From: Dacryopinax spathularia | Lineage: Eukaryota; Basidiomycota; Dacrymycetes; Dacrymycetales; Dacrymycetaceae | DNA: 64,000 nucleotides | Assembly: GCA_037974965.1 (NCBI GenBank) | Contig: JBBPFI010000014.1 | Span: 620,001-684,000 of the forward strand | Direction of reading: 5' to 3' | Shown: piece after piece, positions 1 through 64,000 of the stretch | Layout of the letters: every line of letters begins with the position of its first letter | Numbering within the stretch: position 1 is the stretch's first letter | Program-made: the position numbers and the translations under genes | The notes under the pieces: model-generated | Seen by the model: the letters and a program-made list of their open reading frames with translations, nothing else | The model's database searches: none | What the model was told of the DNA's origin: nothing

Positions 1-158
1 AAGAAAAGTAAGGACAACCCGCCTCATCCGGTCATCCTCTTGCTCCCTCAATCCCTCAACTAATCACTCAACTGATCAATCAATCAACCAACCATAAATA
101 CACGATCAAGGCAATTTCACCAGCGCTCGCTCCCCACGCAGGCAGTACTAGTTAGTGT

Positions 159-266
159 TCAGTACACCAACTCCCACACGCCATCCTCCTGCGGGGCGTC
201 CCAGTCCACAAACTGCCCCTGCCCCTGCTGCTCCTGCTGCTCCTGCTGCTGCTCCTGCTGCTCCTG

Positions 267-300
<34 letters not shown>

Positions 301-1886
301 AGTTGCTCTTCCTCCCTGCTCTCGCCCGTGAACGGCCGCTGATCGCTCATGTCGTCCATGTCCATATCGTCCATGTCGATCTTCCCCTCATCGTGGTATT
401 CGCCAGTGTCGGTGTCAGCGTCTGATTCGGGGTCGTACTCGGATTCAGGGCCGAAGATGTTGTCCAGATGCAATGGGTGTGGATCATGTTCCTCTTGTTT
501 GGGCAGGAGGATGGCAGGGGCACGGGTAGGCGCGGGCGTAGGGGTGGGGGTGGGGGTGGCGTCGTCTGAGTCTTCGTCGTCTGAGTCTCGGGCCAGGACC
601 ATATTGCGACTAGAGGGAGGAGGGTGCATCTCTCCGTCCTGAGCGAGCAGAGAGGAGGCCGGATCCGCGTCTTCCCAATGGTCTGCCTCCCTCCCCAGCT
701 CCATCTCCATTCCCATCTCCTGCTCCATCTTCACCTCGCTCTCGCTCTCAGCTCTCGACTCCCCCCACGCACTACTGCTCCTCTCATCCCGCGACCCCTC
801 CTCATCAAGACTACTCCCATCCCGTTTCTCAACCTTCACCGGCGTCCCGAACCGTACGCGATACCAGCTTCTGGAGGAGTAGAGCGGGAATGTCCTCCAG
901 TCTTCTTCGGTGTCGTGGGTGTACCCGTGGATAAGCTCTTCTTGGAAGTCGGCGCGGTATTTGACGCATTCGAGCGCGCAGACTGGGATCCTCTATGCAC
1001 GCATCAGAACCTCCGTTCTTATCCAAAAAATTGGAACCAGGCGAAATGGGAGACAGGCAGGCAGGCGCACCTCTTCGCCCGAATCAAGCGCGGCTTCCAT
1101 CTCCTCGCGCGTGATCTGACGCCAGGATCCGAGGTCCACCAGGCTCCTCACTTCCCATCGGTCCTTCGCTGTTGGGCACCGGCCGTGCATCTTGCGGAAG
1201 AGACAGCGAGCGCGCGGCAGCTCGCCCCATGAGAGCTTCATGTATCCTTCGTCTAGCCAGACGCGGCGGGTCTATCACCCAACCGATCCGGATCAGCGAT
1301 GTGCGGTAGGGAAGGGGACTAGGGGAGGACTAGGAGAGGAAAGTAAGAATGTGCTCACCCGTTGGCTTTGATTCCTCCATTCTACCGCTGTGAGCGGCTC
1401 GACCTCCCTGACCCTATACTCGCCCATGTACTGCCATTCCGCCTGCCCATGTCTCACAAACAGCGGCACGGACACACTGAGCGGTGTCTCCCTATACACC
1501 TGCGGCCAGCTGAAGAACGCCAGCCCGTGTTTTCCCGGCTTTACGGGCAGAGCCGAGTTCCACCGTTTGGTCAGGAAGATCGCATAGCGTATATCGTGCA
1601 GCTCGCGCTTCGCAGGCCCGATCGTGACGAGCAGCTTCTGGTTGTTGCCGCCGTACCGTCTGCTGAAAAACTTGCGGGAGATGGTACGCGAGGCTGTCCA
1701 GCTGTCGAGCGCGACGGGGATCGCGGCGGATTTGATCGTGGCGAGTCGGCTGGCGATGGAGAGCTCGTCGAGCTCGATGACGGCGTCTTCGTCGATTTCT
1801 GACTTCATCGTCCTTGCCCGTGGGGTGAACGACATCGACACGAACTCCGGCGTCGGAGATGGGGACATAGACATAGACACAGACAT
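159..1886 (-). CDS. DUF6697-like protein with acidic, glutamine-rich tail
   Basis: Three exons are supported: 1886-1359, 1271-1071 and 992-159, giving about 520 aa. Both introns are GT-AG and phase 0. The core carries motifs I associate with basidiomycete DUF6697 proteins: RKFFSRRYGG, PGKHGLAFFSWP, FVRHGQAEWQYMGEY and WLDEGYMKLSWGE. Function is unknown. A paralogue at 23345-24415 (+) shares these motifs and both intron positions. The C-terminal half (about residues 290-520) is absent from the paralogue. It is acidic, with a TP repeat, an aspartate/methionine-rich patch and a Q/E/QQE run encoded by a CTGCTC-like repeat at about 205-305. The open frame extends upstream only to a TTG, so the ATG at 1886 is the likely start; the first 30 or so residues are low complexity. 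The family call rests on motif memory. Confidence 0.75.
205..305. repeat. CTG/CTC hexamer-like simple repeat in the DUF6697 tail
   Basis: Imperfect tandem CTCCTG/CTGCTG units that encode the Q/E-rich stretch near the C-terminus of the DUF6697-like protein on the minus strand. Such a tract is expected to vary in length between strains. Confidence 0.8.
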
Positions 1887-2894
1887 CGCTGATAGTGCAG
1901 GGCTAATGAATGGGTGAACACCGTAGTTCAAGCCAGTTGAGACAAGTAAGTCGCCGCCGAAGCAGAGATATTCAGCTCAAGCCAAGATAGGCACAGTCAC
2001 AAGAGAAGGAGTATGGCGTTGTTGGAATGAGCTGGCAGGGATAGCAAAGCCTCCAACATGTTGCAATTAATGGAGGCGTCTCCGCCCTTTTTGCACGAGG
2101 CAGACGCCGCGTATGGATATCTTCGGATGGGTTCCGGTGATCATATAGTTGGACCCTACGGGGCCTGTGTCTATGGAAGTAATGTAGAGCGTTTCTCAGC
2201 GAGGAGCGTTTCCGATAGCTGATAACCAGGTGAGAGCATCATTTGGCTCAATTCGAGAGCAGTGTGTCTGGTGAATTTTGGCCCATGTCGGATTCGCAGG
2301 GTAGCGTTTGATGGGGTACGACGAGCAGAAAACCATGCTTCCAAAAGCGGCCGTGGCGTGGTCTGCTTCCGCCCAGATCTTACTACCCTGAATATTTCAG
2401 GGTTCAGCGGCCCTCCATCTTCTGGCGCGTCTCTTTCCTCTGTACTTGCATGTTCGAAGAACCAGGACCTTAGCAAGCTATCAACTACATAATGCCTGCG
2501 CTATCTTCTGCGTGTGGACGCTTGATTGTGCCCAACGAGCCTTCAATACGATCGGCCAGGACTGCATTTGCAGCGTTTTCGGCTCCGGTCCAGCCAAAAA
2601 GGACTACGGTCGACGTCCGGTCACCCTGCCGACCTGTGATGACCGCCCTGGCATCCGTCTTCCATGGCCCACCCGTTCATGCTGCAAACTCACGCTGAGG
2701 ACTGGCTGGCTGTTCTCCACTGCACAACGATAAGCAAGCAAAGCACGTTCCTGTTGGACGAGTCGCCCGGCGGACTCAGTGGCTTCACTATTTGCCTCCG
2801 CCAACAGTGAATCCGGTGACTTCTGGTCTTGGCGCGGCTCGACACTTATTGCTGCTCGACCGCCGTGTCGTGTTTGTCTGCCACAGCTGTTTAT
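1887..2894. other. Divergent intergenic region
   Basis: About 1 kb between the minus-strand DUF6697-like gene and the plus-strand F-box gene. Only short frames without recognisable domains are present. It presumably holds both promoters; I identify no specific site. Confidence 0.5.
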
Positions 2895-4470
2895 ATGGCA
2901 ACCCCATCCGGAAGCCGGAGCAGAGGCGCTCAAGACAAAGCTCTGCACATCTCCGAGCTGATATCTGCAATCGCTGCGCAAGTTGATGACCCTCGGACTC
3001 TGATCTCGCTAGCATGCACAGCTCGCCGATTCACCCATATCTGTCTTTCGCACCTATGGCACGAACCCGTTTTCAGCGGGACACCGCTGATCACCATGGC
3101 TGATCTCTTTCCTGAAGACATACGGATCGCACTCCTGAAATCGGAGGTATGATGCAGGAAAATTCAGATCGGTCGACAAGCAGGCTGATATGCAAGGTTC
3201 ACAGGACCCTGACCTCAAAATACCGCCAGAAGCATTCGCTCGATTCGATTACTATGCCCAGTTCATAACTTCGCTGAGTCTGTGGCACCATGGTCGAGAA
3301 GGTTACATCGCTCGGATATTGACGCGGAGCCGGCCGGGGATCTGGATATTCCCTTCGTTGCGAGAGCTGCATCTTGGTGCAACGGCCGAAGAGCTCGAAA
3401 CAGTGCCGATCTATCTTACACCCGAGTTGCGCTCATTATGGCTCAACCATTGGGATGGTGAGGGAGGTCGAGAGATCCAGCCGAGAGAGGATCTCAAGAA
3501 GACGTTGATCCAAGTATGTCGGCTGCGCGAGCTCCAAACGCTCGACATGGCCGATACATTATACACGCCGCTAGAAACGGATTCAGAGATCGTCGAAGGC
3601 TTCGCTCGGCTAGCATCACAACTCACCGATTTCAGAAGTTTGTCTTTCCTCACCCTCCCCCCCGTTTTCGAGCCTCTATCGCTCAACGCCAAGCTGCACT
3701 CGGTGTTGATCAATACCGCAAATGTGCGCTCGAATGCGATACCGCTCAACGACATCGTCCGCAACCTCCGAGAGCGATTTACTGGTCTCTCGACTCTTGC
3801 CTTCTATTGCAGCATGGAGCAGGCTATCACCATCTTCAGCGAGCTGCGAAGAGCGATTCCCCACATCAACGTCAAAATCAGCACAGCGATGGAAGCGCGG
3901 GATCTATATACCGTGATCAGCAGCATATTCAGCGCCATAACCAGCATACGGTCACTCAGGATCTCTTCCGGAGGAAACCTGTTCTCTGATCAGGACCCGC
4001 CTATTCGGATCTCCGAAGTACTTCGGCCGCTACAAGCGTGTCGTCAGCTCAGGCGCCTGGAAATCATCATCACCTTCGGCGGAGATCAGATGATGCGGGA
4101 CGACGAGATTGCCCAATACTTCCGCGCGTGGCCCGACCTGAACGTCTGCACTATCCTCAACGACGCCGAAGGCGATCTTGTCGCGCTTGAAGGGGAAGAA
4201 ACCAGCTTTGGACTGACGCTTGCCGCACTTGTATTTGCAGCTCGCTATTGCCGACACTTGAAGGAACTGTCCTTGCCGTTCGTGGATGCTTCAGTCATCC
4301 CGCCAATAACCGACGTGGAGAAAGTACAGCACACGTTAACGCTTCAGTTCTCAAGCACCCACATCCATGATTTCGGTCTAGTGCGCGACTTCATTGCGAG
4401 ACTATGGCTAGGCGCGGACATCTCGTTCAGTGGTTGTGACCATAACGAAGCGACACGAATAACAGTATGA
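2895..4470 (+). CDS. F-box protein, paralogue 1 of 3
   Basis: Two exons, 2895-3146 and 3205-4470, joined in phase 0 across a 58-base intron, giving about 505 aa. Residues about 15-60 form an F-box-like helix set (ISELISAIAAQVDDPRTLIS, then ICLSHLW). A long LRR-like C-terminal region follows, with the family motif AFARFDYYAQF and a closing RLWLGADISFSGC. F-box proteins usually act as substrate receptors of SCF ubiquitin ligases; the substrate here is unknown. The start at 2895 is the first ATG in frame, since the longer frame begins only at TTG. Two homologues follow on the opposite strand, so this is a local family expansion. Confidence 0.85.
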
Positions 4471-5441
4471 GAGGCCGAGGGTCGAGTTCAACACCTGATG
4501 ATCAGCACCATAGGCTGGTCGGGCACGGACGCCCTGATTTGTTTTCTGTCGTGAATTCATGTCATCATACGCGTAAGGACTGTGATGAGTAGACCGCTTG
4601 TCGATGGACTATCATGACGACATGCACCTACCTAGATTGCACGGTGCCCCGACGTAAGCGACAGACGTTTTGGACAAGTTCCCTGACATGCAAATAGCTT
4701 GGGGGTGGAGTGCCGGTGCAGCCGAGGGAGACCCGTTCGCGCTTTCTAAGCCCAACGCCGGCCGCGGACTGCCCCAGCGGTTACAGGGGTCCCTCTCGCT
4801 CTCAGACCCACCTTCTTCCGCTGTTCCGCACCCGCTCGCTTAGCTCCCTTTAGCCCACTCCTCCCTCCTCTTATTCCGCTCTCTCCTAGCGGTACCTCTG
4901 GACCATCTCGTCCCAGCGGTCTCAGTGGTCTTTATTTTCCTAGCGGTTTCAGGGGATTTCAATAATTACCGGAACCACTACCTGCATTCATCACCTGCAT
5001 TCATCGAGAAGCGATGGTGATCTCCAGACCCGGAAGCGTATGTTCGGGTCCTCCGCGGACGGGGCTCACACAACTGAGTGATACCAGCCCCTCGCCCATC
5101 TAACCGCATCTTCGGCGCAGCCCTCATACCAGGGCTTACTGCTGACCACTCAATCCGACCGTTTATACCCCAGCTGGTTAGGCAGTCGCCTCAGCGCCGA
5201 GAGTCTTCAGCTTTTAACTACCACGGACCACTATCACGATACAGCTCATGTCTTTCAATTGTTCTACTCCAACAACAACACCGACAATCGTGGTATCCCA
5301 AATCGCCCAAATCACCCTGATCCTACCCCACTCTCCGCACTCCATGCTCCCGAGATTCCCGGCTATTGCCACAGGATCTCCCGCCTCCCCTCTGCTGACC
5401 ACCCTACCGAATCGCTAAGTCCGGGATAAGACGCTTCGACT
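4471..5441. other. Convergent intergenic region with short dispersed repeats
   Basis: The 3' ends of two F-box genes face each other here. No gene is recognisable. Four degenerate copies of a 15-base unit, roughly YAGCGGTNNCNNNGG, lie at 4775, 4887, 4914 and 4941. Confidence 0.5.
4775..4955. repeat. Four copies of a YAGCGGT-led 15-mer
   Basis: Copies begin at 4775 (CAGCGGTTACAGGGG), 4887 (TAGCGGTACCTCTGG), 4914 (CAGCGGTCTCAGTGG) and 4941 (TAGCGGTTTCAGGGG). Spacing is irregular and all have the same orientation. Function is unknown. Confidence 0.6.
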
Positions 5442-7050
5442 TCATCGCTGGACTTGCGGGCAAATGCAATCTTCGAATGAACACTCGGCTTCCAGCCAGA
5501 TGCTGCGAATGAATCCTCGGATGCCTGCACGGTTATGGGCGTGGCACCGGCTGAGGCGGATATCGATGGGCATGTGCGACACTGACACATGGATGTTGGT
5601 GAGTGATGGTATAACCGTCGTATCGACGTATGGCAAGCTGAGCTCTGTCATGTTGGGACAGGATTGCCGAACAGTGATCAGACTCCACAACGTCAAGCCG
5701 TAGCCGTTCGGGCTGTCAACGTCCATCGGCGTTTGCTGCTCCGGGTCGGTCTCCAGCACGAACACGCTCAGGTGTGGCCAGCTGGGGAAGAGTCGTTGCA
5801 TGGCTAGATCGTTCAGCATGTCGGTCCCGTGCAGGCTGATAGTGAGGATGATTCGTCTGAGCTGTCGCATGTGCTGGAGGGGCACAAGGGCGGTCTCTAA
5901 ATTGGTATCTACTTCTTCAGTCGCGAGCTCGGAGCTGCTGCATCTGAAGACGCGCAGGCTTCGTCTTGATGGCTGTAGTGTGCCTATCAGCTGGCTTAAG
6001 ACATCGGTGTCGACGGCACCCTCCACCCGGTATTCGAGCGTCTGGAGCGGTTTGGCCGCTTCTTGAAGAAGCTGGATGCCCATAGCGGGCGGCGACTGCA
6101 TGACGAGCGTCTGCAGATGTCGGAACGCTTGTCGAAGGCGGGTGATCACCTCCTCGAATGTGTAGTGCCCTTCACGGTGTTCCATTGCGAGCAGGAACAG
6201 ACTCTGCAGCTTGTCGCTGGTGGCCAAAATGTCGAAGATGGGACGGAGGGTGGTGAAATCGCACGAGTACAGCTGGATGAGTCGTGGGGCAACTCGGAGT
6301 AAGGCGTTGAGCACGCCGGGGTCGTGTTCATATGCCGGGAACCTTGTGTCCAGAAAATCGAGGCTATCGAGCAGTGGTAAGTTCAGAATCATCAGCAGCG
6401 CCGCCGTGACACCTGGTGACGGTTCTAGCACAGTTGGATCGCCGCCATCCCAGTGATTGATGCGGACGAGTCGCAAGCTCGGGGAGAGGTAGACGCCGGT
6501 CATCTGGAGTGTGTTGTCGTCGGCGCCGAGATGTATAGATTCTAGAGATGGAAAGAGCGGCGTGTTAGGACGACTGTCTGAGAGAATCCGACCTATGTGG
6601 GCATCTGGTACGAAGTTCCAAACCTGAAGGTGTCGGATGAACTTTGCATAGTAGTCGAAACGAGCGAATGCTTGCACTGGTATACGGGACACGGTATCCT
6701 TGTATATGCAAACGTTCACATTAGGTGACGGTAACACTATCAGTGGCAAAAACACCAACCGGTCCGGGAACGAGCCTGGGACGAATGCTGTCCGGGAAGA
6801 GGACGAGCATGCTTTCGAGCGGGTTTCCCGGGAAGTCGGGGCTCTCCCACAGGAGGCGGAGGGCGGCGTCGGTATAATGTCTTGAGGTCAATGCCATGTT
6901 CAGTAGGTCGCGTCCGGTGGGTAGATGGGATAGGATGAGGATGACGAGCTCGGGTATCTGGAGAGCCAGTGGTGGTCCATTCGTGCTCCTCATGCGTGCA
7001 GCAGCAGTGTGTCGCGGTGGTGCCACTGTTCGACGAGCTTGACCGCTCAT
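5442..7050 (-). CDS. F-box protein, paralogue 2 of 3
   Basis: Two exons, 7050-6760 and 6698-5442, joined in phase 0, giving about 515 aa. The F-box lies at about residues 30-75 (LQIPELVILILSHLPTGRDL, then LRLLW). The shared motifs are AFARFDYYAKFIRHLQVW, LFPSLESIHLGAD and a C-terminal SIWLEAECSFEDC. The intron sits at the same place as in the gene at 2895-4470, just before the AFARFDYY motif. It has a CACCTAATG branch-point-like element and ends at a CATATACAAG acceptor. This paralogue resembles the gene at 7923-9554 more closely than the plus-strand one. The role as an SCF-type adaptor is inferred from the domain only. Confidence 0.85.
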
Positions 7051-7922
7051 TGTTTTTCTGTGGGTGGCAGAGGGGATGTTTCTTCTGATGAGAAGATGGG
7101 CGTGTTAAGCGATTGAGGAGGAGGAGGGGGATGACGGGGTGTCCTGGGCAGAAGAAGAGAGGTGGCGGTTGACCTTGCCGATGTCGCCCATAATATCGTC
7201 CCTTGGGCCGACAGGGAGGGGGTGGCACCAGCGGATTGGGCCGGGGAGAGAGAAAGACCCCTGAAAACTTCAGGGAGGAAGGGTAGGCTTCCGCGAGTTC
7301 AACGGAAGCAATATCTGTTCGACGACAGCCCAAAGCGCTTACTTTTGGGCATCAAGACATAACTCGGGTGGAACAAATGCTAATCATGGCCGCTGTAATA
7401 TTCCGCATATTTCGCCGTGTTGCAGACAGTAAGCCCCACAGCAGTGGTTAGCCACATCGTGCAGGCTTACCGGTATTGCAGTCTTGCGCATATACAGCTG
7501 TACCTCGGCTTCCGAATCCGGAAGCTTAGGTGGGATCGCCGCCCGCGGGGATGCGAAGAGGGGTTCCGTCTGATTGCGGGACCAGGTTGAGCGAACATGC
7601 CCTGCTGCCAACAAGAATATGTTCAAGCGTTCCACACAGCTGATCGCGCTCGGGGTTTATTCGACGCGTGCATCGCGCACGCAGATTACATAATACGCCG
7701 ACACGGTTTGGCATTCTCTACATACGTTTCGTCATGAGGAGACATGAGGAGACTATGGATACATACCATCGAGCTCAAGGGCGATACAGCCGATCTATGA
7801 ACATCAGCGACACATGATGAACAGGCCAAGAAACGAGAAAAACAATGGCGACCGAAGAAGGAAAAGAGAACAGATGTGGGGCAGATGTGGCTGAATGCAT
7901 AGGGACGGGAGCGCGTTCTTCG
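7051..7922. other. Intergenic region between tandem F-box genes
   Basis: About 870 bases with only short frames. It should contain the promoter of the F-box gene at 5442-7050 and the terminator of the one at 7923-9554. I recognise no specific element. Confidence 0.45.
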
Positions 7923-9554
7923 CTAGTCGTTGTCGTGCTCCAGCTCCGGGCACAAACAGTCCTCGAACGAGCTTTCCGCCTTGGCCCAAATTGCGCGTAT
8001 GAATTCCTTGATCTGCTTGCGCTGGTGTGCATGACAACGACTGAGATGGATCTCGAAGGGAAGCAGGGACTGGGTGAATTCTAGGCCGGCGAGCTTGGGT
8101 ATTTCGGCCGGGTCGACATACGGTAGACTGAGTTCGTATAGGTCGGGACAGCACTGGCGGATCGTAACGAGGCACATTAAAGTAAGACCATATCCGCTCG
8201 GATCGTCCACGCCGATCGGGGTTCCAATGTCCGGATCGCATTCGAGAGTGAAAACACAGAGAGATGGCCAGGCTTGGAATATTTCGTGCACTTGGCCATC
8301 CTTGAACATGCCCGAGCCGAGAATGGTGATTGTGATGACGAGTTTCTGCAGACGGCTCATCTGGAATAGCGGCGTGAGCGCCTCATACAGCGTGTCGTTG
8401 GCGCCAGAATCGGCGCGCACTGAGGTGCTGCACTTGAGCACCCGGAGGGTGGGTATTGACGCTTTGAGGCTCTTGGCGAGCACGGTCAGCTCGTCCACAT
8501 CGAGCGGGCCGTCTATTCGGAAATCAAAGGTTTCGAGTGCGCGCTCGACACGCTCGACAAAGTCGGTGGCTATAGAGCCTGCGCAGTGGAGAACGAGATT
8601 TTGGAGAGGAGCGAAGAAATCGCGGAGGAAACGGACGATGTCGGGAAAGTCGTAATGTTCCGGGTAGGTCGTGGCGAGGTCCAAAAACACAGCTGTGAGA
8701 TGTTCGCTGCTTGCCAATGCGTCGAAGACAGGTTTGACGGTGGTTAGATCGGTAGAGTAGAACTCGATTAGTTGTGGAATGAGTCGGCGGAGGGTATTCA
8801 TCACTTCTCTGTTGCTTTCGTATGTCGGAAGACGGGTATCGATCAGATCGAGCGTTTGCAGCTCGGGAAGACTGAATATTTTGATGAGCGTGGCGGTGAT
8901 GGCGGCGGTGGAGCGAACGATGGTGGATGTTTCGGGATCCCAGTGGTTGACGCGGACGGTGCGGAGGGTGGAGGAAAGATAAGGGCCGGCCATCTCGAGA
9001 CTATTACTATCCGCGCCGAGATGGATAGACTCGAGGTTGGGAAAGAGGGTGACGGTGGGCCTGCTCTTGTCGAGCACATTGGCAATGTACTTGTCCGGAT
9101 GGAACTGCCAGACCTGGAGGTGACGGATGAATTTGGCATAGTAGTCGAACCGCCCAAAATGTTCCGGCGATACCCTGAGAGAGAGGTCCTGAAGTGGCAA
9201 ATGTAAGTCACGCTCGCTTCGGCGGAGAAGCAGGGCTACATTGCGCACTGGCGTATCCTGGAGGAGGCTCTCCTCGACGTGTTGTGGGAAGAGGGAGGCC
9301 ATGTTTCGAAGTGGGTCGCCCTTGAAGTCCGGATGCTCCCACAGGAGCTTGAGCGCAATGTCCGCGTACCGCTGGGCGGTGAGGGCCATGTGGAGGAGAT
9401 CAGACGGCTTTGTGAGCTTGCAGAGGATCAGCTCGACCAGCTCGGGAATCTCCATCGCTGGCGGTGGGCTGCGCGGTGGCGCCGTGGGTACGACACCGTG
9501 CCCATGCGGCGGCTGGCGGTGGGTCCTTGGCGGCAGACGGAGAGGGTGGTCCAT
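7923..9554 (-). CDS. F-box protein, paralogue 3 of 3, intronless
   Basis: A single exon of about 543 aa. The start is taken at ATG 9554, because the longer frame to 9590 begins with TTG. The F-box is at about residues 35-80 (MEIPELVELILCKLTKPSDL, then LKLLW). Family motifs are HFGRFDYYAKFIRHLQVW, LFPNLESIHLGAD, SGYGLTLMCLVTIRQCCPDL and IWAKAESSFEDC. Where its two relatives carry an intron it reads straight through with extra codons (LLLRRSERDLHLPLQDL), so the intron was either lost here or gained in the others. The function is probably substrate recognition in an SCF complex; this is inferred. Confidence 0.87.
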   Translation of the reverse strand: MDHPLRLPPRTHRQPPHGHGVVPTAPPRSPPPAMEIPELVELILCKLTKPSDLLHMALTAQRYADIALKLLWEHPDFKGDPLRNMASLFPQHVEESLLQDTPVRNVALLLRRSERDLHLPLQDLSLRVSPEHFGRFDYYAKFIRHLQVWQFHPDKYIANVLDKSRPTVTLFPNLESIHLGADSNSLEMAGPYLSSTLRTVRVNHWDPETSTIVRSTAAITATLIKIFSLPELQTLDLIDTRLPTYESNREVMNTLRRLIPQLIEFYSTDLTTVKPVFDALASSEHLTAVFLDLATTYPEHYDFPDIVRFLRDFFAPLQNLVLHCAGSIATDFVERVERALETFDFRIDGPLDVDELTVLAKSLKASIPTLRVLKCSTSVRADSGANDTLYEALTPLFQMSRLQKLVITITILGSGMFKDGQVHEIFQAWPSLCVFTLECDPDIGTPIGVDDPSGYGLTLMCLVTIRQCCPDLYELSLPYVDPAEIPKLAGLEFTQSLLPFEIHLSRCHAHQRKQIKEFIRAIWAKAESSFEDCLCPELEHDND

Positions 9555-10447
9555 TTGAGTGTGCGTATGTGGCCAAAAGATGCTGACCAAACATGTACGG
9601 TTTCGGTCTTTCTTTATCGGTTCACTTTAGTGGTGCAAGTTGTCGAAAACAAAAGAGCGATGTTCCACTAGAACGGGATGGTGGTTGACCTGAGAAGAGA
9701 GGATGATTTACGGTCGTGTTGGGGGGGGACGACCGTTGAAGAGCATGAGGGCCCCGCATGGGTTCGGCGGTCCGTGAGACGCTCTTAAGGGTAGCTGTCC
9801 CCTACGACCGTCCCTACTCGGCGGGCGAGCGGAGGCCTGCCCTGATTGGCCGGAACCAGAGACGTCAATTGCAACCTACCCGATCGCAGAAAGACTTCCA
9901 CACTCGCTTCTCGCCATCTTATTAGATCCACATACCCGAGTACACCATACCTTTCAGCCTGAACCCAAATGTCCAGCTGTCAGGGATGACAATGAATACC
10001 CCTTACCTTTGCACTGGCAACAATAAAAATAGAGCCAAAAGAGTCGCAGACCCAAAACCCGAAATTTGCTCGCAGCTTCGGCGTCGCGCACAGACCCCTA
10101 TGACGTACTCCACGTTTACCTTTTCCGCCTTCCTCCCATGCGCAAAAATGTAACTTGGACCGGCATCTGTACGCCCCCGGTCGCCGGCCGAAACACGAGA
10201 TTTTGTAGGGGATCAAATGGGTGATTAGATAGACGGAAGGGACGCTCCGTGGGAAGCGTGCCTGCCCATATGGGCTGGACCGTCGGCGGACGGAGGAGAG
10301 GAATGCGCGGCTTCTTTCGATGGGGAGTCATCATAGTCATCATAGTCATCAGTCAACATCATCATGAGTTTTGCACTCGACCGGCATTGTACAACGCCCG
10401 GTCCTAAACCTCCTTCGTAGCTGCACACCTCGTCCTCTAAACACTCC
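9555..10447. other. Intergenic region
   Basis: Nearly 900 bases between an F-box start and the 3' end of the ABM-like gene. No coding signal is credible here. A short run of nine G residues occurs near 9722. Confidence 0.45.
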
Positions 10448-11050
10448 TCACGAATACTTGGAGTAGAACTTCCAGTCCTTGTCCTGTCCCGCTGAGTCAG
10501 CACAACAAATTTCACCAGAAAGAAATAGAACAGCAATGCTCACGATAATATACTTCTCGCATTCTTCCCAATACTTCGTATGTGCCGGGCCGGCAATATG
10601 TCTTCCCATTCATCGTCATCCTATCAGCCCGTCTCGTTCTCTGGCTCAGATGAGACGATGAGTACGTACGCATCTATCGCTTGCTTGCTCTTATAACTCT
10701 CCACAACCTGCTCCTCATCAGCCCGCCTCTCCCTCCCATAACTGTCGATGAGGATAGGAAGGGAACGGGACGTATACGTACGACCAACGTGTCCGTCGGC
10801 GGATAAACGAGGATCTCGTACCGCAGACAATTTGGGTCTGTGGCCGCTTCGTCCTGGATCGCCTTGACATACGGCAGTACCGTGCTCAGTGTATTGGGCT
10901 TGTACTTGATCTGACTCGACGATGAGCTATTCGCCCCGGTATCGGTTGGAGAGAGTGGCATTGGGTAGTGGGTATTGGGTAGGATTGGGGAGGACGTACG
11001 GTGGCGAGCATGTGGATGTCCCCCGTGAGGTCGTCCCCCGTCGCTGACAT
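10448..11050 (-). CDS. Small ABM-fold (dimeric alpha/beta-barrel) protein
   Basis: Five small exons fit in phase: 11050-11000, 10910-10782, 10707-10670, 10601-10544 and 10483-10448. They give about 103 aa. The assembled protein shows the order typical of antibiotic-biosynthesis-monooxygenase-type proteins: IKYKPNTLSTVLPYVKAIQ, CLRYEI, TLVVVESYKSKQAIDAH, then a helical tail ending FYSKYS. Family members are small cytosolic oxidoreductases or quinone/haem-related enzymes, but many have no known substrate. The third exon is only 38 bases, so open-frame searches miss the gene. Exon joins rest on reading phase and family shape and should be treated as a model. Confidence 0.72.
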
Positions 11051-12428
11051 TTTTCCAGTTCTCGTGGAGTAGGTGCAGTAGGTGGATGACAATGGAGCTA
11101 GCCAGCGAGCGAGCGAGTGCAATGGGATTATATGATCTTATATTGGGGTATTGTATGAGGTCATCTTAAGAATCCGAAAGTACGTTTTGGCAAAACTTGA
11201 CGCCTAGGACTGATGAAGCCTTCGCCGGTAGAATATGCACTATTTAGCATTAGGGATAACTACAGGATGATCGCTGAGATGCATATGGTATGGCTGCGAT
11301 GCTGCAGTTTCTGAGACGAGCACAGGCTGCCGGAAGAGGGCGGAACAGGTGCATGCTGATAGACAGCGGTGCTTGATGCTGCACAAACGTCGTTCGAATC
11401 ACCAAGCAGCTCAAAGCATCGTATAAAGCAATATCCATAACGATATCCACGATCAAAACCAAATAAAGAGAACCAACACCCCTCGAGAGGCCCGCCAAGC
11501 CAGCTTGGCTTGGCGCGAAGGGGTCCTACATCTCTATATATCTCCCTACACCACCTAATCTTGTGGAGCGAAGAGGCGAGGTGTCAAGAGGCCTATCACG
11601 GGACGCGTTCGCTCTAGGCAGGGGGCGTACGCGGTCCACGGTGGGCAGGGGCTCAAAATCCCAAGAAGAGAACGAGATAACGAAATCCCCTCTGTAAACA
11701 GTACTAGTACTTAGCTCGGGGCACAGGTGCCGATAACGTGCTGCGCTTGTGGGTTTACGTTTGCGTGGGCTTGGAAGGGGGTCGAGACCGAAGCTTGTCT
11801 ATGTAAGCTCGGGATGATTGCTTGGGCAAAGTGAGGCCGAGGGGTGACTTGGCCAGGAGAGAGATCAGACGCGTAGGGGCTCCCCCGCGGGCGACGCGCG
11901 GCGGGGCGATGCGGTAACAGATGTGGTGGACGGTCGCTGTGCTACAATACCACGAAGGCATTGTATATACCGGGGCAAGTGAGTGATGTAGCTGTCTGAA
12001 ACTTTCCCACCCGGTAATAGGAAGAAGAAGTGCCGGATAATGGACCTGCTGCGTATCCTGCTGTGCGTGTGCGTGTGCGGGTTCGGTGCGGTGTGGGTTG
12101 TGTGTGTGCGGATGCGGGTGCAGTTGTGTTTGGGCGGTGGCTGAGGTTTGACAGGGCGATGGGATGGGCTGAAGATGCGGAGAGAGTGATGCGCTCCCGC
12201 CCCTTTGAGTGTGCCCTGTCACCCGACACCAACGCCTCAACCGGTCACACATCTTCCTACTCAATCATCATCATCATCGACGACGACGACGACCCCCTCC
12301 TTAGCCTCTTTATATCTTAGTCCTACTTAGCATAAGCAAGTAGAGAAGGACTACTCTAACCTTGTTCAACCTACGCAACAACATCAACGTCATCGTCAAC
12401 CACGTCGCACGTGCGATAACCGTCAGAG
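11051..12428. other. Intergenic region upstream of PPZ-type phosphatase
   Basis: About 1.4 kb between two divergent genes. It contains GTGTGCGTGTGCGG-like dinucleotide tracts near 12060-12110 and a GACGACGAC tract near 12278-12295. The 169-codon minus-strand frame at 11755-12264 has no recognisable domain and looks like low-complexity chance. Confidence 0.45.
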
Positions 12429-14105
12429 ATGGGTAACCAGCCCTCAAAGAAGATGAAACGGTTCTCCTCGAAGGAGCCATCCTCTCACACACACGCGGAC
12501 GATGCCCTTCCGCCGCCTATGCCGCTACCGTCAGCAGCGAAGAAGGAGAACGACGCGCTCGGGGTGAATGGGGATGGCGCGTCTGGGTCGACGGCCTCGT
12601 CGGTAGGAGGAGGAGGAGGAGGGAAGGATAAGGACGGAGGAACGGGCAATACGGGCTCGCAGCGAGCGCGCAGCTCGTCTGCAACGAGGAACGGTGCGCC
12701 TAATGGCACCCGAGCGCCTCCACCACCAGCGATCAGCGTCACTCCAACCCCGGCATTCAGCACTACTCACGCCGAGGGCACATCCTCCCCTCGACCGAAG
12801 AACGGCCCACACAAGCGGCTCCCCTCTCCCGGTCCTCCTTCCAGCCCACCATCGGGTGACTCTCCGCCCGATGGTCTACAGTCCCCACCCGTCGACATAC
12901 CCACCAACCCCACCATCCTCGCCAACGCCAACCCGCGCGCCCCCATCGGGTCATCTCTTCCCCCATCCTCCACATCCCCCATATCCGCCTCTTTCTCCGC
13001 CTCCTCCGTCCCTTCCTCCGCAAGCACCCTCGACATAGACAGCATGATCTCCAAGCTGATCCAGACTGCCTACACTGGCAAAGTCAGCAAGAGCCTACCG
13101 CTCAAAACGAGCGAGATAACGAGCATCTGTTTAGCAGCGAGGGACATTTTCCTCTCCCAGCCAACGCTCATCGAGCTCTCGCCGCCGGTCAAGATTGTCG
13201 GCGATGTGCATGGACAGTATGCGGACTTGATAAGGCTGTTTGAGATGTGTGGGTTCCCCCCGGCGGCCAACTATCTCTTCCTGGGCGACTACGTCGATCG
13301 GGGAAAGCAGAGTTTGGAGACGATCCTCTTACTGCTATGCTACAAGATCAAGTATCCCGAGAACTTCTTCATGTTACGAGGGAATCATGAGTGCGCAAAC
13401 GTCACGCGAGGTGCGTCCTCTCACCCCCGATCCCGATCATCGTAATGCTTACTATCTCCAGTATACGGCTTCTACGACGAATGCAAACGTCGTGCCTCTC
13501 TCAAAGTCTGGAAAACGTTCATTGACGTATTCAACGCCCTTCCAATCGCCTCCATCGTAGCGAGCAAGATCTTCTGCGTCCACGGCGGCCTGTCCCCCTC
13601 CCTCAACAGCATGGACGACATCCGGCGGATTGCGCGGCCGACCGACGTGCCCGATTACGGACTGCTGAACGACCTGCTCTGGTCCGATCCGAGCGATACG
13701 GCGCAGGACTGGGAGGACAATGAGCGCGGAGTCAGCTTCTGTTTTGGGAAGAGGGTGATACAGGATTTCTTAGAGAGGTACGATATGGACCTGGTATGCA
13801 GGGCGCATATGGTCGTCGAGGACGGGTATGAGTTCTGGAACGACAGGACGCTGGTGACGGTCTTCTCAGCGCCGAACTACTGTGGGGGTGCGTGCGCTGC
13901 TTTTCATCTCCATCCCCTCGTTATTGGGCACTGATACATGCGAATAGAATTCGACAACTATGGCGCGTGTATGAGCGTCTCTGAAGACCTTCTGTGCGCA
14001 TTCGAGCTGCTCAAGCCACTGGACGGGCCAGCGTTGAGGAAGGAGATGACCAAAGCGAAGCGGAAGAGCGCGATGCCTCTGCAGAGCCCGCCGGCGACTG
14101 CATAG
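12429..14105 (+). CDS. PPZ1: PPZ-type serine/threonine protein phosphatase
   Basis: Three exons, 12429-13410, 13462-13887 and 13948-14105, encode about 521 aa. The start MGNQPSKK is a likely N-myristoylation signal. A serine/proline-rich, probably disordered extension of about 200 residues follows. The catalytic domain has the metallophosphatase motifs GDVHGQ (about 258-263), GDYVDRG (about 286-292), RGNHE (about 317-321), a FCVHGG box and SAPNYCGEFDN. PPZ-specific wording is [16 protein letters not shown] and NERGVSFC, rather than the PP1 forms. In yeasts PPZ enzymes control monovalent-cation homeostasis, salt tolerance and cell-wall integrity, and are inhibited by Hal3. Both introns are 51-60 bases with GTGCGT donors. 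The catalytic residues visible are intact. Confidence 0.95.
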
Positions 14106-15054
14106 CCCCTGCCCTCGCCCTCATCCTGTCTACCCCCTCCTTCCGTCCTCGTTGCCCGGCCTGCCCCTGACTAGCACGAGCTAGCGCATTGCGTGGAGGC
14201 AGCATGTACCACCACCACTTTCTATCAATCTGCACTCGGATGGAGGTTTTTACCGTCAACCTCCATACCCTATCCCTCCACTTCACCTCTCAACACCAAT
14301 CTTCAACTCGTCTGCATTCCCAGCAACCCTGACCCACAACAAAGTACCATAACAAGCCCTTCTTCTCCCCTCCCTACCTTATGTCGCCCCACCCTTTGAG
14401 TGGGTTGAAGGAAGGGATCGGGAGGAATGAAGGAGGACTTGGAATTTACGCGCCCTTAGTCCCGTCTTGAATACCCTTCTATCCATCCAGCCTACGAGTA
14501 GCCTCGATGTCGCGCTCGTCCTCGCCAATCCGCTTACGAATTTCGCCTCTCTTCCCTACCCGGTCTACATTCTCCGAAAAGGACGGTGAGAGATCATGCC
14601 GCGCGCGCCTCGGAAAAGATTCGCCTGACGATATGGCGCGCCTAACCGGAATGTCGGTTTCCCAGCGCGGGCTCTTCGAGCGGCATGTCTCTCAACTAGC
14701 CGTTTTCAGCCTACGGACCGCGTACGAGCACTCCAGCCGTCAGAGCGCAAAACCCGGGCTTGGCACATCAGGCCACCTTTCTTTGGCGATACCACGCTCT
14801 GACGGCCCGACCGCGACCGCGATTCACAGCCAGCCCGCGAATGTCGATACTTATGTCCCCAAAGTGCGCGTTCTCATTTTTTTTCCCATCCTATCCTGTG
14901 TTTCTCCCGCGAAATTGCGAGCCTTTTGCCTCGCGCTCATGTGTACTATGCTTGGTATTTCGGTAATCTTAAGCGTTGTTATCAACGGATTTCCATTTCC
15001 GAATGTGTGGTCTGCCATGTCATTTGGGGAAAGAAGAACAAGGGGTACGTTCAT
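14106..15054. other. Convergent intergenic region
   Basis: About 950 bases between the ends of the phosphatase and DJ-1/SUKH genes. The plus-strand frame at 14507-15085 overlaps the 3' end of the latter and shows no domain. I see no RNA gene. Confidence 0.45.
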
Positions 15055-17434
15055 TTACACGGGAGGCAACAAGCGCTCCATGTAGTCTCGGAAGTCCTCG
15101 TAAGGAGTGTGATCCGCCCTCCATGATGCTGTCACCAGCCTGGTCAGCACGAAACACGAGGCGGAATACGCATTGCTTACCCCACGCACTCGCCATCCAC
15201 TTACCCTCCTTCAGCGCGTTCTCCCGTCCCGGCAAGAGCGCGACGGCGCTGGGCTCAATCAAGAATATGTATTCCTCCCACCCTTCAGCGGAGATCCTCA
15301 GCACACGCTTGAGCAGCGGCAGATCCCGCCATTCCTGCCCTGTCACACGAGGCAGCGCCTCAACATGCATCTCCCCCAAGCTCGGGATCTCTTCGTCCCA
15401 CGCGATCTCCTCGACCCGAGCAAGGGGAGGCTCCATGCTCTCGTTGCGAGGGTTGCCAGTCCCGTTCGAGAGGCGCAGGAACGTCTTGTAGTCTTGGGGC
15501 AGGGTGATGCCCAACCTGGCTTCGGCTTCAGTGATCGCCGCTTCCGAGGCGGGCTCGTGCAGGTAGGGCTCGGCGTCTTCCTCTTCTTCGAGACGGCGGG
15601 CCTTCTCGGAGGCTTGGCTGATACGTTCAAGCAGCTCGGGCCACGAGAGCGAGGCGTATGGTCGTTCTTCTCCGTTCGTCCATCTGTCATGGAGCGCAGC
15701 TGCGACCTCCCGCCCCGCAAGCTTGGCCATCTCGGGCGTCGTGCCTGTGATCCTCTGCAGCGCGCCTTGCCCGAGCTGCAGAGCGGTGTACCTCGCACAG
15801 GCGACACGCGCGAGCGCTTTCATGTCGAGCAATCCCAAGATCTCGCGCAGATAGCAGTCCAACCACCGCTTCCCCTCTTCCTCCAGCCCGTACTTCAGGG
15901 CAATATTGGCGTAAGTGCTAACGAGCTTGATATCAAGCGGCTCGTCATCCTCGTCCCGCCGAGACATATAGTTCCTGAACAACTCCAGACCGCGTCGTTC
16001 CTCCTCCTCGCTCGGCATCGTCAACCGACCCTCGTCGTACGCCGCGCCGTGCGGTCCCTCACTGACCAGCTTCCTCTTCTGCAGATGCCGGACAGCAGCG
16101 AACGCCGTCGCAAGGTCGCCCACCTGATCCGGCGCAAGCTTGTCGAGCGGTTTGTCGTTCAGCTCAGCGATCACGCCTGAGGACCGTTCGGACAAGTCGT
16201 AGTGCCTTTGCTCGTTCTCCATGGACTCCAGTCCTTCCTTGCTCGGAGCTGGATAAGGCGTCTCAGGTCGTGGGCCGACCGTGTGCCACAATACCTCGAG
16301 CGCGCGTCTGGCCAGGAAGTTGTCGATGTTCTTTTCATGTCCCAGAAGTTCGCTGATGATAACTTCATCAAGGAATCGTTAGTTGCACACGAGATACTGT
16401 TCGTTGATACCGGACGAACCGTTCGAGTCCTCTACATAACCTTCGCAAGCCAGGCGTAGGGCAAAGGTTTTCGTCAGGAAAATAATGTCGTTCGACTCCC
16501 TTGATCTCTTGATGCGATTGGCCTGATCAGTGATCTTCTTTTCCGAAAGGGCTGGGTTTTCAGGAGGAGGTGTACGCTCAGGTTTATCAGGACGCTCGGG
16601 AGATACCTCTTGTGGTTCTTCTCCCTTCTCGGTCAGCGTCTTGAAGAACTTGACGCCGTTGAGTGCAGCATATACCTCGGTTAGAGGAGCGTTGCGACCG
16701 AGATTGTTCGATGTGATGAACTTTCCTGAAGAGAGATCGGGAATGAGAGAGGCTTGACAAGTTCGGAGAAAGGCTTGCCGTCGTGGATGATCTTTCCCCT
16801 TGACCGGAAGATTCGACTCGATTCCCATCGAACCGAAGGATCTGCGCTTCAGCTCAGCATCAGCAACCCAACGTAGGAGAGACAAGTCGAACATTGTTGC
16901 TGGGCATCCCGCAGGGCGGCTTTTGGGACTATAGCCCTCTTCCCATCGAGCAGGCCCGTTGCCGCGACAATCAAAGCGCCCAGAGCCTCGGTTAGCACCC
17001 ATTTCGCCTTCTCGAGCACTTGCGTCAGAGTTGGTACCCAATCCGAGGCTGTACCCAAGATCTGGTGGGTGCCCTCTCCCCCCGGAATGAGGACAGCGTG
17101 AATGCTAAGAAGGGTCAACCGTTGTTCATCTCTCAACGCATTGAGACATACTCGTCGACGTCAATCATGTCCGCAAGCAGGAGATCGGCCTCATATTCGT
17201 ACGGCTGGCGAGATTGGTACAAGACATCCTGGATCTTCTTGCTGCCCTGTAGAGAGACGGCCTTCACGGTATAGCCAGAGCCGAGCTCGTCAAAGAACCG
17301 GACATGATTATCTGGACGGATGGGAAACTCGCAATGGCTAGGATTGGGGGGTCAAATAGAGCAAGATCGGGTGTGGAAGTGCCCTACTCGAAGACCAAAC
17401 AGTAGATGATCTTGTCTTTCTCCGGGTTGGCCAT
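15055..17434 (-). CDS. DJ-1/PfpI-like domain joined to SUKH (Smi1/Knr4) domain
   Basis: Early exons are 17434-17388, 17337-17152 and one starting at 17104. They encode a DJ-1/PfpI-like region: IIYCLVFDHCEFPIRPD, HAVLIPGGEGTHQIL, then ALIVAATGLLDGKRA. The position that normally holds the nucleophilic cysteine reads TEALGAL, so activity is doubtful. Splicing between about 16920 and 16700 is uncertain; a GKFITSN motif resumes the domain. A candidate intron at about 16345-16420 (CTAAC branch point) then joins in phase to the long exon holding the SUKH region: AEARLGITLPQDYKTFLRLSNGTG. A last 52-base intron leads to the end DYMERLLPPV. SUKH proteins such as Knr4 act in cell-wall and calcineurin signalling. 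Two adjacent genes, the second starting at ATG 16222, remain possible. Confidence 0.62.
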
Positions 17435-17884
17435 TCCGAGTCGCAAAGCTCAGGTCAGACAAGTGCTCGGAGCAGAGTCAGCTGCGGGGCAGATAGTTAT
17501 ACGTCGGATTCCCATGATGTCAACGCTCCTTTCCATCAGATGGTGACAATGAATGGCCAAAATAGGCTCTTCGGCACGGGAAAGGGTCACCGGCGCGAAG
17601 CACAGGGACTTGAGGGAAGAGACAGCCCGCCTTTACCCCTAAGGACTTCCCACACGTAGCTCGATTACTATCCCCCAATACTTCTTGTCGGATTTGCGAT
17701 GACAAGAAGAAACGTGCCGGAACATGTCGTTGCGTTCAAGCCATAATCATAGGCTCACATGAGTTGCATAACACCCACTACATACGCCGCGCATCCGACT
17801 AGCCTAATAAGCCAAACACGAGCGCCCACACCAGCGTGCGAGATCCACATCTACCAGCCAAGTCCCACAAGACGCCCCAGCTCA
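17435..17884. other. Intergenic region
   Basis: 450 bases between the start of the DJ-1/SUKH gene and the stop of RPS11. No feature is recognised; it should hold the first gene's promoter and the RPS11 3' UTR. Confidence 0.45.
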
Positions 17885-18568
17885 TCAGAACTTCTGGAAG
17901 GACTTGGATGCAGCCTTGTTCGTCTGAACACGGAGGACGTTGAAGCGGACGGTCTTCGATAACGGCCGGCACTGGCCGACGGTCACCATGTCACCGAGCT
18001 CAACACGGAAGGCGGGGGAGCAGTGCGCCGCAAGGTTCTTGTGACGCTTTTCGTAACGATCTGCAAACCACGTCAATCGCTGTTGGGCGCAAGACAACAA
18101 GAGCAAGACGCACTGTATTTGGGGATATAGTGGAGGTAATCTCTCCGGATGATGATGGTGCGGGTCATCTTGGTGGAGACAACACGGCCGGTAAGGATAC
18201 GGCCACGGATCGACACGTTGCCGGTGAAGGGGCACTTCTTGTCTATACGGGACGAACGTCAGCGCTTGCGCATAACGCCTCACACGAACACGACGTACCG
18301 ATGTAGGTGCCGTTGATCGCCTCCGCAGGCGTCTTGAAGCCCAACCCGACATCCTTGAACCACCGCTTGGTCTTGGTAGAGACCTTTCCGCCAGCTATAC
18401 ACAAATCGTCCCTCATCAGTATACGGTCCCGCTCTTCCAACACGGACAACGCGTACCCTTCTTGGCGTTTTGGAAGAGGTGCTGCTTCTGGTAGGCCTTC
18501 TCGATCTGCAGAATGTCAGTAACACATTCCCCCTGTAGAATGAAGAACAAACGCACCTGTTCAGCCAT
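17885..18568 (-). CDS. RPS11: 40S ribosomal protein S11 (uS17)
   Basis: Five exons fit exactly: 18568-18557, 18505-18457, 18394-18299, 18242-18114 and 18060-17885. They give 153 aa, the usual length for this protein. The first exon encodes only MAEQ, a common arrangement in fungal ribosomal protein genes. Diagnostic stretches are [70 protein letters not shown] and [12 protein letters not shown]. The protein binds 18S rRNA in the small ribosomal subunit. The intron at 18298-18243 contains a TTATGCGCAAGCGCTGAC stretch related to the recurrent motif described in the findings. Confidence 0.97.
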
Positions 18569-19429
18569 GATGGATGTCGGAGATGCGCGAGTCGAACGGC
18601 GTAGGGTCGGTTACTGGACGTCGAGCAGCACACACAGCAGACGAGCGAAAGTGGTCGGAAGCAATTTCAGGTTCTGTACAGTTATGAGGGTAGGTGGCTT
18701 AGGGCTCTCTCGTGAGGACCCTACTAGCCATTGATAGGCGCCCGTCGTGCTTGGGCGCTAACGTCCTCCCAAGGAACAAAGCTGAAACTATCGTGCATCG
18801 CCCTGCGTCGAGATAGGACTCCCCGCTTCTTTGCCTCCCCTTGTCAACGGATATATTGTTCGCGGCCAATTTGAACTTGACTCTCGCTAGCATGTTGGAT
18901 GGGTCACTTCGGTTCGCTATCACAAGGGCAAACTACTGGATTAACTTAATACGGGTTAAAGACGGTCTGCCCAAGCACAACTCGGCAGCAATGGACTGCT
19001 TCCTATTATAACCTGATGATCTGGAGCGGATTGCATTTGATCTGTATTACCACACTCTGCTATCACCATCTAGCATTAGCTGTTGCAGGCGACCCAGGCA
19101 CATCGCCATATTTAGCATCGACGTTGACTAAGCTGGAATCTCCTGGAATGAGGGTGCTTCTGGGATTTAGAGGTGCGATCGCGGCGACATGCCTTCTTTC
19201 GATAAGTCACGCTCTTCACTGCAACCCCGCTGACCAGAGAGGAAGGGGCGCGTCTTGGGTCTGTAGTACGCGTACGGTTCACAGTAATCATGGTGGCTCC
19301 ACTGTGGGTAGCATATAAGGCGCGTCTGCGCGGCGCGATGGACGCGACGACTGGCCTCTAGCCCTCTCCCCTCCGCCCTCCTTCTACTTCCTGCGGCGGT
19401 GTCTGATAGTGTTGCTCTATCTGCCCTCC
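18569..19429. promoter_or_regulatory. Divergent upstream region of RPS11 and REC8
   Basis: About 860 bases separate the RPS11 and REC8 start codons, which point away from each other. It must carry a strong constitutive promoter and a presumably meiosis-linked one. I do not recognise defined binding sites. Confidence 0.45.
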
Positions 19430-22400
19430 ATGTTCTTCACACCAGAGCTCCTGCAGAGACGTGACTCTGGTTTCGGTCTCATATGGCGCGTTTCCTCCCT
19501 TGCATGGTCCATCTTCCTCCTTGTCTAACGCGTCCTCAGGCTGGCCGCAACCCTCGGCTCCAAGTCTGCCCTGCGCAAGCTACCTCGAAAGGGCATCCTA
19601 TCAGCCGACATCCCCCAGCTATGCGAGATGATCTCTTCTCCTCCCGAGCCGCTGGCTCTACGTCTGAGCGCGAATCTCATGGTCGGAGTCGCTCGGTGCG
19701 CTATCCTCATGGATGGGGCGCATATATCGATCATTCTGACCTGGCTGCCCGTCATAGTGTCTATCATGCACGACATGACATGTGGGCCAATGACGTGACC
19801 AACACCTTTACGAACCTCAAGAAGGCGATCAACGCTATGTACATGGAGAACGGCGCAATCACGCTCGAGATGGCGCAAGGAACCGTCCGGTACGGCGCAT
19901 ATATGCGCGCCATGGGGCGTATAGTCACTTATAACTGGTACAACCTAGACCGGATGCGATTACCTTGCCCGTGGCTGGTGACCGTGCAAGCATGGAGTTC
20001 GATTTTGCCTTCGACTTCAACCTTAACTTCGACCTCGGTATTGGAGACAAGGTATCTTGCACTGCGCTGCTGCTAGCTGCGAGACCTGACCTTTCTTCAG
20101 GAATGGCAACTTCCTGTGGCGGCTAGTCCCGACATCCAGCAAAGTACGCTTTCGCGGGGGGCACGGAGACTTGATGAAGCACTGACCCTCGACAGATGCT
20201 GCCCGTATTACCCTCGACGAATCTCACATATTCGACGGCGACATCTCCAGAGCCAACGATTACGAGTTCGACTTTGACTTCGACTTCGGTGGCCCAGCCG
20301 GCGGCCCATCTTCCTCCGCTGCTCCTCGCTCTGCGCAGGCTGGCGGAGGACATGCAACTAGCAGCGCCGGAAACGAGCCGTTCCACTCTGACTTGGGTGC
20401 GGGTCTTGGTGCAGGTGCTGTCGGCGATGACGGCCGCATTGACCTTGGCTTGGGGCTGGAAGACGATGGGTGGGGTGCTGTACAAGGTTGGGGCGGGGCT
20501 GATGCTGGGTAAGTGCGGTGTCGTAGCCCGATGACTGGCTCTTAATTGGTCGTAGGAACGGAGTGCAGATAGATCTCGGTCTAGACGATAACCTCATGAT
20601 GATGGATGGAGAAGTGCCGCCTGGTACTCCTTCGACCCACCTCTCCTCAGCCATCAGGAAAGATATGACCGCGGCGCAGCGTCGCAAGCCGCGCAACTTG
20701 GTATGTCTCGCCATTGCTTCAAGAGTGCAGACACAAATTTCTAACCTCTCTCTAGCTCGCTGATGACGACTTCCAGCCGGGAGATCGTCAACGCACGCCT
20801 TCCCTAACTCATTCGCAGGAAAGCCCTCCCAGTGCCGATGAGCTCGATGCCATCCCACCTGGAGGCAAGCGGCCTGGCGACGAAGTCGAAGGCGGAAAGA
20901 AGAAAAAGAAGCGTGTTCGGCTCCTGCTGGATACTCGTACTGAACTGACTGATGCTGAACTGGTGGCGAACCGGTATGTGCCACCCCTACCAAGCCGTCG
21001 CTTTACACTGACATGGAACAGCGAGGACTATCATGAGATGATGTTGGCGGCTCGTGCGGAAGCTCTAGGGAAAGCTCCCCAGCCCTGGGTGGCCGACCTT
21101 CTCTACAAGGATATGCCAGACTGGTGTAAGCCTTTCTTTTTTCTAGCTGGTCGTCGAGCTCAGTATTAACAGTGGCTGCGCCCGAGTTGCGCGAATGTTT
21201 TGCGAACGTGATCGAAGCGAACGCTGAGGCTCGCAAGAGGCGCTGGGAGGATAACGACGTCGAGGGTAAAGTAAGCTCTCTTCGCAACCGTATCCTTCCT
21301 GACCCTCGTCTAGACGGAAGAGCTGTGCGTCGCCGACTCGATGAAGGGCAAGAAGTCGAACGTGGCAGGGGCGGTAGGATCGTCTATCCCGATGATGAGT
21401 TGCAAGCGCCTGGCTGGGAGCAACGTGGGTGTTGGATGTCGATCTATGGCGTGGTGATATTGACGTCGACTGCAGCATATGATGAAATGAACCTCTTTGA
21501 AGACGATCAGCCGCGGGCTGGCAGCCTGCGCGGTATCTTGCGCCCTTCTCTTCCCGGCTCGGTAAGTCATCCTGTTCCCTTTATCCTCAACTTCTGATTA
21601 TGCGGTAGGTTGAGCAAGGGCGTGGCGCCTCGATTCTGCACGACATCAGCCAGAAGAGCACTGCCTTCCCATGGGACAACGTGGAAATCGAGGGTCATCG
21701 CAGCTCTTCTTGGGCTCCATTCAACAGCGTCGATGGAGGCCCTTCTAGCGGTGGAATGATTGGCATGTTTTCTCCACGACCAAACGGAAGTGCCTCTGGT
21801 CTGAGGTGAGTCTGAGATAGCGTATATATGGATATCTGATGACCGTTCCAAAGGTTGAGCCGTGGAAGCCGCGAAGGCTCCCTTGTTCCGCCCGACCTTC
21901 CTGGAACTCCTAGGCTGTCCTTGTCCGGGGTGGCGGGTCCTCTTGAAGACTACGTGCCGTTCCCAGGTCAGACTTTATATACCGCCGTATCCCGTCGTCG
22001 CTCAGCTCCGGAGATACAGAGGCATCTGGTCACACTCAGACGCAGACACAGACCCAGTCTCAATCTCAAGATGCTGAATCTCTGGCGACTTTGGAGCGTA
22101 ACTCGTTCAACTTCCTAGAGCTCGTGCAAATTACTGGTTTGGAAGGGCGCTCTCTGACCTCTCCCTCTCTAGGTATATCAAGGCCGAACATAATGTTGCT
22201 CAACAGGGCCTTCCTCCCGGTGCTGAGGTTCCCATCATCACGCTAGCTGGCGTGCTCCCTGCCTACGCCAAGACCCGTCATGTGGCTGCGAACGCGTTCT
22301 ATAACTGTCTGGGTGCGTGGTTGGCGTTGACACTCCTTGTTCCTGGACCTGTTATTCGTATGGAGAATCTCTGACTGACACTGGTCATGTGCTAGTTCTG

Positions 22401-22469
22401 GCGACAAAAAGCTTTATCAGGCTCGATCAGCCCGTGCCTTATGGAGAGATCGCCATCTCCATTCTGTAA
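19430..22469 (+). CDS. REC8: Meiotic cohesin kleisin REC8
   Basis: About 17 exons. The N-terminus reads MFFTPELLQRRDSGFG, then LAATLGSKSALRKLP and PPEPLALRLSANLMVGVARV, a Rec8-type kleisin head rather than the GPLAKVWLAAH type of mitotic Rad21. The C-terminus (RHVAANAFYNCLVLATKSFI, PYGEIAI) matches the kleisin winged-helix domain that binds the Smc1 head. The middle is low complexity, with FDFDFDF-like acidic tracts and a KKKKKR basic patch. REC8 holds sister chromatids together in meiosis and is cut by separase. The first intron appears to use a GC donor (TG/GCGCGT), the only way to keep the conserved tryptophan in frame, and another GC-AG intron near 22119-22171 is likely. Introns at 19696-19757, 19890-19948 and 21806-21853 carry the GCGCATATAT-type motif. 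Confidence 0.92.
19890..19948 (+). other. REC8 intron with full palindromic GCGCATATATGCGC motif
   Basis: The 59-base intron has a GTACGG donor and CCTAG acceptor. The perfect 14-base palindrome GCGCATATATGCGC occupies 19895-19908, beginning five bases after the donor. It is the most complete copy of a motif seen in at least nine other introns of this window. Confidence 0.75.
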
Positions 22470-23344
22470 CTGTGAACTGTCGACACTATTCTCCCTATTT
22501 CAGAAGCTGGATGGTAGCCCGATCAAGCAACTCTGCCTTACTTCCCATCGTCCGCAATATGCCTAAGCAACCCCGGCCTCTCTATGAGCCACCAGTCTAC
22601 GGGGTTTTTTCTTATCTAGTAATCAAGAAAAGGTGCTGATCCGAGCATCAAACTCTGTACGCTGAATCAGTATCAAGAAGTATATGTACCGAAACCACAT
22701 GTTCACCTGAAAGTGTTGTAATAACGTCACTGAGTGATGTGTATGCGTAGTTAAAATAACCAAGTTATTCGAGCCTGAGTCTGGAATTCGCTGGGCCTCA
22801 CACGATATCGCACTGGTACCGGTTCGTATCAAGCACTATCATTTCACATCCATCACGCAATGGACGAAGCATGAAGAACTAGTCTGCATGATACGACCGC
22901 GTAGAAGCAGAGAAGACAAAAGTAATAACGGTTTTGATATGTTCAGTGTTGACCGTCTTTCCCACCTGGCGTTCTTCGAACAGTATGTTCGTGGCAGGAC
23001 GCGTCGCGACGCGTCTCGAGAATTGAACGGAACATTCCAAATCGGGACACCCGGGTGTATGCGCATGGACCACCGTAAAGTTAAGCAAAACCTACTCTCG
23101 CCGGCCAGAGCACATCAATCCTGAAATCGTTGGCCTTCAAAATTTTGATTTTTTGCGTCTCCGAATGGTTAACATTCAGTTGTTCTCGCCCAGGCCAGAT
23201 CAGGCAATCAATCCCCCACCCAAGAACAGGGTCCGGCACTTTATTCGGACGCCGAGGTTGTAGCGATCGTTGGCTACTGACCAGCGCGTTTGCTGCAGTC
23301 GTGCTGGAGGACGCGTCCGTCACCAACGTCCACGTCGAAAGGTC
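22470..23344. other. Intergenic region
   Basis: About 875 bases between REC8 and the second DUF6697-like gene, both on the plus strand. Frames present are short and unrecognised. REC8 termination and the next promoter must lie here. Confidence 0.45.
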
Positions 23345-24415
23345 ATGGCTGCCGCTGGTCGGAGCCACCGGGCTGCTGTCGCCGCCAAGGACGAGGAGGC
23401 TGAGCCGGTGCGTCGGGTCGCGCATATATGCTGCACCACCATTGATCCCTAGCGTAGGCGTTCTTGGTCCAAGCTCGAGCCCGAACTTGAGGAGAAGAAG
23501 TTCATCGTCGACGAGCTCACTATCCAAAGCCGGCTCGAAGCCATCACCTGCCCGCCGGTCAAGATCGATCTGGATGACGAAACAGCGGCCAAGACCATCT
23601 CCCGCCAATTCTTCAGCTACCGGTATGGCGGCTCGTCCCAGAGCACGTTTCCCAAGATCGGAGCGGTTAAGAAGGCGCTGCATGATATTCATCATGTGGC
23701 GTTCATGACGCTGGACTGGAATCCGGAGCTGCCCGCCAGCCCGGGTGAGCACGGGTTGGCGTTTTGCAGGCATCCGGAGATCTATGGAAGCATGCCACTC
23801 TTCGTGCGGAGGAAGGAGCATGAGTGGCAGTACATGGGCGAGTATCGGCTGCGCAAGGTCGAGTCGCTGTCGGCAGAGGAGTGGGGTAGGCAGAGCGTTG
23901 AGGTGAGTGCTGTGGTGTCCTGGAAAGGGCATGTCCTGATGGATTACCCACGCTAGATGCGGAACACCTGGCTGGACGAAGGGTACATGAAATTATCCTG
24001 GGGCCAGGAAGCTCGTGCGCGTCACGTCTTCCGAGAAAGGCATGGTAGAGACCCGGAAACGAAAGACGAGATGGAAGAAACGAAAGCGATCACCAAGTCT
24101 GCCGCTTGGTCGAGGGTCACCCGGCGAATGATAGAGGACGATTTGATTGAGGGAACAGAGGTGCGCCTCGACCAACTTCTGGGAAGCCATGGCGTGCTGA
24201 TGGTGAAATAGCAAATCCACGTCTGTGCGCTTGAGTGCATGTCCTATCGAGAGGACTTCCAGAAGGAGCTTATCCGCGGTTTCCGAGGACGATCGTGGAG
24301 AACCTTTCCTAAGAACTCCTGTCGGAAGCGCATGGCGGAGAGCGAGGATACCGACTCGAAAGATGAAACCGAGGAAGAGGAGGGGAGGGACACCAAGCGT
24401 GTGAAGCTTGAATGA
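23345..24415 (+). CDS. DUF6697-like protein, short paralogue
   Basis: Four exons, 23345-23407, 23453-23902, 23957-24160 and 24212-24415, all phase 0, give about 306 aa. Core motifs RQFFSYRYGG, GEHGLAFCRHPE, EHEWQYMGEYRLRK, WLDEGYMKLSWGQ and VCALECMSYREDFQKELI line up with the gene at 159-1886. The second and third introns match that paralogue's two introns; the first, only 45 bases, is extra and carries GCGCATATATGC at 23420-23431. The protein ends with an acidic-then-basic tail (EEEEGRDTKRVKLE), which may act as a nuclear localisation signal. Function is unknown. The longest open frame near 23130-23708 is out of frame with the conserved domain and was set aside. Confidence 0.78.
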
Positions 24416-24645
24416 CGACCATGAATTAGGGCGGACGCGGCTCTTCTAATCGATTATGGCTTAGTTATTTGATACGTCCGAGATACGTCCGACTAGTTAT
24501 CGCTATTTAAACTCTTGTTATTGATTGGTATGAACTCGTCTCGCATCGTCCATGTCTTCATGATACCGGAGCAAAGTGATTGGTTGTAAGCCGTCGGTGC
24601 GGGCACGATTGTGGTCTTGAAGTCCCGCAATGAGACCATTATCAT

Positions 24646-26809
24646 TCAAGATCCGGAATGGAATGCCATATGTGCATCCATGGACCAGGCAAAGACCCCT
24701 ATGCCGCAAATCGCACAAGGTGTCTCTGAGGATTCCGCATCGTCGGAGGAGTCAGAATCTTGGTCCTCTTGCGGTGTTTCTTTCGCTGTGGGTATGGTGG
24801 AAGCGACAGGCAGACTTGGATCGGAAGCTTCGTTGACCAAAGATGCATCGAGCTCCGTCCTTTTCGTGGGCGGACCATCCAACTCAGACTTCAGGTCGTC
24901 AGGATCAAGTCCATATTCGCGGAGGAGCTCGTCCCTGATATTTGCAGGAAGCTCCCGGAGCGTGTTGAGATCCAGGTCTGCCGGCCATGTCGGTCGACGG
25001 CGCTTCCCGCTGAAAGGAGACGACGAAAACTTGGAAAGAAGTACATTTACTGAGCCTTCGCCTCGTGAACGAGAACTGTCAGGTGCCGCCGATGCGAAGA
25101 AGGCTTGGATGGCCTTGGTTGGTGTAGTGGTCTGCAAGTGCGTGACAGCGATGTTGATGCTGGGAGGTGGTGTTAGTTTACTGTAGCTGCGCATATATTG
25201 CCTCTTACATGCTGATCTCGTACTTCTCGGGCGGCTCAGATCCTTTGTCCACGATCTGCTTAGCAAGGCTGGTAAGCGGATGTCGTACGAGGGCCCGAGC
25301 TCGATCTGCCCTAGGGACCGCGAGATCGAATACTGATACCGGCAACGCCGCAGAGCGGCTTTCGCGATTGGCGTTGTAGGGAATGTCTCGAGAATGGCCA
25401 GTCCGAATGGTCAGTCTGACCTGGGACGGGTAGCGTTGCCATTTCCTTCCAGGAGCTGACGAAGGTGCATCGCTCTTCAGGTCTTCGAGTCTTCCGCCGT
25501 CGACAAGTTCGATCTCGAGTCGCCTCAGGAGACTGTTGGCCAAGATTTCGATCTCTCGCAAAACTCCTGGCCAATCGAGGGTTCCGCGGCGCTCATCGAA
25601 AGAGTCCTCAACAGAGATCGTGAGTGGGAAGTCCGGAGACGACTTGACAGGCTCGTCATCCTTGCCGTCCAGGAGATCCCACAACCGCTGACCTTGCTGT
25701 GCGCCTAAAAGTGTGCGGAACACAGATTCCGACATGTTTCGCCTGAGGAACCCGACCGTGAGCGGTCCTTCGAATGTAGGTCCATTGTCCGGCGTGTCGG
25801 CGGACAGTGATTTTTGCGAGGAATTAATATGGTTGTGCAATGTATGCAGCACTTTCGAGCCGAAGCCCATGAGCTTTCGAGCATGAAGAGGATCCAGAAG
25901 ATCTCGCACAACGCTCGCATACACTTCGCCTTGGCTCGGATGAACGACCAGAGTCGTTTGCTGAGCCGGCTTGTGCAGGTTTCCCACTAGCTTAGCCAGC
26001 GTCTTGCTATACGCGATCCCAGCAGACGATCCGAGACCGATCCGCTGCAGGATGAGATGTCTGATATGGTTCGCCAGGTGAGATCCGGCAATCATGGCCG
26101 CCAGATGCTCGGCCTTGGCGTGATCGTTCCCGCACTTAGAGTCCTCGGGGATAGTATACCCAGGACAACCGGCCGAAGGATCATACCAAAACCCCTTGCT
26201 TTCGGGGTGTGCAGTGTCGTCTCCTGAAGCGAGGGCGAACCACCGACCTCGAGGATCAGGCGAGATCGCCGCTACCTCTTCGAGGTGTTGGGCGACCAGA
26301 TCCGTGACATCGCAGAACAGTTCATCCAGGCCTAGCTTCTCAACTGGAGATGGGGAGAGAGTAGTCCGGACGAGGTTGAAAACCTGTCGCGAGTAGTAGC
26401 GATATAGCGTGAGGTCCTCCCCGTTGACCAGGATGAGCGAGGGACCTAGGCTTGCAGTCAGACAGGTGGTCTACGTGCCTACTCTATCACGCACATCGCT
26501 TCTTAGCATCGCGCAGAGAACATAGCTTGTCCACTCCTAATGCCCTAGCCTGACGTGTGGTAAGCCTCAACAATAAAACAGTGATATATGTGGGCGTACC
26601 TCATAGCTGGCAGTCGCCAACAACCCCTTCTGCTGAACGCCGACCGGTTTACCAACGAGGGCTGGATTACGAAGCCGCTCGCAAGCCACTTGATGACAGT
26701 TAACGTAGGCTCGTGTAGAGGTGACTGCCTAGGTCGTACCATACATGTTGTCCAAGTCAAACGCGAGGACGAGGCGAGGCCGGTGACTCCATGCAGCCTC
26801 CGGCGGCAT
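24646..26809 (-). CDS. POLI: Y-family DNA polymerase, iota-like, with UBM and UBZ-like C-terminus
   Basis: Five exons, 26809-26740, 26688-26600, 26549-26495, 26445-25209 and 25159-24646, give about 654 aa. The palm starts LVLAFDLDNMY and continues KPVGVQQKGLLATASYEAR and LILVNGEDLTLYRYYSRQVF, strongly resembling polymerase iota. Likely metal ligands are D18, D112 and E113 (GLDELFCDVTDL). The helix-hairpin segment reads GIAYSKTLAKLVGNLHKPAQQTT. The C-terminus has a ubiquitin-binding motif at about 545-565 (LNTLRELPANIRDEL) and a final CAIC-x11-HMAFH finger of UBZ type. Such enzymes bypass DNA lesions at stalled forks and are recruited by ubiquitinated PCNA. The intron at 25208-25160 carries ATATATGCGC. 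Confidence 0.88.
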
Positions 26810-27145
26810 GCCGCCCCTTCACCCTCCCTCCTCCTTTAAGGTTGCTCGACGCTCAGGAGTATAATAAAGCAAGTTCGGAGCTAAGGCAAGTCATAATGAA
26901 GGGGCGGGAGCGCCAACAAGAAGCGACAGCTGCATCGCGGAGACGAGTTCAGATGACAACGACAAGGTGAGCGCCCTGAATTTCGACACACGGCGAGGGT
27001 GTTTATTAGTACGGTGAGTCACAGCCGAAGATCGGCTGCTCGTGGGAACAGGAATATATCATTGATGCTTTGCGTGATGTTAATGTACAAATGCGTGGGG
27101 TTTCAAGATCCGAAAGCAAGAAGGTATATATAAAGAAAATGTTAG
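26810..27145. other. Intergenic region
   Basis: 336 bases between the polymerase start and the DLT1 stop. No feature is recognised. It should include the polymerase promoter. Confidence 0.4.
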
Positions 27146-28155
27146 TCATGAACTCAAGCCACTAGTAGCCAAGGGGTCTTCAATGCTCGTGTGCGACAGA
27201 AGATCCAAGATCGGAGATGGAGATGCGAAGTCGCGTGCATTGACATTGGGGTGAGGCTGACGAAGGACGGAGAGAGCGTTGAATCTGAGGAGAGAATCAT
27301 AAGTCATGGTGGAAGACCGGTATTAAGAAGGAACATACGCCTTCGCCAATTCTTTGCTCAGTCGCAACCCCTCCAGATACTCCGCCTCGGTCAACAGCAA
27401 GTCCTCGTCCACATATCCATACCGCGCCCTTTGTATTAGCGTGTCGTATAAGCGTACTTCTTCGTGGAACTTCTCTCCGTGTAGAACGTCTGTTAATGGC
27501 GCCAAATGTGCTGTTACAGTAACGTGTGGTCGCAGAGGTGGAAGGGAGGGCAGCAGGTTTCGAGCAGCAGCGTCCACCGTCGGCAAGGTATCCAAGAGTG
27601 CTCGCGGCAGGAAGACATTCTCCAAGTCGGTGCCTGTAAAGAATATCAGGATGCGGCACCGCGGGTCAAATGGTCGGCACACACCTGGCGTTCCCCACCC
27701 AGGTGCAATCTTGTTCCTAGGCCGAGCGATGTACGCAATAAGTGTGGCTCGGGTGTATTCAGCCTCAACTAGTTTGAAGACTTTCTATGTGGAACGTTAC
27801 TGCCTGTCTACATCAACCTTTGAATATGTACGCACTCTAGGGGCATCCTCCTCCTTCACCGGTATGTACGCTCTGGGTATCTGACTGAGCGCTATTCGTA
27901 CGCTCCACAACCGATTGATGACAATGAGTGTGCTGATGACGCCCTGCGAAGCTGTAAGCCCACACTCTTGACACTGTTGCAAGAACAAGTAGGGCGAACC
28001 AAAGCAATGTAGCACCCCACAACGATGACGACGTCCCACCTACGTTGACCTCCTGTCAACCAGGCTTGAGCTACCAGGCCCGCTGCACTTCCAACGACCG
28101 CAATTCCTGTAAGGACGACAAAGAGAGCGAAGGAGACATGGTAGATCCAAGCCAT
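27146..28155 (-). CDS. DLT1: DLT1 family membrane protein (defect at low temperature 1)
   Basis: Five exons, 28155-28000, 27943-27832, 27768-27685, 27633-27339 and 27284-27146, give about 261 aa. Two membrane segments lie close to the N-terminus: about residues 4-30 (MAWIYHVSFALFVVLTGIAV) and about 42-62 (VVIVVGCYIAL, GVISTLIVIN). They are followed by the family signature RAYIPVKEEDAP. Further family features are the YIARPRNKIAPGWGTPG stretch and the C-terminal YDTLIQRARYGY, then LTEAEYLEGL. DLT1 proteins are fungal membrane proteins linked to growth at low temperature; the biochemical role is unknown. Longer upstream frames begin with GTG, so ATG 28155 is used. It is divergent from the methyltransferase at 28383. 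Confidence 0.85.
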
Positions 28156-28382
28156 TCCATTGGTAGTGGTGGATCCGACAGTCGGTCGAGGGAGATCGAC
28201 GTTTGCGGGGAAGCCGTCGACGCCACCGTCAGGGACGCGTTGGACGATGACGGCGCCGCGCAGGTCGTTGATGGTGCCCACGGCACGGTTGTCAATATTG
28301 ATCTCGGTCCAAGACCGCTGCTGTCTAATACCATTTCAAGGAGCTTTGACTGAAACACTGTCTGGTTTTGAGGTACTCTGTA
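28156..28382. promoter_or_regulatory. Short bidirectional promoter, DLT1 / methyltransferase
   Basis: Only 227 bases separate the two start codons, so promoter elements are probably shared. No specific binding site is identified. Confidence 0.5.
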
Positions 28383-29502
28383 ATGGCGGGCAATCTATCT
28401 CATTCCATGAGGGAGAACTACGGCACCCACGGCGTCGAGAAGGTAATGCTGTCAGAGTATCTTTGAAAAGATTGTGATTGACTATTGTGTGTCGGTTCAC
28501 ACCGTAGTACTACAACATCGTGTCAGCATCATACCGCAATCCGCATTTCCCTGGAGTACAGAAATGTCTGCATGCTTGGCTTGACAAGTGGTGGCGACGA
28601 GAACATGCCTCCAGCGAGAGCGAGCCTGTCTGCTTTTGGGATCTGGCTGCTGGTAGGTCCGTCGTACATGCCCAAGCTATGATTATTGCTGACCGCCCGC
28701 AGTGGTGAAGTGACGGAGGCCATTTCGAACTGGTATTCCTCAAGGCGCCCCGCTCCTCAAAATACTGCGACACCGACAGAGCCGCGCCATGCGCCAGTCG
28801 CAAGGCCCGATACCTCGACCTGTGCACCAATACCAACACCAATGCCGGTCAAGCGACCTGTGCGACGTTCGGACGTCGTCCTCGACCTATCTGTGCCAGA
28901 TCCTGAGATCATAGCGAGCGACCCGGTGAGCGCAATTTTGTGGGAGGAAGCGCATTTGAGACTTACGCGAGCCAGTACACCGCACCTGCCTATGCGGCGA
29001 GGACAGGCAGGCACTGCGAGCCTCTAAGCTTCGCAGCCGTCGCCGAAGGTCGTTTACCGCCACTTCCAGAGAACAGCCGGCATAAGCCATCAACCCCGTC
29101 GGAGGATGACATCTGTGGACCAGATGCGATCCCTCGCCCGATCGACATGGTTATCTCGTCGTTTGCCCTGCACCTGTGCTCTACATCCGAACTGTTCGCC
29201 CTTCTATACGAGCTCAGTACGAAAGCGCAATGGTTGGTTGTCATTGCTCCGCACAAGAAGCCGGACGTAGGCAGAAAGCTATCCTTGTCATCCGCAGCCG
29301 CTGACCAGCAGACAGATCAAGGAAGGTTGGGGCTGGGAAAGATGGAATATATCCAAATGGAAACCAGCCGACTCAATCCGGGAAGTTGAGGCGGACATGG
29401 AAATCGTGCTGGATAGGTATGCTCCTGCACTTGTTGAGTCAACTCAGCTGACGACTGTCTCTCAGAGTGCGACTACGGGTATGGAGGAGTCTCAATGCAT
29501 AA
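28383..29502 (+). CDS. Class I SAM-dependent methyltransferase
   Basis: Six exons, 28383-28442, 28508-28656, 28703-28925, 28976-29266, 29316-29416 and 29466-29502, give about 286 aa with all phases consistent. Motif I is VCFWDLAAGSGEVTEAI at about residues 65-80, split by an intron between the second and third exons. The post-motif region reads MVISSFALHLCSTSELFALL and then WLVVIAPHKKPD, typical of a Rossmann-type methyltransferase. A conserved-looking GWGWERWNISKWKP segment follows. An insert of about 40 residues after motif I is proline-rich. The substrate is unknown; related fungal proteins are annotated only as methyltransferases. The ORF-level view is broken by five introns. Confidence 0.82.
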
Positions 29503-29888
29503 ACATCCTTGCATTCAGGGAAACTACGACATCAGAGAGCGACGGAACGGTCCGCACTTCTGGAGAAGAATACACTCGAAAGGGCATGACTGGTGCAATA
29601 ATTTGACGGTCATCTTCGGTCGTAACAGAGAACGCGTGCTGGTGGGGGGAGGGGTCTGGCGAGGGATCACAGGAGAATTGGTCGGATATGGGATGGAAGC
29701 AGAACACAACCGAAAGAGATTGTTTTCATGTGGGAGGGAACTGACATGAACCGCGGGTAGAGAATGAGATAATGAAGAATCAACTGGCGATGACGGGAGA
29801 ATTCGAATGGGATCGTGCGTAACGTCAGGTTGTGAAAGATGAACTGGTGGACCTCCTATCAGGGTAGGATGAGCACGTAGGGAGAACA
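29503..29888. other. Convergent 3' intergenic region
   Basis: 386 bases between the stops of the methyltransferase and the 4E-T-like gene. No feature is recognised; both transcript ends must lie here. Confidence 0.4.
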
Positions 29889-32800
29889 CTAGAATTGAGG
29901 CGGCAATCTCCCGGAGAGCAGGTGTGGTGGCAGTTGTTGGCCTCCAGCGTTGGCTCCGATTATTGGTTGCCCATGCTGCTGCTGAATCGGCGGCGAAGTC
30001 ATGGGCGCCCCCGGACCGCCCAGGCCGCCCCGAAGGCCACTCTGGAATTGGCTAAGGAGGAGCTGCTGTTGAGTCTGCCTTTGCTGTTGGGCCTGCAATT
30101 GTTGTTGCTGATGGTAGGTTATGCCGCCGGGCGTCGTCGCGGGTCCACTGGGGGACGGAAAGCCTGACATACTGGCTGCCGTGCCCGAGCGAGAGTGGCC
30201 GAGCACACCAGCATTTGGGTAGGTATTGTAGGGCGAGCCACCTTGTTGCAAAGGAAGGCTAGGAGGATACTGCGATTGCGGAGACACAAGGCCTTGCTGA
30301 GGTCGCATGGGCAGGCCTGTTTGCTGAGGCGGAAGCCCTTGATCGGGGAACATTGATCCTGGCGTCAGCGGTTTGCCAGCCGCTGAGGCGCCAAACGGCG
30401 GTCCCGTCATGCCCGGTGGACGTTGCGGTAGACTAGCAGGTGGGTTTGGCAGGTGTTCATATCCAGTTTGTCGAGTAAGAGATCGATCCCGCTGTATGTC
30501 TCCGCTCCGGCTGGCCACCCTTTCGTACGGGTTGCCCTCCATGTGAGAGGGACTGAAAGCTGCTTGGGGCTGTTGAAATTGAGCAAGCAGAGCCTGTTGC
30601 TGCGAAGGCTGCTGCTGTTGCTGTTGCTGTTGTTGTTGCAAGTGCTGGCGTTGTTGAAGCTGAACTTGCTGTTGCGACTGCTGTTGCATCAGACGCTGCT
30701 GATACTCATAGTATTGCCTCTCCCGTTCCCGCTGTTGTTCTCGCTCGTAGTCGACAGAGTTCTGGTATTGACGCAGCCGCATTTCTTGCTGCATTTCCTG
30801 GATCTGAAGCTCGCGTTGAGCCGCCAGCTGCATACGCTCTCTTTGCTCCCGTTGAGCCTGAGCCTGCTGTAAGGCTATCTCGCGTTCTCGCGCCGCTTCC
30901 AGCTCCCGCATTTGTTGGGCACGCTGCTGCTGCTTGTATTCATACAGCTGCTGATACTGGTTCTGAGGTTGAGACGTGGGCTGCGAGGGCTGCGAGAGCG
31001 CGGGAAGCCGTTCCGCCGCATACCCAACCTCCCGCTGGGCGAGATATTGTCCCGCATATGAGGCCTGAGCTGCAATCGGTGGTTGACCGAAGCCAACCTG
31101 GTTTCCACCGCTGGAGAAGGTATTCATCGGTGAGGTGCGGGTTTGTGCAGGAATAGTATTCGAGGGAACCTGTCACACATGTGAGATGAGCACCCCTCTT
31201 ATTTACAAATGTGCTTACTCCACGCAAAGTCGAGAGGAGCTCGTTCATCCTCTGCTGATCGTTGTTCTGTGCATTGACAGAGGGTGGTGGACCTCCGAGA
31301 ATGTTAGACGGCGGTGGACCTCCCAAAGACAAGCCTTGCATCATGCTGCCCAGAGACGCTGTCTCCTCCATCCTCATTTGTGCGGGAATGTCCTGAGAAA
31401 CAGCAGTTGCGTTAGGTCGATTGTCCCAGAGTTTCGCGAACCTGCTGCCCCTCGGAGCTGGGTCGGCCGAAGCATTGGCAGCGGCCATGATAGGACCAGT
31501 AGTCGGGGGGAGAGTGGGTGTAGGGGAGGGGAGCAAAGTATGCGGCGGGGGCACCGAAGCGGTTGTGCTTATAGGCCGATTGAGCTCAGCGGCTTTTTTA
31601 GCAGCATCTGCAAGACCGTTCTGACCGACTCCGAAGAACTCCGCGACAGAGATCTGGGCTCCTTCAGAGGGCTGAGGAGGCGACATGGTGTCTTGAGAGG
31701 TCTGCGGTGTCATCAATTGGTTCTGCCCGTAGTTGGGTGCGCTGACGATCTCGGCGAGCTTGTCCGCAACGCTCTGAGGCGCCGCTGGCTGGGCTGCTGA
31801 AGTGGTTGCTTGGCCGATACCTTTAAATGCATGACTAGACTTCCCTGCAAGGCGGAGATGCAGGGGTAAAGGTGGGTCAGCGGATTGCGCGGCTGCAGAG
31901 ATTGCGTCAATGAGATGTCAGACCGTCGAATCAGAACACTCACGAGGAGCAGCAGTAGTCTCCTTCTTCTCGGTAGCACCCAGGCCAGGTGGTACGGACG
32001 CATCCTTCGCATCCTCACCACTGTCACGGTCATCGACAACTTCTGAGGGCTTCGCGACCTCCTTTTTCTTCTCTTCAGCTTCCTTCATCTGCCTCTTCCA
32101 AGCCTGGAGCTTATCTTCTCCAGAACCGAGTATGCCTCTCAATCCTCCGACAGGTGCAGCATCGTCGGTAGCCCAAGCGGGCTCGCGCTCGTCCAGGTCG
32201 TCCCTCATGCCCGGTCGCCGACGACGTTCAGGAACTCCGAGGGGAGAAGGCGATCGCTGGCGAGAACGAGAGCGACGTCTTCGGGGTTGGTCGGGCGACG
32301 GTACGCGACGACCCTTGTCCCTCTCACCTTCCCTATCGCGATCATTGTCGCCACGACGCAGTCCGTCTCGCTCCTCGCGACGACGGCGATCATAGGCCGC
32401 ACGCTCTTTCTCTGTATCCCAGGGTGTTCGGCCGGTGTTACTGCGTGGCGGAAACTCAGACCGCTCCCTGCTCCGTTCCCTCTCCCTCTCCCTGTCTCTG
32501 GTGGATTCCCATTCCCTGTCCCTGTCCCTGTCCCGATCGCGATCACGCTCCCGCGGTCGACGATCTCGGTCATAACGATCTGGTTCAGGCACCCAGGAGT
32601 CGCCATACTTGCGCATATATTCGGCGTCCCGTTCACGTTCTCTTTCGCGGTCCCGGTCCCGGTCCCGGTTGCGATCTCGGTCTCGTTCGCGGTCTCGTTC
32701 TCGCTCAGGTGGGTCGCGTTCTTCGCGTGTGCCGCCTTCAGCTACATGAACTCAATCAATATTGTTCAAACAGGAGAAGAAAGAGCGGTAAGACGGACCA

Positions 32801-33897
32801 TCTTTGGATCTCCAGTCGTGACTATCCCCCGCGCGTCCTCTCTCTCTTTTAGGTATATCGTTAGTCAGCTCCTCTTCTTTCCTTCGCCGGCCCGCTTCCC
32901 TAGCCCTTTCCCTGTCTGCTGCCCGATCCGCTGCTGTCTCACGGCCAGGATCCCTGTCCCTCGTCTCCCTCACGCGTTCACCACCCCGCAGAGGGGCAGC
33001 ACCTGGTTCACGTTTGGAAAGATGTGGTGCAGTATCTCGGTCACGTTCACGGTCGCGCCGAAGGGCTAACGACGAGGAAGCGAGTCCAGCTCCGCGGTCC
33101 TTGTCAAAACTGTCCAACTAGACAAGGGAAGTCAGATTAACGGTCACAGGCGAGTGCTCTCGGGACGTACAGTGCGCAAGCGATCGCCTTCTGCACGCAC
33201 CGGTGCTAGGCGGAACGAGCCCATGGGTCCTCCTTGGGACAAGCTTGGACGGTATCGTGAGCCACCCTCTTCATCCTCTCGTCGATAGCTGCAGAAGAGG
33301 TCAACCACAGTCCTTGTCCTTGCATACCGTAACGTACCGTCTTTCTCTGCCCGGTCCGCTCTCTGCTGTGGCGAGCTCCTTCGGCTCGCGCTTGTTCATC
33401 ACCGGGCTGGCTTGGTCCGGTTGGCTTGTATGCGCATATTAGCAACACGTCTATCGCAGCCTGCTGCAACAACAGCTTACCCGAACCACTCGGTGAGCTC
33501 CGGCATGCCATCTGGTACTGTGACCAGAGGCGATTTTGATAGGTAGAGCAGTTCCGCGCGTGAGTACTTGACATGTGCACGGCTGCTCGTCGCTGGCTTG
33601 TTTTCGTGGTCGACTGGGGAGTCATCTTCTATTACAAGTACAGTGTCAGCTTCTTGGATATTTGTCCTGCACCAGGCGAGTCATACTTTGCATAATGAGA
33701 TAGTTAGTTGCTGGGAATGGGCTAGGTTGTCGCTTTGTCGTTGGTGAGGTGGCCGGGCTGTTGCAGTCAAAAACGCGGGACACGTACCCCTGACACCAGG
33801 CCAAGGGTTCCGTACTGACATCTAACTTCCGCCCAGTTGCTTCTAGCAACCAGCTGATGCTGCTTCTTTCCGGTTTCTTTGTAGCTTGGATCATCAT
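29889..33897 (-). CDS. Large low-complexity protein, putative eIF4E-binding 4E-T-like factor
   Basis: Eight exons are inferred, giving about 1,165 aa. Near residue 80 is KYSRAELLYLSKSPLVTVP, which includes a canonical YxxxxLL eIF4E-binding motif. Then come an arginine/glutamate/aspartate-rich block (RERDRDRD type, about 32450-33080), the segment VGGLRGILGSGEDKLQAWKR, a SRFAKLWDN segment and a glutamine-rich coiled region ending LSGRLPPQF. The order 4E-binding motif, basic block and Q-rich tail resembles 4E-T/Cup-type translational repressors that act in P-bodies; that name is an inference. Clear introns lie near 33125-33170, 32752-32810, 31830-31942 and 31139-31188. The first intron (about 33660-33790) is uncertain. 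The intron near 33410-33480 contains GCTAATATGCGCATAC. Confidence 0.68.
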
Positions 33898-35633
33898 TTC
33901 ACTGCCTAGGTATCATCTACTACATAAATACCATCGACATTAACATCTGTTTTGCCCTATGAGTGCGGGCGTGTGACAACTTAGCTGCCTCGCGTCGGCG
34001 ATACGCGCGTGACGTAGTTCCGGTCTATTCTGTTCATTGCTTCGCTTGGCAGGTCTTGTCATCGAGTCGTCGACCAACATCATTAATCAATACATAACCC
34101 ATACCTAAGCTATGATCCTTTGAACGCCCCTGGATTAAAGTCAACCATGTCCCATTTCCTCTTCTCATATACCGATAAATAAGTTGCTCCCCGGTGCGCT
34201 CGTAGTCGTTTTACTCAGATTTTGATGCGCGCCTTCGCCGAGTACAGCCCGGAACCCGTTGTATCTTGTTCATACCGGGAGATGGCCTACAGTGAGGCAC
34301 ACAAAGCCGGAATGCAATAAGAATATCGGCTGAAGAATGAACCCGGTTGCCAATACGTTGACTCTTCGTATCAGAGCACTGTGCTAATTGGTCAATATAC
34401 CCCTCATACCCGCTTTTGATGATTAGAACCTTCCACCGTTCGAGCCTCATTCCGACCATACGCCACATTAGCACGCCTAATCTTGCTTGATCACTTCTGC
34501 TTAGTCCGAATGCGTTCGATGGAAAACTCCAGGCCCTTCAGCTAGTGTTCTTGTCGGTGAGGATGGACTAGCGCTAGACGGTTCCGCGAGAAGTTTCCCA
34601 AACACGAGGCTGCCATGCTGCGTGCCTCGCCTAGCTTGGATTCTCGTCTGATATGTCTGCTGTGAAAACCGCATTCCAAGGAATTGTGCTGAAGGTTCGT
34701 ACAATGGGATATTTGGCGAAGGGACATTTCTTTCGCCAAATTACAGTGACGAGACCCGCAGTTTATCGGATACAACTGTCATTGAGGGTAGCTAAGGATT
34801 GGACAGGTGCGTGAGATAACAGGTAGGCTAGGTAAAAGTAGGTAATGGTAAGTAATGTGCCTAGTGGTAACAGGGTTTTGGTTTGCGAAGTTGTCGTGTC
34901 GGCCCAACAAGAGGTGCGGGAATGAAAACGAAAAAGGAGACCGAATAACCGAAAATAACGACCATAAACATGGAAATAAGACCGTTCTTGTTGGGGGCAT
35001 TGGCGGCTTCCGACGTACGACGGGAATGAAGAATGAGGGAGGGAATGTCGATGGGCGACCCCTTTGGGTGATGCTTTTGGTACTGCTTGCTGCTGGATAT
35101 CGAGGGGCGCCGGCCGAGATACCGATGTTGGTGTCAAAAAAGAATGTGCCTGTAGAAAGACGAAACTGTTGCCTTCCGAGTCGTCTAGTCATCTGCGATC
35201 GAACCGAGAGCGCCGATGGCGGCTCGACGCGCCCGAGCATGGCGGGAGCGTGGAGATCGTGTTGGAAAAGACTTGCCCGCGGCGTATACGAACCATTGAA
35301 TACTATCACAGAGCGATGTGTGCGTGCCGTGTGTGTGAGTAGAGGTAAGCGGTTTGATGGAATCGAACATTGAATGCGGGAATTTGGAGAAAGGTTGCAG
35401 AGATTGAGAATATTTGTTTGGATTTTTGCTGGGGGTGTAGTTGATACATTTTGATGACCAGTTGCGTGAAGGGGACGATGTCGAGGCGGAAAAGAATGTA
35501 TATGCCCAGCGAGCTAGGCGAGACGTGGCGAGGAGCGTTGACGGAAAGTGCGTGAGGGCGTCGGCGGTGAGGACGCTATGAAGACAGGACAACAGGGATA
35601 CAGTGGCATTGGCGGGATTGGCGTAACAGGCGC
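33898..35633. other. Intergenic region upstream of 4E-T-like gene
   Basis: 1.7 kb between the 4E-T-like start and the cyclin stop. A 176-codon minus-strand frame (34779-35309) has no domain and probably overlaps the cyclin 3' region. No gene is supported. Confidence 0.45.
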
Positions 35634-37344
35634 TCATGCCACACTGAAGTCATACTGGACAGCGTGGGAGCCGTCGACGGAGAGTTGGGGCACGATGAAT
35701 GAGGTGCGTGTCGGGTACACGTTAGTGTGCTGGTTCAGCGGCGCGAGGATGTCCTCAGGCTTGGCCATCGGCTCATCCTTTGCGCGCATAGCCATCTCGC
35801 TCGTGACACCAAACAACATGCCTTGCACTTGGTTTTCCTTGCCACCGACGTTAAGATACGAGTCGGAGTGAGGGTACATGGGAGTGATTGGCGTGGCTGG
35901 CATGCTGTCGCTTGCATTGCTTGAGCCACTGGCCGAAAGAGGGGAGATTGAGTCCATGCTGGACCCAGAGCGCGACAGGGTAGATCCGTAGAACGTCTTG
36001 TATGCGTCCGGCGTGGACGGCAGGTCGATGTTCCACTCGGGGAAAGGAGAGTAGTGGTAGCGGTTGCCCTTAGCATACCACTCGGCAACAATGCGAGACG
36101 CGCCAGAGTAGTAGAGGGGCTGGTACTTCTTGACGACCGTCTCAGAGAGGAGCTGCACACCGGAGGCGCACATCTCGTCGAGGGCCTCGGAAACTTCGCG
36201 CGTTTCAGTGGTATCCTCGTTCCTCTGTTGACTAGTGAGTATTCAGGACGCATATATGCTGGGAAGAACTAACAGAGAGGCGGGACTCCCCGAGGATGTA
36301 CTTTGCCAAACACAGAGCACCATGAGCGATCTGGCTGGGCAACAAATGGACGAACTCCTTCTTGAAGAGGGTGAGCTCCATCAAGAACCGAGCGACATGC
36401 TGCGTGCGGGCGTGTTCCCAGCCGGTCTCGCCACTGCACTTAACGCGCATCCAGCCCTCGGCAGTGGGATGGCCAAGATCCCAGCCGATGGTGGCAAGAA
36501 CGTGACGCTCCATCTGGACGAAAGCGGTCTGTTCGTAGGTGTGGCGGCAAATATCGGCGAGGTCGGCGAGCGTGTGGATTCGCGACTTCTCATCTTCGTA
36601 CTTGGCGGCAATCCAGAGAGCAGCACAGCCAACAAGCTGGTAGTGCTTCTTAAGGACGATGCGCTTTGAGACGTATCGGTCAACAATGTTGATAGCCAGA
36701 TAGAGAGTCTCAGGGCGCATGCGAGCCATGAGGTGAACCTCGATGAGGAACTCGACAAGGCACGGGCGCATCTCCCAGCGGAGTTCGGGTTGCTGGTCCA
36801 TGTTCGTGACTTCCGCACGAGTGGCCACCTGCGCATATAGTTAGTTACTGTGAGCGGCGATGACGTCGATCCCACGCACCTCCCGTTCCCGCCAGTGCTC
36901 GAGCACCTCCTCAGCATACTCCTCCTCCTGCAGCATCATGGCATCACGGCTCAACATCTGCTTCTGCTGCTTCTGCTTGTTGATCTCCGCCATGACGGCT
37001 GCAGGGGGGGAGTATCGAAGCTTAGCGATGGTGGCGGCAAGGCCCGGAGACATGCCCGCCTTGCGGCCACCGCTGGCGGCGGTGGACTGATGGGAGACGG
37101 CATGGGCTTTCTTCGCCTGACGGGCGTAGGCGTGAACGCGGGCAGACTTGAGGGCGCCCTGACCTGGGTTTGAACGCGTCTTCATATCGACGTCGGTATC
37201 GGTGGCGGTATCAGTAGCGGTGGCGACAGCGTCGTGTTCAGGCGACGGAGAAGGAGAGACGATGGAGGAAGCTGCGGTAAAGTACTGATTGAAGGGCAGG
37301 GGGCTGGAAGTGGTGGGGCGATCAGTAAGCACGTTCAGGGACAT
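35634..37344 (-). CDS. CLN1: G1/S-type cyclin (basidiomycete Cln1-like)
   Basis: Three exons, 37344-36880, 36828-36274 and 36224-35634, give about 536 aa. The cyclin box (about residues 140-280) contains MDQQPELRWEMRPCLVEFL, VDRYVSKRIVLKKHYQLVG, ALWIAAKYEDEKSRI and FVQMERHVLATIGWDLGHPT. A second cyclin fold follows (HVARFLMELTLFKKEFVHLL). The wording matches the single Cln-type cyclin of Cryptococcus and relatives, which drives G1/S entry with Cdk1 and affects budding and morphology. The C-terminus is serine/proline rich, as expected for phosphorylation-controlled turnover. Both introns carry the recurrent motif: CATATATGCG at 36249-36258 and CTATATGCGCAG forming the acceptor at 36829-36840. 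Confidence 0.92.
36829..36879 (-). other. CLN1 first intron with TATATGCGC at its acceptor
   Basis: A 51-base intron with a GTGCGT donor and overlapping CTAAC branch-point sequences. TATATGCGC lies directly against the AG acceptor, so the motif sits between branch point and splice site. This placement differs from copies near donors in other introns. Confidence 0.7.
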
Positions 37345-40300
37345 AGCGACAGGTTAAGCGAATGTGAGGCGAAGTTGGATCGAAGAGAGCGTAGAGTGGG
37401 CCGGATAGGCAAGTGGGGGCAGATCAAGCACAGAAGCAAGATCGTGACAGAGCAAGAGTGAGAGCAAAAGAGTGGACGGGTATTAGGCCGGCGTGGTTGT
37501 GAGGCGAAGGTGACGCGGCGGCAGCAGCAGCAAGCAGTAGAGTAGCAGTGAAGCGAAGGCGAAAGAGAGAGAACGAGAGATGAAGAATGCCAGAACGGGA
37601 AAGAGACGAGCGTTATAAAGGAGCATGTTGACTTTGCTCGATGAGGTGAGACCACATCACGACGCAGCTCATCGACTTGAACCCAAAATGGGCCAAACCG
37701 ATGGTCAACCCAGCGTCATCACGCACCAAGCGCCAAGGAATGCGAGCAGCGTCGACGGACTGCCGTCTCATCCCTCTGGTCAGGCCAATAGCCATATAAT
37801 TGGAATGGGGAAGAACATGACGCAGAGGCGAGCAGTCGAGGCAGAGGGAGGCGACTTGGTCCATCCCATGGGATAGGGACGGAGGCACGGAGGAATGTAA
37901 TCACCAAAGCTAGTAACACTCACCAATAATGCAGATCCCAAATGCAGCTTATATGCCAGGTATGAAGGGGAGGAGAGAATCAAGAGTGGGAATCGAGAGC
38001 GTCGGGCGATGCGTGATTGGGTATATGCCTCGACGATGTGACAAGAGAGGGGTGGACGCCGACGGCGGCGGTTTGGTGGGGAGGGGGAGGGAGGAGGGGA
38101 ATAAGGAGTGAAGAGAGAGGGTCGCGCGACGAGAGCTGAGGGTGCGATCTTTGCTGGGTGAGTATAACAGGCGAAAAACCGCCAAACCAGATGGGCTAGT
38201 TATCGGGTTGACGCCTCGTGTGTTCAGCCTGGCATGCGAAGGGGGAGGAGGGGGAGTATATGAGAAGTTGTGATATCTACAAGGTGTGGCAGGGGGCGGG
38301 CGGCCGGGAGAGTCCATTAATCCTCGACCCTACTCCCCATCTGTGACGGATCTGGCCCATTCCGGCAACGGGGGCAAGCACAACGCTAACGGGTGGGCGG
38401 TGGGAGATGCGCGTCGGCCTTCCGCGACTTCGGGGGGCGCGTCCCCCGTACGGAAGCAAGAGAACTGAGTTGTCACGGGTGTGTTCTCTCTGATATCCTG
38501 ATGCCGTGACGGCCTGGGGGGACCGCTTCGCGAAGTCTGTGACTGCCCAAAAGACGGGCCTCAGTGGACGACGACGGCTTGGGTGGGCTGCGCCGGACAG
38601 CGGCTAGGAACTTGTGCGACAGTCCGGGTGCACAATCGGTACGGTCGTCAACGTCAACTCTGTTCGCATGATCTGCCATCATCGCCCGCCCCTCATGCTC
38701 TCGCCGACTCCGTGCACTGCTGGCCAGTTCATACCCAGTCCCATTATGCTCTGGGTTCCTGAAACTGGGGGCAGCGAAAGCCATTGAAAATTTGCATGGA
38801 TTCTTCGCGCATCACAGGCTTCCCATGATGGTATGTACTTCAGGGATTCACCAGTGGCGCAGTCTGCCTCCCACTGCAGATAGCTGCCTTTCGGAGTATA
38901 CAACCTGCAGCATCAAGACGACGTGGAGCTCCGTGCTTGATCTTCCTCTTTAACGCCGCCTGTCCTGCCAGGTTTCCAAGTGCCGTTCCGCTGGACGTTC
39001 TCGATAACCTCGAACGAACACCAGTCCCTCCATCCGACGTTATCGCATCCGCTATTCGGTCTCTTACGTCCTCCAGTGGATGGAGTTGCACGCGCGCGGT
39101 GTGAAGAGCCCCTGTGAAAGCAAGCCTAATCTATCAGCGCTTCCCGGTCACACGACGGTGCTAGACTACGATCTATTCTGCTTCCTATAGCAGCTGTTGC
39201 GCTGGACTTGTTTTGTCCACCTACCACGTCAGCAGCACGGTCGAATCTAACAGATGTTGTCATTACGCGGTTGCACCGCCTGTTTGTGGAGGTGGTGCCT
39301 TGGCTCCATCGTCGCTCCCGCACACTCTTCACCCTCTTCACACTGTTCCTCGTGTAGCGTTGTCATCGCTCACCGGCTATCCTATAACAAGCCAAAGCAC
39401 TTGACAATCGTATAAACCTTGGGTCAGATTATAGTTATCCCTCCGAATGTTTGCTCCTCCGAGCTACTCGCACACGCTTCCCCGCGTCATAGCGATGCGG
39501 AACTGAACAAACAATGCTACGGCAAGGGCCGGCAGAAGCGGATGTGATTCGTTGTCAGTGTTGAGCACTAGCGCCATCGCGGCCTATGCCTGCCCTATCG
39601 AGCGAACCAAATATTCGCAATGTACGTCGCGTCCCTGGCCTGAACGCTCACGCTTCCGAGCCCAAAATGAACAAGTGTCGGTGATTCCCGCTGCAGGCAG
39701 TATCTCGATAGGCCGGTTCGAGAAGCACACAAAAGCAGGTTCATCAGCGTTTCGGGTCGCTTACCGGTCACAAACACATCGGGCCGCTCGATCCCTGTTC
39801 ATCACCCGGTTGCTGACTCGTCATTTGGCGCGCTGCGCGTCGCGCATCGTGTTGTGCACTCATTGACAAGTCACTGTCTTGCTCCTGTCCGAGAGAAGCA
39901 CTACTGGTTTTGTCAGAACTCTGGTAAAACATACCAAGCTGATTTCGGGAGAATCAAGAGGAAATCACTTGCAGGCGGTGCAATGGCGGCCAGGAGCACA
40001 AGCTCTGGTAAGCCACACCGAACGTGACTGCTCGGGGAGTGGTGATGCCTTCGTGGCTACTAGGGCCCACTTTGGCGCGCGTCGGTGGGATCGCGTCTCG
40101 CCTCGGTGACGCGCGAACGGGATGTGATTGGGAGCGAATGGCAGCGCCTCATCGGTCGGAAATGGTATGCAGCGAGATCTGCCATTTTTGTCCGAGAACA
40201 GGGCTGATCCGCCGGCTTCTTCAGCAGCACCGCTTAAAGGGGAAGGTGGTGATACCATTTAAGGAAAATTGATTGCGTAAGGATTTTATGCCGGCTTTTG

Positions 40301-43174
40301 CTACTCCCTTCGCCTCCGAGCGGACTTTGTCGCGGCCGCGTCCGGGTAAGCCCGCGACAAGAACTGGCACTGACAAATCGAGCTCAGCAGCACCCTTGGC
40401 AACAGCTGAGCTTAGAGCTTACGATCTGGCGATGATCGTCTGCTCGTAATACGGCGGTGCGAACCCTGGCCGAAAAGCAGAATAGGTCAAATCTATGGTA
40501 GCGGCGTGCATTCTCCCTGTTGGGAAAGAAGTCTCATGCATCCAGCGTACGCTTACCCACACCCCGGCCCGGGTAGCTCTTGCTCGCGAATAGTACAACG
40601 AACGGCGATCTGGAGCAGCTTTGTCGTAAATATCCACCGGACAGCCGGAAACAGAGGTGGGTGGTGGGTGCGAGCAGCGATAGGATTGTGACTCTGCCCG
40701 GAATACTCCGTCACGGTCACACATTCCTCGGCAGTTCGGCAGTGAGTCCCCAAATGCACGTGATGTGACGTCTAGGGGACAAGGGGAGTTCCAGGGTCCA
40801 CAAACGCGCGCGACGTTTCCTCCCGACTCTTCACAGCAGCTAAAACGAAGGTGAGACGATGATCGTGGAAGGTGCGCATTACAGAGGCCGAGGTGTAAAT
40901 GTGGAGCTCCTTTGTTGACGTTGTCCAACAAACCTTGTACCACGCTTCCTGCGAGAACGATCATGCTCGCACACCTGGTCTACTCCGCACTCACGTACTC
41001 GGCGTACCACTCAGGGCTATTTGTTTTGAACCTTGTCTCTGTTAATTGTTGTGACGTGGCGCAGAGTAGGCTTGCAGGCACCAAACCTCGCTCCGAAGCA
41101 GAGCAGAAGCGGGCTTGTGCGCTTCGCCGAGAGCTTAAGGATAACGCAACACCGAGAGCATCTGTGCCCAGTAAATATTGTTTGTCGCTTGGCTGTATGG
41201 CTCGCCTCGTAGGTTAGTACGGCATTGTTAATCAGCCCAGTAAACAATGCTCAAACCTAAAAGTATCGACGCTCACTTTACATAAAGAGCCGCTTCCAGC
41301 TCGCACGACCTTGATTGCTCTTTCCCACTTCACGAACTTCACCTTGCGGACGTGGGTTGGTGGAAGTGCAGTCCTTTTTCTAGCTTCTGTCAACATCCGG
41401 TGCTTTGCACTCTTACCGTACTAGCTCGCACATCGAACCTCGTCACCGACCAGTTTCGAGCTCTTCGGAAGATCAGCGGTTACTCCTCCGCAGCAGAAGC
41501 TGGCTTGCCAGTCAGCACCCCAGCTTCCGACCGCTGTCTTCCGATCATCGCGCGCTTGTACACTACCTCCACTACGATAAAATGCTCGGCACATCCACGC
41601 CAGCATGCTGTCAACAGCGATACGAGCTAGTACACTGCTATCCGTCATTGTGCCCGCTCTTCACAACTACCTCCTTGCATCCTGCGCTATCGGTATAGGG
41701 GCTCTGTCTCAACCATGGCCGCCTCCGCTTCATCGTGCAACTTTGACGTCAGAATTTACAACTATATCTCCGGAGTATTATCATCGCTGGCTATTCGCAT
41801 CGCACCGCTCAAACGCCCAGCATACGCTGTTTGCACCCACTCCATGAGTTCAGCCGCGTGTTGCTCCGAGCCTGCTGACATCCGACCACATCGTCCTCTG
41901 CTTGCCGGAGCTCGTCTTTAAATCTCAATCTCCGGCTCCCGGAACCATCACCCTTGGCCGCTACACCCATGACGCGGTCCTTGGCCGTCCACGGTCAGCC
42001 CACCACCAGCTCAATGCAGCCGCTGCCAAACCCCGCGCCAAACTGTCAGACACACCGGCATCTATCAGCATTAATATTGCTTAGAGGATCAAGCTCCTCT
42101 CTCTGCCCCAAGTCACAGACATCCTCAGGCCGTGCCCGTGGAGGCCGGGGGCGCTGCAACACGTGAAACGGCGACATTGCGCTTGTGTCTTGCGATCCCC
42201 GGAACCGGTGATTTCGCCCACCCTGATGGAAGCATTGGTCCGCCGGGAGGCTAAATGCATATATCGGTCTTGGGTGGTATATGCGCCTTGCGCGTTCATA
42301 CAATCTACTTGCTCTATGTTGCAAGTGGTCCTCGGAAATAATCGTTTTTGTTGTCTGCTATTCTGGTCTACTGCTGATACGACAACTTGGCGTGGGAGCT
42401 TTGGCCGCTACTCAGGCACATCTTCCATCAGCGACGTGGTTGTTCTGTTGCACCACGACCGAACAAGCGATAACAGAAGACGCAACAGCTGCTGGCCGGA
42501 ACCGACCATATGCAAAGGACAAGCGGCATCTTCAATAATGCCCAACATCAGGCGCACTAAGGCCGATAAATCTGTCTGGTGCTATCATGTCGCACATTGT
42601 TACCACCCCCTGAACCAGTCAAGAGGCTAATTGTCGTCTCACTCGCAAAGCAACCGCCCAGATACAGAACGTGAACAATGGCGCCAGTCTCAGGTCCCTC
42701 GACCTACGCCCATCTCCTGCCATTGCCGGACCGGAGAAGGTAGAGGGGGTGTAGGGACAGGCGTACTATGTCTTGCTCGGTATCTCAGGAACATACATCT
42801 ATTTAACTGAAGGCTTTGGCCTGAGCGAGTGCCATGGCGACGGGCTATGAATATCTCTCGCCAGGAGGGTTGGGGTATATTATTGCCTTGTCCATCATAT
42901 TCAGACATTATGATGTCGAGACATGGTGCGAGAAGGGGTCCAGACCCCTACTAAGGGCTATCATCCTAGTTGCCAAGCAGATGCCGAGACTGACATCGTA
43001 CAGGCCTCGAGGGAGATCTGTGCCGAAGGCGAGGTTATCCATCCAATGTCTTCATATTGTTGCTTATTTTCTACAGTGCAAATCGTATCTGCGGAATGCA
43101 TGCCACTATGTCTTATCTGCCAGCTACATACCAGCCTCTGTCACGACCCGGTGCCGTCTAGTTGTGCGAGGGGA
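37345..43174. other. 5.8 kb gene-poor region upstream of CLN1
   Basis: No frame here has a recognisable domain, and the longest (40419-40964, minus, 181 codons) looks like chance. There is no reverse transcriptase, transposase or integrase signature, no obvious terminal repeats and no RNA gene that I can name. The first kilobase or so is likely the extended CLN1 promoter and 5' UTR. The part from about 40900 to 42000 is pyrimid ine-rich on the plus strand, like many fungal leaders. Two copies of the GCATATAT/TATATGCGC motif lie at 42257 and 42279. A long non-coding RNA or decayed genes are possible. Confidence 0.5.
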
Positions 43175-44845
43175 TTACTCCAGAACCCAGTTGCTGCCCT
43201 GCTTCTTGATGTACACGGGCCGCTTCTCGTCCAGAGAGATACGGCCGGCATTGAGGATAGCGGTGGTGAGAACGGTATTGAGGATAGTCGGCAAGCCCTG
43301 CTTGTCGAAGTCTTCCGGCTTGGCAAGCCCAGCATTGACAAGACGAGCAGCATCGACGAACTTCTCGATTGAGACGTAGCCGTAGCCGCGCTGGCCGTCG
43401 AAGTGACCGGTTTCGGAGGGAGTGTACTTCATGTAGAAGGGGTTGTAGAAGGCGATACCTTGCCCGTCGACGGTTACGTCGTAGCCACGGTGGGCTTGGT
43501 CGACGTGGACGTCACCCTAGTTAGTGAACGTCAGCCTGGAGGCAGCATATATATGGAGTTAACGTACCTTCTCGCCCATGTAGTGGAAGTGCTGCCCGGA
43601 ATGGATACCAGCGCCCATGGGAGCGGTCCATGACGCAGTGTAAACGGCAGTACCCCGGTGTTTTGAGCTGGAGGTCGATTCCCAGTCCACAAGAAGCGTG
43701 ATCGTATCCTCAGCTTGCGGCACGCAGTTGTACGGCTCGCTGGTTGCGATGCCCTTGCTGGCGCTGGCAACCACACGCGTTGGCACGCCCTTGTCACCCA
43801 TGATCCAGCAGTGGATATCGATATGGTGGGAGTTGAGGTAGTAGCTGAGTACACAGTCAGACGCATATAATGTAATAGACCGATTGGCGCACCTGATATC
43901 CGAATCCTTTCCAGCCCACTCGCGGAAGGTAATGAGCTGGTTCTTCGGCTGGCTCATCCATGCACTGAAGAAGTTGAATTCTCCAAGCTGCTGAGCGCGA
44001 CCACGAGCATCAGAGTAGGCAGGGTCGAACCGCTTGTGGTGCTCCACGAAGCAGACCACGCCGTTCTTCTTCGCCACATCAATCAGCTGCTGGTGGTGTT
44101 CGAGCAGCTGGGTTGCGGGCTTGGTCACAAGAACATGGAGTTTGCGCTCGAGGGCGTAGAGGGCGATGGGATAGTGGGTGCCTATGTAAACGTGAGCCAG
44201 AGCTCCAGATACAACGGAGTTCGGATACGCACTGTCCGGAGTGAAGATGATCACCGCATCGCCAGGCTTGAGCGCATCAATGGCCGTCTTATCTATACAC
44301 TCATCAATATCGCGTAGTCATCTTCAGCACAAACTGCAAGCTCACAGGCTTCCGGGTCGCGCTTGTTTCCCTCAGGATATGCCTTGAAGCTGCCGAGGAC
44401 GTGAGTCTCCAACCTTCGTGGCTAAGTCAAGGATACGCACCTCACGTCAAGATCCTTGTAGACATCTGCAATCTTTGACTTCAAGTGGGCGCGAATGTCG
44501 GGGAACTTGGCACCATTGGTGCCGACCATAGACAACTCATTGACCTATAGCATTGACCGATGTCAAGAAGCCTGCTGCATGAAAACGAGCGCAGAAAGAC
44601 GCACCTTGCCCAATCTTCGGAGGTCGAAGAGTGTCAACCCAACAACGCCGACCTTCTTGTCCGACTGAGAGGCGCCTGCACCAGTCCATCCCGTCGTGTA
44701 CTCTCCAGTACCGCCTACACCGGCCCGCCGTCAGCTCAGTCTGTTTCTCAACGCCCTGAAGTCCCCGGCCCGCGCCACCACTGCAGCAAGCCGATCAAGG
44801 AGACTCACACATCAAACAGTTGAGCTTGCTCAGGTTGGCCTCCAT
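43175..44845 (-). CDS. Gfo/Idh/MocA-family oxidoreductase, D-galacturonate reductase-like
   Basis: About seven exons starting [12 protein letters not shown] at 44845. The N-terminal nucleotide-binding part includes [18 protein letters not shown] and [20 protein letters not shown]. The family lysine-proline motif appears as [20 protein letters not shown]. The second domain carries the [15 protein letters not shown] and [12 protein letters not shown] segments that I associate with fungal D-galacturonate reductases, which take the NAD(P)H-dependent first step of pectin-acid breakdown. The substrate is inferred, not shown. The neighbouring GH71 and CE16 genes make a role in plant or fungal wall polysaccharide use plausible. 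Introns at 43517-43567 and 43845-43892 contain CATATATATGC and TTATATGCGT. Confidence 0.8.
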
Positions 44846-45375
44846 TTTGAATAGGGCTGGTGGGAGTTTAGGATGAAAGTTGGATGATTTTGATAGTCGA
44901 CAAAGACGAAATGAGCCGAGCTGGACTGTCTACAAACATCCTACAGCCAGCTGACTTCGACCTTATGGAATTTGGGCCCGGCCCGCCGCGGCCCGGTTCA
45001 TTTCCCCTTGTGGTTTCTCCGTGCTCTATCCTGGCTCCTTGACGTCGTTGCTTTGTTGCTCAACCAACTCCTCAGCTATACGAGCATGCTCGGTGAATGT
45101 TTAGTCCGGGAATGCCGAGGGCTCAACAATAAAACCACTTGGACAAGGAATGCAGCACGGCTAGATAAAGTCAACACGAAACCCTTTTAATTCGCCGGGC
45201 AAGCAAAAATGCCCGGATTAGAGACTATCTACGATATGGTTGCAGCCAAGGGATACAACAACAAAACGTGCGGGAGGCTTTTGCAGAAATGGGGTAATGA
45301 CACAATGGTACGTCTATGCGGGTAAATTGGTGGACATGAAGAGTGGTAATGAAAGGGTGGAGTAGGCAGCAGAAT
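44846..45375. other. Intergenic region
   Basis: 530 bases between the oxidoreductase start and the GH71 stop. A stretch near 45113-45185 (ending aacaataaaacc and cccttttaattcgcc) is AT-richer, but no feature is recognised. Confidence 0.4.
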
Positions 45376-48300
45376 CTATGAGTGGCCCATGGCGACGTAA
45401 ACGTTGTAGTTCAATGTTTGCGGGTTATTGATGAATTTGTAGTCACTCGGGTTGACATCGACTACTTGCTGACCGTTGCGGTACAGGGTTGCCCGCATCC
45501 CGGAGCCGACTGCGAGTGCATGGCTGAACTTGTTGACTCCCGCATTGACATTCACAGTTGTCGGGTTAGCATTGCTGCTTGTTGGGGAAGCTCCCGAGCC
45601 AGACGGCGGAGTAGACAGAATCAGAGAACCAGCCGACGAGGCCAGGACAACCACGTAGAAGTTATCGACTTCCCAGTTGTAGCCAGTGGGCTGGCCAACG
45701 GAGTCGCAGCAAGCTCCAGCGCCTGCTGTGTGTGGTCGCGCGTAGATGTATACCTTGTCCTGAGGGATGGGCGGGTAAGAGCCATACTTGAATGCATAGG
45801 CATAATAACTGTTCATATCCAGCCATGCCGTGTGCGGGAAGCCGTTGACCCAGTTCGTACCATCCGGCATGGCCCCCTCGATCGGACCAATGTAGTGCGA
45901 CTCGCCGTAATCATTCCAAGAAATGATTTCGGTCATGGCGATCTGGTTACGATTGGCGATCAACATCTCCCATCGGGTGGCAAAGAGGTTGTCGTCATTC
46001 TTGTAGAGGAAGTTCTTGTAGCCGTAATGCTGAGTGGGATGTCAACTACATGTGGAAGTGATGTCAGGGGAGGGAAACGTACTGTGAAGAAGTTGGGCGA
46101 TACGGCTGCCATATAGAGCTTTCCATTCAGACCGTTCAACCATTGTTGATCGGTGGAATAGGAAACGGCAGAGTTTCCAGATGGCCAGCCCCCGTTCCAG
46201 TTGAAGGTACCGCTGATCACAGGGTAGTTCCCGAAAGTGCTGGGATCGACGAAGAAGGACGGAATAAAAGTGACCTGAACTCCGATCATATTGATCACAC
46301 TCTGCCACCCAGCATTGACGCTCCCTTGTCCGAAGTAGCTGTTCTCGCCGGAGAAGGTGCTGAGAACGAGGCCGCCGTTGTAGTAGAGCTGAGCTGGGTG
46401 GCCAGCGTACAGCCTCACTTGGTTGGCCAATGACTGGGCGTCACCAGATCCACCAGAAGGTAGCGAGGTCATGTCGGCGGACAGGAAGAGCTTAAACCCG
46501 GTTGACGAGGCGGCCGCGTAGGCGGACGCGATCTGAGCAGGCTCCCAGGAGTCCGTACCGTAGTTTAGAGCGAAGGCATCGATGCCTGCTGCTTGAGCAG
46601 CGGCGATATCAGCCGCCCAAGTCGCCTGGGTGTACGGATACGTGTTTCCGACGATGTGATGTGCTACGACGACCTTGTTCGTCGAAAGTCCAACAGTACT
46701 GACAGGTGCAGAGGAGGAAGTCGTGGAAGTGGAAGTCGTAGAAGTCGAGCTGGCGAGAGATGTGACCGAAGCAGCGGTAGACAGCGTGTAGACGTTCATC
46801 CTCCATCCACCACCACATATCTCATTCGAGTTGCCCGCGCAACTCGTGGAGCAGTCTGTGGACGCGGCTTGTCCACCACCGTTATTGCTGAAGGAGCTAC
46901 CGCAGTAGCACTCGTTGCCGTTCTCGACACCAGCCATCGGATATCCTTTGCCTGAGCAGAAGCTCTGGCAAACCTCGATGGTCATGGAGCTTGAGGTAGT
47001 AGAAGCGGAAGTAAGTGCCCGAGCGCTGACATCAACCCGGCAGCCAAGGCTGACCCAAGTCTGACCGGATGACGCGGAAGTCGTCGGAGCTGCGCTGGTA
47101 GTAACCGTCGATGGGTTGCCAGCATACTTGTAGATGTTGATCGCAAAGTTGCCGCCGCACGTCTCGCCACTGTTTCCAGCGCAAGCCATGTTGCACCGAC
47201 CATCGGTCGCGAGAACACCTTGGCCCGAGCCGGTTCGAATGGCACTGTCGCACATGCACTGCTGTGAGTACTCGACGCCGGCGTAAACGTATCCTTGAGT
47301 GACGCAGAAGTTCTGGCAGTACTCGATCGTCATGGATGTCGTCTGCGTGGATGGGCCGGCAAGTGCGCGGGAGCTGGCGTCGGAGTAGCATCCCAGCGTC
47401 GACCAACCTGTAGACGAAGTTGCTGTAGGCGCAGCCGAGGTCGTGGTGGTTGTAGTCGCGGTGGTCGTGGTGGCGGGCGAGACGGTACCGGAAGACTTGT
47501 AGATATTGATGGCGAAGTTACCACCGCACGTCTCGCCGCTATTACCAGCACAAGCCATGTTGCACCGTCCATCTGTAGCGAGCACACCCTGGCCAGAGCC
47601 AGTGCGAATGGCGCTGTCGCACATACACTGCTGCGAATACTCAACACCGGCATAGGCGTATCCAGCGGCCGAGCAGAAACTCTGGCAGTATTCGATGGTC
47701 ATCGATGTCGTCTGCGTTGAAGGACCGGCAAGTGCGCGAGTGCTGGCATCGGAGTAGCAGCCCAGCGATGTCCAGCCCGATGAACTCGTGGTAGTTGGGG
47801 CAGCGGAGGATGAGGTGGACGAACTTGACGAGCTTGACGAGCCTCCCGTGGTGCCACTTGCCTTGTACAGGCTGAGGGCGAAATTGCCACCGCAAGTCTC
47901 GCCGGAGTTGCCTGAACAAGCCATGTTGCAGTTGGAGGACTAGATAACACCGGTCAGAAAGATGATGAGGCCCGGAAACGCGCGGCAACTCACGGAAATG
48001 GTACCACCGAGTCCGTTAGACAGAGCGTTCCCGCAATAACATTCCTGGGAATATTCTGTACCGGCATACAGGTATCCGGCGCCGGCGCAGAGCGCTTGAC
48101 AGGACTCGGTCGTCAGAGAGGAAGAGGTGACGTGACTACCGGTCAGAGCGCGTGCGGAGCCGTCCTGGACGCATCCTACTGAGCTCCAGGTGATCGGGGT
48201 CGACGATGAAGTGGTCGCCTGATAGAGGTTAAGAACAAAGTTGCCACCGCAGGTTTCCCCGGAGTTTCCTGTGCAGGCCATGTTGCAGTTGCTTGACTAG

Positions 48301-48780
48301 AAACGAATTAGTCGTCTGAATTACTGCAAAGGAGAGGAGAAAAGGGCTTACAGAGGTGGAGACACCGAGACCATTGGAGAGTGAGTTACCGCAATAGCAT
48401 TCTTGGGAATATTCGGTGCCGGCGTATGAATATCCGGCACTGGCGCAGAAAGCTTGGCAGGACTCGGTAGTCAAAGAGGATGAGGTGGTGTGACTACCAG
48501 TCAGGGCACGGGCAGAACCGTCGGTCACGCATCCCAGAGAGGTCCAGGTGGTAGCACGAGACTGGAGGTGAAGAGAGGACGCGTTCGGGGAGAACACGTT
48601 CAGGGAGGAGGAAGTCGAGGGGAACGCGTCTGGCGATGTGAGGCCAAGCCACGAATATACGAGCGAGCTGACGCGCATTTTCTTGATGTACTTGATGACG
48701 GAGGTGGACGCGTCAAACTTTCTTCGGCCGAAGACCGTGTCGGTAGAGGGTCCTGCTTGAGAAGGGGATAGAGACTGCAT
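45376..48780 (-). CDS. GH71 alpha-1,3-glucanase with five WSC domains
   Basis: Four exons, 48780-48352, 48296-47994, 47939-46083 and 46029-45376, give about 1,080 aa. Five cysteine-rich WSC domains come first, each with YxYAGxEYSQxC and C(N/S)xxCxGNSxExCGG wording and separated by serine/threonine linkers. The C-terminal 410 residues are a GH71 domain: VVVAHHIVGNTYPYT, AGIDAFALNYG, FKLFLSADMTSLP and TEIISWNDYGESHYIGP. GH71 enzymes cleave alpha-1,3-glucan, a major capsule-anchoring and wall polymer in Tremellomycetes; WSC domains probably bind the wall. The first two introns interrupt WSC1 and WSC2 at the same place. A clear signal peptide is not seen at ATG 48780. ATG 48678 (MRVSSLVYSWLGL) is an alternative, and a GTAAGT donor at 48891 suggests a 5' UTR intron. 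Confidence 0.9.
46830..47790 (-). repeat. Tandem WSC-encoding repeats
   Basis: WSC3 and WSC4 are nearly identical in protein (both with ALAGPSTQTTSMTIEYCQ and CMCDSAIRTGSGQGVLATDG) and clearly related in DNA, consistent with recent internal duplication. WSC5 is more diverged. Confidence 0.75.
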
Positions 48781-51332
48781 CATGTATCGTAGTCGTAGCG
48801 GTCGTGAGAGGATCAGAAGAGAGGAGGGCGCGCAGGAAGCGAACAACCGTCAGCGCCGCAGAGGGGATGAGGTCTAAGGGTAGGTACTTACGTTGATCAA
48901 ATGAGGAAGGTTATAAGGAATCCGCGCCTATGGAGAGAGGTGCCCAGTCAGATCCGAGAATAGATCGGATAACCCCAAAATCGAGCACGATGCGTCGGCA
49001 AAGCAGATTGTATGCGCTTTCTTGTCCACGATTGACTCGATTTGGCGATGGCACGCGGGGAGGTACCGGTCAAGCCACGGAGATGCGGGGTGTCGGCCTC
49101 TGATGATGGAGCGGATGCGGCGCCCGGAACACGACGCGGAAGACGCGTGTAAGGAATGTATGTCGTAAGGCGGTACGACGACCGAGTGAGAAAAAGAGGG
49201 TGAATTCGTCTGACAAGACGCAAGAGTTGGAGCCCAGGAACGCAAGAAGGGAGACGGAGAGCAGGAGATGTTTGAGAGGAAGGGAAGGAAAGAGGCGAAG
49301 GTTGAACGGGCGACCTGGGACTAGAACAGGCGGCGCCTCTTTTGACAGAACCCTTTATTTTTGTCGCATTTTGTCCGCAGCAAAGATAACCTCCGGTGAC
49401 AGATAACGCCGGAAGCCGGAGATGCTGGGCGCTCAATAGTGGCCTACATCGGGAAAATCAGACTATGGACAAAGCCACTTGGTGACGGTATCAAAGGGAG
49501 AGGAGAGGGTTTATTCTCAGGACCCTTCAACCTTCACCGTTCTGATTGGTCCCTCTCATACGAAATAGGGTCATGCCGAGCGCGCCGAGCATCCACCGCG
49601 CCTCTGGTGCCTGAACACAGCACCGCCACCGGTCGTTTTTGCAGGCTTCCCGTATTCAATCGGCTCCAATTCGCGCGGAGTCTCGGATTGAAGCCTTCCG
49701 ATCGGAACCGTCGAACGTTCTTGACTCGGCTTTGCACCATCAGCGCATACATCGCACCCACACCATCCACATCTTCCGATCCTCCGTATTTACGGTGATC
49801 GTTGAAAAGGTTACCGGTTCATTCATCATAGCGAAATAGTGGATATTAATAGCGGGTACCGATTATTAGCCCCGGTCGCCGGTTGCAATCGATGCGCTCG
49901 CACGTTGATGACACGTTTATGTAGTAAACATCGCGGTAACAGCAAGGCGCATGCACGTAAAACACTCGTATTATTACTTGCGAATCGTCGAGTTTTGATG
50001 GTAGGCGAGGTGCAGGCTGCGATGGATCGTATCGTGCATGCAAATCGCCTTAGAAAGCGTGTTCATCATCCATGTGCCTGACGCTCATGGACTGTAGGCG
50101 TCATGCATGGGTGGCCGAGATATACGATCCAACAGAGACCGTGGTTCACTGGAACTAGGCCAACAACTAGTTATCGTTGATAGCCCAAACCTCTCGTATC
50201 CACACGGAGAAATGAGTTGTCGCGGTGAGGGTCGGGGATAAGTCGTGGATCGCGGAGCCGTCAATGCTTGCCAGTGCAGTTCGTTGTCGACCCAATTCGC
50301 GAAGGCCTCCCTCATCCCTTCTTTCTGTCAATCCCCTCCCTGCCTCTTCTCGTACCGACGAGAGCTCTATAACTCATAACTCAGTATAATCTGTCGATAA
50401 ATAGGATGGTTCCATCGTGCCTGCCCACCTGCAGCCATCAGCTCTCCCCACACCAGGCACGATGCGACCCCAGATCTCCCGACTTTGCGACCTCGAATTC
50501 GTTGCACACTGCCCCTTTATGGGAAGTCAGAGGCTTGGACACGCAAGCTATCCATCAACCCCGGAGGAGGAGGAGAGCATCCTGAATAGCGGGATATAGG
50601 CGCATATACGCATGCATATGCGACTTGCCGATGCGTTGACTGGTCGCTCGTCGGGACACAGCCTGGCTTGGTGGGACGGCAGGCGCGTCTATCTCAACCT
50701 TCTACCCGTTGCTCCTGACCATATCTACCATCCAGATTACAAAAACGATACGTCGTTGAACAAAGTGACAAGGATGAAAGCCATTTGTCGATCACGGCAC
50801 ACCTTTCCACCCACTGCAGCATCGCGAGACGCGACATGGAAAATACCGAGTGGATATCGCCTTCCGGTTTCCCCCTTTCCCGCTTCCCCAAGTCTCCCCA
50901 AGGGGCAACCTCCGTCCCTCCTCCCCTCCCTCGTACGGCCGACTACCCCACTCAATACCCCATAAACCAATCTCCCGCTCACATCAGCCCATCGCGCTTC
51001 TCAGCCCGGTCACACGCTCGAGAAGCCCATCACGCGGGAAAACGTCGGCTCCGTACTTCTCCGGATGCGTCATTGGCCCCGATGGTCGACATCCCCGATC
51101 GCATGACCTCGACTCGGACCACGAGCGTCGACCACGAGCACGATGTGTAACTCAACTTGTTCAGCGGGAAGACGTCTATGGCGCCTGGCTGAGGAGGGCT
51201 TCTCGGTCTAGGACCTAATCGGGTTGTCGCCGGGGACGGAGTCAGCAGGGGAGAGGCTATAACACCTGCTCTCCGTCCTCGTCGGCGTCCCCAGGTAGCA
51301 GCAGCAACAGCAGCAGCAGCAACAGCAACACG
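48781..51332. promoter_or_regulatory. 2.5 kb divergent region between two secreted-enzyme genes
   Basis: The GH71 gene (-) and the GDSL/CE16 esterase gene (+) start at opposite ends. Only short unrecognised frames occur inside. GCGCATATACGC lies at 50600-50611, with GCATATGCG just after it. The last part (51300-51331) is a CAG/CAA repeat in the esterase 5' UTR. A shared regulatory region is possible but not shown. Confidence 0.45.
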
Positions 51333-52626
51333 ATGCTCGCCCTCGCCGTCCTTCCCATCCTCGCAGCAGCCGGCGTCGAAGCGTGGGGAAAAATCCTAGT
51401 CACCTTCGGCGATTCCTACACCGACCAATCCCGCCTTGGCTACTTCTTTGCCAACAATTCGTTCCCGCCTCCTCATTATCAGGAACAGTATCCGCCTATC
51501 GCGGCAGCCGCGAACGGGGGTGCGAGCTGGGTGCGCTATGCCGAGGTGTACGGGAACCTGACGGTGCGTCTTTCCCAACACCCTGCCTAGGAATCAAGTT
51601 ACTGATTCGTGTGTGGAGGACAGGCGTACAATTATGCGGTGTCGGGGGCGGCATGCTCCAACCTCCTTACGCCTAGGCCGCACCAGGGCCCCGCTGCTTA
51701 TCCGGACGGCAACTATCCGAGTGTGTTGGAATACGAGATCCCGGCGTATGCTGTGGACTGGGTGAACAACTCGACGAACCAGACCGTGCTGGACGCGGAT
51801 ACGGTGTATACGCTGTGGATTGGCACTAGTGCGTCCCGGTTTCATTCCTGCCATTGCCGACCTGATGGAGCGTATAGATGATGTGGGCGTTGGTAGCTTG
51901 CTCACGGGGAACCAAACTACGGGAGTGACCATCGTAAATGTTACGCGATGCGGGATCGACTGGATGACCCAGCTCTACGGATACGGAGCGCGCAAGTTCA
52001 TTCTGATGAACATGATTCCTCTCTGGCTGGTACGCTCCCTCTGTACTTTGCATTCTCGACCGCCGGCTGATCTTCCGGGCAGGCCCCGCTGTATTCTGAT
52101 AATCCACCTGCTCCGTTGGACCGGTACTGGCCTTATCCGCGTAACGCTACGGACTACAACACCCAGATGCAAGAGCTCGTCAGTGCCGGCAACGCACTCT
52201 GGGACCTCCAAGTCCCCGCAGCGGTCCCAAAGCTCGCAAATGCGAGCGCAGCCGTGTTCAGCGCGTTTGACCTGGTGAGTCATTCTGGAGAGATACTTGA
52301 AGCTCTTCCAGAACCTGACGCGCACCAGTTCTGGGACATCTACCATAATCCCTCCATGTACCTTAACGGTACTGGTGCGCCGTTGAATGTGACGGGTTAT
52401 AACGCCCACTCGAACATCACCGGCGGCGATACGGTCACTTCCAGTTCGCCTGGTTCGTTCCTGCTTTTCGTTGCCTGATAGTACGTGAGACTGACGGGGA
52501 TATGTAGATTCGTTCATGTGGTATGATAGCTTGCATCCGAGCGAGCAGTCGGATAGGGTGCTGGCGCGGGAGATCGTGAGCGCCATCAATGGCCAGAGCA
52601 AGTATGCGACGTACTATAACTGGTAA
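51333..52626 (+). CDS. Secreted GDSL/SGNH esterase (CE16-like)
   Basis: Six exons, 51333-51563, 51624-51828, 51878-52029, 52083-52274, 52329-52452 and 52508-52626, give about 340 aa. MLALAVLPILAAAGVEAWG is a clear signal peptide. SGNH blocks are present in order: GDSYTDQSR (serine), GGASWVRYAEVYG (glycine), TLWIGTNDVGVG (asparagine) and SFMWYDSLHPSEQSD (aspartate and histidine). Several NxS/T sites suggest glycosylation. The ending, with LAREIVSAINGQSKYATYY, is typical of CE16 acetyl-esterases, which remove acetyl groups from hemicellulose oligosaccharides; the exact substrate is inferred. The last 55-base intron has an unusual GTTCGT donor but restores the catalytic aspartate-histidine block in frame. 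Confidence 0.87.
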
Positions 52627-53031
52627 ACGCCAAAAAAGCGGTACGGAGGATACTGTAACCAGAAGGTAAAAAGCGACAGCTCGTCTTACATAAGTAAAGT
52701 GTAACCACATCAATTCCCATCGTTCGGGGTGTTGAGCGAGTCATTCAGGACACGGCCCCGACAAGGACTGCGTTAAGATAAGGCAAAGGCACTGCTAAAC
52801 AAAGAAAGCTGTGTGCAATTATTACTTTGTTGGGGCGTATCACTCGCTAGTTACCCTGCATATCGCGGGTCCGCTTTATACGGTCCCTCGGAAGCCCTCG
52901 GCCCGCTTCCGCTCGCTTCTTTCGCCAGGGTCCCCAGGGAGGGACCGAAATTTAGCTTCCGACCGCTTGCCCCTCATCCCCACCGCATAACGGCAGGGGT
53001 GCAGCAGGCGCATATACAGAGGTCCGTGTGT
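52627..53031. promoter_or_regulatory. IDI1 upstream region with a possible 5' UTR splice acceptor
   Basis: 405 bases before the first IDI1 ATG. GCGCATATACAG at 53008-53019 resembles the motif-plus-acceptor seen in introns, so a 5' UTR intron may end at 53019, twelve bases before the start codon. No sterol-response site is identified. Confidence 0.4.
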
Positions 53032-54129
53032 ATGTTCTATCGTGCGACTGCTGGTCTGTTGCGGGCTGCTCACTGTCCTCCTCTCTCTTATCCTCGTCTG
53101 CTGCGTAATACCTCTGTTGGGCGATTCCGAACCATGTTGGCCACTCAGCAGCCTGTGACGAGCACTACCACGACTGGTGCGGCGCTCGACGGCAATCTGC
53201 CGCCCTTGCCGCTCGATACGATCGACTTGTCGGCATATGACCCTGAGCAGAGCAAGCTCATGTCCGAGCGATGCATCGTCGTCACTCCACAGGACGTGCC
53301 GATCGGCGCGCTGGACAAGAAGACGTGCCATCTCATGTCGAACATCAAGCAAGGGCTGCTTCACCGCGCGTTCAGCGTCTTCCTCTTCCGACCCGAGGAC
53401 GGCAAGCTCCTGCTCCAAAAGCGCGCGAGCGAGAAGATCACTTTCCCCGATATGTGGACGAACACGTGCTGCTCACATCCGCTGGACGACTTTGAGGAGG
53501 AGAAGGAGATGAAGGATGCGTTGGGCGTGAAACGGGCCGCGAGCAGGAAGCTCGAGCATGAGCTTGGCATCCCCGTTGCGCAGACGCCGATCGAGGGGTT
53601 CCAGTATCTGACGAGGATACACTACGTGGCACCGAGCGATGGGCTGTGGGGCGAGCATGAGAGTACGTTTCTCGCCATGTGCGCGCTTACTTTCCTGATG
53701 CTAATGCATCTATTCAGTCGACTACATCCTGTTTATGTCAGCTCCAGTGACTGTATCACCGAACCTGAACGAGATTAGCGAGTACAAGTACGTCTCGCCG
53801 CAGGAGCTGAAGGAGATGATGGATGTTCCAGGTAAGCCGGGATCTCGATTCTGCCGCGGATCTATCTGTCATACAAGCGTTCCATGCTTTGAAGCATGGG
53901 CGCTCATCTGCTTCTCCAACTATTTCGCCATCGCTTCCTGTAGGGCGCAGCTGACCCTTTCTTCCCAGGCGCCCTCTTCACCCCATGGTTCAAGCTTATC
54001 GTGCGCGAGTTCCTCTTCCCTTGGTGGGACGCGCTTCTGGCTCGGTCAAACCTCTCCAACGGCGGCAAGATCGACGTCACTTCGATCGCGGACCTCGCCA
54101 AGCCAGGCGAGGTGATCAAGGTGGAGTGA
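53032..54129 (+). CDS. IDI1: Isopentenyl-diphosphate delta-isomerase
   Basis: Three exons, 53032-53662, 53718-53831 and 53969-54129, give about 301 aa. The first 34 residues ([15 protein letters not shown] and on) are arginine-rich and may target mitochondria; ATG 53134 (MLATQQPVT) would give a cytosolic form. The Nudix-type catalytic region is intact: [26 protein letters not shown] with the active cysteine, and [11 protein letters not shown] with acid ligands. The C-terminus has ILFMSAPV and [20 protein letters not shown]. The enzyme interconverts IPP and DMAPP in the mevalonate pathway that feeds sterol, ubiquinone and prenyl synthesis. All splice phases agree. Confidence 0.96.
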
Positions 54130-54571
54130 GCTGGCAGGTGTTCGATTGCTGACGGGATGCCGCCGGTCTATCGCGTTATTGTAATACAGAAGCGGGGGAA
54201 GCAAGAAGAGAGCACGTCTTTTAGCAGCTCGGGATACTGTTCTTCATATATTTAGAGGTAGGAGAGAGAGTATGACCATCATTGTATACCCCTATGATGG
54301 GAGCGCTTCCGCGCCCGTGTTAGGGGCCAGACCTCTTGCTCCCTCGTGTTTTCCTCCCTACCATCTTCCAACGTCTTCCCGCTCCCTTTCCTCATTAGTC
54401 AACGGCGCGGCCTTATTGAGCGGTTCGCGAACACACGGGAAGAACGCATGGCCCGGTCTTCCGGGACGGGCGGGGCGCGGAGGCCGTCATATCCCAAAGA
54501 GGGCGCCCACTATTATTCCGCCTTTGCCTTCTTGTCCATTGGGTTTGTCTTGCTCTCTTACCACTTAGACA
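54130..54571. other. Intergenic region
   Basis: 442 bases between IDI1 and the zinc-finger gene. No feature is recognised. Confidence 0.4.
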
Positions 54572-55382
54572 ATGAACCGCTCGCGCATATATGAACACCC
54601 GAATCCAAGCGGTTTCGCAGCAGAGGAAATGGCCGCAGCTGCTGTGCGTATATATTGACCCTAAACCCCGTACTATGATCGCTCATCGTACTTGCAGGTC
54701 TTGACCAGCTTTAGGCGCAGTATGAGCAGGTCGCCTCCTGCCGATCGACCATTGTCTCAGACTCGATCACGACGGGTATGCGTTCATCGGTTCCATTCAT
54801 GGCGGCGACATCTGATATCTTGCGTAGGACACTCTGGAGCTGCTGCGGGCTGTCGAGGAGGAGCTTGACGCCCTCCTACCCGACAGGTCAGATAGCGAGG
54901 ACAATACGCCTGAATTAGACCGACGGAGGACGGCATCAACCCGCTCATCGCATGAGCTGCAGCAATCAGACGGCAAGGGATGGTCCAACAGGGCGGCGAG
55001 CGAGAATGTCTCAGCGTCGCCGCCGTCAGCGAGCACCGAGAATGCCTCGCCACTCACCACCGCTCCGCCCTCACCAGTCACACCATACTCCCCAACTACT
55101 AGTACAGTCGGCGGCGCCAGCACGTCCGTCTTTCCCGTCACTAGGCGTAAAGGTGACCGATACCTACGCCCTCGACCCAACTGTGATGTCACGACTTCTC
55201 GAGCATCCGACCTCCGCCGGCACCTTCTCACGCACGGCCAGCAATCCTTCACTTGCGACATCTGCGGCTGCGCATTCGGAAGAAGGGATGGAGTTACATG
55301 GCACCAACGGATGGGGAGGTGTAAGGGTATGGACGGCGGCGGTAGGGGGAAAAGGGGCAGGAAGGGCGGGAGGAGGAAGTAA
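54572..55382 (+). CDS. C2H2 zinc-finger protein
   Basis: Three exons, 54572-54643, 54698-54775 and 54828-55382, give about 234 aa. A helical segment DTLELLRAVEEELDALL is followed by a long serine/threonine/proline-rich region. Near the C-terminus a degenerate finger (NCDVTTSRASDLRRHLLTH, lacking the first cysteine pair) precedes FTCDICGCAFGRRDGVTWHQ. The second finger ends in HQRMGRC rather than a His-His pair. The tail is strongly basic (GKRGRKGGRRK). It is probably a nuclear DNA-binding factor; targets are unknown. The first intron begins GTGCGTATATATTGAC, combining the donor with a GCGTATATAT form of the recurrent motif. Antisense frames over this locus are shadows. Confidence 0.7.
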
Positions 55383-56280
55383 GTTAGCCGGAATGGGAAG
55401 GTCTAGCCCGGTTCGCGCGCGCGAGAAGGGGAGGACATACCGGCTAATAAGAGGGAGAACAACGTCGATATGCCCATTATGCAGTTTTTTGTAGGCTTAC
55501 TCTTTCCCTTATGGAGGCGTCTTATTCATAAGTGGAAGAATGCGGCCGACAGACCGAGAAGAGGGCGCCTTGGCGACATGTTCTTTGCCGCGTGGATTAC
55601 GCGTGGAGACCAAAGTCAAATATATCGATCACGTGGAAGTGAGTCCCTTCGCGACGGGCGCTTGCCTCCTGTCACTCGCCTCCTCTCTTCACCTTTGCTT
55701 TGCTTCGACTTCGTCTCAAATACCAGCTTGTCTTTATTGGGATAATGATAGGACGCGCTTGGATTAACATGGTTCTGTTGGCGGATCTTGAGGCGAATCA
55801 AGTCTGTCTGGAGTGACATCATCCGCCAATACGTCTCCGCCTGACAACGCATCAACAGCAACGACAACGCGCCATGCCGACGTCTCAGACCGCATTCCTC
55901 GCCAGTGAGACCGCATCATGGCCTCGCTCTGGACTCTGCGCACACCGTGGTACACTCTGGCTCTCACTGTCACCCTCCGCTGTCGGCGTAGCCATCCCGA
56001 CGATGAGGGCAGGCGACTGGTCGCGGATCCTGCCTGAGATGAATGATGGCCAGACACCATTCATTCGCCGTCCTTAACTGGCTCCACTTGGTCAGAATGA
56101 TGCCCCTAGGTCCTTGCTCGCTGTCCTTTCCTCCTTACACGCTTCACCCAGGCTCGTGCTGGGCACCGTCTCGTCTCATCTCCTCGCTTGCTGCTTATTG
56201 ATCCGTGCATACCAACACTCATTTAACCGCCTGTCTTTACCGGCTCTCTCTTCACCATCCTGAGTTCGACTCCAGCAAAC
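55383..56280. other. Intergenic region
   Basis: About 900 bases between the zinc-finger and CAP-protein genes, both plus strand. Frames are short and unrecognised. Confidence 0.4.
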
Positions 56281-57227
56281 ATGCAAGCGCTCGTCTTCCT
56301 GCTTCTCCTCACTGCGCTTCCCGTCTTCGCTCGTCCAGCTGGCGCTAAGCATGCGAAGCGCTGTCGACCCACCAGCTCCAGCTCGGTGTCTACGAGCAGC
56401 TTGAGTCCGGCGGCCGATCCGACCCAAGTGCCCCAGCCGACGTTCCCTACCCACGCTTTCTTTACCTCAAGCTCGGAGGCGCCTGCTGCCAGCTCTCCTG
56501 CCGCGAACATTGCCGATGCGCCTTCTTCTGCCGACAGCCAGCCGACGGCCTCCGCGAGCTCTGGCTCCGGCTCGACGTCCAGCGGCAGCTCATCCTCAAG
56601 TAGCTCATCATCTTCCTCTTCTGGATCGTCCAGCGACGCTTCAGAATCCGCATACCTCGATCCTCAGAATGCCGCCCGAGCGCAATACGACGCCTCCCCT
56701 CTCACATGGAACGACACCCTCGCCGCAGCAGCACAACAATGGGCAAACAACTGCGTCTTCCAGCACTCCGGAGGGTCGCTCGGGCCGTACGGCGAGAACC
56801 TCGCCGCCGGAACGGGTGATTTCACCCCGGCGCAGGGAATCCAGATGTGGTTGGACGAAGCGAGTGCGTAGCCGCCGAGATTATGGCCGTGAGGAGCCCC
56901 TGTGCTGATGCTTACGCAATTGCCATGACTAGGTCAATATGATCCTTCGAATCCGCAGCCGAGTCATTGGACTCAGGTCGTCTGGAAGGCGACGCAGGAA
57001 GTCGGATGTGCCGTCGCTGTCTGCCCTGGTCTGCTTGGAGCTAGCTATGGCGTAAGTGGGCGTCTATTTGTCAATACATCGAATACTGATGCAGTGGAGC
57101 AGAACGCCAACTTCTATGTCTGCGAGTACTATCCTGCCGGGAACGTCATTGGCGAATTTGCGTACGTGCACCACACTTGCATGCGCCTACATGACCTAAC
57201 ACTCCGCACAGCCAGAATGTCGCGTAA
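56281..57227 (+). CDS. Secreted CAP-superfamily (SCP/PR-1-like) protein
   Basis: Four exons start at 56281, about 56936, about 57111 and 57212. MQALVFLLLLTALPVFARP is a signal peptide. A serine-rich linker to about residue 120 (a 12-serine run) is likely O-glycosylated. The CAP domain shows NAARAQYDASPLTWNDTLA, ANNCVFQHSGGSLGPYGENL, SHWTQVVWKATQEVGCAV and FYVCEYYPAGNV, including the conserved histidines and glutamates. Fungal members such as Pry1 export sterols and fatty acids or act in host contact; which applies here is unknown. The second-to-last acceptor may be the later AG in GCAGTGGAGCAG, which keeps NANFYVCEYY in frame. Confidence 0.9.
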
Positions 57228-57396
57228 GACGCCAGCAGCACAGGCCGTGTACATGAGCCGGTGCGGGCATCGGCGTCCGTCTTCCCATCAAACCAGTGTA
57301 CCATTCCTTGTTACATAGGATATAAAGCTCGTTACACTGTTGAATAACCAAACATGAAAAAGAGTTGTGCTACGTAGATGAAAGTCTATCGGAGGA

Positions 57397-59520
57397 CTAG
57401 GCATGGCCCGCCTTCTCCGAGTGCGAGTCTGCCCGCTCGGCTTCGCTGCTGCTGTCCGTTCCCTTGAGCTTGGCCAGCGGCTGCTGCTTGCCTTCCATAC
57501 GGGCGATATCCTGGAAGTCGACGGGCTCGTTCAGATGCCTGAACATCGTTGGGAAAGCGATGGCGCAAAGTGCGCAGGCGATAGCGAGGGCGACGTAGGG
57601 CCAGATGAGGTAGGGGTCTACCAGCGCGGGGTTGACAATCTCCGTCAAGGCGGACGAGAGCGCAGAGGTGAACAGCACCATAGCGTATACAAGACCCTTC
57701 ATGCGTGCGGGAGCGCGGGTATATGCGATCTGTACGATGTGACGTTGACGAAGAGCTCGCCGATGGCGGGGAGGGAGTACAGCGGGATCTGTGCCCAGAG
57801 CGAGATTGTCGATACGCCGTCGCCGATCTGACAGTTCGAGGTAGCGTAGTATCCGCAAGGCGAGGTCTTGTACACCTGCCATTGCAGGATCGCACCGATG
57901 ATCATGTTGATACTGGCGAGGATGAACCCCACAGACATGCGCGTCATGGGGGCCATCTTGATGCCGAACCTGCGCAGAAGGGGGTAGAAGCCGAAGTTGA
58001 GGATCGGAGCAACAACGATGATAGTCAGAGCGTTGAAGTTGCCAATAACGTCGTTCGGGACACCGTTGACCTGCATAGCGGCGGACATTGCGTTCTCCGT
58101 AGAGCCGAACCCGCCGTCGGCGAGGGCGAAGATAGGGATAAGGAGGAAGACCTTGCACGCGCTGATGGACTGACGGAGCTCGTCGACGAACTTGTCGTCC
58201 CAGAAGACGGACTTGAGGTCGACGTGGCCCTCGGTGGCCTCGATATGCGACGGCTTGGCGTGGTTCCAGAAGTCGTCGCCGCCCTTCCACATACGCTTCC
58301 AGCCGCCGTGTGAGAGCAGGCGCTTGAAAACGCGGACGGCTTCCAGGACGACGGAGCCCTGGGGAGGCGCCTTGTAGAGCTTCTTATAGACGGCGATAAG
58401 GACGATCGGCATGAGCATGTAGATGATTCCGGGCAGGAGGTAGGCGAGCCAGAAGCCGACATCGCGCTCTGCATAGGAGGTCGCGATGGAGAAGAAGGCA
58501 CCGACGTTGATGGCCCAGTAGAAGATGAGTAGGTAGCGCTGGACGGTCGTTTGAGGATCGAGGATGACGCGCTCGCCGCTGGGGAGGGTCTTGACGACCG
58601 CTTTGTGGACTGGGCTTTGGTCGCAGAGGAGGGGACCGAGGGAAGGCTTGATGAAACCGGCGGCAAAGGCGAGGATAAGGAGAGCGATGACGAAAGCGGC
58701 TGGAAGTATGTCAGCCTGTGTCAGAAATGCGCAAGATGAGGGGGTTCTTACCAATGGCATGACCGCCTGCGATAACGGATGGGATAGCGGGAATGACGAG
58801 AAGAACATGGGCAATAGCACCGACAGCGGTACCAACGCAGATGGTCTTGAATCGGCCCCACTTAGTATCAGCAACAATGCCACCCAGAATCTGCTCCTCA
58901 TCAGCACGAACCTCTTTTGCTCAACAATGGCCAAACATACCGGAACAGTGTATGCCAGGAAGGTGAACAGCGTAGTCAGAGCAGTAGCAGCCTGGACACC
59001 CATACCGAGTGCACCGGCAGACTCGTTGTACCCCTCGGGGCCCTTCGCGACCGCACCAGCACCATTCCCGCCTTTCGGCAGCGGCGCACGGATAAAGTTG
59101 CTAAACACACCACTGCAGCCATAGTAGCCTACATTGACCCTCTGAGTCTTCTGCATCAGGTTCCGAACGAGATAGCTTACTGGCTCGCTCAGCAAACTCG
59201 ATCAGACACATGGCAATAGCCGGCCAAGGCATCGCCGCGGGAATCAATCGAAGAGTCTTGATCTCCTCCTCCGTCGGCTCTGGGTCTTCATCCCCGTGCG
59301 CATCGTGTACGGGTACGACGGCACTCCCGTCCTGCCGGGAGACGATGGTCGCGAGTGCGTTCTTTTCCTCGCCCAACGTGTTGGTGGGCGGGAGACCTTT
59401 GGGGTCGATAGGGGCTGACTCGTAGTCTACTGTTATTGCTTGTCCGCCTGCTAAACCTGGTTACAAGAGCGTGATAAGCCTTGTTGATTCCGGAGAGGAA
59501 TAAGGAAGAGACTCACTCAT
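57397..59520 (-). pseudogene. PTR2: POT-family di/tripeptide transporter with apparent frameshift
   Basis: Starts at 59520 (MS, then a short intron). Family motifs are intact over most of the length: MCLIEFAERAS, YYGCSGVFSNFI, LGGIVADTKWGRFKTI, AAGFIKPSLGPLLCDQ, YLLIFYWAINVGAFFSI and GELFVNVTSY. At about 57733-57737 the minus-strand sequence reads TCG TAC AG ATC GCA TAT, where the family needs TAC-(Glu)-ATC. One G seems missing, and the frame then ends 19 codons after GELF unless shifted. The expected tail (IAYTRAPARMKGLVYAMVLF and on, to HSEKAGHA at 57397) is intact in the next frame. The break could be a real inactivating mutation, a sequencing error or, less likely, unusual splicing. Intact POT proteins are proton-coupled plasma-membrane peptide importers. 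Confidence 0.8.
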
Positions 59521-61464
59521 GTTGATAGATAATTATTGTCCTAAAATACCGCAAAGAAAAGACGAGAAGACGTGAAGAAAGACTCGAGCTTCTGTGGCAG
59601 GCAGGCCTGGTCAGTCCAAGGCAACAGGCACAGAGGGATGTTAAAGCAAAGAACTGCCAGCGCAAGCAAGGTAAGCACGACATTGATAGAGGTTATAAAC
59701 CCTCCGCAATAGAGAGAGAGAGGTAATGAATTCCCCCTGGGATCCACGCGCTGGTGGTGCTGTCCCGCGTGCTCACGCCCTTTCACGCGGCGTCATGCGA
59801 GTGCCAAGCCCAAGGTTACACGGGGGAAATACGCTCCTTCGCCGGGGGTATGCGGGAAAGAAGGGAAAGACGTGATGAGAAGATCGAGCGGGGCCACATG
59901 GCGATAGTAGCCCCTTATCGGATCGTATTGAGGAGGAAGAAGGTTCCTCGGCGATATCAGAGGCACAAAGGATGCATGCATGCAGCGGGAAAGAGTGGGT
60001 CGCACGGCGGTCCCATTTTCAACATGGCTTGCGCCACTTCCCATAGCCAGAAAAAGAGAGCGAGCGATCCAGAGCCCAGCCGGAGAAAAGAGCAGATGAC
60101 GCATATCCACTACTGCCCGCGGAGGACCACCCAACCAAGGAGGAGCAAAATTGAAAAAAAGACGAGTTGGCAAGAGTTGCGCCAAGAAGACGCAATGTCT
60201 CAGCAGCGTTGGAACCCGGACTTACCGCGTGCGCGGGCGCCACGACCCCGCAATGGCGAGATTAGCCCGTTATGGCGCCAGCGTTCGTCGAGCTTGTTGC
60301 TGGCCGAAGAAGCTGGCCGAAGAAGAAGAAGGAGGAACCGCTGGGAAAGAACGAGAAGGGAGGAGCGGGATGGGGGCAGATGACGGCTGATAAGACATTT
60401 TGTGGGCACACGATAACGGGTCCCGTCCCTTTCCTCCTCGACCAGGTCTTACGGGAGTGCACTGCTCTGCGAGGGATGAAAGGGGAGAAGGAACCCGCTC
60501 ACGTGGGCACGTCACGGAATCAATTGACTTTTTCATTCATCGGACAATCTCGCTCGGTTCCGATTGGCATCGGACTTTATCCGCACTATCTCACGCATTT
60601 ATCATCATCAGCGCTTTATCGACTATCAATCCATATCATTCATTGCCCAGGATGAGCTTGGCAAACCGGCCCACCTTCAGTCTCTGTGAGCCAAACCCAC
60701 CGACACATGTGGGCACCGTGCCTGACGGCATGCATGCATGCGTGCTCCATCACTACTCACGCCCGATCACGCAGGTCGGCGTTTAGTAGCCTTCCGGAAC
60801 AGGATCTGTGAACAGGAGTATGGCGTGCTCTCGAGGTCCGGTTACTACACCCCTCCTCATACTACTTTTTCTTTCTTTTCTTTTTCTGCATAAATTTGTT
60901 GTGCAGTTGTAGGCCTCGACTCGGGGGGTGGATGGGAGAGCTGCATGCGGTGCAGGGCGGACAGCTCCGCGGTGTGAACATATCGAAAAAGATGCACACG
61001 ACCAATTTGCGTTGCTGATGATATGACTCATTCTTGTTGGGTCATGACTCTTGAGGCTTGCATCAGCACACTGTCCACCAATTCATACCTGTGCGATGGG
61101 TACAGCTCTGTTCCAACTTCCAAAAAAGGTTGCCACCAGACGCATGGACACCAGTCTTCTCCTCGGAACAAGGCGGAATTTGCCCTGTCGACGAGCCACA
61201 ACTAATCCCAGACAGCCAATCAATCATTAATATCGGACGTCTGTGCCAAGTCCCTCTACTCAATGTACAATATATGCGCATGAGCAGGTTTGGGAAGTGC
61301 GGATTACCGGCCTGTGGATAGATGTAGGGGCTCTCTTGTTGGATACACATACAAGCATAACTTACGCAAGATTAAGAATTACATATCATCTTTTCCCATC
61401 TCCTCCTCACCCATATCAAGCGCCCAGCGCCCAGCGCCCTTCACCCTCCACCAACAACAAAGCT
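59521..61464. other. Intergenic region upstream of PTR2
   Basis: 1.9 kb with only short frames. It has a pyrimidine run near 60865-60895 and ATATATGCGC at 61270-61279, followed by an AG after ATGAGC that resembles a 3' splice site. No gene is supported. Confidence 0.4.
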
Positions 61465-62721
61465 TCAGATCGCCTCCACACACAACTCCCACCCCCCACC
61501 CCCCGCAGCAGGCAAGACCTCGCACCTCACCCTCCTCCTCTCCAACGCACTCTCGTTCCATACCCCCACAAGCAGCCTAACGTCCTCCACCTCCCCCCTG
61601 CGGAACGCTTGGTCGTACGGTCCTCCCTCTACCGCTCTCGGGCCCGCTAGGAGAGCTCTGATCACCGGCGGGGGAGGGCGTTGGGGCTGGAGTGCCGAGG
61701 AGCCGGCCTGGGCTAAGCGTGCCGTAAGGGTGAGGTCGGCGAGGAAGCGGGCCCAGTCGGAGGGGGTGAGGCCGTGCGCCTCGAGGGCAGGGGCGTAGAG
61801 AGCTTGCCAGCCCGTATGCAGCGACTGACCAAGCGTCCGAAGCTTGAACGGCGCGAAATCCCTCGGCTTTATGCGCCATGGGCCGGGGGAGGAGAAACAT
61901 TCTGGTGGTGGGTCTAGCGGTCTATGCGACGGAGGTAAGGCCAGGAGGTTGGGAGGGAGCGGGGTGAGCGTGGTGGGAGGAGGGTAGAAGGGCGGGGGAG
62001 CGGTTTGGGGGAGGTCGGAGGGGCCGGGGGTGCGGGTGTATGCTGGGGGTGCGTCGGTCGGTGCGGTTTCGTCGGTCGTCATGAGCTCGTCGGCTGCTTC
62101 TTCTTCTGGGGCTGCTCCTGACGCTTGAGGAGTGTGGGAGGGAGGGGAGTTGTGCAGCGGCTCGGCGATATGCAATAACGAGCTCCCTCTCGTATGCTCC
62201 CCTCCAGCCGGTCCCCAGCGTAAAGGCGAAACCTCCCTCGGGCTCTGCGCCCCCGTGCCTGAAGGTCCAAACATCGGCGAGCTGGCCGTAGTATGCAGGG
62301 GAGTGTCGTACGGCGTCACAGGCGGGAGAGGGATCGGTCTATGAACGGGCGACGGGGGAGTATGCGGGGCTGAACGTGGTGTGCTTGGGCTCAGGGGCGG
62401 GAGCTGGAGCGACTGGGAGGAATGGGAGGTTGTTGATTGGGAATGGGGAAGAGCGGGGTGGGACGGTTCGCCCGTTTGGAGGGAGAGAAGTGTCGATGGT
62501 GGGAAGGGAAGATGGCCTGGTGCTGAGAGCCGGCTGCGGGTGAGAGTAGGCGAGGGAGGGGCAGGGCGACACTGCGGGCTTTCCGGGCTCTCTGGGCTTG
62601 AGGAGCTCGAGGATGGGCGGAAGGAGCTAGTAGTTGTTGCTGGAGGTGGAGAAACTGGGAGGGCTGGGAGGGAAGTGGTGATATGCGGCGGGGAGGCGAG
62701 CTGGACGGCGTTGGCTTCCAT
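61465..62721 (-). CDS. Proline/serine-rich orphan protein with PPxY motif
   Basis: A single uninterrupted exon of 418 aa from ATG 62721. Residues 1-270 are proline/serine rich and probably disordered; DAPPAYTRTPGPS contains a PPAY motif of the kind bound by WW domains of Nedd4/Rsp5 ubiquitin ligases. From about residue 275 a compact, possibly folded segment follows: IKPRDFAPFKLRTLGQSLH, LTPSDWARFLADLTLTARLA, and FRRGEVEDVRLLVGVWNESA. I do not recognise the family. Length, an ATG start and a structured C-terminus support a real gene. A role as a Rsp5 adaptor is only a guess from the motif. Confidence 0.7.
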   Translation of the reverse strand: MEANAVQLASPPHITTSLPALPVSPPPATTTSSFRPSSSSSSPESPESPQCRPAPPSPTLTRSRLSAPGHLPFPPSTLLSLQTGEPSHPALPHSQSTTSHSSQSLQLPPLSPSTPRSAPHTPPSPVHRPIPLPPVTPYDTPLHTTASSPMFGPSGTGAQSPREVSPLRWGPAGGEHTRGSSLLHIAEPLHNSPPSHTPQASGAAPEEEAADELMTTDETAPTDAPPAYTRTPGPSDLPQTAPPPFYPPPTTLTPLPPNLLALPPSHRPLDPPPECFSSPGPWRIKPRDFAPFKLRTLGQSLHTGWQALYAPALEAHGLTPSDWARFLADLTLTARLAQAGSSALQPQRPPPPVIRALLAGPRAVEGGPYDQAFRRGEVEDVRLLVGVWNESALERRRVRCEVLPAAGGGGWELCVEAI

Positions 62722-63901
62722 CTCTTTGCCTTGCCTTGCTTGAGCGTAGCTCTGGGGGTTGATTGGGGAGGTTGAAGAGGGTGCGTCACCGATGACGCGC
62801 TAATCGTCCACCAAACCGTCGTTTGCCGAGCGTAGATCGACTGGCAGGCGTACTCGTCGACGTCCCAAGTACAGTACGTTCTCCGTAGAGTATGCAGCAG
62901 AGCGCCGTCAAGCTAGTCCTACAAGGCTCAAGGTGCAGGAGTGGTCGTCCAAACAAAAGATAAGCCAACCCCCCTGCCCTTCAGGAGAACAATATACGGC
63001 CCAGCCGGTCAATCCCTTACACTCGCAGGCAGGGAGCACGCAACGCACACGAGCGAGTCGGGAGTCGGGAATCGCGGGTTCAGTGTGGGGTAAAAGAACC
63101 CAGAGAGAGGGCGGGATCAATCGTATACACGAGTACGTAAGCGTGAATAAGAATATGTTAGGGGTCTTTCTTGGCGCGAAGAAGGTGAGGAGGCTCCAAC
63201 GGTGCGCCATATGTATGAGGAGGGGGTGGGAAGGGGTGAGGGGTGGGCATGGTTACGGGTTTGTGGAGCCGTTGGATGGAGAAGGAAAGAGAGGGGCTGT
63301 ATTTGGAGCATATCCTCATCCTAGTTATTTCTGTATGGAAGAGGGACGGAGTCTGCAGAAGTTGTCGTGCTGCGCAGGACTGATTCTGCGTAACGTCCTT
63401 CCTCTGTAGAGCCAAATGTATGCGCTTCGGAGCATTCATGTATGCTGAGTATATGCGCCTACTATGGCCCAGTCGTGCTCGTCCGGACCTCGGAACTGGC
63501 TGCTGCGATGGGTGATACGCCGGCGAACCTTGCCCTTCATCGCAGCTCGGGAAGGCAAGTGCGCTCGGAGGACAGCTCGCTGAACGTTATACATACTATC
63601 TCAGTCGTGCACGCTGTGGCAGGACGACGGGGCGTGCGGAGAGTACTGCAGTGAGAGAGCCGATCTATGCATTCCGCTCGTCTATCTATTCAGCGAGAGT
63701 TTCCCAAGTATCAGCCCATTGCTTTCGGCAAGCAACGGCAAAAAGAGTCCATGACAATTGAAAAGAAGGAGTGAAGCGGAAGAGTGGAATGGAAGATTAT
63801 TGTTGTAAAGGGTATTTCTGCTTCTCCTTTCCCCTCCCCTCCCCTCGGTCGCCCGCCCAGCTCGTACAGCGCAAGGCACCGAGTCTCGCGCGAGGCACCG
63901 T
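62722..63901. other. Intergenic region
   Basis: About 1.2 kb with short unrecognised frames. TATATGCGC occurs at 63450-63458 and a related TGTATGCGC at 63417-63425. Confidence 0.4.
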
Positions 63902-64000
63902 CTACTGCGCCGAGATGGCAGCGGAAGAAGATGAAGATGCCCCCTCTGCACTGCTCGCGACCTTCTCCTCCGCACTAGGCACCACCCCATAAGTCCTCCT
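63902..64000 (-). CDS. Possible C-terminal end of a gene running off the window
   Basis: On the minus strand a frame open to the window edge ends with TAG at 63902-63904. It reads RTYGVVPSAEEKVASSAEG then a serine-rich end. The composition resembles a disordered protein tail, but nothing identifies the protein and chance cannot be excluded. Confidence 0.3.
   Translation of the reverse strand, partial: RRTYGVVPSAEEKVASSAEGASSSSSAAISAQ

Follow-up and report, generated by a model that had tools for sequence, protein, structure and literature searches.

Introner-like elements of fungi are recurrent sequences in introns of unrelated genes, in which introners share most of the intron length, and the MADS-box CArG box, CC(A/T)6GG, is built on an AT core. 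Each resembles in part a short word, GCGCATAT, that recurs in a 64-kb window of Dacryopinax spathularia (the whole stretch of DNA that was analysed). Here only the short word is common to the introns, without the similarity over most of the intron that is seen in introners. The 10-mer palindrome GCATATATGC has the AT core of the CArG box but carries GC...GC and not CC...GG as outer bases. Some fungal transcription-factor sites, such as that of Efg1, are likewise short near-palindromic words with ATGC or GCAT steps. The Efg1 motif is given as taTGCAta (PMC3744398), whereas TATGCATA is absent from the 9-mer GCGCATATA. As regards AT-hook-like minor-groove sites, the duplex CGCGCATATATGCG has been described as a binding substrate of Lsr2 (PMC6906086); this probe was designed for a protein of bacteria and is a physical precedent only, with no link to D. 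spathularia. According to a review of Cryptococcus introns, the networks that regulate alternative splicing there had not had any of their elements identified (PMC5851062). Judged by titles and the beginnings of abstracts, the literature matches listed contained no description of GCGCATAT, ATATGCGC, AGGCGCATA or GCATATATGC as a fungal motif, and none was found on the same basis for TATATGCGC or GCGCATATA, which is not proof of absence.

Abundance and distribution of the word

The window holds 16 copies of GCGCATAT on both strands, as compared to 1.9 expected. In 100 dinucleotide shuffles the mean was 1.93 and the maximum eight copies, and 16 was never reached. The original prediction had reckoned with 14 matches against about two expected. 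The excess proved stronger than claimed, with additional copies at 7486 and 13803; two positions given as 32614 and 42280 start at 32611 and 42279. Under an order-3 Markov model CGCATATA was the top over-represented 8-mer of the window; the same held for orders 1 and 4, whereas order 2 placed it second. The 9-mer GCGCATATA occurs 14 times (0.41 expected). By comparison, the 24 octamers that differ from GCGCATAT at one base have 0–5 copies each, and the 27 one-mismatch neighbours of GCGCATATA together have 16 (10.7 expected), the clearest near-match being GCGCATACA with five copies. The description of the word as a near-palindrome fits only few copies, namely the 14-mer full palindrome GCGCATATATGCGC, present once in the window, and GCATATATGC, present three times.

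Introns were taken from a curated set of 76 modelled introns and from a stricter set of 52; motif counts excluded overlapping introns and those longer than 130 nt. Seven octamers are located in six modelled introns, six are intergenic and three lie in coding exons (Table 1). The shuffle figures predate the reassignment of 54583 from intergenic to coding after frame reading and refer to seven intronic, seven intergenic and two coding copies: about 30-fold enrichment in modelled introns (4.6 kb; 0.23 expected from 300 shuffles), about 10-fold in intergenic DNA (28.2 kb; 0.68 from 60 shuffles) and 2.7-fold, on two copies, in coding DNA (0.73 from 60 shuffles). Six of the 12 non-coding octamer loci are intronic, compared to 14% by length (binomial P = 0.003). 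Hence the predicted intron bias holds, introns being the densest compartment, yet the word is not an intron-only element because intergenic DNA is enriched as well. GCGCATAT and its close kin are thus far over-represented in non-coding DNA and densest in short introns, and the excess suggests an uncharacterised candidate binding site.

All six introns originally named as octamer-bearing are present in the 76-intron set and four of them in the stricter set. De novo motif discovery, which had been proposed as a check, placed GCATATA and ATATATGC at the top of the words inside the intron bodies of the window, and the observed value was not reached in any of 100 order-2 simulations trained on introns. 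GCATATA is found in four further modelled introns (in the F-box/LRR-like, cyclin and oxidoreductase genes). Of these ten motif introns, four are bracketed by a Pfam match, which for two of the four scores slightly below the Pfam cut-off. A high intron score was obtained at two of the six intergenic octamer sites only (7486 and 61272). As to the copies assigned to the 4E-T-like gene, 33432 is intronic in a loose model and 32611 is coding. Near variants predicted at 36248, 43545 and 43861 are located in modelled introns. As to the other two, the modelled REC8 intron around 21820 is 252 nt, too long to trust, and the RPS11 intron has ATGCGC alone, lacking the core. The variant GCGTATATAT at 54646 is located at the donor of a likely intron, 54644–54697, that was read by eye. 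For the copy at 13803 the encoded RAHM, which we take to be a conserved phosphatase protein motif, is the probable explanation.

Table 1. Location of the word and its variants in introns, intergenic DNA and coding exons of the window.
Compartment	Sequence	Coordinates	Strand	Context
Intron	GCATATA, then C	6703..6709	-	Intron 6677-6755, F-box/LRR-like gene (label by eye)
Intron	GCGCATATA	19718..19726	+	REC8 intron 19696-19757; junction inside Rad21_Rec8_N match
Intron	Full palindrome GCGCATATATGCGC	19895..19908	.	REC8 intron 19890-19948; junction just past Pfam match
Intron	GCGCATATATGC	23420..23431	+	First modelled intron 23408-23452, DUF6697 gene
Intron	GCGCATATAT (sense ATATATGCGC)	25189..25198	+	Intron 25160-25208, impB/mucB-type polymerase gene
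Intron	GCGCATAT (sense ATATGCGC)	33432..33439	+	Intron 33407-33480, 4E-T-like gene; loose model only, 3' end uncertain
Intron	Variant CGCATATATGC; palindrome GCATATATGC at 36250	36249..36259	+	Cyclin intron 36225-36273
Intron	GCGCATATA (sense TATATGCGC)	36831..36839	+	Cyclin intron 36829-36879, adjoins acceptor AG; junction inside Cyclin_N match
Intron	Variant GCATATATAT	43545..43554	+	Intron 43517-43567, GFO/IDH/MocA oxidoreductase gene
Intron	Variant ACGCATATA	43861..43869	+	Intron 43845-43892, same GFO/IDH/MocA oxidoreductase gene
Intergenic	GCGCATATAC	7486..7495	+	
Intergenic	AGGCGCATATAC, exact	42277..42288	-	
Intergenic	AGGCGCATATAC, exact	50598..50609	+	
Intergenic	AGGCGCATATAC, exact	53006..53017	+	Octamer 126 bp upstream of modelled start codon of NUDIX gene
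Intergenic	GCGCATATA, then T	61271..61279	-	
Intergenic	AGGCGCATATAC, exact	63449..63460	-	
Coding		13803..13810	+	RAHM of Ser/Thr phosphatase
Coding		32611..32619	+	EYMRK (EYMRKYGDSW), minus strand, 4E-T-like gene
Probably coding		54583..54591	+	RIYE, near start of zinc-finger gene

Sequence forms, orientation and surroundings

In introns the copies tend towards GCATATAT, and the three GCATATATGC palindromes are confined to introns. Between genes most copies are GCATATAC, and the four exact copies of the 12-mer AGGCGCATATAC (0.008 expected) are all intergenic. This T/C split by compartment was supported with P = 0.003 for GCGCATATA copies and P = 0.04 for GCATATA loci (Fisher's exact test), values that are post hoc and based on small counts. 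The split could mean that two different elements are present. A more specific version, which we regard as possible but rather doubtful, is that about one intron in eight carries a dedicated 10-bp palindromic mark, GCATATAT(GC), related to but distinct from the intergenic mark AGGCGCATATAC, and that one factor or paralogous factors would read the forms differently inside and outside genes.

The word is used in both orientations: among motif introns with a non-palindromic word, it is reversed in five and in forward sense in two (P = 0.45), while the other three have palindromes. It starts after 5 to 46 nt, from near the donor through to the acceptor, so that the variable position originally described was borne out; a fixed position, as for a core spliceosomal signal (5' site, branch point or 3' site), was not observed in the ten motif introns. 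At a distance of 9–60 bp from 14 of the 15 octamer loci (13803 excluded), six related half-sites were counted in all, as compared to 2.0 for randomly chosen non-coding positions (P = 0.04). After masking of the word, motif introns aligned no better (mean 6.13, maximum 11) than other introns (mean 7.26, maximum 17), and no repeat family of at least 22 bp in the window coincided with word sites; that the motif introns share no longer sequence was thereby supported. Predicted RNA fold stability did not differ (mean z of 0.09 in motif introns versus 0.07 in others; Mann-Whitney P = 0.99), which speaks against the suggested structural element in the form of an RNA hairpin. Nor did branch points of motif introns differ from those of other introns (P = 1.0). 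Donors departing from GTRNGY were found in four of ten motif introns and in ten of 66 others (Fisher P = 0.08). A scan of the window with Rfam gathering thresholds and with ARAGORN gave no match, and searches among viral contigs with RPS11, a phosphatase fragment and a POT transporter matched no related locus.

Candidate functions of the word

Since both orientations are used and copies also occur between genes, a DNA-binding site is favoured among the options. Specifically, we infer, at slightly less than even confidence, that GCGCATATA is the putative site at which a DNA-binding protein of this fungus, abundant and highly sequence-specific, recognises its target. The protein, possibly a transcription factor or a general chromatin factor, would bind duplex DNA, and its binding may affect transcription of the host genes. 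Its sites would be retained mostly in non-coding DNA, the preferred form being AGGCGCATATAC between genes and the more symmetric GCATATAT(GC) inside introns. The sharpness of the word, its enrichment in both introns and intergenic DNA, the clustering of half-sites and the lack of an RNA-fold signal are consistent with such a site. However, the higher density in introns than in intergenic DNA is unexpected for a plain promoter site, and a sharp word with so small a near-match tail is unusual for a transcription factor. Of the functions suggested originally, the DNA-binding one is preferred, although it is not limited to introns. A splicing element is retained as a less probable option: a nuclear RNA-binding protein might read AUAUGC(G/U) in introns of pre-mRNA and help short introns to be recognised, retained or degraded. 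The rank of the word among intron bodies, the presence of sense ATATGC in eight of ten motif introns and the deviating donors argue for this option; the mixed orientation, the spread of positions, the intergenic enrichment (with high intron scores at so few of these sites), the unremarkable folds and the similar branch points argue against it.

The remaining explanations are all improbable, if to different degrees. It is unlikely that the word arose neutrally, by composition or mutation (local AT steps in non-coding DNA rich in CpG), or that its excess in this window is due to chance. The sites do alternate purines and pyrimidines, and an order-5 model makes the excess less striking (16 versus 6.9 expected), but its training uses those same few copies, orders 1 to 4 predict 1.7–3.8, neighbours retaining the alternation have only 1–5 copies, and the intron-trained simulations fell short of the observed value. 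We consider it slightly less probable still that the copies are footprints or preferred targets of mobile elements, or introner-type intron copies; a sharp word and exact 12-mer copies would be seen in young copies, yet neither the masked introns nor the repeat search revealed the likeness around the word that such copies would have. A TATA-type core promoter element is the least probable. CATATA is contained in the word and the copy at 53008 lies upstream of a modelled start codon, but seven of the 16 copies are intronic, downstream of modelled start codons, and 14 of the 41 CATATA copies are preceded by GCG, a flank not required in a plain TATA element. For comparison, the Cryptococcus TATA motif is placed 35–40 bp upstream of the transcription start site (PMC11302930).

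In a fungus rich in introns, a word that outranks branch-point words in introns and has a separate intergenic form would be a handle on roles of short fungal introns beyond splicing. If it recurs genome-wide, this would be directly testable with existing genomes and RNA-seq data.

Over-representation of the octamer

The octamer GCGCATAT and its complement occur 16 times in the window, compared with a mean of 1.93 and a maximum of 8 in dinucleotide shuffles. The excess described in the original prediction was thus confirmed, while its count of 14 copies fell short, those at 7486 and 13803 having been overlooked. As the 24 one-base variants are present in only 0–5 copies each, the signal is sequence-specific. 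The octamer is followed by A in 14 of the 16 copies. Under an order-3 model, the extended form GCGCATATA was observed 14 times (0.41 expected), and its 27 one-mismatch neighbours together 16 times (10.7 expected). When all 8-mers were ranked, the related word CGCATATA took the top place under orders 1, 3 and 4; under order 2, only a simple repeat stood above it. The log10P values of CGCATATA and the octamer were −12.3 and −8.9 under order 3 (extreme of 40 simulated sequences, −8.1) and −10.1 and −7.2 under order 2 (simulations, −5.9). With 6.9 copies expected under order 5, the octamer was no longer exceptional. Its over-representation within this 64-kb window is secure. The analysis covers this single window with self-built gene models, and several tests were picked post hoc.

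Gene models and distribution of the copies

Genes were modelled by a dynamic programme using codon usage and splice sites, which gave 52 predicted introns in a strict set and 76 in a curated union (4604 nt; introns longer than 130 nt and overlapping ones left out). C is favoured at donor position +4 (52% of the strict introns). Pfam-supported genes include REC8, an impB/mucB polymerase, a cyclin, a GFO/IDH/MocA oxidoreductase, DUF6697 and NUDIX. GCATATA or GCGCATAT is present in ten of the 76 introns (motif introns), which are spread over seven genes with two apiece in REC8, cyclin and oxidoreductase; four lie inside a Pfam match, and the remaining six lie outside such matches. The 4E-T-like gene, so named after the original prediction and a YSRAELLYLSKSP-type sequence, gave no Pfam match in the two pieces scanned. 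The best matches of the S11/uS17 protein are presumably chains of yeast and other fungal ribosomes, and from these the window sequence looks fungal. Further features are included in the table.

Positions of features in the window
Feature	Position	Remark
REC8 intron	19696-19757	inside Pfam match (residue 55 of match 4-92)
Cyclin intron	36829-36879	inside Pfam match (residue 155 of match 147-273)
Two GFO/IDH/MocA oxidoreductase introns		inside Pfam match (residues 161 and 253 of 127-256; match just below Pfam cut-off)
AGGCGCATATAC, exact copies	42277-42288, 50598-50609, 53006-53017, 63449-63460	intergenic
Region upstream of cyclin gene	37345-43174	5.8 kb; free of modelled genes, and inspection by eye showed no convincing reading frame; may be a long regulatory or non-coding region
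WSC/glycosyl hydrolase 71 gene	45376-48783	WSC domains and glycosyl hydrolase 71 domain; internal repeats spaced 357-369 bp
Row of three related F-box/LRR-like proteins	3190-4498, 5442-6993, 7923-9455	labelled by eye; no Pfam match in long open frames scanned
Two look-alike proteins	159-1886, 23345-24415	resemblance by eye; DUF6697 match in the second only (single exon of the first scanned)
DNA arms within the look-alike genes	1354-1439, 23822-23907	71% complementary

In a first partition, seven octamers were intronic, seven intergenic and two coding, compared with shuffled expectations of 0.23, 0.68 and 0.73, i.e. an excess of about 30-, 10- and 2.7-fold, respectively. Frame reading moved the copy at 54583 to the coding class (7/6/3). 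Introns hold six of the 12 non-coding loci versus 14% by length (P = 0.003), or four of 12 when restricted to strict introns (P = 0.02). The predicted bias towards introns is borne out. In intron bodies of the curated set, counted with splice ends cut off, GCATATA (12 versus 0.8) and ATATATGC (9 versus 0.28) lead the 7- and 8-mers; both also lead in the strict set and exceed 100 simulations. Among 705 heptamers with at least eight non-coding copies, ATATATG and GCATATA showed the strongest intron bias, a comparison that also took in intron 54644-54697.

Intronic and intergenic forms

The base 3' of GCATATA differs between compartments (palindromes merged; Fisher 0.04, post hoc). GCATATAT has six intronic, two intergenic and two coding loci, and GCATATAC one, seven and two, respectively. 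C follows GCGCATATA in five of six intergenic copies versus none of eight genic ones (P = 0.003, post hoc). All three GCATATATGC palindromes lie in introns (0.0004 under random placement, post hoc). Against an expectation of 0.008 (post hoc), the 12-mer AGGCGCATATAC, absent from the original prediction, is present in four perfect copies, each of them intergenic; no one-mismatch copies were found in the window. Simple repeats aside, only one other 12-mer, CAACATGGCTTG, reaches at least four copies; these are attributed to the repeats inside the WSC-domain gene.

Possible DNA site or RNA element

An exact-word literature search returned no fungal motif of this kind among the matches listed (titles and abstract starts). 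A study of intron definition in fungi (McGuire et al., PMC2397502) does not contain the term 'motif' in its text, and a Cryptococcus TSS paper describing six core-promoter motifs (PMC11302930) has no GCG-initial words in its text, figures aside.

As originally predicted, the place of the word within introns is not fixed and, outside it, motif introns are no more alike than other introns. No longer repeat containing the word was found in the window. Motif introns neither fold better than other introns nor differ from them in branch points; donors unlike GTRNGY occur in four of ten, versus 10 of the 66 others (P = 0.08). An RNA-level intron element is kept alive by the intron excess together with sense ATATGC in eight of the ten motif introns, yet we regard it as rather unlikely. 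Sense orientation of the word in introns is mixed (5 to 2, P = 0.45), and its use on both strands together with its intergenic presence favours recognition of duplex DNA. The word is therefore tentatively put forward as a candidate site of a DNA-binding protein, a reading about which belief and doubt are nearly balanced.
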